Assembly: GCF_036711975.1 (NCBI RefSeq)
Contig: NC_091976.1
Coordinates: 1,116,001-1,180,000 of the forward strand
Source of the DNA: Onthophagus taurus
Taxonomy: Eukaryota > Arthropoda > Insecta > Coleoptera > Scarabaeidae
DNA length: 64,000 nucleotides
Direction of reading: 5' to 3'
Shown here: positions 1-64,000 of the stretch, in pieces
Numbering within the stretch: the stretch's first letter is position 1
Layout: every line of letters starts with the position of its first letter
Program-made: the position numbers and the translations under genes
Notes under the pieces: generated by a model
Told to the model about the DNA's origin: nothing
Seen by the model: only the letters and a program-made list of their open reading frames with translations
Databases searched by the model: none

Positions 1-1885
1 AAATTTTGAAAGACAGAACTTTTTTAAAAAACATAATATTTTCGGACGAAGCATCGTTCACCACTAATGGTGTGGTTACATCACAAAATTGTCGATTCTG
101 GTCAAAGACTAATCCACATTATCGGATAGCTTGTAAACACCAGTATTCCCAGAAAGTGAATGTGTGGTGTGCTGTTTTGTGATATTTGGAAATACTTGAA
201 AATTGTTTGTTTAATTATCTTCACGGCGTGGATTTAGAAAAACGCAATAAATTATATTTCCAACAAGATGGTTGCGGCCCACATTCCACCATTTTAATTA
301 GAAATTATTTAAATACGTTATTTGGTAGAAAAAAATGGATTGTTATATAATATGGTCCGCAACCATGGCCGCCAAGAAGTCCGGATTTATCTATTATGGA
401 TTTTTATTTTTGGGGTTATGTAAAACAAAAAGTGTACAGGGTGGTTCAAATTCGATGTCCGAATAGGCTAACTCGAAAACTATAAGAGTTAGAAGAAAAG
501 TAGCTGACATGTCATGATCTCGTTTTTCGAGAAACTGCTAATGCCGAAAACCTCATAGCGCTATCGTCTTTTGTTTCTCCGCTAGAGGCCAAAATTGAAA
601 ATATCGTAAAACACGCAAATGTAATTATCTTGGTTATTATTATAGGTGGAGTATTATAACTAAGACATTATATGGACACTTTTTTACAGAGAATTTGATG
701 ACGTAGTCAAAAGAATTTTGTCGGTTTTAGATTTTGAGATATTATCACAATTTTCGTTTTTTTAAATAGAAACAACCACTGATTATTCGCTTAATAAATT
801 CGATATTTTTTTCTGATTACAAAAATATAGGATTTGACAGGTCTATTTCTTATTGCTTTAGAATAAAACTAAAAATAAACTTTTCTTTTAGTGCCGTCGA
901 AGAAATTAAATTTACAGTTTCCTGTAAATTACGGTTCTATAACTAAAGATTAAAAAAACATATTTGTGATATATGTTTTACACAAAAGTTGGAATAGATT
1001 GCATTATTTCACATTTTTTATTAAGATTTAATGTTATTTTTAAATGACTTAATAAATTATCGATAGATGGCGCTCATAGGTTTTTTTTTAAAATTCAAAT
1101 AAACATAGCAACATTTGTTTGTATTCAAAAATTTTCTGAAGTGTCACTTTAAAAATCCTGTTTTTAAGATCGATTACGAAAAGTTTGACATGTTAGAATG
1201 TTACATATTAAAAAATTATTTGTTTTTAAATACCAGAACTTATCTTCGTATTTAATTGTTAACTTTTTAGATTTTACCTACCGCCCCGTAACTTACAGGA
1301 AACTGTAAATTTAATTTCCTCGACGACACTAGATGGAAATTTTATAAAAAAAGTTTTTTTTTAGCTTTATTCTAAAACAATAAGAAATAGACCTGTCAAA
1401 CCCTATATTTTTGTAATCAGAAAAAAATAACGAATTTAATAAGCGAATAATCAGTGGTTGTTTCCATTTAAAAAAACGAAAATTCTCATGATATCTCAAA
1501 ATCTAAAACCGAAAAATTTTTTTTGACTATGTCATGAAATTCGCTGTGAAAAAGTGTCCATATAATGTCGTAGTTATAATACTCCACCTATAATAATAAC
1601 CAAGATAATTGCACTTATTGGTTTTACGATATTTTCAATTTTGGCCTCTAGGGGAAAAACAAAAGACGATAGCGCTATGAGGTTTTCGGCATTAGCAGTT
1701 TCTCGAAAAACGAGATCATGACATGTAAGCTACTTTTTTTCTAACTCTTATAGTTTCCGAGTTAGTCTATTCAGACATCGAATTTGAACCACCCTGTACA
1801 TTGAAAATTTTAATAACAATTTAGACCGTTTAAAACAAAAATTGAAACAGTTATTAGAGAAATTTCCGAGGACACACTGTATAAT
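1..1885 (+). mobile_element. Tc1/mariner-type transposase relic, split by a foldback element
   Basis: Bases about 31-436 translate, with stops, into the middle of a Tc1/mariner (IS630-like) DDE transposase. Readable pieces are NCRFWSKTNPHY, then FQQDGCGPHST, which carries a catalytic-type Asp, then PPRSPDLSIMDFYFWGYVK. The reading resumes at about 1799-1885 after a 1.36-kb insertion at a TA in the Val-Tyr codons. In-frame stops near 178 and 346 show that it is dead. The 5' end lies outside the window. Assignment to the superfamily is by motif; the subfamily is not determined. Confidence 0.75.
437..1796. mobile_element. 1.36-kb foldback (MITE-like) element, TA target duplication
   Basis: The element starts CAGGGTGGTTCAAATTCGAT and ends with the inverted form, flanked by TA at 435-436 and 1797-1798. 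Almost the whole element is an imperfect inverted repeat around a loop near 1.0-1.25 kb. There is no coding capacity. The TA duplication and CAGGG ends suggest mobilisation by a Tc1/mariner-type transposase (inference). A shorter relative lies at 57456-57995. Confidence 0.85.
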
Positions 1886-1893
1886 TTTTTAAT

Positions 1894-1969
1894 TGGTAGT
1901 AACACACTTCATTCTCATTGTGAATTTTGTCCTTGTAAATTCACAAGGAGTTGAAGTGTATTACTACCA
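1894..1969. repeat. Imperfect hairpin downstream of the mariner relic
   Basis: The left side TGGTAGTAA is matched by TTACTACCA at the right, and the inner parts pair partly (CACTTCA with TGAAGTG). The rest of 1886-2281 is AT-rich and shows no gene. The hairpin may be a degraded transposon end. Confidence 0.5.
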
Positions 1970-2289
1970 TTTTAAATTTCAAAACTTAACGACGCAATTT
2001 ATATTTTGACGGTTTTCTCATGACTTAAATATTTTTACCTTTTCAAATTTTCAAATGATTCTACCTATTGGCTTCGCTGTTTGACAGTGAGTATTTTGTA
2101 TTTTATTACGTAGATGTATTTTATAATAGTTTTCATTTCTCTGTATAGTTTTCGGCTGAAGATAAAGTTATAAACTTCGAAACCGGTACCGATATACATT
2201 AAATAATTTCTGCAAGTGCGAAGTTCATATTTTGTGTTTTATTTTCATATTCAAATTTCACTTTTACTTGCAACATAGATAATACTCAT

Positions 2290-2558
2290 CAAGTGCGTAG
2301 ATAAGGGGGGGGGGGGTAAAGGGGATAATTACCCCCCCCCCCCCCAGAAAAAAAGAAAAGAAAATGTGTAGTTTCATATATTTTTTTTAATTTACTACTA
2401 CTTTAGGGCTTTAGCAATAATTATATTTCTAATTTCTGAAGTTAATGTTTATTTTATTTTCCCCCATAAGCCTTGATTCTAAGCACTATTTGGCGAGCAT
2501 AACGCTGTAATGTTTCTAAATTACCCCTCCCAAGAAATAAAAGATATCTACGCCCTTG
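2290..2558. mobile_element. Small hAT-type MITE with long G and C runs
   Basis: An 8-base direct repeat ATACTCAT flanks the element (2282-2289 and 2559-2566). Its ends are inverted repeats, CAAGTGCGTAGATA on the left and TATCTACGCCCTTG on the right. The 8-base duplication and CA..TG ends are typical of hAT elements. Inside is a run of 12 or more G, a short AT-rich gap, and a run of about 15 C (about 2306-2345). There is no ORF. Confidence 0.8.
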
Positions 2559-2769
2559 ATACTCATAACATTCATGTTTATTAAGAGATTTTTGTTTATT
2601 TTGGTAAATACTACTACCTCTTTAAAGATTCCACTTTTTTTTTAACACTCTGTATGTAGAACACTAAATTAAAATACTATACATATAGAAAAAAATACTA
2701 ATCATAATTATTGAATCGATATTTATTTCATTTTATACAATTTTTTTGAAGATTAAACAGGTGTAAGAT

Positions 2770-3495
2770 TTATGCTTCAATAGCATTATTAAGAACATTT
2801 TGAAGAGAGTTTTGCATACCACTGAAAGATTGGTTGCAAATTTGATCTTTGGAATTTCCAGTGGCCGTATCAACGTTTGAATTACCCGAATTGGAAATTG
2901 AACAATTACTAAAAATAAATAAAATTGAATAAATGTAATTTGATTTTGGGAGAACTACTTACGATTTTGAGCAAATAGGTGCAATTTGCTTGATCTTGCA
3001 ATTCGATGCGTTGCCAACAGCAAAAGTAACTGTTACATTGATGGTGATGTCGACATCAACATAAGTAATAACACAAATTCCAAGACCTATTTGGATCAAA
3101 CCAAGGAGTTTCACAACAACTACTGCGTTTAAGTTTAAGTCAATATCAACAGCGACTCCAATGCTGATTACTGCGGTTACAACTCCACCGGAAGTTGTTT
3201 CGTTGTAAGATATTTCAGTGCCAGCGTTGACCAATATAGCAATTGTGCTACAATCAAGTTCAACGGATACTCCAATAACAACCAATCCGAGCTAAATTAG
3301 AATCGTAGTTAAAATAAAGTATTTAGAAAATAAAATATTTACCAAGTTGATGTTGGCTTGGATGTTAATATCTGGAAGTGAAACTATGGCAGCTGCATTG
3401 AGACAAGCGGAAATCTTGTTTTGACAGGTTTGAGTAGCTGGTTGAGTTGCCCATGATGTGGCGATTAAACCAAAAAGTACCAAAATGTATTTCAT
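2770..3495 (-). CDS. Secreted cluster protein, copy A1
   Basis: The function is unknown. The gene has three exons on the minus strand: 3495-3343, 3291-2963 and 2908-2770. Introns are GT-AG, 51 and 54 bases. The product is 206 residues. A signal peptide (hydrophobic from residue 4, likely cut after Ala16) is followed by eight cysteines, an amphipathic valine/isoleucine-rich middle and an Asn/Ser-rich tail ending AIEA. This copy differs by Ile at residue 37, Ser for Thr after Cys65, GIC for GVC and GNAS for GDAS. The start is fixed by the TATA box about 80 bases upstream and by identity of the signal peptide in all A copies. It pairs head-to-head with B1. Confidence 0.85.
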
Positions 3496-3986
3496 TTTTT
3501 TACTAGGTTAAAGAACGTCTGTCACAAATCGACTCTGCTGTATTTGATGAAAATACTGCCAATTTCGTTGGTTTATATACCAAGTTTATTAATGAGTCTT
3601 ACTCATTATCATTATTTTACGATTGTAAAGATTTGCTTTAGTATTGATAACTCTAAAATAATTTTGTGTTTATAACATCATTAATAAAATCTCAATATTT
3701 ATTGACATTTAAACCTCCAGATAAAAAAAATTTTGAAAATCACTCGCAAATTTAATCGTTTTTAATAAGGCTCTAATAAAACAATGTAATTAAAATCAGA
3801 CTTTTGAAAATCTTGATTGTGTTTACCCAGACAAATTTATCCTTTAATTTGACAAACAAAAATTAAATTTTATAACAAGAAATTAAAATGGCAATGATAC
3901 CTGAAATTAATCGAGTATATAAGGTAACCGATACGGCACAAACTGCATCACTTCGACTTAGTTCACAGCCAATTCGAAACATAAAA
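3496..3986. promoter_or_regulatory. Bidirectional promoter of pair A1/B1
   Basis: The 491-base region between two start codons has a TATATAA box on each strand: 3573-3579 (minus, for A1) and 3916-3922 (plus, for B1). A TCACTT initiator-like site lies about 33 bases after the plus TATA. Other elements conserved between pairs are the inverted repeat AATGAGT-CTT-ACTCATT near 3590, GATAA motifs near 3640, and TGTTTAC at 3820-3826, which matches the forkhead consensus. Binding is inferred from motif only. Confidence 0.7.
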
Positions 3987-4713
3987 ATGAAATATCTTTT
4001 GGTACTTCTTGGATTAATTGCCACATCATGGGCAACCCAACCAGCTACTCAAACCTGTCAAAATAAGATTTCCGCTTGTCTTAATGCAGCTGCCACAGTT
4101 TCACTTCCAGATATTAACATCCAAGCCAACATCAATTTGGTAAGTATTCTTTTTCTTCAAATATATCGTTTTAAATGTGATTCCAATTTAGCTCGGATTG
4201 GTTGTTATTGGAGTATCCGTTGAACTTGATTGTACCACAATTGCTGTATTGGTCAACGCTGGCACTGAAATATCTTACAACGAAACAACTTCCGGTGGAG
4301 TTGTAACCGCCGTAATCAGCATTGGAGTAGCGGTTGACATCGACTTGAACTTAAACGCAGTAGTTGTGGTGAAACTCTTAGGATTGATCCAAATTGGTCT
4401 TGGTGTTTGTGTTATTACTTATGTTGATGTCGACATCACCATCAATGTAACAGTTACTTTCGCGGTTGGTGACGCATCTAATTGCAAGATCAAACAAATA
4501 GCACCAATCTGTTCCAAATCGTAAGTTTTTCTTGAAACATTAAATTTCATTTATTTAATTTGATTTATTTTCAGCAACTGTTCCATTTCCAATTCCGGTA
4601 ATTCGAACGTTGATACTGCCACTGGAAATTCCAAAAATGAAATTTGCAACCAATCTTTCGGCGGTATGCAAAACTCTCTTCAAAACGTTCTTAATAACGC
4701 CATTGAAGCCTAA
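3987..4713 (+). CDS. Secreted cluster protein, copy B1 (reference copy)
   Basis: The exons are 3987-4139, 4192-4520 and 4575-4713, giving 206 residues. The signal peptide is [16 protein letters not shown]. Cysteines are at 24, 31, 65, 124, 149, 158, 163 and 185, possibly four disulfides. N-glycosylation sequons are at Asn81, 136, 162 and 186. Residues about 88-143 are alternating hydrophobic/polar stretches such as VDIDLNLN and [11 protein letters not shown], which look like amphipathic beta strands. The mature part has no Arg, His or Trp. Intron 1 is phase 0; intron 2 splits Ser161 after two bases. AATAAA follows the stop at about 4732. An in-frame upstream ATG at 3888 lies before the TATA box and is not used. 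I do not recognise the family; the role is unknown. Confidence 0.88.
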
Positions 4714-6340
4714 AACATGATTAATGTTCAAAATAAAGTAAAGCGAAATAAAGTATTCATATAATATATATATATTTTTTAATAATAGTAATAACCTTTA
4801 TTGTTTTCCGTATAATACACATCAAAATAAAAAGAAATTCACTAATTCAAAATAGTTTAAATCAACAAATAAGTATAACTAATTAATTAACAATATTATA
4901 GGTAATATCCCAGCATTCACACAGTCAAATTATGAGGCGATTATACCTCAACCATGTTGACCATCCGCAAACTGAGAACACACTACTAATTCTGTCGAAC
5001 AGAATTGTGAGTGGTTTTTCGAAAAATTTACAATATTAGTGACCTATAGGCTTTACAATTTACTTTTTTAAAAGAAATTGAAGAAAACACTTACAAATGA
5101 AAAATAAGACAAAGTAATTATAGGGTATACTATTGTAAAATATCACTCAATTTGCCAATATTCGTTAAGGTTTTTAACCATTCCCTCACAACAAAGTTAG
5201 TGTTTCTCGAGCTCATAGACTGGTAATGTACATACTGATATAAAACTCTTGTACAAGTTATATATTTTTGGTGCATAGAACATGAAGCACTTTTGACCGA
5301 TCGCTTTAGAAACCCTTGCCGGTTGAATGTCCATACGAACCTTCGATTTAGTATGGTGCCCATGATCAACACTCCGCATAGTGGTTGGTGATTTTAATAT
5401 ACAGGTGCCCATTATGTATGGAATATAGTATATATCTTGGTAAATATCAACTTTATAAAAAACATTTTATACAAAAGTTGTTTAATATTTTATTTGCCAT
5501 AATAAGAAAGCATTGAATTGTATTTATTTCAGAAAACAAACGGGCAACGAATAACACTCGAAGTTTTTTAAATGGCAATGTACCCTTTCGTTAGGCTCAT
5601 TTGATAAAGCTTTTTTTTCTCTGTACGATGACGTAAAATTTTAGTACCCTTATATCAGAAAATTTTTTAAAAAATGTATAAATTGTTTATTAAGAAAATT
5701 TAACTAATAACATTAATCTAGATATCCGAGATCGTCAAGTACCTCGAAGTACCTCGAATTATTGGAGATGTACCCGAATTTTTTTTCCTTTATTTGTTTT
5801 ATTTCGTATGTCAATTTAATTTACGGTAATAATTCGAGAAAACATACATCTATGCAATCAATTCCAGTAGCTAATTCAAGTTTTTGAGTTTAATACCAAA
5901 AGTTAAATCGTTCAACAATTTTCTTATTTGTAGCTTAAGTTTTCTAGTTTGGGTCAACACGAGAGTTCATCAAATGGCTATAACCAACGCACCAAAAGTG
6001 AGTGCCTTTAGCAACACGTGCGACTTCAAGAATATTATTTATTTTGAATAATTAAAGATAGAATTATTAAAATAAGGGAGAAAATACAAACATGCAATAC
6101 TAAGCTATAAATTTAGTTTCATGAATGGGATACAATTAAACAAATATGTCATTATCTCCTCCAATAGAAAGGACTCAAAAGAAATACAATTGGAACCTAA
6201 GCAACTTCCAAGAATATATACAATACTATGGAGAGAGAGAGAGAGAGAGAGTTGTTATAAAATACAGGGAAGCAACTCATACTTATAAGTGCCCTTTATC
6301 ACATAAGTTACGGACATCTAAGGAATTATTATACAGTGCT
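4714..6340. repeat. Intergenic spacer, duplicated after copy B3
   Basis: No gene is seen. 4714-5400 is closely repeated at 14512-15535, which has extra hairpin insertions. About 5830-6340 is repeated at 16390-16690 continuing at 21100-21285. A shorter version follows B2 near 9370-9560. The spacer therefore belongs to the same segmental duplication unit as the gene pair. A GA microsatellite lies at 6231-6251. Short open frames here are not supported by any recognisable protein. Confidence 0.7.
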
Positions 6341-7115
6341 CCCCCAAAGTAACGGATAAGTTCGCTAAAATAATTATAAACAGTTTATCGAAATCCAATA
6401 AATTTATTATTATTATTAAATATCGCTGAGACGGGTCTAAAGATTTATATGTTTTGCAATTTTTTGGTATAGATTTTAAATTTTTTCCACCAATTTTAAA
6501 CGAGTTATGACGTCATCGATATTTTTTTCAATTAACAATCCCCCATTTTTATTACGAAATATGAAAGTGAATTTATTTCTGAATCTAGTACAGTTAATAT
6601 TAATATTGGTTACATAAGAAAATTTTCGAGGAAAATTACTTTAAAGTTTAACTACTTAAAATTTGCTTGACATGACAAAAAGTCAATTATGTTAAACAAT
6701 TTCCTAAGTGTCAAAAACTGATTTAGTAAGTAGTTGACCACTTTAATGCAACATATCCTGATCGCCAATTCATTAGCCAAAGTATGGCAAGCCTATCAAA
6801 ACGTGGTTTTGACTGGGCAAGAAAACTCTCATATTGCTGTAGGACGTATTGGGTCGAATTTGCACATTAGTAAATCAATGCACAATTTTAAAAACCGAAA
6901 ACTATCATTCTTATATCTTCATTCACCAGCAATGAGTCGTAGTTTTTTCAACAACAATTTTCCAACGATGTCGAAGACTTTGTCAAAAACCTTAATTATA
7001 GACAAAATTGTTGGTATTGGTCTATCCAAAATCCACATTGGGCAAGAAAGTCGTACAGCCATTATCCGCATTAAAATATATACCATTAAAATAGTATATA
7101 AAAAGAAACACCAAT
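6341..7115 (+). mobile_element. Tc1/mariner relic (same family as the 46.4-49.2 kb element)
   Basis: The left end CAGTGCTCCCCCAAAGTAAC resembles the terminal repeat of the element at 46363-49225. The following AT-rich leader (ACGGGTCTAAAGATTTAT, then ACGTCAT) is shared. About 6734-7115 translates to a broken transposase with the helix-turn-helix piece GRIGSNLHISKS and a frame-shifted IQNPHW-type segment (SKIHIGQESRT). The right terminal repeat is missing. A second copy is at 21285-22046 in the matching spacer, so this insertion predates the spacer duplication. Confidence 0.65.
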
Positions 7116-7182
7116 AATAATTAATAAATCAACATTTATTTCATTTTACACCAGTTTTTTGAAAATTAATCAAGTATAAGAT

Positions 7183-7907
7183 TTAAGGTTCAATGGCACT
7201 ATTAAGAACATTTTGAAGAGAATTTTGCATACCGCTGAAAGATTGGTTGCAAATTTCATTTTTGGAATTTCCTGTGGCAGTATCAACGTTCGAATTACCC
7301 GAATTAGTAATGGAACAGTTGCTGAAAATAAATCAAATTAAATAAAAAAAAATGATTTTTTAAACAAAACTTACGATTTGGAACAAATTGGTGCAATTTG
7401 TTTGATCTTGCAATTAGATGCATCACCAACGGCAAAAGTAACTGTTACATTGATGGTGATGTCGACATCAACATAAGTAATAACACAAACACCAAGACCA
7501 ATTTGGATCAATCCTAAGAGTTTCACCACAACTACTGCGTTTAAGTTCAAGTCGATGTCAACCGCTACTCCAATGCTGATTACCGCTGTTACAACTCCAC
7601 CGGAAGTTGTTTCGTTATAAGATATTTCAGTGCCAGCGTTGACCAATACAGCAATTGTGGTACAATCAAGTTCAACGGATACTCCAATAACAACCAATCC
7701 GAGCTAAATTCAAATCACATTTAAAACGATATATTTGAAGAAAAAGATACTTACCAAGTTGATGTTGGCTTGGATGTTAATATCTGGAAGTGAAACAGTG
7801 GCGGCTGCATTGAGACAAGCGGAAATCTTGTTTTGACAGGTTTGAGTAGCTGGTTGAGTTGCCCATGATGTGGCGATTAAACCAAAAAGTACCAAAATAT
7901 ATTTCAT
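7183..7907 (-). CDS. Secreted cluster protein, copy A2
   Basis: The exons run 7907-7755, 7703-7375 and 7321-7183. The signal peptide is the A type (MKYILVLFGL). The protein from exon 2 is identical, residue for residue, to that of the B-type copies B1 and B2, although the signal peptides differ. The third exon reads NCSITNSG and ends IEP instead of IEA, with Ser for the second Asn before AIE. All splice sites and the eight cysteines are kept, so the copy looks functional. Its 3' end lies about 70 bases from the mariner relic. Confidence 0.85.
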
Positions 7908-8392
7908 TATTTTACTTTGTTAAAAAACGTCTGTCAAAAATCGACTCTGCTGTATTTGATGAATACACTGCTAATTTCGTTGGTTTATATACCAAGTCTA
8001 TTAACGAGTCTTATTCATTATCGTTATTTTACGATTGTAAAGATTTGCTTTGGTATTGATAACTCCAAAATAATTTTGTGTTTATAACATCATTAATAAA
8101 ATTTCAATGTTTATTGACATTTAAATCTCCGGATAAAGAAATGTTTGAAAATCACTCGCAAATTTTATCGTTTTAAATAAGGCAATTTAATTAAAATCAG
8201 ACTTTTGAAAATCTTGATTGTGTTTACCCAGACAAATTTATCCTTTAATTTGACAAACAAAAATTAAATTTTATAACATGAAATTAAAATGGCAATGATA
8301 CCCGAGATTAATCGAGTATATAAGGTAACCGATACGGCACAAACTGCATCACTTCGACTTAGTTCAAAGCCAATTCGAAACTTGTTTCAAAA
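7908..8392. promoter_or_regulatory. Bidirectional promoter of pair A2/B2
   Basis: TATATAA boxes lie at 7985-7991 (minus) and 8317-8323 (plus). The GATTGTGTTTACCCAGAC block containing the forkhead-like TGTTTAC is conserved near 8216-8232. In the minus-side inverted repeat the second half is changed (ACGAGTCTTATTCATT), which breaks the symmetry seen in the other pairs. Confidence 0.65.
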
Positions 8393-9119
8393 ATGAAATA
8401 TCTTTTGGTACTTCTTGGATTAATTGCCACATCATGGGCAACCCAACCAGCTACTCAAACCTGTCAAAATAAGATTTCCGCTTGTCTTAATGCAGCTGCC
8501 ACAGTTTCACTTCCAGATATTAACATCCAAGCCAACATCAATTTGGTAAGTATTCTTTTTCTTCAAATATATCGTTTTAAATGTGATTCCAATTTAGCTC
8601 GGATTGGTTGTTATTGGAGTATCCGTTGAACTTGATTGTACCACAATTGCTGTATTGGTCAACGCTGGCACTGAAATATCTTACAACGAAACAACTTCCG
8701 GTGGAGTTGTGACCGCGGTAATCAGCATTGGAGTAGCGGTTGACATCGACTTGAACTTAAACGCAGTAGTGGTGGTGAAACTCTTAGGACTGATCCAAAT
8801 TGGTCTTGGTGTTTGTGTTATTACTTATGTTGATGTCGATATCACTATCAATGTAACAGTTACTTTCGCGGTTGGTGATGCATCTAATTGCAAGATCAAA
8901 CAAATTGCACCAATCTGTTCTAAATCGTAAGTTTTTCCCAAAAAATCTAATTTTATTTATTTAATTCGATTTATTTTCAGAAACTGTTCCATTTCCAATT
9001 CGGGTAACTCGAACGTTGATACTGCCACTGGAAATTCCAAAAATGAAATTTGTAACCAATCTTTCAACGGTATGCAAAACTCTCTTCAAAACGTTCTTAA
9101 TAACGCCATTGAAGCCTAA
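8393..9119 (+). CDS. Secreted cluster protein, copy B2
   Basis: The exons are 8393-8545, 8598-8926 and 8981-9119. The exon 1 and 2 protein is identical to B1; most changes in the DNA are silent (for example GATATCACT for GACATCACC). In the tail, FNGM replaces FGGM. The second intron ends CAG directly before AAACTG, so the split serine codon is TCA. The copy appears intact. The stop is followed by an AATAAAATA signal at about 9151. Confidence 0.88.
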
Positions 9120-12100
9120 ATTTGATTAATGTTCAAAATGAAGTAAAACGAAATAAAATATTTATATAATATAGATAATATCAAAAATTACATTTTCCTT
9201 AATCAATTCCATTATTTTGAATGATAGCTAAGGTATTCAACTTTATACCTATCTCTTATGTTCACCTGACTGAGATAAACATATACAGATAACTGAAATT
9301 GTTAATATTAATATTCAAATAATTATTTATTATCACCACAAAAGAGCTTTTCGGAAAAAAGCAAGGTGAGAATGTATGTTTTGGTGTCTTTGAAAACACG
9401 TGCCACCTCAAAAATTTATGTATTTTGAATAATTAAAAATAGAATTATTGAAATAATGGAAAATATACAAATATACAATACTAAGCTAAAAATTTAATGG
9501 CTCGAATAGGAAACAATTAAACAAAAATGTCATTAACCGAAAAGCTGATGCATAACCTCTCTCAATAGAAGGGACTCAAAAGAAATGCAATTGGAACCTA
9601 AGTCAACCATCCACTTTCAGTAAATACCATCCGCTACAAGATCTTTAAGATAGTATAGAGGAAAATCTAATAAGTAACTGACACCCAAAACAATGTTATA
9701 AATCATCTTCTAGATGTGCAAAATATAATCAAAATTATCTCATATACATACTACCCATAATGATCTGATTACCAATCAGATATTTTAAACATCAAACTAA
9801 GCAAGCACATCCCTTTAAAAGTTGTTAAACTTAGAATTCGGTTTTATTTTAGTATTGTTCGGCGTGGTGTAATAAAAAACTAAGTTAAACTAAAACTACA
9901 ACTAACACTAGACCTAGAAACTTTCGGGTTAAGCCGTGCGTCTTTTTTTAAAAAAGTCTTTAACGTTTCGGATGTCACGTTGCAACCTTCTTCAGAAATA
10001 AGTTCGAAGAGTTGTTTAATTAACACCGTCCGTGAAAGCCTTCCTACTTATAAAAAACAAAGTAACTACAATTTTTTTGACTGTAAAAACATTTTTTTGT
10101 GCAACCGATCTACTATCCGTGCAAAAAGTTAACACTCCTCACTCTAGAGATCGATATCTTCGTAACCGCTCGATGGAAAAAATTGCGGTAAAGTTTATTG
10201 TAATCAGTGAACATTTTTGCGTATCACATGTTAATTTGGAAATTTTCGGGTCCGCGGTTTTTCTTTTATCGCGAGTTAAGTGAACAAAGTACCCGATTTT
10301 TGAGAGTGCCAGCAACTTTGTCTACTTTGCGATCGTTTTTCTCCAAAACTATGTGACGAAAAAATTTCAACTTTGAACTAGTGGTAAACCGATGTGTTCT
10401 TAATGTGGGGCATATTTTATTTTTTCGATATTCCATAGAGTTTCGCGGAAAATCGCGGTTTAGTAGGATGCGGTTATTTCGAAAACGACCTAGCGGTTTT
10501 TACCAAAATATGTCAAATAATGTCGGTTGTCGGATTCCGTTATCAGTTTTTCAAAATTAGGGCTTCCTAATTTTTTAAGAATGATTTACAGTACGTCGCA
10601 CCTTTATCTTACCTACATAAAGAAATAAGGCGCGACGTCGTGTCTGAGACGCACCATCTGTTCTGATTAAACCCCCGTCACAATATTCAAATTAACGTAT
10701 GTTACATAGAAATGTTCAGTGATTACAACAAACTTTGTCGCAATTCTTTTTATCGAGTGGTTGCGAAGATAATCGCCCTATAATTTCTAAAGCATACATT
10801 GAGACAAGAGTTGTAGAAGTTACACAAACAATTGCTAAAAGCGCAAAAGAATCAACCAATAATCAAACTCGTCCGAAATAGTAGCACCTCAGAAAATGTA
10901 GAACTAAAATTTTATACAATAACTTGTCTTATAGAGTGAAAAGGGAATTAGAAACCTATCGATACCAACAGTTCTTATGCAATATTAAAGTAAATGGACA
11001 AGAAATGTGGATAAACGGAAAAGCTTTTTATACTGATCAGGAAAAGTCAACGAATTTCGCAGAATATTTATCTCAATTCACTTTCTTCAAGTACACCATC
11101 ATTCACAACATATTAGGCACTATGTAGAGTCAAATTTATCTACTAATGAGATTTTTTTGAAACCAACATTGCTCAAAGAGATGCACTAAATAATAAAATC
11201 GTTACTGAAGAAAAAAACACCTAGTGATGATCTTATAACAAATTGCGTGCTAATGAATATCCCACTTAAATATCTTCGTTGTCTTCTTAAACCTCGTAAA
11301 AGCAAAGCAAAATTGGAAAGATATGTACAAACCAACCTACTAGTACCCTTTCAAAACTTTAAAATAAGATAATATAAATAAGATTACATGTGGAACTAAG
11401 CGAACATCAAGCGTTTTCATTTCGGCTTCAAACAAGAACTCTTTATAAACCAGCAGAATCCTGAGAGTAACACTATAATATAAGATCATCAAATAAAATT
11501 TTTAAAAATACCCCAAGTCAATCCTTTTATCACTCCTAACAAATAGAACCTTCTCTACTAACATTTACAATCACATTTTTTATTTATTTATTTAAATCCT
11601 TTACTACCAAATACTGATAATTTTTTTGCTTTCTTAAGGAAACTTAGACTAAACTTAGACTTTGGTTAATCTGTGGAACTATTTGAAGATCTTTTATAAT
11701 TCCAAATAAGGTAGCAATTTGATATAAATTATTTTTATATCCAATGCGATCCCACATTGTTATTTTCATCTAACAGGTCTCTATCTGCCTTAGTACACCA
11801 AAACTGCGGCATTCACTAACACGTCTTTAAATTACTTCAAAGAAACTTCTTTTATTTTTTCAGCTGATCTTTTTAGGGATTTAGCAGTCGACCGTTGACT
11901 ACAAAAAGAGCTGCTGAAGTAGCAATAGAGCTATTTAAAATATTTTTAGAAGTAGACTATTAGAATTTACGGCTACTGCTATACAAGAATTAACAAGCCT
12001 GTGGCCAATGTGCAAACTTGTAAATGGTAGGCCTAGATTTCCAGCTAGTCAAGGATCTGTTAAATGATCAAATAAAGATGTTGAAGCTTTGATTTCATTA

Positions 12101-12568
12101 AATATCATCCCTAAAATTCTTTAGGGATTCTCTGTGTGTTAAACTGTTGTGGATCAGTATGACGAAATGTAACGAACATGAATACCATACTAGAAATAAA
12201 ACTCAGTTTGATTTACCGATGATAATACTTACTACGAACTAAGTGAGCTCTTCCAAGAAACAATAATTATCGATGAGTAGTTCTATTAAGTTATGATATT
12301 ATTATTATTATATTATTTAAAGCAATCCAAATTAATATCTTGATTGCTCATTTGGTCAACTACAATTTTAAGGATCTGAATACGATATCGATTCGAATTC
12401 GAACCGTCACAATTTCAAAACAGCCACGTATTTCACAGCTTATCATCATTTCATTATAAGTAGAATACTAAATTAAATTTCTATATAGAAAAAATACCAA
12501 CAATAATTAATAGATCAACATTTATTTCATTTTACAACGTATTTTTGAAGATAAATCAAGTATAAGAT
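9120..12568. other. Long spacer without a supported gene
   Basis: About 9370-9560 is a diverged copy of the spacer seen at 5990-6150, including ACACGTGC and the AATTATTGAAATAA stretch. About 11515-11580 resembles 35935-36000, where a reverse transcriptase fragment begins, so it may be the edge of an old retroelement. Frames at 10032-10283 and 10924-11127 have no recognisable domain, signal peptide or splice context. Sequence just before A3 (about 12460-12560) matches the 3' flank of A1 and A2. Confidence 0.5.
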
Positions 12569-13294
12569 TTATGCTTCAATGGCATTATTAAGAACATTTT
12601 GAAGAGAGTTTTGCATACTGCTAAACGATTGGTTACATATTTCATTTTTGGAATTTCCAGTAGCCGTATCAACGTTCGAATTACCCGAATTGGAAATTGA
12701 ACAGTTACTAAAAATAAATAGAATTAAATAAATATAATTTGATTTTGGGAGAATAACTTACGATTTTGAGCAAATAGGTGCAATTTGTTTGATCTTGCAA
12801 TTCGATGCGTTGCCAACAGCAAAAGTAACTGTTACATTGATGATGATGTCAACATCAACATAAGTAATAACACAAACTCCAAGACCTATTTGGATCAAAC
12901 CAAGGAGTTTCACGACAACTACTGCGTTTAAGTTTAAGTCGATATCAACAGCGACTCCAATACTGATTACTGCGGTTACAACTCCACCGGAAGTTGTTTC
13001 GTTGTAAGATATTTCAGTGCCAGCGTTGACCAATACAGCAATTGTGCTACAATCAAGTTCAACGGATACTCCAATAACAACCAATCCGAGCTAAATTAGA
13101 ATCGTAGTTAAAATAAAGTATTTAGAAAATAAAATATTTACCAAGTTGATGTTGGCTTGGATGTTAATATCTGGAAGTGAAACTGTGGCAGCTGCATTGA
13201 GACAAGCGGAAATCTTGTTTTGACAGGTTTGAGTAGCTGGTTGAGTTGCCCATGAAGTGGCGATTAAACCAAAAAGTACCAAAATGTATTTCAT
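12569..13294 (-). CDS. Secreted cluster protein, copy A3
   Basis: The exons are 13294-13142, 13090-12762 and 12707-12569. It is closest to A1: it shares Ser66 after Cys65, GNAS, the same intron 1 sequence and a TAG acceptor before exon 3. It differs by IIIN in place of ITIN, so position 134 in the last amphipathic segment is hydrophobic. The reading frame and splice sites are intact. Confidence 0.85.
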
Positions 13295-13784
13295 TTTTTA
13301 CTCGGTTAAAGAACGTCTGTCACAAATCGACTCTGCTGTATTTGACGAAAACACTGCCAATTTCGTTGGTTTATATACCAAGTTTATTAATGAGTCTTAC
13401 TCATTATCATTATTTTACGATTGTAAAGATTTGCTTTAGTATTGATAACTCTAAAATAAATTTGTGTTTATAACATCATTAATAAAATCTCAATATTTAT
13501 TGACATTTAAATCTTCAGATAAAAAAATTTTTGAAAATCGCTCGCAAATTTAATCGTTTTTAATCAGGCACTAATAAAACAATGTAATTAAAATCAGACT
13601 TTTGAAAATCTTGATTGTGTTTACCCAGACAAATGTATCCTTTAATTTGACAAACAAAAATTAAATTTTATAACAAGAAATTAAAATGGCAATGATACCC
13701 GAAATTAATCGAGTATATAAGGTAACCGATACGGCACAAACTGCATCACTTCGACTTAGTTCAAAGCCAATTCGAAATTTAAAA
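13295..13784. promoter_or_regulatory. Bidirectional promoter of pair A3/B3
   Basis: TATATAA boxes lie at 13371-13377 (minus) and 13714-13720 (plus). The AATGAGT-CTT-ACTCATT inverted repeat (near 13388) and the TGTTTACCCAGAC block (near 13617) are present and spaced as in pair A1/B1. Confidence 0.68.
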
Positions 13785-14511
13785 ATGAGATATCTTTTGG
13801 TACTTCTTGGATTAATTGCCACATCATGGGCAACCCAACCAGCTACTCAAACCTGTCAAAATAAGATTTCCGCTTGTCTTAATGCAGCTGCCACAGTTTC
13901 ACTTCCAGATATTAACATCCAAGCCAACATCAATTTGGTAAGTATTCTTTTTTGTCAAATATATCGATTTAAATGTGATTCTAATTTAGCTCGGATTGGT
14001 TGTTATTGGAGTATCCGTTGAACTTGATTGTACCACAATTGCTGTATTGGTCAACGCTGGCACAGAAATATCTTACAACGAAACAACTTCCGGTGGAGTT
14101 GTAACCGCGGTAATCAGTATTGGAGTAGCGGTTGACATCGACTTGAATTTAAACGCAGTAGTTGTGGTGAAACTCTTAGGATTGATCCAAATTGGTCTTG
14201 GTGTTTGTGTTATTACTTATGTTGATGTCGACATCACCATCAATGTATCAGTTACTTTCGCGGTTGGTGACGCATCGAATTGCAAGATCAAACAAATTGC
14301 ACCAGTCTGTTCCAAATCGTAAGTTATTCTCTAAAAATCAAATTTCATTTATTTAATTTGATTTATTTTCAGAAACTGTTCCATTTCCAATTCGGGTAAC
14401 TCGAACGTTGATACTGCCACTGGAAATTCGAAAAATGAAATTTGCAACCAATCTTTCAGCGGTATGCAAAACTCTCTTCAAAACGTTCTTAATAACGCCA
14501 TTGAAGCCTAA
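13785..14511 (+). CDS. Secreted cluster protein, copy B3
   Basis: The exons are 13785-13937, 13990-14318 and 14373-14511. The signal peptide begins MRYLL, the only arginine seen in any intact copy, and it would be removed. Exon 2 has NVSV for NVTV (the sequon at Asn136 is kept) and APVC for APIC, a combination also found in B5, B6, B7, B8 and A8. The copy looks functional. Its downstream spacer is the expanded version of the one after B1. Confidence 0.88.
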
Positions 14512-14915
14512 AACATGATTAATGTTCAAAATAAAGTAAAACAAAATAAAGTATTCATATAATATATATATATATTTTTTAATAATAGTAATAACCTTTA
14601 TTGTTTTCCGTATAATACACATCAAATTAAAAAGAAATTCACTAATTCAAAATAGTTTAAATCAACAAATAAGTATAACTAATTAATTAAGGAAACAATA
14701 TTATGGGTAATATCCCAGCATTCACACAGTCAAATTATGAGGCGATTATACCTCAACCATGTTGACTATCCGCAAACTGAGAACATACCACTAATTCTGT
14801 CGAACAGAATTGTGAGTGGTTTTTCGAAAAATTTACAATAATTAGTGACCTATAGGCTTTACAATTTAGTTTAGTATTGAAAGTGAAATCCATGTTGCAA
14901 GTATATTTTGTAAAA

Positions 14916-14993
14916 TGGAGGAAATGGTTAAAAACTTCTTTAACTTGCTTAAAATTTTAAGCAAGTTAAAGAAGTTTTTAACCATTTCCTCCA
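14916..14993. repeat. Perfect 78-base palindrome
   Basis: The left half starts TGGAGGAAATGGTTAAAAAC. The right half is its exact reverse complement with no spacer between the two (centre AAAA/TTTT). The paralogous spacer near 5060 lacks it. It could be the end product of a fold-back insertion or template switch. The sequence itself does not show a target duplication at its edges. Confidence 0.85.
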
Positions 14994-15211
14994 ATTTACT
15001 TTAGCTCAGGGATTGTAGTATACTAATATTAATCAATAAACAGCAATTAAAAGAAATTGAAGAAAATACTTACAAATGAAAAATAAGACAAAATAATTAC
15101 AGGGAATGCTATTGTAGAATATCACTTAATTTGCCAACATTCGTTAAGGTTTTTAACCATTCCCTCACAACAAAGTTGGTGTTTCTCGAGCTCATAGACT
15201 GGTAATGTACA

Positions 15212-15353
15212 ATAGCCAATGATTTCTCCAGGTTCATCATTATATTAAAAAATTGAAAAATGTTAAATTGTTAAGATGAAAAATATTTATTAGATTTCAG
15301 CACTGAAATCTAATAAATATTTTTCATCATAACAATTTAACATTTTTTAATTT
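15212..15353. mobile_element. 142-base hairpin insertion with 11-base direct repeats
   Basis: The direct repeats GGTAATGTACA (15201-15211 and 15354-15364) flank an insert absent from the paralogous spacer near 5222. About 100 bases of the insert are a near-perfect inverted repeat centred on TTTCAGCACTGAAA. No ORF is present. The superfamily is not clear; an 11-base duplication is unusual for DNA transposons with short ends. Confidence 0.7.
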
Positions 15354-15600
15354 GGTAATGTACATACTGATATAAAACTCTTGTACAAGTTATATATTTT
15401 TGGTGCATAGAACATGAAGCATTTTTGACCGATCGCTTTAGAAATCCTTGCCGGTTGAATGTCCATACGAACCTTCGATCTAGTATGGTGCCCATGATCA
15501 ACACTCCGCATAGTGGTCGGTGATTTTAATATATACCGCAGAATAGATTGGATATAAATTGTGTATACTGACTTCATTCGAGGGAAACCTCACACCCACA

Positions 15601-16125
15601 TTAAGCAGAACTTTTAATATTAGCTTTGCAATGTATATATTTGCTAATATAAATGTTTGAAGCTCCTCCCCAACCAATAAAACCATATCTCATAACTGAT
15701 TCAGCTACCGCAAAATAGTATGATCTTAAAAATGTGCGTGGGACATGTGGCGATAATTTTTTCATTAAGAACATCACCGATCTTAATTTTTTACAGACAT
15801 TGTTGACGTGCTGATCCCACCTACAATTCTGGTCCAGTATCACACCAAGATATCTTACAGACCTTACTTTATGAATCTTTGGACAATGGCAATCAATTGA
15901 CTGACATGAATCAGCATGCATCACTATACCGTCCACTGACGATTGTGTATTATTGTATGTCGAGAAGGTTATAAAGTTCGTTTTTGCAAAGTTAAGGGTT
16001 AGTTTATTGCTTTCAAGCCATCTTAGCAAAATTCTCAAGTCAGCAGTGGCCAATGAAAATAAGTTTGGCCAAGACATATTTTTGAATAGCAAGCCCGTAT
16101 CGTCTGTATAAGATATCAATTCCAT
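15601..16125 (-). pseudogene. Non-LTR retrotransposon reverse transcriptase fragment
   Basis: This 174-residue frame covers the C-terminal half of a reverse transcriptase. It starts near the catalytic box, which reads YTDD in place of YADD. It continues with LESNKLTLNFAKTNFI, then VRYLGVILDQNCRWDQHV, and a thumb-like segment (LRSVMFLMKKLSPHVP, MRYGFIGWGG). This order is typical of Jockey/CR1-type elements. The N-terminal half and the endonuclease are missing, so it is a dead fragment inserted in the spacer after B3. Confidence 0.75.
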
Positions 16126-17659
16126 TATTTTGAATGAAAATCTGCTAAGATACTCAATCCTTAACTTTTTCGAGATTTCTTAATAAAATATATTTGTACC
16201 TATATATTATACTAACATTGAAACTTCATTGTTTATGACGTTCTCTTATGTTCACCTGAGTAACATATACATATAACTGAAACTGTTAATATTAATATTC
16301 AAATTATTATATGTTACCATCTTAAAGTGTTTTTCTTCAGAAAACAGCAAGATGAGAATAAAAAAAAGTGAATATACAGCGGCATCAAACATTACAAAAA
16401 ATATTCATCTATGTAGTCCATTCCAGTAGCTAATTCAAGTTTTTGAGTTTAATACCAAATGTTAAATCGTTCAACAATTTTCTTATTTGTAGCTTAAGTT
16501 TTCTAGTTCGGGTCAACATGAGAGTACATCAAATGGCTATACCAATGCACTCACTTTTGATGTCTTTAACAACACGTGCGACTTCAAGAATGTTATTTAT
16601 TTTGAATAAATAAAGATAGAATTATTAAAATAAGAACATGCAATACTAAGCTATAAATTTAGTTTCCCGAATGGGATACAATTAAACAATAGTATATTAT
16701 TATATGAGCATATAACACAGTGCAACAGCCATTCTGGGGGGTGAAAAATTTTAAGTCAGGGTGAAAGTATTAGGTCTATATAGTAAAACCTCCAAAGGGT
16801 TTGACGTTCTCAGGCCAAACTTTTTTTTTATGACCTTTTATATTTCTTTCCTTATCTTGATGTTTGTTTGCTTAGTTTTTCAGTTATAACTCAAGAATCA
16901 TTGATGATTTTTTATTTCATTCTTCAGCAAAGACTAAGGCTTAGCTAAGGCTTAAATAAATAATTTTCATTAACATATCCATGTAAAAAATTAAGTTGGA
17001 CTAATTTTATCGAGTGAAATCTTAAAAAAATTGTCAAATCTCGAAAATAAAAAAAAAATATCTTTGAAAAATAATGTCTTTACTCGAGCGTTCTACGAAT
17101 TGTAACTATAAAAGCGTATTCTAATATAAGTATATAGTAATATAGTAGTACTATATTAGAGAGAACAATATTTATTTGGAATATAAAAATAATAACTATA
17201 ACAAATACGAATAAATAAAAAAAAAATACATATATAAAACAAATATAAGATAACTCCAAAAGGGCTATAGACTTGAGTCTTCCTGCCCGAAGAGTATTGA
17301 TTTTATGAAAATTAACAAAAATTAAAGACAAACTTAGTTTAAAGAAGAACAAAGTTTATATGTTCATAAACATTGCTCTAGAGTCTAGGCCTTTTCGATG
17401 GTGATTGTTATGGGCTAGTGTCTTCGCTATTGCAATTATCGCTGTCATCAGTTTCTAAGGCTCACATAATGTCAACTTGTGACTCAATTGCTGACCCTAC
17501 TGCAACTTCTGGAAATTATTCATCATCAGGATAATCCATGTCTTCGAAGACATGTCTACTTCACCAGCAAATTTCCGCAAGTATTGCACTCGGCGACTGT
17601 TTTCCTCTGTATCTGATTTGTTTTTTTATTAAAATGAGTGAAAAAATATCTCATAGATA

Positions 17660-17960
17660 TTACCTAATTTCAAATGGCATAGCAACTTGATGGTAACGTT
17701 CGCCTTGTTCATCAGATTCAGTGGCCAATTGTCTGCTGAAGTAGTCCAGATGATGATGTAAATAGTGAATTTTCAAGGACATGTGGACGCCAATTTTCGA
17801 GAACGATGTTAACATCCTTGCGACAGAAACATTGTAGTTGCTAGAACGATGCTTTCCCAACAAGCCTTCTGTTACTTTTTTAATTGCGTTCCAAGCATCC
17901 AATTCAGCCTCAATCAAAATATTGTTGAATGCGTCACATTTAGTACGCCTGATGGAAAAA
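17660..17960 (-). pseudogene. C-terminal fragment of putative transposase, left arm
   Basis: The translation contains DAWNAIKKV, LLGKHRSSNYNVSVARML and MSLKIHYLHHHLDYF, followed by ESDEQGERYHQ. From memory these motifs are typical of a large multi-copy protein class in arthropod genomes that is usually annotated only as uncharacterised. I take it to be a transposase because of its repeat setting. The piece is cut off from the N-terminal fragment at 18363-19115 by about 400 bases with no continuous frame. Confidence 0.55.
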
Positions 17961-18362
17961 ATTAATTTATTGCGATAGAAAATCATGAGAAATATGTTTG
18001 GAAAAGTTGGAATTTTCCACGAAATTGAACAAATGAATGTTATTACAACTACCTTCTTTAATTTTACTTTCGCTGAGTCTCGGGTAATATTAGTCACTTC
18101 TAACCTGCTGTGCTCTCTATGTTTCTATTCGTGGCATGCATATTGGCCTCCGGTAAATCTTGTGTCCCAATCGCACAAAAAGCACATATATTTTATATAA
18201 CCACTTCGAAGACCGCAAAGCAATGCTACAACTTCTAAATCGCAGCATAAGCGGTTTTGCATATATATAGCAAAACCGCTTTTAAGCTGAGTTTTGAACT
18301 ATCAATAAATAATCTCCAGTCATCTGCTTCATATTTTATTTCCATTGCGTCCATCAATTTTC

Positions 18363-19115
18363 CTACATCACAACAAATAAACTTTGGAGTGTTGCCTGAC
18401 GACTTCGATAAGCTGTGACTTTCGTACCGTGTGCCAAAAAATTGTTTGATTTCAAAAACGAAGCCAGCTGTTCTGATTTATGCTGTGTTAATTCCAATTT
18501 AGCAACAATAGAATCAAGCTGATTTTGATTTATTAAAATAGGCTGATTGGATACAGATGGTTCGGGATCATATGGGGGATCATCACTTGAATCATATATT
18601 GATGTAAAAGTCGGAGCAATCACAGAAGATAGATCTGGGCTGAAACATTTTGGCACAGGAATGTAGCCCGAATAAGGCAATGGTCTTTGGCCACTTGCAA
18701 CACCAACGTAATTATACGATTTTCTTGCCGTTTTTCTTAATGCGGCTCCTTTATTGGCACATGCGTAGCAGTTCAATAGATTGTGACCGTCGCCAGGATT
18801 AGTCCAAATCATTGGAATACCGAATGGCATAGATTCACGTCTTCTATTACTCCAATCCATTAAACGATTGTAACAAGTTTTACACACTATATTTGGAACC
18901 CAATTTTTGTTCACTATAACATTTTGGTGGAAGATCACCTCGTATGTTTGAACAAAATATGCACTGAAATTTCCCTTTTTTTTATGTTTTGGTACATATT
19001 TACCGCAGCAGTAGCAAAAGCAATATATATATCGGGCTTGCACACTTCCATTTTTCGCGTTAAATTGAATGTTTATGTCCATATAAAATGTGAAATACGG
19101 ATGCTTGGAACGCAA
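18363..19115 (-). CDS. N-terminal part of putative transposase, 250 residues
   Basis: It begins with a Cys-rich region: CFCYCCGKYVPKHKKKG (residues about 32-48), then CKTCYNRLMDW and a later CYAC, which suggests zinc binding. A segment rich in Pro and Ser follows. It ends with a helix-like stretch LDSIVAKLELTQHKSEQLASF and a basic patch, TKVTAYRSRQ. The class is recognised only loosely. The frame lies in the unpaired middle of the long-inverted-repeat element and abuts the right arm at 19115. Start and product are uncertain, and the rest of the catalytic domain is not found here. Confidence 0.5.
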   Translation of the reverse strand: MRSKHPYFTFYMDINIQFNAKNGSVQARYIYCFCYCCGKYVPKHKKKGNFSAYFVQTYEVIFHQNVIVNKNWVPNIVCKTCYNRLMDWSNRRRESMPFGIPMIWTNPGDGHNLLNCYACANKGAALRKTARKSYNYVGVASGQRPLPYSGYIPVPKCFSPDLSSVIAPTFTSIYDSSDDPPYDPEPSVSNQPILINQNQLDSIVAKLELTQHKSEQLASFLKSNNFLAHGTKVTAYRSRQATLQSLFVVM

Positions 19116-19119
19116 TTAA

Positions 19120-19410
19120 AGAAGTAATAGAAGGCTTGTTGGGAAAACATCGTTCTAGCAACTACAATGTTTCTGTCGCAAGGATGTTAACATCGTTCTC
19201 GAAAATTGGCGTCCACTTGGCTGGTGAAGTAGACATGTCTTCGAAGACATGGATTATCCTGATGATGAAGAATTTCCAGAAGTTGCAGTAGGGTCGGCAA
19301 TGGAGTCACAAGTTGACATTATGTGTGGTTTAGAAACTGATGACAGCGATGATTGCGATAGCGATGACACTAGCCCACAACAATCACCATCGAAAAGGCC
19401 TAGACTCTAG
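19120..19410 (+). pseudogene. C-terminal fragment of putative transposase, right arm
   Basis: It is the inverted copy of the left-arm coding end: WNAIKEVIEGLLGKHRSSN, followed after a gap and frame change by an acidic tail (LETDDSDDCDSDD) and SPSKRPRL before TAG at 19408-19410. The acidic tail plus a basic KRPR motif suggests a nuclear protein (inference). The segment for MSLKIH..SDEQGER is deleted here. Confidence 0.5.
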
Positions 19411-19657
19411 AGCAATGTTTATGAACATATAAACTTTGTTCTTCTTTAAACTAAATTTGCCCTTAATTTTTGTTATTTTTCATAAAATCAATACTCTTCG
19501 GGCAGGAAGACTCAGGTCTATAGCCCTTTTGAACTTATCTTATATTTGTTTTATATATGACTTTTTTTTATTTATTCGTATTTGTTATAGTTATTATTTT
19601 TATATTCCAAATAAATATTGTTCTCTCTCTCTAATATGGTACTACTATATTACTATA

Positions 19658-20078
19658 CAGCGTGTCCCGTATCTTCCGCATCAGAGCATTATACGGTTGT
19701 AGGATACATTATTCTGAAACGATCTTTCTAATACAATTTTTTCGAAATGTTTATAATAACCGCACGGGAACTATTTAAAGGAACTGTTTTTCGTCCAATC
19801 AGCAGATCGCAAATCAGACTCAGGTAATCGGTGCCACCCTCGGCCGGTCCGCTACGCCGATGAAAACTCGTTTCCCACGTGTACTCACCAATAAATTCGT
19901 CATGGAAAGAGAAATAAACTTTTTCGATGAATCAAAGTTGTCCGTTATTGGTCGTCGTTAAACAGTTCCCGTGCGGTTATTATAAACATTTCGAAAAAAT
20001 TTTATTAGAAAGATCGCTTCAGAATAATGTATTCTACAACCGTATAATGCTCTGATGCGGAAGATACGGGACACGCTG
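19658..20078. mobile_element. 421-base MITE, TA duplication, nested in the right arm
   Basis: The ends CAGCGTGTCCCGTATCTTCC are repeated inverted at 20059-20078, and TA flanks both sides (19656-19657, 20079-20080). The left arm of the host element near 17130-17150 shows the uninterrupted site. The first ten bases match the right end of the mariner at 46363-49225. Confidence 0.88.
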
Positions 20079-21284
20079 TATACTTATATTAGAATACTCT
20101 TTTATAGTTACAATTCGTAGAACTCTCGACTAAAGACGTTATTTATCAAATAGAATTTTATTTTTATTTTTTTTCGAAATTCGACAATTTTTTGAAGATT
20201 TCAGTCCATAAAATTGGTCCAACTTAATTTTTTACATGGATATATTAATGAAAATTATTTATTTAAGCCTTAGCTAAGCCTTAGTCTTTGCTGAAGAATG
20301 AAATGAGAAATCATCAATGATTCTTGAGTTATAACTGAAAAACTAAGCAAACAAACATCAAGATAAGGAAAGAAATATAAAAGGTCATAAAAAAAAAGTT
20401 TGGCCTGAGAACGTCAAACCCTTTGGAGGTTTTACTATACTGGCCAAGTACTTACATCCTGACTTGGAATTTCTCACCCCCCAGACAATGACCCCGAAAA
20501 TGTTCCACAGTGTAATGAGAGCTATTATTCACGAAGGTTAAGTTTATGTCACGAGCGTAGCAAGTGGCATAATTAACCTGACCTTTAATTAACCTGGACA
20601 AACATATTTGTCCACGACTACCTAATAATATATGCCTTATGAATGAGTTTTCTAAAACAAAATGGTAGTCATTTTTCACGGAGTGAATAATAGCGGTGAA
20701 TAATAATCATTTTCCACGGGTAGCCATCTTGATCAGACTAATTATAATTATTTGAAACGTTAAAAGTTCAAAAAACGTCAATTTAATTCAATTTTTTAGG
20801 AGTTTCTAAATGTTTGACATTAAAAAAGCCTAAAAAAATTCCTTTTTTGTATGATTTAGGCATAAATTAATTAATTTTCGTAAAGAAAACGACGTTTTAT
20901 AAAACTGACACTTAATTTTGACAAATTGTTGTGAAGTTGGTTACAGTTAGTAACATTGAATTTGTGTCACATTGACGTTTAACCTTTATTCAAAAATTTA
21001 TTTAAAAAATAAATTTATGGAATCAATTTCAATAGTCGTGGACAAAGTATAGCATTCTACTCGCATATAATAATATACTATATTAACTCCCAACAGACAA
21101 ACCGCTGCATTATCTCCCCCAATAAAAAGGACTCAAAAGAAATACAATTGGAATCTAAGTCAACTTCCAAGGATACATACAATGCTATAGAAAGAGAGAG
21201 TTGTTATAAAACACAGGGAAGCAACTCATACTTATAAGTGCCCTTTATCACATAAGTTACGGACATCTAAGGAATTATTATACA

Positions 21285-22046
21285 GCGCTCCTCAAAAGTA
21301 ACGGATAAATTCGCTAAAACAATTATAAACAATTTATCGAAATCCAATAAATTTATTATTATTATTAAATAGCGCTGAGACGGGTCTAAAGATTTATATG
21401 TTTTGCAATTTTTTGGTATAGATTTTAAATTTTTTCCACCGTTTTTAAACGAGTTATGACGTCATCGATATTTTTTATAAATTAACAATCCGCCATTTTT
21501 ATTACGAAATATGAAAGTGAATTTATTTCTGAATCTAGTACAGTTAATATTAATATTGGTTACATAAGAAAATTTTCGAGGAAAATTACTTTAAAGTTTA
21601 ACTACTTCAAATTTTCTTGACATGACAAAAAAGTGTCGAAAACTGATTTAGTAAGTAGTGACCACTTTAATGCAACATATCCTGATCGCCAATTCATTAG
21701 CCAAAGTATGGTAAGCCTATCAAAACGTGGTTTTGACTGGGCAAGAAAACTCTTATATTGCTGTACGAGGTATTGGCTCGAATTTGCACATTAGTAACTC
21801 AACGGTTCACAACATTTTAAAAACCGAAAATTATCATTCTTATATCCTCATTCACCAGCAATGAGTCGTAGTTTTTTCAACAACAATTTTCCAACGATGT
21901 CGAAGACTTTGTCAAAAGCCTTATTTATAGACAAAATTGTTGGTATTGGTCTATCCAAAATCCACATTGGGAAAGAAAGTCGTACAGCCATTATCCGCAT
22001 TAAAATATATACCATTAAAATAGTATATAAAAAGAAACACCAATAA
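21285..22046 (+). mobile_element. Tc1/mariner relic, second spacer copy
   Basis: This is a paralogue of 6341-7115, with the same leader, the same deletion of the right end and a closely matching broken transposase (HISNS for HISKS, FFNNNFPTMSKTLSK). In this copy the second part of the helix-turn-helix still reads TVHNILK in another frame. It abuts the 3' side of copy A4, as the first relic abuts A2. Confidence 0.65.
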
Positions 22047-22112
22047 TAATTAATAAATCAACATTTATTTCATTTTACACCAGTTTTTTGTAAAAAAAAT
22101 CACGTATAAGAT

Positions 22113-22839
22113 TTAAGCTTCAATGGCATTATTAAGAACATTTTGAAGAGAATTTTGCATACCGCTGAAAGATTGATTACAAATTTCATTTTTGGAATTT
22201 CCTGTGGCAGTATCAACGTTCGAATTACCCGAATTCGAAATGGAACAGTTGCTGAAAATAAACCAAATTAAATAAAAAAAAAATGATTTTTTAAAGAAAA
22301 CTTACGATTTGGAACAAATTGGTGCAATTTGTTTGATCTTGCAATTAGATGCGTCACCAACTGCGAAAGTAACTGTTACATTGATGGTGATATCGACATC
22401 AACATAAGTAATAACACAAACTCCAAGACCAATTTGGATCAATCCTAAGAGTTTCACGACAACTACTGCGTTTAAGTTCAAGTCAATATCAACAGCAACT
22501 CCAATGCTGATTACTGCGGTTACAGCTCCACTGGAAGTAGTTTCGCTGTAAGATATTTCAGAGCCAGCGTTGACCAATACAGCAATTGTGGTACAGTCAA
22601 GTTCAACGGATACTCCAATAACAACCAATCCGAGCTAAATTAAAATCACATTTAAAACGATATACTGAAAGAAAAGAAATACTTACCAAATTGATATTGG
22701 CTTGGATGTTAATATCTGGAAGTGAAACTGTGGCAGCTGCATTGAGACAAGCGGAAATCTTGTTTTGACAGGTTTGAGTAGCTGGTTGAGTTGCCCATGA
22801 TGTGGCGATTAAACCAAAAAGTACCAAAATGTATTTCAT
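22113..22839 (-). CDS. Secreted cluster protein, copy A4
   Basis: The exons are 22839-22687, 22634-22306 and 22251-22113. It is the most diverged intact copy in exon 2: GSEISYSETTSSGAV in place of [15 protein letters not shown], so the Asn81 sequon is lost. The A-type signal peptide and all cysteines are kept. The inverted-arm partner is A7, with which it shares YSET and the intron 1 sequence. Confidence 0.85.
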
Positions 22840-23333
22840 TTTTTACTCGGTTAAAGAACGTCTGTCACAAATCGACTCTGCTGTATTTGACGAAAAACTG
22901 CCAATTTCGTTGGTTTATATACCAAGCTTATTAATGAGTCTTACTCATTATCATTATTTTACGATTGTAAAGATTTGCTTTGGTATTGATAACTCTAAAA
23001 TAATTTTGTGTTTATAACATCATTACTAAAATCTCAATATTTATTGACATTTAAATCTACAGATAAAAAAATTTTTGAAAATCACTCGCAAATTTAATCG
23101 TTTTTAGTAAGGCGCTAATAAAACAATGTAATTAAAACCAGACTTTTGAAAATCTTGATTGTGTTTACCCAGACAAATTTATCCTTTAATTTGACAAATA
23201 AAAATAAAATTTTATAACATGAAATTAAAATGGCAATGATACTCAAAATTAATCGAGTATATAAGGTAATTGATACTTCGCAAACTGCATCACTTCGACT
23301 TAGTTCAAAGCCAATTCGAAACTTGTTTTAAAA
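22840..23333. promoter_or_regulatory. Bidirectional promoter of pair A4/B4
   Basis: TATATAA boxes lie at 22915-22921 (minus) and 23258-23264 (plus). The AATGAGT-CTT-ACTCATT repeat and the TGTTTACCCAGAC block are present. The sequence before B4 has TACTTCGC in place of TACGGCAC, a change shared with the inverted partner upstream of B7. Confidence 0.68.
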
Positions 23334-24061
23334 ATGAAATATCTTTTGGTACTTCTTGGATTAATTGCCACATCATGGGCAACCCAACCAGCTACTCAAA
23401 CCTGTCAAAATAAGATTTCCGCTTGTCTTAATGCAGCTGCCACAGTTTCACTTCCAGATATTAACATCCAAGCCAACATTAACTTGGTAAGTATTTCTTT
23501 TTTTTAAATGTATATTGTTTTAAATGTGATTTTAATTTAGCTCGGATTGATTGTTATTGGAGTATCCGTTGAACTTGACTGTACCACAATTGCTATATTG
23601 GTCAACGCTGGCACTGAAATATCTTACAACGAAACAACTTCCGGTGGAGTTGTAACCGCGGTAATCAGCATTGGGGTAGCAGTTGACATCGACTTAAACT
23701 TAAACGCAGTAGTTGTGGTGAAACTCTTAGGATTGATCCAAATTGGTCTTGGTGTTTGTGTTATTACTTATGTTGATGTCGATATCACCATCAATGTATC
23801 AGTTACTTTCGCGGTTGGTGACGCATCGAATTGCAAGATCAAACAAATTGCACCAATCTGTTCCAAATCGTAAGTTATTTCCAAAAATCAAATTTTATTT
23901 ATTTAATTTGATTTATTTTCAGCAACTGTTCCATTTCCAATTCGGGTAATTCGAACGTTGATATCGCCACCGGAAACTCCAAAGATAATATTTGCAACCA
24001 ATCGTTCAGCGGTATGCAAAATTCTCTTCAAAACGTTCTTAATAACGCCATTGAAGCTTAA
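23334..24061 (+). CDS. Secreted cluster protein, copy B4
   Basis: The exons are 23334-23486, 23541-23869 and 23923-24061. Private changes are LIVIG (for LVVIG) and TIAIL, both also in B7, plus NVSV with APIC. The tail reads [14 protein letters not shown]. Splice sites are intact and the copy looks functional. AATAAAG lies shortly after the stop, near 24091. Confidence 0.88.
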
Positions 24062-25947
24062 ATCTGATACTTGATTAATGTTTAAAATGAAATAAAGTAT
24101 TCCTATAATGACCAAAATTATTTTAACTTTACCAATTACAAATTAATTTCACAGTATTACAATTTAATTTTCTCTGTGTAAAATATTCTATACATTATAG
24201 CATTACTTAATAGAGCAATCCGATAATACCCCACAATAACAATAATAATAACAAACACCTTTGAAACATAATATTTTTGTATATCCCCGTTTGTGTTATC
24301 GTTTGACTTTAAGTTAGTTTTTGTTTACCACGTGCGAGGTGGGGATGTGAATTTGTGAGGGTCATTCAAGTCTGGTTTCGATTTGGTATTCCACATTGGT
24401 TTATGATACCAGACTCGAGTGACCTCTTGGGAACTTACAACATATTTTTTGTAAGCTGTTTGTCGTTGTGCTCAGATTTGTCATAACTAAGTTTGTATTT
24501 TCAATTAATTGTTACTTTTTGCATTTTATTCAGAGTGTGGTTAATAAACCAGTTTTCTTTTGGAATTTTAACATTTAATTCTTCCACCTTATCCCGAAAC
24601 CACATTCCACGGAATTTTCCGCAACACCTTTATTAAACACTATCATAATACAAAAATGAAACAAAATAAATATTTTTCAGTGGAGCGAGATTCAGCTATC
24701 TAAAAGCTCAATATAACCCCATATTAAATGTAACTGTCAAATATTAGTTGATACTTTGAAAAGTGCGGCGTGCATAATTTTTATGGAATATCCCACCTCT
24801 TACATTATTCTTGCAGTCGACCGACCATTTGATAGGCAAAATGCGTAACATTCTCTTAAAAGAAATTAAGGTTTCTTCTGATAGCGCAACCAAGCGTTCT
24901 ACTGCCGATGTAACCTTTTCAGGCATACGAATCTTTTTTGGTTTTCAGATCGGACCAATGATGATAAAACATGATAAAACTGAAGTTGTTAATGAAAAAA
25001 ACCAAAAACTTATAACTAGATTTTAACTAGACTAATGTTAGAGAAGTTTAAAAATGTATAGGCAATTTATTCCTTTTGTTTGGGAACCAAGTCAGTCAGA
25101 ACCCAAGGATATCCATTGTTTAACATTGAAATCACTCTTAACAGTTTGTAATCCAAATTCACTAACCGAACTGCACACAAATGCAGTATTGCATACGGAC
25201 GTGTGCTAATCTGTATATGTAGATTGAGAGTAATAGCAATAACTCAACAAGAAGACTATAGAAAGGGAATCAAAATTACATATAGTATGCGAATTGGAAA
25301 CACTAGCCATTATGGCAGCTGATCAACTGCCACTAAGAAAAACTTAATTCCAGGCATATTATTTCATGTTGGATGTTTTGACAAGATTTTAATTTAAAGA
25401 TTTATTTAGATCAAGATTTTCAAGATATTATTTACAAGATTTAATTTAAAGCGAGTAGAATTATAAGGGTTTCTGTCTTGTTAGTGGTAAAACCACATAG
25501 CCTTTAGCTCAGAACTAAAGAAATGATAAAACAACGCAACTTTCACTTAAAACTCGGGTTGTTTGCGTGGGGGTTCCCCGATCGTGGCAGTCACTGTTGG
25601 GTAAAGGAACAATAACTAATGGTCAGTTGGCAAATGCAACAGAAATTAGTATCCAGAGTGTATTTGAATATCATTGCCAAATTTCAGAATGTAATTCTTT
25701 AGCGAATATTTAGAATCTGGTTTTAATTTATTCTTATAATTAAATATCAATATGATATATATTTTATACTATAATATCAATGCAATGTGAAATCAATCTC
25801 CAAAAAAATAATATTTGTCTTAGTATCTTAATGGATATCTTGTAAAGTAGTGTAATTTATTTGTTTAAGGTAAAATCATTTTTACTGTTATTATCTGAAT
25901 GATTTATTTCGTTTTACTTCATTTTGAACATTAGTCATGTTTAAGAT
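24062..25947. repeat. Spacer between B4 and psiA5, inverted copy at 38340-42191
   Basis: It contains no gene that I can support. A partial inverted repeat (GGTCATTCAAGTCTGGTTT against the ACCAGACTCGAGTGACC stretch) lies near 24361-24432. The same sequence occurs inverted in the right arm, where it is split by a 1.96-kb foldback element at the AGATAGCTGAATC site (here near 24693). A diverged forward copy of 25120-25330 lies at 35225-35905. Confidence 0.7.
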
Positions 25948-26160
25948 TTAGGATTCAATCACATTTTGAAGAGAGTTTTGCATGCCGCTGAATGATTGGT
26001 TGCAAATATCATCTTTGGAATTTCCAGTAGTTTCATCAACGTTCCAATCCAATTCCAACTCGAATTGGAAATTGAATAGTTGCTGCAAATAAATCAAATT
26101 AAATAAATAAAATTTTAAAGAAAAACTTACAATTTGGAACAGATTGGTGCAATTTGTTTA
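25948..26160 (-). pseudogene. Remnant of cluster gene, psiA5
   Basis: Only exon 3 (26082-25948) and the last ~29 bases of exon 2 (about 26160-26132) remain. Exon 1, intron 1 and most of exon 2 are deleted, so the remnant joins directly to promoter-side sequence. Exon 3 has a short insertion after NSS (a duplicated GTTGGAATTGGATTG-like piece) and lacks the LNNA codons before the stop. The TATA box is also degraded. Confidence 0.85.
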
Positions 26161-26573
26161 CTGATTTTGTTAATTTATACACCAAGTTTATCAATACATA
26201 TGATCGCAAATTTGTTTTGGTATTGATAACCTTAAAATAATTTTGTTTTTATAACATCATTAAAAAAATCTCAATATTTATTGATATTTAAAACTGCAGA
26301 TAAAAAGAAATATTTGAAATTCATGCGGAAATTTTATCGTTTTTAATACGGCGCTAATAAAACAGTTAAAGCAGAATCAGACCTTTGAAAATGTTATTTG
26401 TGTTTACCCAGACAACTTTTTTGCTTTAATTTGACAAACAACAAATAAAATTGTATAATACGAAATTAAAATGGCAATGATACTCGAAATTAATCGAGTA
26501 TATAAGGTAATCGATACGGCGCAAACTGCATCACTTCGATTTAATCCAAATCAATTAGAAACGTATTTAAAAA
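26161..26573. promoter_or_regulatory. Promoter of B5, A side degraded
   Basis: The plus-strand TATATAA at 26499-26505 is kept. On the A side the TATA reads TTTATACACC and the inverted repeat is lost. The TGTTTACCCAGAC block remains near 26400. Confidence 0.6.
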
Positions 26574-29500
26574 ATGAAATATCTTTTGGTACTTCTTGGA
26601 CTAATTGCCACATCATGGGCAACCCAACCAGCTACTCAAACTTGTCAAAATAAGATTTCCGCTTGTCTCAATGCAGCTGCCACAGTTTCACTTCCAGATA
26701 TTAACATCCAAGCCAACATCAATTTGGTAAGTATTTTTTTTCTTTCAGTATATCGTTTTAACCTTCGAGCGGGCGCGCTGTTATAAAATTTATCACAATC
26801 TTCGTTTTTTTAATATATTTCCTTATATAATGCATTTGAAACGATTTAACGCTAATGTATTCGTGTAACCATGTATTTTGAACATTATGATGAGAAAATT
26901 AAAGAAAAAAAACTATTGTCGTCGTTTTTACGGCAAAAAAAGGTGTAAAAAATAAGAAATTTACACATTAATTGCTGATTGATAAGGCCGTATTTATATT
27001 ATGGGATGAATTTATGGTGTAAATGTATTATAAACACGTTTCGAGTCATATGTGAAAGTTTTTGGGTTGTTTGCAGACTTTAGAAAAATACAGGTCCGTA
27101 ATGAAAGTTTTGTCGGAATCGGAATTTTTTGCTTCATCTGTTCAATATTTCAAACTTTTCAATTTTTTCACTAGTTTGTATAAAAATTCAATATATTCAG
27201 GTTTCTTGCGTGTAAATAAGAGATCTGTTGGGACCGGAAACTAAATTTTAAAACGCCATGAGGGTTTGTTTGCACAGACCGTAATTATTTTTTAGGAGTT
27301 ATTTACGATTAGTTTTTATGAGTAGGTAATCCTTGGAGGATTTCGGGGTATATTTAGAATACGGTTGTCAATATATAAGTTTAGAGATCAGCGTTACAGT
27401 CATTGTGTAAAGTGTCGTTGGAGCGAAAAGAAGTCGTCTTATTCAAAAGTTTTTGTGTTGAAAAAAATATTGAGTGTGTTAAAATATAACAAGTGTTAAA
27501 ATATAATAGATAAATGATGACAGCACCAGAAATATTATCTAAAAGTGACATTGAAAACAACATTCAAGGACTATTTGATAAACCGCAAAAAGAAGAAGAA
27601 GATAGTGAAGCCGGAAGTGATTTGAGTGATGAAGAAATTGAAGTGAATAATTTTGACAGCGCATCTGAAGAGGATAATTCTTCTGAAGAGGATGAAGAAA
27701 GCATTGAGACATGTATTGAAGATTTTTATGTTGGAAAAGACAATCTCAGTATGTGGAAAAGAACAAAATACGCAAAATCAAGTCGAACTAAAAATATTAA
27801 CATAATAAAAGAAGTTTCAGGTCCTACTTGTGGTGTAAAAAATCTTAGTGAATTAGAACTATTTCAAAAAATTATCGATAGTATAATGCTTGAAAATATT
27901 GTGGCACATAGAAATACTTATACAGAATCTCTGAGATTAAATCGTGATTACACACGAAGCAGAGATATCAAAGATATCAACAAAACGAATTATTGGCTTA
28001 TTTTAGAATACTTTTCTTAATAGGTATTAAAAAGTCACATTTTGCCAATGTAAAAGAAATTTGGAACAGCGATGGAACAGGTATTCAAATGGTTAGAGCA
28101 GTGATGAGCTACAAACGATTTTTGTTTTTAACTCGATCTCTCCGCTTTGATGATAAAGTTACAAGAGTTGATAGGCGTAAAATTGACAAATTGGCAGCAA
28201 TTCGGTGTTTCTTCGAGAAATTTCTAGAAAACAGCCAGCGTGTTTCAAGTTAGGTGAATTCGTCCCAATAGACGAAATGTTGCATCCTTTCCGAGGTAGA
28301 TGTGCATGGATACAGTATATTCCAAGTAAACCCGCTAAATATGGGATAAAAATGTATGCACTTTGCGATGTGAAAACTTTTTATGCATACAACATAGAAA
28401 TTTATTGCGGCAAGCAACCAGATGGTCCGTATATGGTATCTAACAAACCGATGGATATTGTAAAGCGATTGGTAAAACCAATAGAAAATTCAAACAGAAA
28501 TGTTACTACTGACAACTATTATACCAGCGTAATTATAATTAATAGCAGATTATTTACTACAGAAGAAATTTGTTTAGACTGTAAAAATGAATCTGATTCA
28601 AATTAAAATATAAAATGTTTAACAATTACAAACCGTCAAAATCGCAACAACCTTGAAATGTCGCAAAATGTAAAATATAAATGCGTATGTTTTTTAATAA
28701 TTTATTTGTTTTTTAATATTTATTAATTATTTTATTTGTTTTTTTATTAGTTTGTTAATGTTTTTTGATTTTTAAAAATGAATTCATTTCATTGATTTCA
28801 TTTTATGTTAACAGTTACTTAATACATATTAAATACTTCTACTCTAGTAAAATGTGTGTTTTTTTAAATAACCTAATACATACTTATTAATGCGAACCCG
28901 TTGTCATAAAATGTATTTGTTATATTCCGCTTTTGTTATAAAATCGAGCGCGCCCGCTCGAAAATTGATACGGACCTGTGTTATAAATTTTATACACAGC
29001 GCGCCCGCTCGTGTTACAAAATCGAGCGCGCCCGCTCGAAGGTTAAAGGTGATTTTAATTTAGCTCGGATTGGTTGTTATTGGAGTATCCGTTGAACTTG
29101 ATTGTACCACAATTGCTGTATTGGTCAACGCTGGCACTGAAATATCTTACAACGAAACAACTTCCGGTGGAGTTGTAACAGCGGTAATTAGCATTGGAGT
29201 AGCGGTTGACATCGACTTGAACTTAAACGCAGTGGTCGTGGTGAAACTCTTGGGATTGATCCAAATTGGTCTTGGTGTTTGTGTTATTACTTATGTTGAT
29301 GTTGACATCACCATCAATGTATCAGTTACTTTCGCGGTTGGTGATGCATCTAATTGCAAGATCAAACAAATTGCACCAGTCTGTTTCAAATCGTAAGTTA
29401 TTTTCCAAAAATCAAATTTTATTTATTTAATTTGATTTATTTTCAGCAACTGTTCCATTTCCAATTCGGGTAATTCGAACGTTGATATCGCCACCGGAAA

Positions 29501-31002
29501 CTCCAAAGATAATATTTGCAACCAATCATTCAGCGGTATGCAAAATTCTCTTCAAAACGTTCTTAATAATGTAGCGTACAAAAAAAATTAATAATCAAAA
29601 ACTCAAAACAAAACGCCACGAAAAACAAGGTGCCGGCAATCTCAGTAGAGAAGGGGTGGATTTCTTTTTTTTTATAGGGCGCCAGTGGATCTACGATAGT
29701 ATTCCTTGTCTCAATGCCAATCACAACAGGACCCACTCTGAAGTGAAAGTGAATGACGAAAATCAAAGAAAACAAAACGGATAATAATAATAATAATACT
29801 CTATTAAAAGAATTTAAAAAAAAATAAAGTAACTTTTCGTGCAAGTAAAAAAAAAAAAATAAATAAATCAATTATAATAATAATCATTCAAAAACTATAA
29901 GAAACAAAAATTTAATTTAACCAAAGTTTACTCGAGTTAACTGTGATCTTACAAAATCAAAAAAAAAGTAAAAAAATGAACTAAAAATAAACTAAACCAA
30001 ATAATAATAAATAACCAATTATTTCAGGTAAGTATAAAAATATCAAACATAATTCTAGGTAAGTAGCAATAAAGTGTTCTATTTTTTTTTTTTTTTTTTT
30101 ATATATATTTTCCTTTTTTTTTCCTCAAACTTTATTATATTAAATTATATATTTAATTCAATATTTTTCTCAAAATATATATAGCGTTCATATATTTGAA
30201 AAACACGCTTTTTTTGTTTGTTAGCAGGTTACGAAAAAGACGACTCGACGAATGTTCCGAGAACGAGAAAATTAAGTAATCTGACCTTGAAAATTCTGCA
30301 CACGATGAAAATTTTACTTTCCCGATGATAATTCTTTATCCGGAAAAGTCATACGATCTTGGGAACGACGGTTTTTAACGATATTCGCCTGTTGGATTGA
30401 CGGACCGAAATCGACAGGTCGTAGACGGGAAAAATTTAGACCAAAAATAAATATCCAATACAAGAAGCTAAAAAAACGTAAAAAAAAACTATAACCGACG
30501 AAACAATGAGAAAAAGAATTAACGTTATTCTTACCGTCTCACTTCACGCACGAAAATTTATTAGAAGCACGCGTAAAAACGCAAAACGTGGTTTGAAAAA
30601 TCCTCTCAAAGGAGTACCGACGAAAATTTGCAAGAACCAACAAGAATTAATCGTCGAAAAAAATTCACTATGAGACCCACAATCCCAAAATAACTTTGGA
30701 GGGCACTACTAAACCCTTAATTTGGTCTCAACGTAAAAAAAAACGCACGCGGATGTTAATAAAATTTAAACCTTCGTCGCTAGCTCAACCCCTTCTCCAA
30801 AATCTCTACGTTTTCAAGAACGGCCCGTCGCGTCAAACCCGTTCCGCCAAAAAACCACGATCCGAAAATTTAAGAAAATTTAACCCCTCATCTATATGTA
30901 ACCCTTCAAACATATTCAAAATAAATAACTTTTTTCCAAAAAAAATTCGCGTTTTCAAATTATTTCAAATAAAACCGTTACAATAACGCCATTGAAGCTT
31001 AA
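26574..31002 (+). CDS. Secreted cluster protein, copy B5, interrupted by two transposons
   Basis: Exon 1 is 26574-26726. Exon 2 is 29064-29392. Exon 3 begins at 29447. Intron 1 is enlarged to about 2.3 kb by a piggyBac. A solo LTR splits exon 3 at 29570, and the original end of the gene resumes at 30987-31002. Reading into the LTR gives a stop after VAYKKN, so the only predicted change is that the last four residues (AIEA) are replaced by six others. Exon 2 has CFKS for CSKS. Splicing across the piggyBac and polyadenylation inside the LTR are untested, so function is uncertain. Confidence 0.6.
26762..29042 (+). mobile_element. piggyBac-family element in intron 1 of B5
   Basis: TTAA flanks the element exactly (26758-26761 and 29043-29046). 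The ends are the inverted repeat CCTTCGAGCGGGCGCGC. Extra copies of the GAGCG(C/G)GCGC motif lie inside the right end (about 28943-29037). The length is 2281 bases. Removing it restores the intron found in A7. Confidence 0.92.
27514..28606 (+). pseudogene. piggyBac transposase, frame-shifted and internally short
   Basis: It starts with an acidic region (residues about 20-70), followed by typical piggyBac blocks in successive frames: [11 protein letters not shown], then [17 protein letters not shown], then [14 protein letters not shown], then [10 protein letters not shown]. Frame changes fall near 28018 and 28240. The total is about 360 codons against roughly 550-600 usual for the family, so the C-terminal part, including the Cys-rich end, is largely deleted. 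It is not expected to be active. Confidence 0.88.
29570..30982. mobile_element. Probable solo LTR in exon 3 of B5
   Basis: The element begins TGTAGCG and ends GTTACA (TG...CA), flanked by the 4-base duplication ATAA (29566-29569, 30983-30986). It is 1413 bases with no reverse transcriptase, integrase or gag. It includes a T-rich tract near 30082-30124. A 4-base duplication with TG..CA ends fits an LTR retrotransposon, reduced to one LTR by recombination (inference). The open frame at 30696-30986 is not supported. Confidence 0.7.
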
Positions 31003-31315
31003 ACTTTATACATAATTAATGTTCAAAATGAAATAAAACAAAATAAAATATTAATATAAAACAACCATATTATTTTATCTTTACCAATTACAAATCAATC
31101 CCACAATTTTACAATTTTATTTTCTGTTGATGGAATATCAGACATATTATAGCATTATTTAATAGATCTAGGAAGACTAATCAAATATAATAGCCCTCAA
31201 TAAAATATTAGTTGATATTAAACAGGTGATTCTCAACCTATACGCATAATTTTGCTGAGTATTAACTTTGATGGCGTACACTATGCTTTTAAAGGGTCCC
31301 CAAACATGAAAATAA

Positions 31316-34300
31316 TAATAATAATATATGTCTTTATTGTCCAACAAAGTACCAATTAGGACAATATTATACCACACAGAAAAACAAACTTACATTAACA
31401 CAAGCACATTCTTTGTAGTGGAGCGCTAGCCTGCACGTTGGTTCTACTATTTTTCAAATAGAAAACATAGCTGTATCGGGTAGCTTGGCTGGGTACACTG
31501 AAGTTAATGCAAGAAGTAACCAGTTACAATCCGTTTCACCACTCACCAGTTTTATAATAAATCTAGCGTCGAGATCATCCCTTCGAGTGTCAAGCGAAGA
31601 AAAATGATGACATTGCAACAAAGATTGGTACTCAGTACCACAAACACGATAAGCTCCATCCACGCGAAAGGAAAGGCACTTTAAAAACCGAAGACGAAGC
31701 GATATGTAATGCGGTGACCATATAACAGACCCATACTCCAGTTTCGGCAGAACAAGCGCCCGAAAAAGCGATATGTATACAGCAGAATCCGTGAATAAAC
31801 GTGAAGTACAGAGCACAAAGCCAATCATCCTCACAGCACAGGAAGCGACATCCTCCACGTGCGGTAAAAATGATAGTCTGCTATCAAAAGTTACACCCAG
31901 ATCTCTGATAGAAGTCAATTTAAGCAGTGTGATTCCGCCTACACAGTAGGATACATAGGAGTAGATCTACGAGTAAATGTGACAGCACCACATTTCTCCA
32001 CATAAATCCTGAGCTGATTACGATCGCACCATTCCACCAACATATCAAGATCCGACTGCATCGAAGCCACGTCTTCATCCGAGGTCATAGTGCGAAATAT
32101 CTTAAGATCATCAGCATAGGCCAATACACCAGACTTAAATCTGTTTAATAAGTCGTTAATAAATATTATAAACAGTAGTGGACCCAAGGTAGAGCCCTGT
32201 GGGAGACCAGATCGTGCAAAAAGTCCACCGAAGCAAAGCCATTATAAAATACATAATTGGCCCTATTTGACAAATACGATGAAACAAGACACATGAGCCC
32301 AGGGGAAAAGCCAAACATACTGACCTTCTGGAGGAGAAGGTCGTGATGGATCGCATCAAACGCCTTGAAAAAATCAGTGTACACTACATCACCTTGACCA
32401 ACCCCATCCAGGGATCAACATATTACTTCTGTAATCACCGCAAGATTAGTAACGGTTGAACGGTGCTTAATAAACCCATGCTGGTGCGGCGATACAAACG
32501 ATTGAACTTGCTAATAAATAGCTCCATAGATGATTTGCTCAAATACTTTAGCGAAGTTAGATATTATGGAGTTGGGATGATAATCAGCAATGTTGTTGCG
32601 ATCAACACGCTTGAAAGCAGTCGTAGAGTCGTGTAGTCATAGTTGATGCCTAACATAATTCCAGAAGCTACGAGGATCCGAGCGTAGTGACTGCTCAGCA
32701 TTTCTTGTAAAGGCTATATACGAATCAGAGATCTTTTGCTCTGTCAAGTATCTCAATCTTCCAAACCCTGCATGATAAAAATCACATTTAGTTCTCTTCT
32801 ACTTTCTTCTATAGAATTCTTTTAACTTTAAAAGATTTTTAATTTCAGGAGTGTACTAAATAGGGTATTTAGAAGTATGATACGCTCTTTTTGGAACAGA
32901 CTGATCCAATAGTTCATGGATCTTCATATAAAGTAACCGCGCAGCATCATTAACATCTATGCACTTATCAAGAAAGGACCAATTTGTTTCGAGGAAATCA
33001 CCGTACAAGTCATAAAAATTGGCTCTGCGAAAATCATATCGACTGCCACACAGCTGGAAAATTTGATTGATTGTTACTTTGTGTGAGTAAGTTTATGGTA
33101 ATATTTAAGGCGAGATGATACAAATCTTCAGATACAAGAGGCAGGTCATCACGAACAAGTTCGAACTGGTGTTCATTGTTAATTAAAACTAAATCCAACA
33201 ATCTTGCGTCACAGTTCAGCACATGATTCAGTGGAGACAGATTTAGAAAATCACAGACAATACGAAATGCTTGTGTTCTTCCATCACTGACAGTAGCACC
33301 AGGACCCTTAACATAATCAGGTAAATTAAAGCCTCCTATAATAAGTACAGGAAAGTTCAATAGTCTATGGTCCAAAGCATTCAAGAAAGAAAGCAAATCA
33401 GGCTTTGGGGTATCAGGAGGGATAAGAAAAAGGCCATCATGGCAAACCAGATCTGTCACAGGCTCCTAGGAAGGAACTGGAGTCTCAAACCACGAATGGC
33501 TCATTGGGCCTACGTAGCAATAATCAGACCCATGGTCGCCTACGCCTCATTGGTTTGGTGGCCAAAAACAAAACATAAGACAGCTCAACAACAGCTGGCA
33601 CAAATCCAGCGGTTAGCATGTCTTAACATAACGGGTGCAATGAGATCCTGTCCGACGGCTGCTTTGGAAGCCCTACTCGGTCTCACACCGCTCCACATAT
33701 ATACAAAAGGAGGCAGCCTTAAGTGCCTTATCACTGAAAACAGTTTCTTCACTCAAGTTGATGCAGGGTAACCTCAGAGGACACCTCGAGATCCTCAAGG
33801 ACCCATTTCTAAATCACCTGATTGAAATTAAAACGGACCTCATACCGACGGAATACAATTTCAACCAACCGTATAAGGTCATATTTAGTAGCAGGGATGA
33901 TTGGGCGAAGGGAGGGCTTCAACTAAAAAGAGGAGCCCTAGCCTGGTACACCGATGCTTCAAAGACAGTAAGATCTGGAGTAGGCATGGGCATCAGTGGA
34001 CCAAATAGCCACATCAAATTGCCCCTCAGCTCGGACTTAACAATTTTCCAAGCAGAAGTTCTTGCTATAAACTTCTGTACCGCTTTGAACCTACAGAAGG
34101 GACAAAAAGGTGCATCCATAAACATTTTCACAGACAGTCGGGCCGCCTTAAAGGCAATTCAGGCCTACACGTGTGGCTCCGCACTGATCAGAGAGTGTAC
34201 CAACAACCTGAGAGAACTCGCTAGGGGCAATGATGTTACCCTATGGTGGGTTCCAGGTCACAGCAATATTGAGGGCAATGAGAAGGCCGACAAGCTGGCC

Positions 34301-35073
34301 AAAGAGGCAGCAAACACGCCCTTCATTGGACCCCAACCTGGATGTGGACTACAAAAAAGCCACCTAAAACAAATAATCAACAACTGGGAGGCTTCAAAGA
34401 TAGCCTTACGCTGGAAAGAACTTCCAGGTCACAGACAAGCGAAGAGTATGATAACTCCGTCGCAAAACAAAACCAAAGAGGTTTTATGCCTCAGCAAAGG
34501 GGATCTAAGAACGCTCTCAGGCTACCTGACCGGCCATGTGCCCCTAAAATACCACCTCTTCCACATTGGACAAGCTGAGGATCAAACTTGTCGACTATGC
34601 AACGACGAGTCAGAAACTGCTGAACATATACTGTGCAATTGCGTCGCCAGAGGCCGTCTAAGGCACAACGTCTTCGGTAAAACTCCCCTGTTACCTACCG
34701 ACATAAAGGTTCAAGACCTCAGGACAATACTAAGGTTCATTAAGGACCTACATTTGCCCTAAACCTTTGGAGGGCTAAAGTTACAATAGATCTTATAGGT
34801 CGCGGTAACGAGAGGGGCCTCTCTCCTCAGCCCGGCAGCAATAATAATAATAAATCAGGAGGGATATACAAACACATCAATGAGTGGGACCAAGGACCGG
34901 ATGTCCGAGACGTCGATGATTTCCACTGCAAAGCGACTACATAAAGCAATAAGAACACCTCCCCTTTTATAACGTCTAACCAAATTAGAACTTCGATCAG
35001 CCCTCAAGACACGGTAGCCATCTAAAAACAATTCACTAGAGGCAACCGCAGAGTTTTAACCTTTGTTGGGTAA
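31316..35073 (-). mobile_element. Jockey-like non-LTR retrotransposon, itself split
   Basis: The element lies in the mariner relic with a short GAAAATAA duplication (31308-31315, 35074-35081) and a (TTA)n 3' tail at 31316-31330. Domains in order on the minus strand are endonuclease (RRYKRGGVLIA near 34970, LIIGGFNLPD near 33340), reverse transcriptase (YTDFFKAFDAIHHDLL near 32380, LAYADDLKIF near 32120) and thumb (DLGVTFDSRLSFLPHV near 31900). Several frameshifts make it inactive. About 2.3 kb of its own sequence remains; the 5' part is missing. Confidence 0.82.
33425..34853 (+). mobile_element. Non-LTR retrotransposon with RNase H domain, nested in the LINE
   Basis: A 13-base duplication ATCAGGAGGGATA (33412-33424, 34854-34866) and an (AAT)n tail prove the insertion. 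The frame at 33758-34762 (334 residues) encodes an RNase H domain. Visible motifs are WYTDASKT (first Asp), FQAEVLAI (Glu), IFTDSRAAL (second Asp) and WVPGHSNIEGNEKADKLA (His and last Asp). It ends with the zinc-knuckle-like CRLCNDESETAEHILCNC. Upstream, 33440-33770 gives the end of the reverse transcriptase. RNase H after the RT fits I/Loa-like clades. The 5' end is truncated. Confidence 0.88.
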
Positions 35074-35224
35074 GAAAATAAAGAGGATTGAAGTCGGGCG
35101 ATCGTGGTGACCAGACGATTGGAAACGAGCTCAACCTATCATAGTAACAAACTTTTACTATTTGTAATGAGGAATAAATCCCCAAGTTTACGCGTGTAGG
35201 TAAAGAATCACCTTGTATATGAGG

Positions 35225-35905
35225 TCGAGATCACTTTTAACAATTTTTAAACTCAATGCACCAACTAAAAAACACAGAAATGCCTGCAGTCTAGAATACG
35301 GCTAATCTATATACAGGGTGGCATAGAAAAAAGTACATTGCATAGTGCTACACAATAGAGGACACTAAAATAAGAAAAAAAAGTTCCTATGAACATGGGT
35401 CCGCAAGGCCTACGGTTAAAAGATACGGGGTGTTGAATTTTAATTTTTTTTATTTATTTGCAAAAACAATGATAAATACTTCAACAATTAAATTTTATTG
35501 GTATGATGACCGATTCAATAGAGATGGAACCCTGTATGTATGTAGCGCTCTCCATCAGTAATCACAAAACCAAGATCATATTTGAATTTAGCATGATAAA
35601 AAACCCCTGTATACCACATTTTATCCATTTTTTGCGTCTCTGGCTAAAGATATTCAAAAAAAATACCCAAAAAAAAATAAAATTTAACACCCCATATCTT
35701 TTAACCGTAGGCCTTGCGAACCCATGTTCATAGGAACTTTTTTTCTTATTTTAGTGTCCTCTATCGAGTGGCACTATGCAATGTACTTTTTTCTATGTCA
35801 CCCTGTAGATTGGGAGCAATAGCCTTGCTCAATAAGAATGAAAATTACATGTACACGAATTCAATACACTAGCCATTGTGGCAGCATTAAAACATTTTAG
35901 GAGAT
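35225..35905 (+). repeat. Diverged copy of the cluster spacer
   Basis: It is similar to 25120-25330: the order ATCACT-TAACA, CTAATCTATA, then ACACTAGCCATTGTGGCAGC is kept. A MITE interrupts it at 35314-35805. This is a third copy of a spacer otherwise found once in each arm. Confidence 0.6.
35314..35805. mobile_element. 492-base foldback MITE, TA duplication
   Basis: The ends CAGGGTGGCATAGAAAAAAG are repeated inverted at the right with one change. TA lies at 35312-35313 and 35806-35807. The inverted arms are about 125 bases. The flanking spacer is continuous in the paralogue near 25212. Confidence 0.88.
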
Positions 35906-35944
35906 ATTTACTCAAATGAACTATTTCAGTACACCTCAATCCTT

Positions 35945-36235
35945 TTGTCGTTCCTGACAAATAGCACATTCTCTACCAAAATTTACGATCACATTATCTT
36001 CAAATCACCACATACAGCAGGCGTTTTCCAAGGTGGCACCCTATCGTCAATTTTTTGTAACATATACAGCCATGATATTCCCCTAGTTGTAAACGATGAT
36101 ACAGTTAAGTTTGCTGACGACACAGTTTTACTTGCAAAAGATTACGAATTGACGGCAGCCATAACCAAATTCAAAACGCATCAAAGTTACGGAACTTAGA
36201 AGTAATCGAACAAAAAGGCGCAGCAAAACAATTTA
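35945..36235 (+). pseudogene. Reverse transcriptase fragment
   Basis: The frame contains AGVFQGGTLSSIFCNIYSHDI (motif B region) and VKFADDTVLLA (FADD catalytic box), then breaks. This is the central RT core of a Jockey-type LINE with no further domains. From 36236 to 36995 no gene is seen. A TATA-like TTATAAATAG near 36397 and a hairpin (GAGTCCTCCACACGTAGAGGAGGATC near 36545) hint at an old LTR or promoter, without proof. Confidence 0.65.
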
Positions 36236-36995
36236 CTTTGCGGCAAATAAGAAAGCCTCAACATCTGGTAATAAATAACATCCTAATTTAATCAAAAAAA
36301 GAATCATCATCATTGTTATGATTTTTTAAATCCAATTCTGTATGTTTAATTGTGTCAACCTGAAATTGACTGAAATTGAAAGGCTATAAAAGACTGGCAG
36401 AACTTATAAATAGAAAGTTCACTTAAACTTGAATGCGCAATACTTATTTGTACCGCAAAGTAGTTAATTTTTAATTTTATATAAATTTATTTTGTTGTAT
36501 TTAAATTCAAGTTCTTTTTAATTTCATTTTCTCTGGCTCTTATCGAGTCCTCCACACGTAGAGGAGGATCAGTGGGAGAGGACCATCAATTAGACCAGAC
36601 GCAGTCCTGATTTCCACTAATATGCATCGAGTAGGCAGTTTCTGATTCTTGAAGAAATAAATAGTACATTTTCTACTAAAGATCAAGTAAATTTAAAAAT
36701 GATGAATACCTTTGTCCCTACGATAAATCTTGAGGTGCCGATAGACAGGAAGTGAATTAAAAGCTCGTTAGCTGTATAGTTTATACTACTGCAATCTCAA
36801 ACTAAAAGCGTTACAAGATTCGCAGCTAATAATATCAGAGTTTCTTTTAGAATAACGGATTTCAATGAACAGTCAGGATAACACATATGTAAAGCATTAA
36901 ACAAAAATATTATATAGAAAGAATCACCAATAATAATTATTCAATCGATTTTTATTTCATTTTACACCATTTCTTTAATTAATCAAGTTTATAAT

Positions 36996-37721
36996 TTATG
37001 CTTCAATAGCGTTATAAAGAACATTTTGAAGGGAATTTTGCATACCGCTGAACGATTGGTTGCAAATATTATCTTTGGAGTTTCCGGTGGCGATATCAAC
37101 GTTCGAATTACCCGAATTGGAAATGGAACAGTTGCTGAAAATAAATCAAATTAAATAAATAAAATTTGATTTTTGGAAATAACTTACGATTTGGAACAGA
37201 CTGGTGCAATTTGTTTGATCTTGCAATTCGATGCGTCACCAACCGCGAAAGTAACTGATACATTGATGGTGATGTCGACATCAACATAAGTAATAACACA
37301 AACACCAAGACCAATTTGGATCAATCCTAAGAGTTTCACCACAACTACTGCGTTTAAGTTCAAGTCGATGTTAACCGCTACTCCAATATTGATTACCGCG
37401 GTTACAACTCCACCGGAAGTTGTTTCGCTGTAAGATATTTCAGTGCCAGCGTTGACCAATACAGCAATTGTGGTACAATCAAGTTCAACGGATACTCCAA
37501 TAACAACCAATCCGAGCTAAATTAGAATCACATTTAAAACAATATACTGAAAGAAAAAAAATACTTACCAAATTGATGTTGGCTTGGATGTTAATATCTG
37601 GAAGTGAAACTGTGGCAGCTGCATTGAGACAAGCGGAAATCTTATTTTGACAAGTTTGAGTAGCTGGTTGGGTTGCCCATGATGTGGCAATTAGTCCAAG
37701 AAGTACCAAAAGATATTTCAT
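36996..37721 (-). CDS. Secreted cluster protein, copy B6
   Basis: The exons are 37721-37569, 37516-37188 and 37134-36996. Changes are YSET (Asn81 sequon lost), VINIGVAVNID for [15 protein letters not shown] and APVC, and LYNAIEA at the end. It is the inverted-arm partner of B5 but has no insertions, so it shows the ancestral structure of that copy. Confidence 0.87.
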
Positions 37722-38135
37722 TTTTTAAATGCGTTTCTAATTGATTTTGGATTAAATCGAAGTGATGCAGTTTGCGCCGTATCGATTATCTTATATACTC
37801 GATTAATTTCGAGTATCATTGCCATTTTAATTTCGTATTATAAAATTTTATTTGTTGTTTGTCAAATTAAAGCAAAAAAGTTGTCTGGGTAAACACAAAT
37901 AACATTTTCAAAGGTCTGATTCTGCTTTAACTGTTTTATTAGCGCCGTATTAAAAACGATAAAATTTCCGCATGAATTTCAAATATTTCTTTTTATCTGC
38001 AGTTTTAAATATCAATAAATATTGAGATTTTATTAATGATGTTATAAAAACAAAATTATTTTAAGGTTATCAATACCAAAACAAATTTGCGATCATATGT
38101 ATTGATAAACTTGGTGTATAAATTAACAAAATCAG
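37722..38135. promoter_or_regulatory. Promoter of B6, A side degraded
   Basis: The minus-strand TATA is at 37791-37797. The A side has the same damaged sequence as upstream of B5 (GGTGTATAAATT near 38114), so the damage preceded the inverted duplication. Confidence 0.6.
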
Positions 38136-38339
38136 CAAACAAATTGCACCAATCTGTTCCAAATTGTAAGTTTTTCTTTAAAATTTTATTTGATTTATTT
38201 GCAGCAACTATTCAATTTCCAATTCGAGTTGGAATTGGATTGGAACGTTGATGAAACCACTGGAAATTCCAAAGATGATATTTGCAACCAATCATTCAGC
38301 GGCATGCAAAACTCTCTTCAAAATGTGATTGAATCCTAA
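38136..38339 (+). pseudogene. Remnant of cluster gene, psiA6
   Basis: It has the last ~30 bases of exon 2 (to about 38165) and exon 3 (38205-38339). It carries the same breakpoint, the same GTTGGAATTGGATTG insertion and the same loss of LNNA codons as psiA5. Read through, exon 3 shifts frame after NSS. Confidence 0.85.
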
Positions 38340-41300
38340 ATCTTAAACATGACTAATGTTCAAAATGAAGTAAAGCGAAATAAATCATTCAGATAATTAC
38401 AGTAAAAATGATTTTACCTTAAACAAATAAATTTCAAATATTATTTTTTTTGGAGATTGATTTCACATTGCATTGGTATTATAGTATAAAATATATATTA
38501 TATTGATATTTAGTTATAAGAATAAATTAAAACCAGATTCTAAATATTCGCTAAAAAATGACGTTCTGAAATTTGGATACTAATTTCTGTTGCAATTGCC
38601 AACTGACCATTAGTTATTGTTCCTTTACCCAACAGTGATTGTCACGATCGGGGAACCCCCACGCAAACAACCCGAGTTTTAAGTGAAAGTTGCGTTGTTT
38701 TATCATTTCTTTAGTTCTGAGCTAAAGGCTATGTGGTTTTACCACTAACAAGACAGAAACCCTTATAATTCTACTCGCTTTAAATTAAATCTTGTAAATA
38801 ATATCTTGAAAATCTTGATTTAAATAAATCTTTAAATTAAAATCTTGTCAAAAAATCCAACATGAAATAATATGCCTGGAATTAAGTTTTTCTTAGTGGC
38901 AGTTGATCAGCTGCCATAATAGCTAGTGTTTCCAATTCGCATACTATATGTAATTTTGATTTCCTTTCTATAGTCTTCTTGTTGAGTTATTGCTATTACT
39001 CTCAATCTACATATACAGATTAGCACACGTCCGTATGCAATACTGCATTTGTGTGCAGTTCAGTTAGTGAATTTGGATTACAAACTGTTAAGAGTGATTT
39101 CAATGTTAAACAATGGATATCCCTGGGTTCTGACTGACTTGGCCCCCAAACAAAAGGAATAAATTGCCTACACATTTTTAGACTTCTCTAACATTAGTCT
39201 AGTTAAAATCTAGTTATAAGTTTTTGGTTTTTTTCATTGACAACGTCGCAAAGAGTGTGCACGTTTTGACTACATCTTTAAGGCCCACTTTTACCACGTC
39301 GTGATCAATTTATCCGATAGATGATATTGGTCCGATCTGAAAACCAAAAAAGATTCGTATGCCTGAAAAGGTTACATCGGCAGTAGAACGCTTGGTTGCG
39401 CTATCAGAAGAAACTTTAATTTCTTTTAAGAGTATGTTACGCATTTTGCCTATCAAATGGTCGGTCGACTGCAAGAATAATGCAGGAGGTGGGATATTTC
39501 ATAAAAATTATGTACGCCACACTTTTCAAAGTATCAATTAATATTTGGCAGTTACATTTAATATGGGGTTATATTGAACTTTTATACAGGTCATCCACGA
39601 CGACCGTCCATTAGAACTTTACAGGGTTCTGGCCAATACAAAAATTTGAAAATTCAGATTTAAGTATTATTAATTGCGTTCTCTTCGACTAAAATATTTT
39701 CAGATTTCTAGCTCATCCGGTTATACCGGAAGTCGCCACCTACTTTATTTTTTTAAATGGAACACCCTATATATTTTTACATATTTGGATTTGTCTGTTT
39801 TCAAGGTTTATGAATAACTTTACTTTTTGCAATTTGATTTGGCCGTTCTTGAGTTATTCGAATTTTTTTAGAAAAATCTGCTCCAGCAGACATTTGTTAA
39901 AAAAATCAGAGAACACTCGATTTTTGGGATATCAATTTAGGATTCAGAACATGCGTAACCAACATGATGGAGTACGTTTTGGTGCCGAGTATGGCTGTCT
40001 AGAACGTTTGGTCACTTTACTACGGCACGTTAACTTTTCGAAATTTGGAAATACCATAACTTCATTTTTTTAAATGGCACCCCCCATATTTTATTACTGA
40101 GTCGTCTTCGATGTCTCATTTTACATCTTTTATATCCAATATGTCCTATACCTAACATTTATAGTTTTGGAGATAATTAGGGTTTTTTAAAAAATGCACA
40201 CATATCACATCGATCTTTAACCTAGTGTGCCATGAATACCTAGTGTGACCTAGTGTATAACCATATGAACTGGCCTTTTGAAAATTTGCAGACTTCTGTG
40301 TTTGATGCCAGCTTTTTACTAAAATATTTTCAGGTTCCGGGTGCTTGCGGTTACACCGGAAAAGGTGATAATTTTCATATTTCAAATGAAACACCCTGTA
40401 TTTCATTACATTTTTGAAATTTTTGTTCAATTTTACGCCCCTGTATGTTGCAGCCGACACGTACGCGCAATTATTTGGTTACACTCTCCATAAATTATTA
40501 TCAAATTCAAATAATCCTCATTACTAAATTCCAAACGTGGCATTTCTTGAGAACAGATCATTACAAAAAGTAACCTACTCATCACACCAACAGAAATAAA
40601 CCATAGTTTTAGCAAATGTCGAACTGTTTACTCTTTCCTTACTGATCCTCTGATAATACATAACCACAACAACATTCCCAACACATTTATAAATTATAAA
40701 AAGTAACGTTGTAGTTGACATTTTTTATTGAAAAGTGTTATAAAACTCAGGGTGTTCCATTTAAAATATGAAAATTGTCACCTCTTCCGGTGTAACCACA
40801 AGTACCTGGAACCTGAAAATACTTTAGTTAAAAAGCTGGCATCAAACATCGCAAGTCTGCAAATTTTCAAACCTCCACTTCATTCGGTTATTCACTAGGT
40901 ATTTATGACACATTAGGTTAAATATCGATATTTGTGTGCATTTTCCAATAAACCCTAATTATTTCCCAAACTATAAATGTTAGGTATAGGACATATCGGA
41001 TATAAAAGATGTAAAAAGAGACACCGAAGACAACTAAGTAATAAAATATGGGGGGTGCCATTTAAAAAAATGATGTTATGGTACTTCCAAGTTTCGAAAA
41101 AGTAACGTGCCATAGTAAAGTGACCAAACGTTCTAGATAGTCATACTCGGCACCAAAACATACTCCATCATGTTGCTTAAGCATGTTCTGAATCCTAAAT
41201 TGATATCCCAAAAATCGAGTGTTCTCTGATTTTTTGAACAAATGTCTGCTGGAGCAGATTTTTCTAGAAAAATTCGAATAACTCGAGAACGGCCGAATCA

Positions 41301-42191
41301 TATTGCAAAAAGTAAAGTCATTCATTAACCCTGAAAACAGACAAAGCCAAATATGTAAAAATATACAGGGTGTTTCATTTAAAAAAATAAAGTAGGTCGC
41401 GACTTCCGGTATAACCGGAAGTGTTAGATATCTGAAAATATTTTAGTCGAAGAGAACGCAATTGATAATACTTAAATCTGAATTTTCAAATTTTTATTTT
41501 GGCCAGAACCCTGTAAAGTTCTAATGGATGGTCGTCGTGGATGACCCTGTATAGCTGAATCTCGCCTCATTGAAAAATATTTATTTTGTTTCATTTTTGT
41601 ATTATGATAGTGTTTAATAAAGGTGTTGCGGAAAATTCCGTGGAATGTGGTTTCGGGATAAGGTGGAAGAATTAAATGTTAAAATTCCAAAAGAAAACTG
41701 GTTTATTAACCACACTCTGAATAAAATGCAAAAAGTAACAATTAATTGAAAATACAAACTTAGTTATGACAAATCTGAGCACAACGACAAACAGCTTACA
41801 AAAAATATATTGTAAGTTTCCAAGAGGTCACTCGAGTCTGGTATCACAAACCAATGTGGAATACCAAATCAAAACCAGACTCGAATGACCCTCACAAATT
41901 CACATCCCCACCTCGCACGTGGTAAACAAAAACTAACTTAAAGTCAAACGATAACACAAACGGGGATATACAAAAATATTATGTTTCAAAGGTGTTTATT
42001 ATTATTATTATTATTATTGTGGGGTATTATCGGATTGCTCTATTAAGTAATGCTATAATGTATAGGATATTTTACACAAAGAAAATTAAATTGTAATACT
42101 GTGGAATTAATTTGTAATTGGTAAAGTTAAAATAATTTTGGTCATTATAGGAATACTTTATTTCATTTTAAACATTAATCAAGTATCAGAT
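38340..42191. repeat. Spacer between psiA6 and B7, inverted copy of 24062-25947
   Basis: There is no supported gene. It matches the left arm in reverse, apart from the foldback element at 39587-41549 and about 110 bases near 39240. The 60-residue frame at 39359-39541 is mirrored at 24744-24926 but has no recognisable domain. Confidence 0.7.
39587..41549. mobile_element. 1.96-kb foldback element, TA duplication
   Basis: The left end CAGGTCATCCACGACGACC and its inverse at 41531-41549 are flanked by TA (39585-39586, 41550-41551). The two halves are inverted copies along nearly the whole length, so the short frames at 39810-40073 and 41325-41062 are the same sequence read twice. The left arm (near 24693) shows the empty site. 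There is no transposase. Confidence 0.88.
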
Positions 42192-42920
42192 TTAAGCTTC
42201 AATGGCGTTATTAAGAACGTTTTGAAGAGAATTTTGCATACCGCTGAACGATTGGTTGCAAATATTATCTTTGGAGTTTCCGGTGGCGATATCAACGTTC
42301 GAATTACCCGAATTGGAAATGGAACAGTTGCTGAAAATAAATCAAATTAAATAAATAAAATTTGATTTTTGGAAAATAACTTACGATTTGGAACAGACTG
42401 GTGCAATTTGTTTGATCTTGCAATTAGATGCATCACCAACCGCGAAAGTAACTGATACATTAATGGTGATGTCGACATCAACATAAGTAATAACACAAAC
42501 ACCAAGACCAATTTGGATCAATCCTAAGAGTTTCACCACAACTACTGCGTTTAAGTTTAAGTCGATGTCAACTGCTACCCCAATGCTGATTACCGCGGTT
42601 ACAACTCCACCGGAAGTTGTTTCGTTGTAAGATATTTCAGTGCCAGCGTTGACCAATATAGCAATTGTGGTACAGTCAAGTTCAACGGATACTCCAATAA
42701 CAATCAATCCGAGCTAAATTAAAATCACATTTAAAACAATATACATTTAAAAAAAAGAAATACTTACCAAGTTGATGTTGGCTTGGATGTTAATATCTGG
42801 AAGTGAAACTGTGGCAGCTGCATTAAGACAAGCGGAAATCTTATTTTGACAGGTTTGAGTAGCTGGTTGGGTTGCCCATGATGTGGCAATTAATCCAAGA
42901 AGTACCAAAAGATATTTCAT
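42192..42920 (-). CDS. Secreted cluster protein, copy B7
   Basis: The exons are 42920-42768, 42713-42385 and 42330-42192. It shares LIVIG and TIAIL with its partner B4 and has the same exon 3 protein ([14 protein letters not shown]). It differs from B4 in exon 2 by APVC for APIC. The frame is intact. Confidence 0.87.
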
Positions 42921-43415
42921 TTTTAAAACAAGTTTCGAATTGGCTTTGAACTAAGTCGAAGTGATGCAGTTTGCGAAGTATCGATTACCTTATATACTCG
43001 ATTAATTTTGAGTATCATTGCCATTTTAATTTCATGTTATAAAATTTTATTTTTATTTGTCAAATTAAAGGATAAATTTGTCTGGGTAAACACAATCAAG
43101 ATTTTCAAAAGTCTGGTTTTAATTACATTGTTTTATTAGCGCCTTACTAAAAACGATTAAATTTGCGAGTGATTTTCAAAAATTTTTTTATCTGTAGATT
43201 TAAATGTCAATAAATATTGAGATTTTAGTAATGATGTTATAAACACAAAATTATTTTAGAGTTATCAATACTAAAGCAAATCTTTACAATCGTAAAATAA
43301 TGATAATGAGTAAGACTCATTAATAAACTTGGTATATAAACCAACGAAATTGGCAGTGTTTTCGTCAAATACAGCAGAGTCGATTTGTGACAGACGTTCT
43401 TTAACCGAGTAAAAA
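42921..43415. promoter_or_regulatory. Bidirectional promoter of pair B7/A7
   Basis: TATA boxes lie at 42990-42996 (minus, for B7) and 43333-43339 (plus, for A7). The conserved inverted repeat near 43305 and the GTAAACA block (inverse of TGTTTAC) near 43086 are present. Orientation is reversed relative to pairs 1-4. Confidence 0.68.
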
Positions 43416-44142
43416 ATGAAATACATTTTGGTACTTTTTGGTTTAATCGCCACGTCATGGGCAACTCAACCAGCTACTCAAACCTGTCAAAACAAGATTT
43501 CCGCTTGTCTCAATGCAGCTGCCACAGTTTCACTTCCAGATATTAACATCCAAGCCAACATCAATTTGGTAAGTATTTCTTTTCTTTCAGTATATCGTTT
43601 TAAATGTGATTTTAATTTAGCTCGGATTGGTTGTTATTGGAGTATCTGTTGAACTTGATTGTACCACAATTGCTGTATTGGTCAACGCTGGCACTGAAAT
43701 ATCTTACAGCGAAACTACTTCCGGTGGCGTTGTAACCGCAGTAATCAGCATTGGAGTTGCTGTTGATATTGACTTGAACTTAAACGCAGTAGTTGTCGTG
43801 AAACTCTTAGGATTGATCCAAATTGGTCTTGGAGTTTGTGTTATTACTTATGTTGATGTCGATATCACCATCAATGTAACAGTTACATTCGCGGTTGGTG
43901 ACGCATCGAATTGCAAGATCAAACAAATTGCACCAATCTGTTCCAAATCGTAAGTTTTTCTTGAAATATCAAATTTTACTTATTTAATTTGATTTATTTT
44001 CAGCAACTGTTCCATTTCTAATTCGGGTAATTCGAACGTTGATACTGCTACTGGAAATTCCAAAAATGCAATTTGCAACCAATCTTTCAGCGGTATGCAA
44101 AACTCTCTTCAAAATGTTCTTAATAATGCCATTGAAGCTTAA
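43416..44142 (+). CDS. Secreted cluster protein, copy A7
   Basis: The exons are 43416-43568, 43621-43949 and 44004-44142. It has the A-type signal peptide and YSET, as in A4, but GGVV like the majority, so A4 gained its SGAV change after the duplication or A7 was converted. In exon 3, NAIC replaces NEIC. AATAAAT follows near 44184. The copy looks functional. Confidence 0.87.
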
Positions 44143-44275
44143 ATCTTATACTTGAATAATCTTCAAAAAAATGGTGTAAAATGAAATAAATGTCTATTTA
44201 TTAATTATTATTAGTATTTTTTTATATAGTAATTTAATTTAGTATTCTACTTCTAATGAAAACCATCGTGTTATA

Positions 44276-45769
44276 ATGAATGTCTATACATTAGACCGGA
44301 AAAACAGAAAAGTTTCCGAACGTTCCGAATGTTCTGAATGTTCAAACACATTATTTGACACATCATCGTGCATATGTGAGATGATACTTCATTGCTTTTG
44401 CGAAAAAATTTTTGATAAGTGTATTTGTCCCAATCCAGTAATAGTCAACTGCACTTGCCCTAAAGAAAAAAAGGTACCTCAATTAGAAATAAGATTTCTT
44501 TACGCTCAGAGACACCTCAAGCAAGGTAAGATTGGGACGGTGGGTACAAAAGAATCGCAAAAGCTTACACTAAGGTTGCAGAGACAAATAGACTTAGCTC
44601 GTCAGCTAAATCAGACCACCCTGCCTGGACCCTCTTGTAGTAGTATTGATCCTGAACCAGAGATAACTTTTGAAGTTGATAATGATAAGTATGATTCCGA
44701 CTTTCAGTTCGCACGCTCTTTGTCGTCTCAATCAGGTTATTTAAAAACTTCACAGATGCGACTGTCACTTCCAGCAACTGCTTTGACAAGTGATCGATTT
44801 GGTGTGTCTGACAGAGCAACAGCTGCTATTACTTCTAGCGTACTCATAGACCTAGGTCTTATTACTGATAGTAATACATCTCTTACCGTTGATAGAAGCA
44901 AAATTAGAAGAGAGAAAGAAAAATGTAGATTAAAACTTACCGCATCGGAGGAGGTAATGGGGCAAATGAACGGTCCAATGTGCGTGTACTTCGATAGTAG
45001 AATGGATGACACTTTAGTCTTGGTTGAAAAAGGAGGCAAACGATACCAATGTGTAGAAAAGGAAGGACACAGTTCAGTAATTAAGGAACCAGGCTCAAAG
45101 TACCTTTGTCATTTAATACCTACCTCAAAAAGTGGATAAGACACACCAATCTGCATTTTAGACCATTTTGAAGAAAATGAAATAAATACATCTAACGTTG
45201 TAGTGATTGGGTCTGATGGCACTTTGACAAACACTGGTTGGAAAAATGGAGCAATCAAATATATAGAAAAGCGTTTACAATGGGCTATTTGTCTCCTCCA
45301 TTTCATTGAATTACCTTTGAGGCATCTTGTCCAAGCACTTGATGGTAAAACCACAGGGCCTCAGTCTTTTAGTCGTCCCCTCGGCAAACAGTTAGCTGAT
45401 GCGAGACTTTGCGCGTCGTTGCTTTTCGGAAAATTGAGTGCTCTCTTCTACAAATAGTTGACAAATGAATATTATGAATTAATAAATTGGTCTCAAACAA
45501 CACTTACCTGCCCCCCACTTTTGGCAAGCCTTTCTTCTAACAACATTTCACAATTAATATCTAGTAAGGAAAAACTAACACCAAACATAAATTTGGAAGA
45601 CATTCGATGCCACACTCAAGCTGTGGAGCGCTGCATTAAACTAGTTACACACGCCGCCTCAAAAGTGTATGGACACGAGAGACGTGATGGATTCATAAGA
45701 GCAACCCTCATCTCTCGTGCTTCTATGCCTAAATTTGACACTAAAGCAGAGATTGCGATTCCTGATTAA
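44276..45769 (+). pseudogene. Putative transposase-like gene, broken into three frames
   Basis: The frame 44276-45139 (287 residues) starts with a very Cys-rich region (CSECS, CICEM, CFCEK, CICPNP, CTCPKEK) that may bind zinc. It continues in other frames: IGSDGTLTNTGWKNGAIKYI (about 45206), LDGKTTGPQSFSRPLGK, then AVERCIKLVTHAASKVYG and RDGFIRATLISRASMP (45458-45769). From memory, the DGT..NTGWK and VERC.KLV..AS motifs are typical of the same uncharacterised multi-copy class as the pieces at 17.7-19.4 kb. Stops at 45137 and 45455 break it. Terminal repeats were not found. Confidence 0.5.
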
Positions 45770-46362
45770 TTTTCCACGTCCTTCATTGGTTGGTTGGTTG
45801 GGAAGGGTGTCGGTAGAACTCGCGGGGCAACCACCTTCCCGTGGTGAGTTCTGAGCCGTCAAAAAAAGGGCGAGCCAAGAGCTGCACAACTTCAGCCTCC
45901 CTCTCCACCCCTACAAGATAAAGGGGCAGGGAGAGGGATTAATTTTTCGACTTTGAGCCCCAAGGTTGTTTTGTATAAAAATTCAAATAGATAAATCAAC
46001 TTTCATACTGGTTTACACCACCTGCAATTCTGGCTATTTTTAACAAAAAATGGCCTTTTCAACCCCCACCACGGTGTGGAAAGGGTGTGGGGTAGGAGGG
46101 GTTCGCATTTTTTTTCTTGTAGTGTACTTCAAGATTATGCTATGTACAAAAAATTAGCTCGATCGGACATCATTTACACCTCCTACGATTTTTCGTATCT
46201 GTTCAAATTCCTAAACTTTGAATGCGATGCGCGAACGGAAGATATTGCCCGATTTCAAAATTTTTTTTTCTCTGAGTTCGTATTAACGAGTAGCAAGTTT
46301 TCTGCACTATTACGATTCGATTCGGAAACTTTTGGGTTTTTCACTCCGGTCTACTATACATA
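45770..46362. other. Spacer with a GC-rich structured patch
   Basis: About 45800-45860 can pair (AGAACTC with GAGTTCT, and ACCAC with GTGGT inside). A further GC-rich patch follows to about 45940. Nothing resembling a tRNA is visible. The frame at 46076-46381 runs into the mariner end and is not supported. Confidence 0.4.
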
Positions 46363-49225
46363 CGGTGTGTCCGTAAAGTAGCGGATATAGGCGATAAAGT
46401 CATTATAAATGGTTTATGGATGAATTCCTGAAACGGGTCTAAAGATTTATTGTTTTTGCGCTATTTTAAACGAGTTACTTTGACGTCATTGATACTTTTT
46501 TTTAAATGGCAATTCAACATTTTTATTACGGAATATGAAAGAAGATTTCTTTCTGAATTTAATACAGTCAAAATTAATATTGATTACATAAGAAAATTTT
46601 TGAGAAAAATGACTTTCAAGTTTAACTACTATCAATTGCTTTTAAACAATTTTTTAAGTGTCAAAAAGTGATTTAGTACAGCTTGTTGAAGTGTGGTGAC
46701 GCGCCATCTTGTTGGAATTGAGTTGGGTCAACATTATGATATCGTTTTGAACAAATCTAAACATCTCTCTTCAGTTAAGTTTTCCTTAAGAGAGTAAGGA
46801 CCCAGGACAGTATCCCGTATTACTTCGCTCTATACACTGATCTATTCGCGGACATTGAGTGTGCGACTTTCTTGCCCAATGTGGATTTTGGATAGCCCAA
46901 TACCGACAATTTTGTCTATACTCATTTGTCCACTTATACGAAACAATTATGTTTTTGACAAAGTCTTCGTTGCAAAATTGTTGTTGCAAAAACTACGGCT
47001 CATTGCTCTTGAATGAGTATATAGGAATAATATTTTACGGTTTTTAACCCTTAACCCGAAGCATTGAAATATCAACCTTATTAGAAACAACATGTCTACC
47101 AGACCTTGATTTTTGAAAATTCAAATATACAACTTCATTCATAGTAATAACTGCTCAAATTATAATTATTAATTTTCGACTACATTCTAAGGAAATTGGC
47201 TTGGAACAACGGATGCAACAATAATTCGTTTTTCTGCCAAATACTGCAAGTTTTTCTTGCCATCGGGAACAGTATTTTCATCATTGTGGACTTGATGTGC
47301 AACAGCAAATCTCAAAAGATTTAGACCGCAGTTCCCCAGGAAGGTTTGTTGTTAGTGTTTGCCTTAGATGAGGTTCTAACAGTTCAAAAACCAAAAACCC
47401 TAGTACTGATGTTTACTAGGGTGTAAAATACAGCTAATGTATTATATAAAATTAGCGCATTTCATATCGAGAACATCAACTCTTGACTGGTATAGTTGTA
47501 ACGTTTAATTATTTCTGGCTTTCCAAGTTCATTGTCTTTAGAATGGTGCATAGTTTAAACTAATAAAACTACTCTATTGCGTAAAGCCATAATTTTTGCT
47601 ATTGGCGTAAAATAGTTATCTACAGTTACGTTTCCGTTTGATCTTTCGATAGGTTTACACAATCTAATCACACATTGTGAAGGCTTAGATAGTTTTCTCT
47701 CTTCTTCAGAAAGCCCTACACCCACCATCAGCATCTTTTCCTGCGTAAATGTAGCCATTGTAGAAATATGCATTGCGTATGGTCATGCACATTACTTTTA
47801 TGCCATGTTTAGCTGGCTTGCTAGGCATGCATATACGAAAATGACAATTACCTCTAAAAGGTATAAAGTACATTTCCTACGGAAAATAGTTTTTGGCTGT
47901 TTGAAACGAATTTGTCAAAAATATCAGAGATGTTGGATTCGACTTCTTTCGTTCTTCCCCATCTACGCTGTTATCAAATCTGAGGTTGGTTAGTAAAATT
48001 TCGAACCTTTTAACAGACATTGTCGTTCTAAAATGGGCCGTCCCAAATAATCTTTGGAAAATAGGGATAATATGTCCTCATGTGAGGATTTCATAATTGA
48101 TGACAATATAAGGAGTCCAATCAGCGCTTAGTGCATCGATTAGTGCATTCCAAATCTCTTCTTTAGAAGGATTATTTCCTAAATTTCTACCAATTGTAGT
48201 TAGCCTTGGTAAACCAGTAATGATATTATGCGATCTGGTTTCAGTGTTTCTTATTGGTTCAGTCGACATCCACTGAAAACCATTTTTGCCACATTATATG
48301 ACTTCGTCGGATATGTCCAGGAAATCATCAGCTGACTTTAATCATTACTATACTCTAAAATATAATCAGGATCTTGGTCCGAATCATCTGCTATTTCATC
48401 AGGTTCTTCGTTCGATAAATATAAACTTGTTCCGTTAGCCAACATTTCGTGTACCTTATTTTCAAAATCTGGATCGTTCAAATTTATTCGGGTATCATGT
48501 CTACTAGGACTTGGTTTATCCATAGTTGCTACTTTTGTTTAGTATATATATGGAACTAGAAACATTGGTCTATAGGACCTCCTTACCGTAATTTGAAACA
48601 ACTGGTTTCATAGACTTGCTCGTTTCTAGAGTCTACTACTCACATCACACTGCACTATGACAATTCAAACTGTCAGCTGGACCTATGTTTCAGGTTAAGG
48701 GTTAAAATTTTGTGAGCCATTGATTTACTAATGTGCAAATTCGACCCAATACCTCTTACAGTAACAACAGAGTTTTCTTGGGTACCCAAAACCACGTTTT
48801 GATGAACCTCCAATGAAACATTTGATCGGCCAGAGTTTGAGAAATCTCGTAGATGCCCATGCTTTTTAAATTTAATCATTAAAGTTGTCAACTACTTACT
48901 AAATCAGTTTTTGACACTTAGAAAGTTGTTTGACATAGTTGGTTACCATAGTTACTCATGGCAACTGCTTTTTGTCATATCAAGCAAATTTGAAGTAATT
49001 TTCCTTGAAAATTTTTTTATGTAACCAATGTTAATATTGACTGTATTAGATTCAGAAACAAATTCACTTTCATATTCCGTTAGTCGTTTAAAAATTGCCA
49101 ACGGATTTGATATCTACAGCAAAAAAATGCAAAAAATTTAAATCTTTAGACCCGTTTCAAGGATTTTTCCATAAATCGTTTTTAACAATTTTATCGCCTA
49201 TATCCGCTACTTTGCGGACACGCTG
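46363..49225 (-). mobile_element. Tc1/mariner element with a piggyBac inside
   Basis: TA flanks the element (46361-46362, 49226-49227). The ends are CGGTGTGTCCGTAAAGTAGC on the left and the inverse of CAGCGTGTCCGCAAAGTAGC on the right. The transposase reads on the minus strand: a helix-turn-helix part (NVVLGTQENSVVTVRGIGSN and HISKSMAHKIL, near 48820-48690) then, after the piggyBac, NCRYWAIQNPHWARKSHTQC (near 46920-46860). Without the piggyBac it is about 1.2 kb, close to normal mariner size, but it is frame-shifted and lacks the final catalytic part. Confidence 0.85.
47048..48701 (-). mobile_element. Second piggyBac-family element, nested in the mariner
   Basis: TTAA flanks it (47044-47047, 48702-48705). 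The ends are CCCTTAACCCGAAGCAT and the inverse of CCCTTAACCTGAAACAT. On the minus strand are pieces of transposase: an acidic N-terminus (MDKPSPSRHDTRINLNDPDF, 48523-48338), a short middle part, and a block with KPIERSNGNVTVDNYFTP (47773-47555). Most of the catalytic core is deleted. Its terminal repeats differ from those of the element at 26762-29042, so it is a separate subfamily. Confidence 0.88.
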
Positions 49226-49392
49226 TATATTAGCTATGAAACACGTGGCTGTTTTGAAATTATGAAAACACTCTAAAACCCATGAAAATTTCTTTGAAAC
49301 AGTTCGAATTCAAATGGACATCGGATTCAGGGTCGTAAAATTGTAGTTGACCAAATAAGCAATCAAGATATTAATTGTGACTACTCATATAT

Positions 49393-49525
49393 TATACAAC
49401 AAGACGATCGAAAATACTCGATAATACGAGACGTATTGCCTGAAACACCACGAGACCGAAGGTCGAGTGGTGTTTTTTAAGGCAATACGTCGAGATTCGA
49501 GCATTTTCGATTGTCGTGTTGTATA
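49393..49525. repeat. 133-base hairpin
   Basis: The sequence TATACAACAAGACGATCGAA pairs with its near-inverse at the right edge. The centre is CACCACGAGACC-GAAGGTCGAGTGGTG. It has no target duplication that I can define. It lies immediately before the element at 49530. Confidence 0.65.
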
Positions 49526-49529
49526 TGGC

Positions 49530-49801
49530 TAGACTATTTCATGAATAAAAAATATACATATTTTTAGAATTTTTATATTTTTTTAATAAATTACATTGAT
49601 TGTTATGGAAACATGCATGGATGTCTCGAAATTAATTAAATGTCAAACAAGCGATAATACAAAGGTTCGTATTACAGCGATAATACAAAGGTTCGTATTA
49701 TCGTTCTCCATGGTTACGGCCAAATAACCGCTGAAATACTCGCAATTGACGGAAAACAGCCAATTCTTATTGGCTGTTAACGTTATGAATGAAATAGTCT
49801 A
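49530..49801. mobile_element. 272-base MITE-like element
   Basis: The ends TAGACTATTTCATGAATAA and the inverse TTATGAATGAAATAGTCTA bound the segment. It contains a tandem pair of GCGATAATACAAAGGTTCGT near 49650-49695 and a small hairpin (AACAGCCAAT-TCT-TATTGGCTGTT). The target duplication may be TA. No ORF is present. The hairpin at 49393-49525 could be part of the same larger element. Confidence 0.6.
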
Positions 49802-50047
49802 AATAATAATATAATAACAATAATATCATTATTATGTATATAATTGCCATACAAGTATTGTATGTGCATGTCAAAAGATGAAGAAACAATAAAGAAAATA
49901 TGTAAATTGCTTAATCTTAAATAATTATTGTTTCTTCAAAGAACTCACGCATTTCATTGGAAAGGTTTCGTCCCAAGTAACTCTTTAGCTTTACTTTTAA
50001 ATCTTGTCATCGTTAAGTTAAACTGATTTCTATTTCTAATATGGAAT

Positions 50048-50347
50048 TCATGCGTTCGTTGCATTTCTTTGAAGATTTTCATTAATCACCACACCAAGAA
50101 ATTTGACGCTATGGGCAGTTGCCAGCTCCTCACCTCTATATTTCACCGTCACTCTATCTCTGACACTAGTTATATCATATTCGATAACTTCGGTTTTGAT
50201 ATTTAATTTAGTATTATTTGTATGAAACCATCGTTCTAAACATGCTATTGTTTTAATGATGACTTCTTCACGGTTATTCCTCCAAGAACAAGTTACACAG
50301 GTATTCCCTGCATATAATACAACTGATAGATCGACCTTATCAAGCAC
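50048..50347 (-). pseudogene. Reverse transcriptase fragment with a lost catalytic box
   Basis: The segment LYAGNTCVTCS stands where LYADDT is expected, followed by LERWFHTNNTKLNIKTEVI and VKFLGVVINENL, the usual spacing in LINE reverse transcriptases. Both catalytic Asp are replaced, and the flanks are not coding. An (AAT)-rich tract at 49806-49830 may be its old 3' tail. Confidence 0.65.
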
Positions 50348-50518
50348 GGAATTTATATACAGAGTGTTTCTTTTATGGCATAATTTTAATCACAAATACT
50401 AGAGTAAATACGATGGCGATTCGTGTAAAATTTTTTTCTATAAACCCATAAATGGCTATACCTAATTACAAATAATGACTAGGTGAAAAAATTCTAGTGA
50501 AAGTTTGTTAGTTTAATA

Positions 50519-50770
50519 GGTCGAGGTGGCCCAATTGTCTGGTCATTACGATCGCCTGACCTCAATCCTCTTGATTTTCATTTCTGGGGTCACTTAAAAA
50601 GCATAGTGTACGCCACCAAAGCTAATACTGAGCAAGAATTGCGAAATCGGATACATGCTGCTGCCGAGATAATCCGCAAACACTCTGGTTTAGGCCCCGC
50701 TAGTGAAAGATCGTGTATTCGGCGAGCTCAGTTGTGTATAACTTCGATCACTTACTATAATGCTATTTAA
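50519..50770 (+). pseudogene. C-terminal piece of a Tc1/mariner transposase
   Basis: An 83-codon frame opening mid-gene reads IVWSLRSPDLNPLDFHFWGH followed by LKSIVYATKANTEQELRNRI and a stop at 50768. SPDL supplies the last catalytic Asp of mariner-type enzymes. It matches the relic at 31.2-35.2 kb. The following 50800-51056 also matches the 3' flank of B5 in inverse orientation. Confidence 0.75.
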
Positions 50771-51056
50771 AATGTGCTAGGTATTCTATTAGTCATTATT
50801 TGCCATGAGAAATAAATCCCTAAGTTTATGCGTATAGGTTGATAATCATTCTATCAACTAATATTTTATTATGGGCTGTTATTGCTTTAGTCTTTCTAGA
50901 TCTATTGAATAATGCTATAATATGTCTGATATTCCATTAAGAGAAAACAAAATTGTGAGATTGATTTGTAATTGGTAAAGATAACATAATTTTAGTTGTT
51001 TTATATTAATATTTTATTTCATTTTATTTCATTTTGACATTAATTATGTATAAGAT

Positions 51057-51779
51057 TTAAGCTTCAATGGCGTTATTAAGAACGTTTTGAAGGGCACTTT
51101 GCATACCGCTAAACGATTGGTTGCATATATTATCTTTGGAGTTTCCGGTGGCGATATCCACGTTCGAATTACCCGAATTGGAAATGGAACAGTTGCTGAA
51201 AATAAATCAAATTAAATAAATAAAACTTGATTCTTCAGGAAAACTTACGTTTTAGAACACACTGGTGCAATTTGTTTGATCTTGCAATTAGATGCATCAC
51301 CAACTGCGAAAGTAACTGATACATTGATGGTGATGTCCACATCAACATAAGTAATAACACAAACACCAAGACCAATTTGGATCAATCCTAAGAGTTTCAC
51401 CACGACTACTGCGTTTAAGTTCAAGTCAATATCAACAGCGACTCCAATGCTGATTACCGCGGTTACAACTCCACCGGAAGTTGTTTCGTTGTAAGATATT
51501 TCTGTGCCAGCGTTAACTAATACAGCAATTGTGGTACAATCAAGTTCAACGGATACTCCAATAACAACCAATCCGAGCTAAATTAGAATCACATTTAAAA
51601 CGATATATTTGAAGAAAAAAAATACTTACCAAATTGATGTTAGCTTGGATGTTAATATCTGGAAGTGAAACTGTGGCAGCTGTATTAAGACAAGCGGAAA
51701 TCTTATTTTGACAGGTTTGAGTAGCTGGTTGGGTTGCCCATGATGTGGCTAATCCAAAAAGTACCAAAAGATATTTCAT
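51057..51779 (-). CDS. Secreted cluster protein, copy B8
   Basis: The exons are 51779-51630, 51577-51249 and 51195-51057, giving 205 residues. One codon is missing from the signal peptide (GLATS for GLIATS), and GLF replaces GLL. Thr replaces Ala at residue 34 of the reference numbering (CLNTAATV). The last exon 2 residues are CSKT because the donor follows AAAAC. The tail has MQSALQNV. These changes should not disable secretion. Confidence 0.85.
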
Positions 51780-52276
51780 TTTTAAAACAAGCTTCGAATT
51801 GGCTTTGAACTAAGTCGAAGTGATGCAGTTTGTGCCGTATCGTTTACCTTATATACTCGATTAATTTGGGGTATCATTGCCTTTTTAATATCATGTTGTA
51901 AAATTTAATTTTTGTTTGTCAAGTTAAAGGATAAATTTGTCTGGGTAAACACAATCAAGATTTTCAATAGTCTGATTTTAATTATTTTGTTTTATTAACG
52001 TCTTATTAAAAACGATTAAATTTGCCAATGATTTTCAAAAATTTTTATATCTGAAGATTTAAATGTCAATAAATATTGAGATTTTATTAATGATGTTGTA
52101 AACACAAAATTATTTTGAAGTTATCAATACCAAAACAAATCTTTACAATCGCAAAATAACGATAATGAGTAAGACTCATTAATAAGCTTGGTATATAAAG
52201 CATCGAAATTAGCAGTGTATACATCAAACACAGCAGAGTCGATTTGTGACAGACGGTTTTTAACAGACTAAAAAAA
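51780..52276. promoter_or_regulatory. Bidirectional promoter of pair B8/A8
   Basis: TATA boxes lie at 51849-51855 (minus) and 52192-52198 (plus). The AATGAGTAAGACTCATT repeat near 52164 and the GTAAACA block near 51946 are kept. Confidence 0.66.
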
Positions 52277-53001
52277 ATGAAATATATTTTGGTACTTTTT
52301 GGTTTAATCGCCACATCATGGGCAACTCAACCAGCTACTCAAACCTGTCAAAACAAGATTTCCGCTTGTCTCAATGCAGCTGCCACAATTTCACTTCCAG
52401 ATATTAACATCCAAGCCAACATAAACTTGGTAAGTATTTTTTTTTTCTGAAAACATCATTTTAAATTTGAGAAATAAAGCTCTGATTGGTTGTTATTGGA
52501 GTATCCGTTGAACTTGATTGTACCACAATTGCTGTATTGGTTAACGCTGGCACTGAAATATCTTACAACGAAACAACTTCCGGTGGAGTTGTAACCGCAG
52601 TAATCAGCATAGGAGTTGCTGTTGATATTGACTTAAACTTAAACGCAGTAGTTGTCGTGAAACTCATAGGATTGATCCAAATTGGTCTTGGTGTTTGTGT
52701 TATTACTTATGTTGATGTGGACATCACCATCAATGTATCAGTTACTTTCGCGGTTGGTGATGCATCTAATTGCAAGATAAAACAAATTGCACCAGTCTGT
52801 TCTAAATCGTAAGTCTTTCTTTCAAAATCAATTTTTTTTAATTTAATTTGATTTATTTCCAGCAACTGTTCCATTTCTAATTCGGGTAATTCGAACGTTG
52901 ATAATTCCACTGGAAACTCCAAAGATGAAATTTGCAACCAATCGTTCAGCGGTATGCAAAACTCTCTTCAAAATGTTCTTAATAACGCCATTGAAGCTTA
53001 A
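52277..53001 (+). pseudogene. Cluster gene copy A8 with a premature stop
   Basis: The exons by homology are 52277-52429, 52480-52808 and 52863-53001. The first codons of exon 2, CTC GGA TTG in the other copies, read CTC TGA TTG, so Gly53 becomes a stop. The intron 1 acceptor has also lost its usual TTTTAATTTAG and reads GAAATAAAG. Exons 2 and 3 are otherwise open (KLIGLIQ, NVSV, APVC, DNSTGNSKDEIC). Unless another acceptor is used, the product would be only a 52-residue fragment including the signal peptide. Confidence 0.8.
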
Positions 53002-54080
53002 ATCTTATAATTGATTTTTCTTATACAAAATGGTAAAATAAAATAAATATCGATTGAATAATTTTTATTGGTGTACTTTCTTTATACGAATCATCTCAAT
53101 TGTTACATGAGATGTTATTAACGCTATTCGGCCTTGATACCATCGGTACACTATATTTCATTATTGAAAATAAACAGGAACCTTGGAAACCTAGGAAAAT
53201 TGGTTTTTACAGAAAATTCTATGCCCAGAGTAAACTAAAAGCATGGATGCTATGAAAACCGACATATTAATATCTACTACAATAACATCTCATAAACCAG
53301 CAAAGTTCTTAAAACCTTTAAAATATTCGTCTTAACGAACACATCTACTGAGTGGTACAAAGAGAGTACAATAAAAATCTGTGGGTAACCAAAGTCTAAG
53401 ACACTAGATAACATATTTTTTCAGCATAAATCTTACCACAAATAATATATAATTCTGCACAATATACTGCATTCAATGTCCCCCACTTTTGAGCATAAGA
53501 AAAATTTCTGTCATTGTCAAGTTAATAATCAAGTTTATGTTAGTAAAGTGACTCACATACATTAATTAAAAATTAGCCGCTTTTTGAATGATGCTGGTTA
53601 TAGTGTTAACAATAAATATTAACATGACATATATTAAACTGTTGGGCAAACTAAGTTTTCCTGATTTTCAGGCAAATCATCTGATAAACCGTCTTAAGTT
53701 TAGATTGACTGACACATTGATAGATAGGCTGATTCATAAATCAGATGAACGTCACTCATTTTCATAGGATTAAGTTATCCAATGTGTACACGTTCATTTC
53801 AGACTTTGGGTGAAAGAAGATATTCTAAAACATTGCATATTCTTAGTGTTATCAAACATTCATTATCATCGTTATTGATAAATGAACATACTGCTGTTCC
53901 TGTCCTCTTTAACAAAACCTTATTAATTAATTGTGATTAAAAACGCACGTTAATCACTTAAAATATTTTCCAGCTGTGTCAAATTCTCAATTTTTATTCA
54001 ATTACCCTCGATCTTGATTATGTTAAGTTCTAAGAAACTCGTATAGCTATTTTAATATGATGCTTTTCGAACACCTGAGT
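53002..54080. other. AT-rich spacer at the cluster edge
   Basis: No gene, long repeat or transposon end was seen. AATAAA signals for A8 lie near 53039. From here on, no further copy of the cluster gene was found in the window. Confidence 0.5.
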
Positions 54081-55130
54081 AATAATAATAATAATATAAT
54101 AATAATAAATGCTTTATTCCAACAGGTCTCCACCCAATTACAGGAATACAAAAAGAAAAAAAAATACAAATGTAGTAATATACAAAAAATAATAGGTAGT
54201 AATGATAACAATTGTAAGATATATGAATATATCAAAATGGAAAAATAGTATTGAACATATAATGAATAGCAATCAAGGCGAAAAGGTATATTAGCGATTA
54301 ATAATTGTGAAGTGATGTATGATTTTATTGTTAATGAATGACCAGGTATCGGTAAAAATGTCGCATTAAGTCTTGGTAAATCTGTGAACAGTCAATCAAA
54401 TCGTGAAGTAAACTATACAAAAATCTCACAGCGACATCAAATCGGTTCAGTAATATACTGTAATCAATACCTCTAGGGGGATATATTTGGTCAATTCGGT
54501 AAGACAAAAACTTTAAGAATAATCTTTGAATGCGCTCTAATAAATCAACATGTACAGCATAAAAAGGTTGCCAAATCAAAGATGCGTATTCAAGGCTCGA
54601 ACGAATCAGAGCATTAAAAATAGTAAGAAGGCCGACGGTTCAAAATTCTTTACAATGGCGATATATAAAACCATAAGTTCGATAACATTTCACGCACAGA
54701 TTAGTTGCGTGGTCTATGAATGTTAGTTTTGAATTAAAAGTTACTCCCAAGTCTGTAATATTATTAGTGCACTGCAAGACTTCATTACCGAGACAGTACT
54801 CTGTGTGTATCAGCGATCTTCTGGTGTGGGAAACAACGGCGCACTTCGACACATTTAAAAACAATCGGTTATTCGCGCACCACTCGATAACACTATCCAA
54901 ACCACTCTGAAGAACAACACTATCCGCTGAACAGTGAACTAAGGTAAAAATTTTTAGGTCATCAGCAAAAAGTAGTTTACCGCAATCAATGGAGTCCGTG
55001 ATGTCATTGATGAAGATGAGAAATAGAAGTGGACCCAGGTTTGAACCTTGAGGCACTTCCGATGTTGGCCAAATAGGATACGAACTGCTGTTGAAGTATC
55101 TGCTCTCTATCTCGAAGGTAAGACTCCATA
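54081..55130 (-). mobile_element. 5'-truncated Jockey-like LINE
   Basis: The 3' tail is an (ATA)n run at 54081-54110. Minus-strand frames give GSNLGPLLFLIFINDI, LLFADDLKIF (catalytic box), WCANNRLFLNVSKCAVVSHT and DLGVTFNSKLTFIDH (55056-54640), then the C-terminal piece MIWQPFYAVHVDLLERIQRL (54579-54331). It is related to the LINE at 31.3-35.1 kb by these motifs, and it is truncated before the palm domain. One frameshift near 54620 separates the two frames. Confidence 0.8.
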
Positions 55131-56521
55131 AGGGAGATCAACAATTAATATGATAGGTACAGATGAAGAGAGTAAATGGAGTTGTATGTAGACTTTTAAA
55201 AAGAATGGGCTAAATATCATAAAAGCGTTCAATGATCTATCTGTGTTTCACTTAATAATGCTTAATTTACATCATTCTTAACACATCATTAAGATCTCTT
55301 ACTTGTGGTAGAGGTAAGTCCACTAGATATTCTTTTTGCTATCGTTTCTAAAAGTGCAGAATAATCCTTTTTACTTTCTAGTGTCTGATTAAAAGGTGCT
55401 TTTTGGTTGACACATTTTAATTAAAAATTGAGGTGAGTAGTTTTCCAATAAGGGAGTAGCCATGTGTGCGCGGGATATTTTATGGATTAGTGCTTAATGG
55501 GGATAATCCGGCTATTCAAAGTCTCTTAACCAACATACTTGTTAGTACTATTCTCGAATCACACAATAATATACAGAATCAATCTTCAACCTAAGTGTCT
55601 TTTGTACTCGTTTCATTAATTTAACCAGCAACACAGCTCCGCGGATAATCTCACTGTCCTTAATCCTTAATTAATCAATTAATTAATAGTTAAAGTTAAT
55701 TGTTTCATTACTGCATAGTGATGTAAATAGTCTCTCAGTATCTTTGTCATGTATCGTAAAGTCTCATATTCATTCATAAACGCTCTGTATCTTTGTGGTA
55801 ATTCTGAATCTTTCGTTTTCCCAGTTGAAATATCGCCTTAAAACCTTAAATATGTCTGAGAATGGTGTGTTGACCACAAAACGTATATAACTTAATATAT
55901 AATTACGTATATAATCCGTAATTTTATTGATCACCAAGTAATTTATTGTCACATAATCGTTATACATCGTCTTTGCTCTTATACCATTCACCATAGTATT
56001 CCTTTTTCACATTTTAACTTCAGTAAGTTGCATTTTTCTTTAGTTGTAGAATTACATTGCATCCAATTGTTCAATAAAGCTCAGAATATGAAAGCTGTGT
56101 TAAACACATCGGGTACTTCCGCACGCGAAGTGGATAATAATGACTGTTCTAATTGTACGTTATATTTTCTAATTTTTTAAATAGCGCTTGATCCTTATGC
56201 AACACATTTAACAAATTAATTATTCCGTATTCCATCCTTACTGAAACCAGAACTATTCAGAAATTTCGTCACAAAATTAGTCATAAACCATGCTACTTTC
56301 TAAATAGCAGTTAAAAGTTAATTAAATTATATTAGTGTATAATATTTACTCCAATAAATCAGTTTTGTAAAAAAGTGGTTTGATTACTTATCAGGAAAAA
56401 AGCCACATGTTACAATACTTACATACTTCCTTATCAAATAAGTCGATAAGACATGAAAACTCCAGTTTATTGAGTTCAGTGCGTGTGACTTGACTAAACA
56501 TTGAATGAAATCTGATTAAAA
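55131..56521. other. Spacer before the small secreted-peptide gene
   Basis: No supported gene is present. The frame at 55994-55770 has no domain. A TTCAGTGCG site near 56476 fits an arthropod initiator for the next gene; a clear TATA box was not found. Confidence 0.4.
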
Positions 56522-56764
56522 ATGAGGTTTAGCAATCGATTAATAGTTTTTGTTGCCGTTTTCGTTTTACTTCTCGGTTTCTGTGCGGAATTCGGTGTAC
56601 AAGGACGAGGTGTTCGAGTTAAAAGAGAAATTATTTCCATTAAAGATTTTTTAAATCGATTTACAACGGAGTCACCGAAAAAGAGTAATATTATTACCGT
56701 TCCATGTAAAAATGGTTATATTAGGGTTAGAGGAACGTGCAGGAAGAGGATTATAATTCATTAA
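56522..56764 (+). CDS. Small secreted peptide, 80 residues, single exon
   Basis: The function is unknown. It has a strong signal peptide (residues 1-28, with the hydrophobic core LIVFVAVFVLLLGF). A short basic pro-like part (VRVKRE, a possible dibasic cleavage site) and a linker follow. The end carries two cysteines in VPCKNGYIRVRGTCRKR, and this C-x5-G/Y..G-C-R pattern is seen in several short insect secreted peptides. The start follows an AAAAATGAGG context and AATAAA comes 8 bases after the stop, so the transcript would be very compact. Precursor processing is an inference. Confidence 0.72.
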   Translation: MRFSNRLIVFVAVFVLLLGFCAEFGVQGRGVRVKREIISIKDFLNRFTTESPKKSNIITVPCKNGYIRVRGTCRKRIIIH

Positions 56765-57455
56765 TTAACAAAATAAAAATCGGTATTAATTTATTTGTCC
56801 AATTTATTGATGTATTTGTTTTAAAATTAAAATGTTTGTTTTAGGAAGAAAAAAGAATGAAAATGTTTGAATAAATTAATTATAGCCAAGTATTTGTGTA
56901 ACATAGTATTTATAAATATAAATATTGTATTATTTACTATATTCTTTGATTAGTAAAAAGTTTATTTTTTTAAATTATAATTAGTTTTTATAAACCTGTG
57001 TAATTTCAGAAATATAATGTGTTTGGTAGGTGAAAAAATGACAACAAAGGCACAAAAATTATAATGCCATAATCAAAATAATTTAAAGTAGTACTTTATT
57101 TTTACACTACAAAAAACGGTTGTAATACAGATCATTAATAATGGGAATCACAATATTCCAAAAGCACGTCAACTAATGATGTCAGCTTCAAAAATAGAAT
57201 TGATTATTAATTCTATGATATTAATGAAAGAATTTATTTCAAACGTGTTATCTGTTAGTACTGATTTTGAAAACAATAAAATGTATGATGAAGATTTTTG
57301 TTTATTTGTTAATATCAAAAAGTCTAATACGGGATCTTTTCACTTGCATAATGACATCTATGGGTTTTAGACATTTATTAAATAGAAGTTGTCCCAAAAT
57401 TTCTATTTTTGCCGTCCTAACATTTTCAACTTATCGATTTTAATGTAAATCTTAT
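56765..57455. other. AT-rich spacer
   Basis: No gene is supported. The frame at 57176-57370 shows no signal peptide or domain. Confidence 0.4.
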
Positions 57456-57995
57456 GTAAATTCGATGTCCGAATAGGTTATCTCGGAAACTATAAGACTT
57501 AGAAAAAAAGTTGCTTACATAAACAAATTCCAATGTCGAAAACCTCAAAGCGCTGTTGTCTTTTGCTTTTCTCATAGAGGCCAAAATTGAAAATATCAGT
57601 TATAAACTAGTTATATTTAAGGGATAATGGAAATATAAGAGAATTAAAGACAAATTTATTTATCTATTCCCAATATTAATATATTTAACGCAATAAACAG
57701 TGTTAGAAAAAGTTATGAAATTTGCATCGAAAAAGAGGTGGTGAATTTGAACAGTTTTTGTAGCATTGCTTTAATCGTCTTTAGGAAATAAAATTATTAG
57801 TTTTTGTTGTTAAATTACTATTTTTTGCGTTTATAAAACCCCCTGCCGCCCCGTAATTTACAGGAAACTGTAAATTTAATTTCTTTGACGACACTAGATG
57901 GCAGCGTTTGCAAATTTTATAAAAAAAGCCTTTTTTTCTAACTCTTATAGTTTCCGAGATAGCCTATTCGGACATCGAATTTGAACCATCCTGTC
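57456..57995. mobile_element. Short copy of the foldback element at 437-1796
   Basis: The left part AAATTCGATGTCCGAATAGG and the right part CGGACATCGAATTTGAACCA match the 437-1796 element. The block CAGGAAACTGTAAATTTAAT near 57861 is also shared. The outer ten or so bases on the left are lost and the centre is deleted. It is an old, immobile relic. Confidence 0.8.
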
Positions 57996-58269
57996 AAAGG
58001 TTTCATTTTTAAGCATAAAGGTTTCAGCCGGGTTAAGAAGAATTATGCCTGTGAAATTTTACTAACTACTTTATTTTTTCACTAACTAACTATAATCAGT
58101 AAAAAGAGAAGGACGAGAGTAGAACGAGAGAAGGTTGGAACAGTAAGTCAAGCACAAGGAAAAATTAAAAGTCGGTCACCGGTAGTGACTGTAAAATATA
58201 TTTCGGGAATTGTAACAGAAGATGACTGTGGTGAAGAGACAGAGGAGATAGCTGTTGAAGGAATGGAGA

Positions 58270-60160
58270 AACAATACAGCTTTAGACGGTGGGAGTGAAG
58301 TTGTTGGAGAGGATGAATAGCGTATGGAGAGAGGGTGGGATTCCGGAGGGATGGAAAGTGGGGGTAATTTGCCCAGTATATAAAAAGGGTAATAAGGATA
58401 GAGAGCTACAGGGGAATTAACCTACTAGACTCGGCATACAAGGTATACACGAAGATACTACTGGGAAGACTGGAAGAGGAGATGGAGTTGGGGGGAATTT
58501 TGCCGGATGGGCAGGCAGGCTTTCGGAAGGGAAGGGGAGCAATCGACAACGTGTACGTGTTGCATCTGGCAGATAGAGAGCTGGATAAGAAGGGAGGGAA
58601 ATTGTACGCCCTGTTTATAGATTTGAAGGTGGCTTTTGATAAGGTGGATAGCGGAAAGTTGTGGGAGGAGATGGGGAGGAGGGGGATCACGGAACACCTA
58701 ATTGCGAGAGTGAAGGAAATATACATGGAAACTATGGCTAGGATAAAAGTGGGAGATAAGCTGAGCGACGTGTTCTGGACGACGAAGGGACTGAGGCAGG
58801 GATGTCCGCTGAGCCCAAGTCTGTTTGCACTGTATACGGCGGACCTGGAGGATAGATTGGGGAAGGGGCAAATGGGAGGGTTGGTGGTGGGAGGTAGAAA
58901 GGTGCATATGTTAGCATACGCGGATGACATCGTGGTCATGGCGAGTGAAGCGGCGGAGATGAAAGATATAATAAAGACATTGGAGAGATATTTTAGGGGG
59001 AAGGGGCTGGAAGTGAATGTGGGGAAGACAAGGATGATGAAGTTTTGTAAGGGTGGGAGAAAAAGAACAAAAAACTGGAGATGGGAGGGAAAAGACATCG
59101 AGGAGGTTAGGGAGTATACTTACTTGGGGTATGTGTTCAGGGAGGACAACAGGGAGGGGTCGCATGTGATAGCTATGACAAAAAAGGCGAATAAGGTGAT
59201 GGGACAAGTGTGGGGTTGGGGGAAGAGAGTCTTTGGAAGGAATGTGGCAGCGGGGAAGATTATGTTTGAAGGTCAGGTTAGCAGTGTGATGATGTATGGG
59301 GCAGAGATATGGGGATGGAGAGAGCAGGCAATGCTGGAGGACGTGCAAGCTAGATACTGGAGATGGGTGCTTGGGATGGCGAGAGAAACACCGGGGTATA
59401 TAGTGAGGAAAGAGGTAAAGGTGGATAAGGTCAGAGTGGAGGCGGGCAGGAGAGCAGTGAAATATGAAGAAAGAATAGAAGGGAGGCCAAACTGCGGGAT
59501 CTTGGGGGAGTGTTGGAGGGAAATTAGAGAGGGAAAGATCAGATATGGGAAAGGAGACAGAGACAACTATTATAGACGAGCGGGCTACTCGGTAACTGAG
59601 ATAAATAGTAGATGAAGGGTGGGTAGGGAGATGTGGAGGGAGTTGAGAGATAGGGACCGAGATGTGCAGAGACAGGAAAGAAGGACACAAATAAAAGAGG
59701 GAAGGTATAACGAAAGGTACAGGGACATAATTACGGAGGGGCTGCCTAGATACTTGTTATTGGAAGGAGATGAGGAAGGGAAGAAGTTGGAGGCTAGGTT
59801 CCGTTGTGGAAACGAGGAGAGAGCTAACAGATACTGGATGGCCAATGAGGAGAGGTGGTGTAGGCTATGCAGGGAGGAATGGGAAACGTTGGAACATATG
59901 TTGAATGGGTGCAGTGAGTTGAGAGAGGAGGAGTTGGACCGCGGTCAGATCTTAGCAGAGGGGGAAGAGGGGAAACGATGGATGAGAATGGTTGTGGGGG
60001 TGAGGAGACAAAGGGATGGATGAGGGGATGATTGGGCCGAGGAGCCGAGGGTATGGAAATGGAGGAAGAGGGTAGAGGGTGAAAATAATATATTTATAAG
60101 ATATATTGGAATGTATTAAGGGGAAAATTGTAAATATCAAAAACAATAAAATGCTTATAT
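58270..60160 (+). mobile_element. Purine-rich LINE with nearly open reverse transcriptase
   Basis: The RT begins as VICPVYKKGNKDR near 58350, shifts frame near 58400, then runs open at 58482-59615. Motifs in order are GQAGFRKGRGAIDNVYVL, LFIDLKVAFDKVD, GLRQGCPLSPSLFALY, MLAYADDIVVMAS (catalytic box), KGLEVNVGKTRMM and YTYLGYVFRED. An in-frame TGA at 59613 separates the last part (to 60023), which has the knuckle CRLCREEWETLEHMLNGC. The base composition (G+A on the coding strand) is unlike the surroundings, which suggests recent arrival. The 5' half, including the endonuclease, is absent. Confidence 0.85.
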
Positions 60161-61744
60161 ATATACAGCTTTAGGCAAACAAAGTTTAAGAGTAGTAAAG
60201 GAAGTCTTAGTAGGGATAAAGTCAATGCGAAACAATAAAGCTTCAGGCAAACACAGTCCAAGAGTAGTGAAGGAAGTTTGAGCAGTAATACACAGAAAAC
60301 TCTAAAAGGAGAGCGAGCATACCAAACGAGTTGCAGCATGCGCAGATAATCCCGATTAATTAAAATTATGACCAAAGAAATTGTGAAAATTATGTAGCGA
60401 TCAGTGTTAGTTGTTCTCCAAGCATTGTACTAGCAAACTGTGCAAAATGTCATGTCGCTTTCATTTTTTTGGGATCTGTAACGAAATATTTCTGTCAGAA
60501 TTCATCACATCTAAATTCAAAGTTTTTCCTTTTCAATTCAATGCGTTTTCTTTCACCAGATTCAATAACAATAATTGCAGCAGCAACGGCTAATAGAAGT
60601 TGGTTTTCTCATTTTCAAATATAAGTAGGTATCAATTTTTAAGTCTAATCTTTCATTTTCGACCGATTTCTTTGCATTCTTTTTTTTGTAGAACGTAAAA
60701 GAATCTGTCTTCTCTGTTCATATAGCTTGTACCTACAAAGACAGTTTTGCCAATATGTGAAGATTAGTTTTACTGATGAAGAAAATGAAATATTAAAGAT
60801 AAACAGAATATTACTGCTATTTCAGATAACAACGCAGAAGAGGATTTTGCCACTAAAGAAAATGGTATCAAAAGATAATAATGATTATAAACCTACTGAT
60901 TGTGAATTAACGCTATTTGTACTTATAGCTAACAAGCAATTCTTATTTCATAAATCTTATTTCGTACCACATAAGAAGGGAAGTGAACTATTAATTGGGA
61001 TGGAATAGCGATGACATCATTAGTAGATAACGAAAAAGATTATTTGTTAAAACAAGTATATTACCACAATAGCCAATATTAAAATACACAATAGTGTATA
61101 ATTAACATCATTTGTGGAGTTAGAAACATGATATATATAGAATAGACTTTAATAATATTACTTGAAATAAATTTTTAGCCTTGGGATAATTAACGTGTGA
61201 AAGTAAAGCCATCTGTTGGTAGTAGCGATAACAATACCTAATTTTAAAATTAAAGGATTCTACGAGATTCTCTAAAATTGTTTGACAATGTGGGTTGCTC
61301 TACAACCACTATTATTTACATTATTTACAATAGGTATTGAAAATCATGTGAAATATAAATTACAATATATGGGTTCTTTTGTTACTAAAAATTGCACTAT
61401 TATATTCAAAAAGATGTCATTACAGAAAAAACTACTGTTCCACACGTTTTTATTGCATATGGAACACGGCGGGACGTGCGCCATCGGAGGTACATAAAAA
61501 TATACAAAAGAAAAATAAAAAACACTTACCTGTACTTTGTAAAATTATTTATTTCAGGAAAATTACAATTTTAAATTTCTTAGCAACGATACTGCGTTCG
61601 GTATAACTTCCGTGTTGATATATTTTCTTAATGTCCATTTTTACCACCTTTCAATAAACCAATTGGTCTACCTATTAATGTTATATGTATCTTTAATAAA
61701 TTAGTATTGTATATCCTAGATAATTCAAAATTACATCGTGTGAA
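60161..61744. other. Region without a supported gene
   Basis: Frames at 60727-61008 and 61282-61606 are open but show no domain. Part of the second overlaps in three frames and may be the degraded N-terminal half of the transposase that follows. A duplicated phrase near 60171 and 60240 (GCTTTAGGCAAAC / GCTTCAGGCAAAC, then AAGAGTAGT) marks a small local repeat. Confidence 0.4.
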
Positions 61745-62358
61745 ATGATTTATGGAGAATCATTTTCAGTTACCCCACCGAAAATCGTTCCTAGCACCCT
61801 ATTTTCAAAAATGTTGAGTGATTGTTCATCTTGTTTGGTGAGTGCCCAAATTTCCGAGAGGGTCGAATATTCACCTAATAGGATGCATTGGAAACATGGG
61901 GCTAATTCATTCCGAACTACGTCGGGGCTCTTTCAAGAAGCCGGAAGCAAATGAATTTGTGAGGCAATGCCTAAGAAGAGCGCAAGGCCTTTACCAAACT
62001 GGAGTTGCATTAGTTATTGATAATGCTCCATGCCACTCTATATACTATTGAAGAGTTTTTTGCAGAAAACGAATTTGAACACCACACACTTTTACGACTA
62101 AGTCCGTACAGCCCTGTGTTTAATCCTATTGAACAAGCGTGGTCTGCATTAAAAGCAGATATGGCTGTACAGCTAAATAACATCTTGGCTGGTGCTGACC
62201 GGGATCATCTGACTCAAACAGAATATCGAATGCAGAAATTAGAGAACACCGTTCATAATAATATGGACAAGATTACTGTTGCCAATTGCGCAATGTTTAT
62301 TGCCCACATCCAACGATTTATCCGTTCTGCATTGAATATGCAAGATATAAATTTTTAA
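61745..62358 (+). pseudogene. IS630/Tc1-like DDE transposase relic
   Basis: Frame 61842-62051 gives GLIHSELRRGSF and VALVIDNAPCHS (second catalytic Asp). After a frameshift near 62045, the frame to 62358 gives LLRLSPYSPVFNPIEQAWSA with the final Glu, about 35 residues on. The first Asp region cannot be read cleanly. Distinct from the mariners in this window, it keeps NPIE rather than SPDL at the third site. Confidence 0.8.
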
Positions 62359-62507
62359 GAGTGTTATTTAAAACATAATGTTACCTACTTTCTTAAGTAA
62401 TATAATTGTTATCTACTGTGTTTGTAAGTCAATAAAATGTTTTTGCCCATTTCATTTTATTTAATGCTGATATATAATTTTATTTCCATGTCAATTTAAA
62501 ATTCATA

Positions 62508-62757
62508 AGTGCCAATATGATATGGACTAATGTCATTTTGATTTTGTTTAATGCCGATTTGCTTTTGATTAGTGCTAAATTTGTTGATTAATGCCAATAT
62601 GATATTGTTTATTGCCAATTTGATATTGACTAATGCCATTTTCATTTTGATTATTGTCAATTTGATTTTGACTAATGCAAATTTGAAATTGACATTGCCA
62701 ATATTATTTTGACTAATGTCATTTTGATTCTGATTAGTGAGAATTTGAGCTTGAAAA
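62508..62757. repeat. Degenerate tandem repeat
   Basis: About ten imperfect copies of a unit of roughly 24 bases, with consensus like TAATGCCAATTTGATATTGAC. Units vary in length and in the TTTTGATT segment. The flanks are unrelated. It is read as a minisatellite. Confidence 0.7.
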
Positions 62758-62910
62758 GGTATAGTCGAACAAGATGGCGCAGAGTGTAAACGTCTAAACC
62801 GACGTCATGGAAAAACCGTGGAAAACAACAAAATTTCTAGCCCAAAGATGTATTGGTTAAGCCTTTTCGCTTTTTTCGAAACAAAGACACAACAAAAACA
62901 ACCGATTCTA

Positions 62911-64000
62911 ATGACCGTCCTAAACATAAACACACAATCTCTAAATCATAAAATAGACCTTTTAGAAATAATTCTGAAGGAACATAATAATAAGGTTTGA
63001 TGTTGCGTCTGTGATTGAACATTGGTGGAAAAAGAATGAGATTATTAAGACAACAACCCATACATGGGGAGCAATTTATTGTAGAAGTGACCGAATTCAT
63101 GGGGGGGTTGGAATACTGGTGGCAAAGGGTATTAGTTTTAGGGAAATACCTCAAATTAAAGCTTTAAACATTGAGCTACATATAGAAATGGTACCAATTG
63201 AACTATAGAATAGGAAAACTATTGTAATTGTCGTATATAGATCTCCAGATGGCGATTTCGAAATATTTCTTACACGGTTGGTTGAAGCTGTGCACATACT
63301 TAACAGGGATCATCCTGACCATAAGTTGATCATAGCTGGAGATTTCAGATTTTTTCTGGAAAACTCACGTAAAGCTGAGCTGGTGGAGGTGATGGAAGGT
63401 TTTGTGATGAAGTACTTGTTCACTTCCCCGACAAGAATTACACGGAACACTGCTCGTTGTATTGATAACGTCTTTCGAATTGTTGTCAGTCCAAATTGGG
63501 TTACTCAACAAAAGAATTACATATATCCGATCACCGTGTGCAGCTCCTTCAGTTTTTGGGTAATGATAACCAGCATACTAGTGAGTATAGAACAATTAAA
63601 TATAGAAAATGTGATGAACAAAACATAAACAACTTTAGGGCTCAACTTAAGGAAATAAATTGGGGTAACCTTATGACGGAACAGAATGCTGCTGACTGTT
63701 ACGATCACTTTCATGATGTATTTTCTTCCCTTTATAATAAAAATTTTGTCATGAAGTATAAAAAGGTAAAGCCGTACAAAACAAGACCTTTAAACTGCCT
63801 TTAGAGTTGCAAAATAAAAGGGACATGTTGGATCATTTAGGAATGTCGACCATAAAGACGGAACAGGCCTATGAAGTTTATAAGAAATTCAAACGTGAAT
63901 ATTTCCTACTGGTTGAGGAAGAGAAAAGAAAACAAAATACTATGGCAATAAGAGGTGCGGAAAATAAAAACAAAAATGTGGAAAATTGTAAATGAACAAC
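62911..64000 (+). mobile_element. LINE, endonuclease region, runs off the window
   Basis: An APE-type endonuclease is readable in shifted frames: NINTQSLNHKIDLLE (62920), a frame change, VIEHWW (catalytic Glu, 63014), HGGVGILVAKG, VVYRSPDGDFEIF, LIIAGDFRF (Asp; the usual Asn is changed) and ISDHRVQLL (final Asp-His, 63520). The linker before the reverse transcriptase continues to the window end. Stops near 62999 and 63207 and several frameshifts show that it is dead. The order and motifs fit Jockey/CR1-like elements. Confidence 0.78.

Follow-up and report, generated by a model that had tools for sequence, protein, structure and literature searches.

Why would a beetle genome keep so many copies of a gene of unfamiliar sequence, and why are these copies set head-to-head in twos? 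The question arises from a 64,000-nucleotide stretch of Onthophagus taurus DNA (C11:1116001-1180000 of NC_091976.1; hereafter the window; GC content, 33.3%), which we examined together with the genome it belongs to (290,825,966 bases searched, 33 contigs). The original prediction had placed 16 copies of one gene, in eight pairs, in this stretch, and exon searches combined with gene models recovered all of them at the predicted span. The copies align over units of approximately 2.1 kb at 90–97% identity, so that chance is not an issue. Exon 2 was present in 14 of the 16 window copies, the other two (p5L and p6L) being remnants, and the predicted tally of 12 intact copies, one interrupted by a transposon (p5R) and three dead (p5L, p6L, and p8L) was reproduced. 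Pairs 1–5 are oriented L(-)/R(+), and pairs 6–8 are inverted as entire units. With a ninth pair, p0, found upstream of the window, 14 of the 18 copies in the cluster on C11 are still open.

The coding exons measure 153, 329, and 136 nt (206 codons). The anticipated three-exon structure, with identical intron positions and phases (0 for intron 1 and 2 for intron 2), was shared by every one of the 14 window models, and the models of the p0 pair agree with it. Introns with GT-AG boundaries were found in all 16 gene models (14 in the window and the p0 pair), and an AATAAA or ATTAAA signal occurs within 160 bases past exon 3 in 15 of them, the exception being p5R. All but one of the 12 intact copies have the predicted length of 206 residues (p8R has 205), and the eight predicted cysteines are present in all 12. 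The insertion in intron 1 of p5R has TTAA on both flanks, a terminal inverted repeat (CCTTCGAGC), and a match to DDE_Tnp_1_7; a second break in this copy lies inside exon 3.

Table. Features of the paired-gene cluster; positions are those of the window unless prefixed with C11
Feature	Position	Strand	Basis
p1L, intact, 206 aa	2770..3495	-	exon searches + gene models
Spacer between p1L and p1R (491 bp), with two TATA boxes directed outward	3496..3986	.	sequence
17-base element TGTTTACCCAGACAAAT in pair 1 spacer	3820-3836		exact pattern match
p1R, intact, 206 aa	3987..4713	+	exon searches + gene models
p2L, intact, 206 aa	7183..7907	-	exon searches + gene models
p2R, intact, 206 aa	8393..9119	+	exon searches + gene models
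p3L, intact, 206 aa	12569..13294	-	exon searches + gene models
p3R, intact, 206 aa	13785..14511	+	exon searches + gene models
p4L, intact, 206 aa	22113..22839	-	exon searches + gene models
p4R, intact, 206 aa	23334..24061	+	exon searches + gene models
p5L, dead remnant (exon 2 end and exon 3 only)	25951..26159	-	exon searches
p5R, interrupted in intron 1 and within exon 3	26574..30999	+	exon searches, models
piggyBac-like element in p5R intron 1	26762..29042	+	TTAA, TIR, DDE_Tnp_1_7 match
p6R, intact, 206 aa	36996..37721	-	exon searches + gene models
p6L, dead remnant	38137..38336	+	exon searches
p7R, intact, 206 aa	42192..42920	-	exon searches + gene models
p7L, intact, 206 aa	43416..44142	+	exon searches + gene models
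p8R, open, 205 aa (signal peptide one codon shorter)	51057..51779	-	gene models
p8L, dead (in-frame TGA, exon 2 codon 2)	52277..53001	+	gene models
p0, ninth pair, both genes open, 5-7 kb upstream of window start	C11:1108959-1110889

The encoded protein carries a putative signal peptide, judged by eye, and is probably secreted. In p1R, the mature chain (taken by eye to begin at residue 18) has 189 residues, a mass of 19.4 kDa, and a pI of 4.2, and is composed of 13% Val, 12% Asn, and 11% Ile, with eight Cys; Arg, His, and Trp are missing from the mature protein in all 14 open C11 copies. Beta-periodic hydrophobic moments of about 3 at residues 41–51, 93–107, and 129–139 of p1R suggest a core of amphipathic beta strands, which may be held by disulphides. 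An internal repeat was also considered and was unconvincing against shuffled sequences, which scored as high in 31 of 500 cases for the C11 protein, 30 of 500 for a relative on C5, and 200 and 281 of 500 for two relatives on C16.

The prediction that the protein would match no recognised family held, in that no credible match emerged from the collections searched, namely Pfam, NCBIfam, PDB sequences, and viral contigs. No Pfam family scored above the cut-off in any of the four members scanned, in a search in which matches above about E 0.1 may be filtered; the sole match at E ≤10 was MIF for p1R (E 0.62), and the three relatives gave nothing. One of the four members had a single NCBIfam match (E 0.078). 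The best single-sequence match in the PDB had a whole-sequence E of 0.0018, but it consisted of two stretches of a fusion glycoprotein with E of 2.9 and 2.5, which we take as chance; the best profile match there had an E of 4.2. A pattern search of the viral contigs picked out 37 stretches, none of which encodes a relative. Among the papers listed in a search of the open-licence literature, none was seen to name the family, which GenBank may list as uncharacterised genes, and the available portion of an onthophagine genome paper (PMC10942260) makes no mention of such a family.

The pair, as had been proposed, is the duplicated unit: the homologous blocks cover both genes and the spacer between them. 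In the 300-base 3' flanks, identity falls to 0.56 (L) and 0.60 (R). For copies from different pairs, mean dS was 0.178 when the arms were the same and 0.279 when they were opposite; within a pair it was 0.270 (six comparable pairs). This pattern is expected if the L/R split preceded the multiplication of the pairs. On a tree of 17 rows (16 copies and C16A), the nine R copies fell on one side of a single branch, with none of 500 shuffles as low, a branch support of 40/72, and recovery in 52% of 200 bootstrap replicates; the L copies formed a grade. On the same tree, p0L groups with the nine R copies (fork support 82/89), and the 3' UTR of p6R resembles that of the L arm by eye; these two observations hint at some exchange between the arms.

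The copies have changed little at the protein level. The Nei–Gojobori method, applied to 14 open copies (91 comparisons, with p5R and p8L omitted), gave a mean dN of 0.0215 and a mean dS of 0.231. The ratio of these means (dN/dS) is 0.093, indicating that the protein has been held while silent sites diverged, which fits dosage and not diversification. This ratio and the GT-AG introns together make the genes look real. The share of C-ending codons was 0.435 in the family, 0.33 in RpL3 (99 sites), 0.70 in two actins, and 0.35 and 0.29 in two odorant receptors (0.32 together); since RpL3 is no higher than the odorant receptors, codon bias settles nothing about expression level.

The partners had been put at about 490 bases apart, and in the six complete window pairs the ATG-to-ATG distance is indeed 485–497 bp (477–497 bp in the seven complete pairs including p0). 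TATATA faces each gene in all seven of these pairs, and in the spacers of p5 and p6 it was found on the R side only, with none on the L side. In pair 1, the distance from TATA box to ATG is 76 bp for one gene and 72 bp for the other, and approximately 343 bp separate the two boxes. Mean identity was 0.91 in the spacer, 0.87 at four-fold sites, and 0.84 in introns, in a comparison of seven of the nine pairs that omits p5 and p6, which have no L gene, and retains the dead p8L. Of 21 non-independent comparisons, the spacer had the higher identity in 18 against introns and in 15 against four-fold sites. Conservation of intron 1 in the R arm (0.92) matches that of the spacer, suggesting that recent duplication or exchange accounts for part of the spacer identity.

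The spacers also contain a 17-base element, TGTTTRYCCAGACRAAT (also TGTTTAYCCAGACRAAT), whose TGTTTAC we take to be forkhead-like from the forkhead consensus. This element is nearly confined to the gene family, to which eight of its nine exact matches in 290.8 Mb belong: six C11 pairs and both genes on C16, in one of which it is reversed and lies 91 bp upstream of the ATG. In p0, p5, and p6 it has one mismatch each. When up to one mismatch was allowed, the number of matches rose to 29, of which the family holds 11 and the rest of the genome 18; the reversed control pattern gave seven, so that near-matches outside the family are no rarer than expected by chance. At this threshold none lay near the relatives on C5 or C6. 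Because the pattern was derived from the family promoters, its presence there is by construction, and the informative points are that just one exact match lies outside the family and that the flipped copy is retained on C16, where the surroundings of the element do not align by eye. Around the sole exact match outside the family (C11:23859547), inspection by eye of frames of at least 50 residues across 10 kb revealed no family-like gene.

A genome-wide search with exon 2 found 22 matches: C11 has 16, C16 two, C5 three, and C6 one. The six outside C11 are diverged relatives on three contigs, and their exon layout, wherever it is readable, agrees with that of the cluster. Both C16 genes are open, with exon 2 identities of 73% and 58%, and the C5 set comprises two identical open copies (48% exon 2 identity) and one broken copy that stands head-to-head with its neighbour, approximately 1.5 kb away. 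The C6 relative is a remnant that looks dead. Some cysteine positions differ between members of the family. The claim that the genes always stand head-to-head is thus true of the C11 cluster and fails for the family, as the C16 genes are convergent and about 14 kb apart; from the C16 and C5 arrangements, the close head-to-head layout belongs to the cluster and not to every member. When the genome was searched with the proteins from C5 and C16, no additional locus appeared at E <1; matches at E >1 lay on C2, on C3, and at C6:6861340. Frames beside the C16 genes resemble transposon pieces by eye. Elsewhere in the assembly, (TTGGG)n, read as CCCAA, stands at three of nine contig starts (C1, C2, and C5), two others beginning with N and four lacking it, and C1 contains a mitochondrial stretch with the tRNA order Trp-Cys-Tyr; (TTGGG)n is noted in O. 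taurus database sequence in the portion available of an earlier survey (PMC8233369). Telomeres of TTGGG are shared by the lacewing Nineta flava, but a lacewing host was rejected because the corresponding tRNA order in Neuroptera is Cys-Trp-Tyr.

On balance, we consider the locus to be probably a bulk-secretion locus built of paired transcription modules, a reading drawn from sequence features. Each head-to-head pair would be one such module, with paralogous L and R genes fired outwards from a common control region of approximately 490 bp that holds a TATA box for each gene and the forkhead-like element. Copying of the entire module, with inversion of some copies, would have raised the dose of an acidic, secreted, eight-cysteine protein of approximately 19 kDa that stayed nearly unchanged. 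Bulk secretion appears to explain most simply why many copies stay open while the protein is near-constant. We infer that the paired genes may share their promoter, that L and R would be expressed coordinately, and that the product would be abundant; a secretory epithelium of the gut, a gland, or the reproductive tract is our guess for the tissue. The failure of codon bias to distinguish the family counts against bulk secretion, and p5 and p6 have lost the L gene with p6R still open, which means that both genes of a pair need not be present. Somewhat short of an even chance, in our estimate, is the narrower proposal that the product is a secretory protein of the scarab lineage with a structural or surface-active role and without a known relative, and that chorion-style bidirectional pair modules evolved here independently with a 17-base control element of their own.

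The copies could also be young and passively amplified, segmental duplication among transposons having multiplied a minor gene without selection on dose. Of 10 long window frames scanned, five match RVT_1, RNase_H/zf-RVT, or DDE_Tnp_1_7 (one of these, an RVT_1 match, is below the cut-off, and two lie past the last pair); four of the 16 window copies are broken, and flanks beyond the pair are common to some copies of the unit. Against this stand the 14 open copies among 18 and the low dN/dS at a mean dS of 0.23, which argue for purifying selection on many copies after duplication, as well as the conservation of the spacer, and we regard passive expansion as unlikely. An arms race among defence or immune effectors might be suspected of a small, cysteine-rich, multicopy, probably secreted protein, but it should diversify the copies, and near-identical proteins with a dN/dS of 0.093 leave this very improbable.

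Two tissue-specific products also deserve attention. An eggshell cluster, resembling that of silkmoths in product as well as layout, would explain the pairs, the TATA-flanked promoters, the reversed pairs, the pseudogenes, and the unrelated 3' flanks. Chorion proteins, however, are glycine-rich, and glycine makes up only 7.4% here; the genes have three exons and not two, the TCACGT hexamer is in none of the nine spacers on either strand, and there is no credible Pfam match. With exon structure, hexamer, and profile all failing, the array appears to stand outside the chorion family despite its layout, and we rate an eggshell product as improbable. A cluster of male accessory gland (seminal) proteins seems hardly more plausible. 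Dung beetle accessory glands do express many novel secreted proteins, but the novel ones modelled for Catharsius molossus are mostly helix-rich (available portion of PMC8382682), whereas our protein looks strand-rich and scarcely varies within the cluster.

The Drosophila glue genes Sgs7 and Sgs8 stand head-to-head, approximately 475 bp apart. We liken them to the beetle genes by description: they are small glue-protein genes in a duplicating and inverting locus, for which the accessible part of a recent study describes duplications, losses, an inversion, and gene conversion, with zero to three genes per species and two coding exons, unlike the three exons found here (PMC10835880). The accessory gland genes of the dung beetle Catharsius molossus, again likened by description, are similarly secreted and lineage-restricted, 33 of the 45 analysed having a signal peptide and 23 of 45 being found only there, and differ from our strand-rich-looking protein in their mostly helical structures (PMC8382682, as excerpted). 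The closest resemblance is in layout, not descent. All nine C11 pairs, counting the p5L and p6L remnants, are head-to-head, as are the 21 pairs, 330 nt apart, of the high-cysteine chorion genes on Bombyx mori chromosome 25, where, in the portion available of that description (PMC4639761), the inter-TATA region is >90% identical, the 300-base 3' flanks are 48–72% identical, and a run in one orientation is followed by three reversed pairs, with interspersed pseudogenes. The short TATA-flanked promoter, paralogous arms, reversed sub-group, pseudogenes, and unrelated 3' flanks are thus common to both. The chorion gene has a minor exon 1 (about 50 nt) and a major exon 2 (PMC4639761, same portion), unlike the three-exon beetle genes with their 477–497 bp spacers, which have a forkhead-like element in place of TCACGT; no sequence relation was found, and the insect orders differ. 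We think that the beetle locus works like a silkmoth chorion array without belonging to that family. RNA-seq and RNAi are available for O. taurus as a laboratory model, so that tissue and function could be quickly settled, and the element offers a testable regulator. If the pairs prove to be co-expressed modules, the locus would be an independent case of gene-pair amplification of the moth-eggshell type, in a different order of insects and for a protein that appears unrelated, and would raise the question of whether divergent pairs serve in general to supply a secreted protein at high dose.

Two observations hint at exchange between the L and R arms of the cluster: the intact R-arm copy p6R is R-type in its 5' part, yet its 3' UTR looks L-type by eye; and p0L, the L gene of a ninth pair lying outside the window, groups near the R copies.

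The frame of the piggyBac-like element in p5R, the interrupted copy, is broken into two pieces, only the second of which matched DDE_Tnp_1_7. The cysteine-rich open frame that follows the intact copy p7L had no match in Pfam at E 0.01. An apparently close relative of the reverse transcriptase frame was observed between the two diverged family genes on contig C16 (L011/L012).

Features and their coordinates (window positions unless a contig or stretch is named)
Feature	Position	Location	Details
piggyBac-like element	26762-29042	p5R intron 1	flanked by TTAA on either side
Second frame piece	28205-28606	piggyBac-like element
p6R	36996-37721
Cysteine-rich open frame	44276-45139	immediately downstream of p7L	287 residues
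Reverse transcriptase frame	58482-59615	beyond cluster	RVT_1, E 9.8e-31
Tandem repeats	L059 2077-3108
Mitochondrial stretch (L029)	C1:21445288-21449628		putative ND2 end, tRNAs Trp-Cys-Tyr, COX1, tRNA-Leu, COX2, tRNA-Lys, tRNA-Asp

The apparent tandem repeats of L059, with a unit of approximately 143 bases as estimated from frame positions, were open in frame on both strands. The chromosome-size contig C1 contains a mitochondrial stretch whose COX1 is open when read with the mitochondrial code and which is adjoined by sequence of nuclear appearance; either the stretch was copied into the nuclear genome very recently or it was joined on during assembly.
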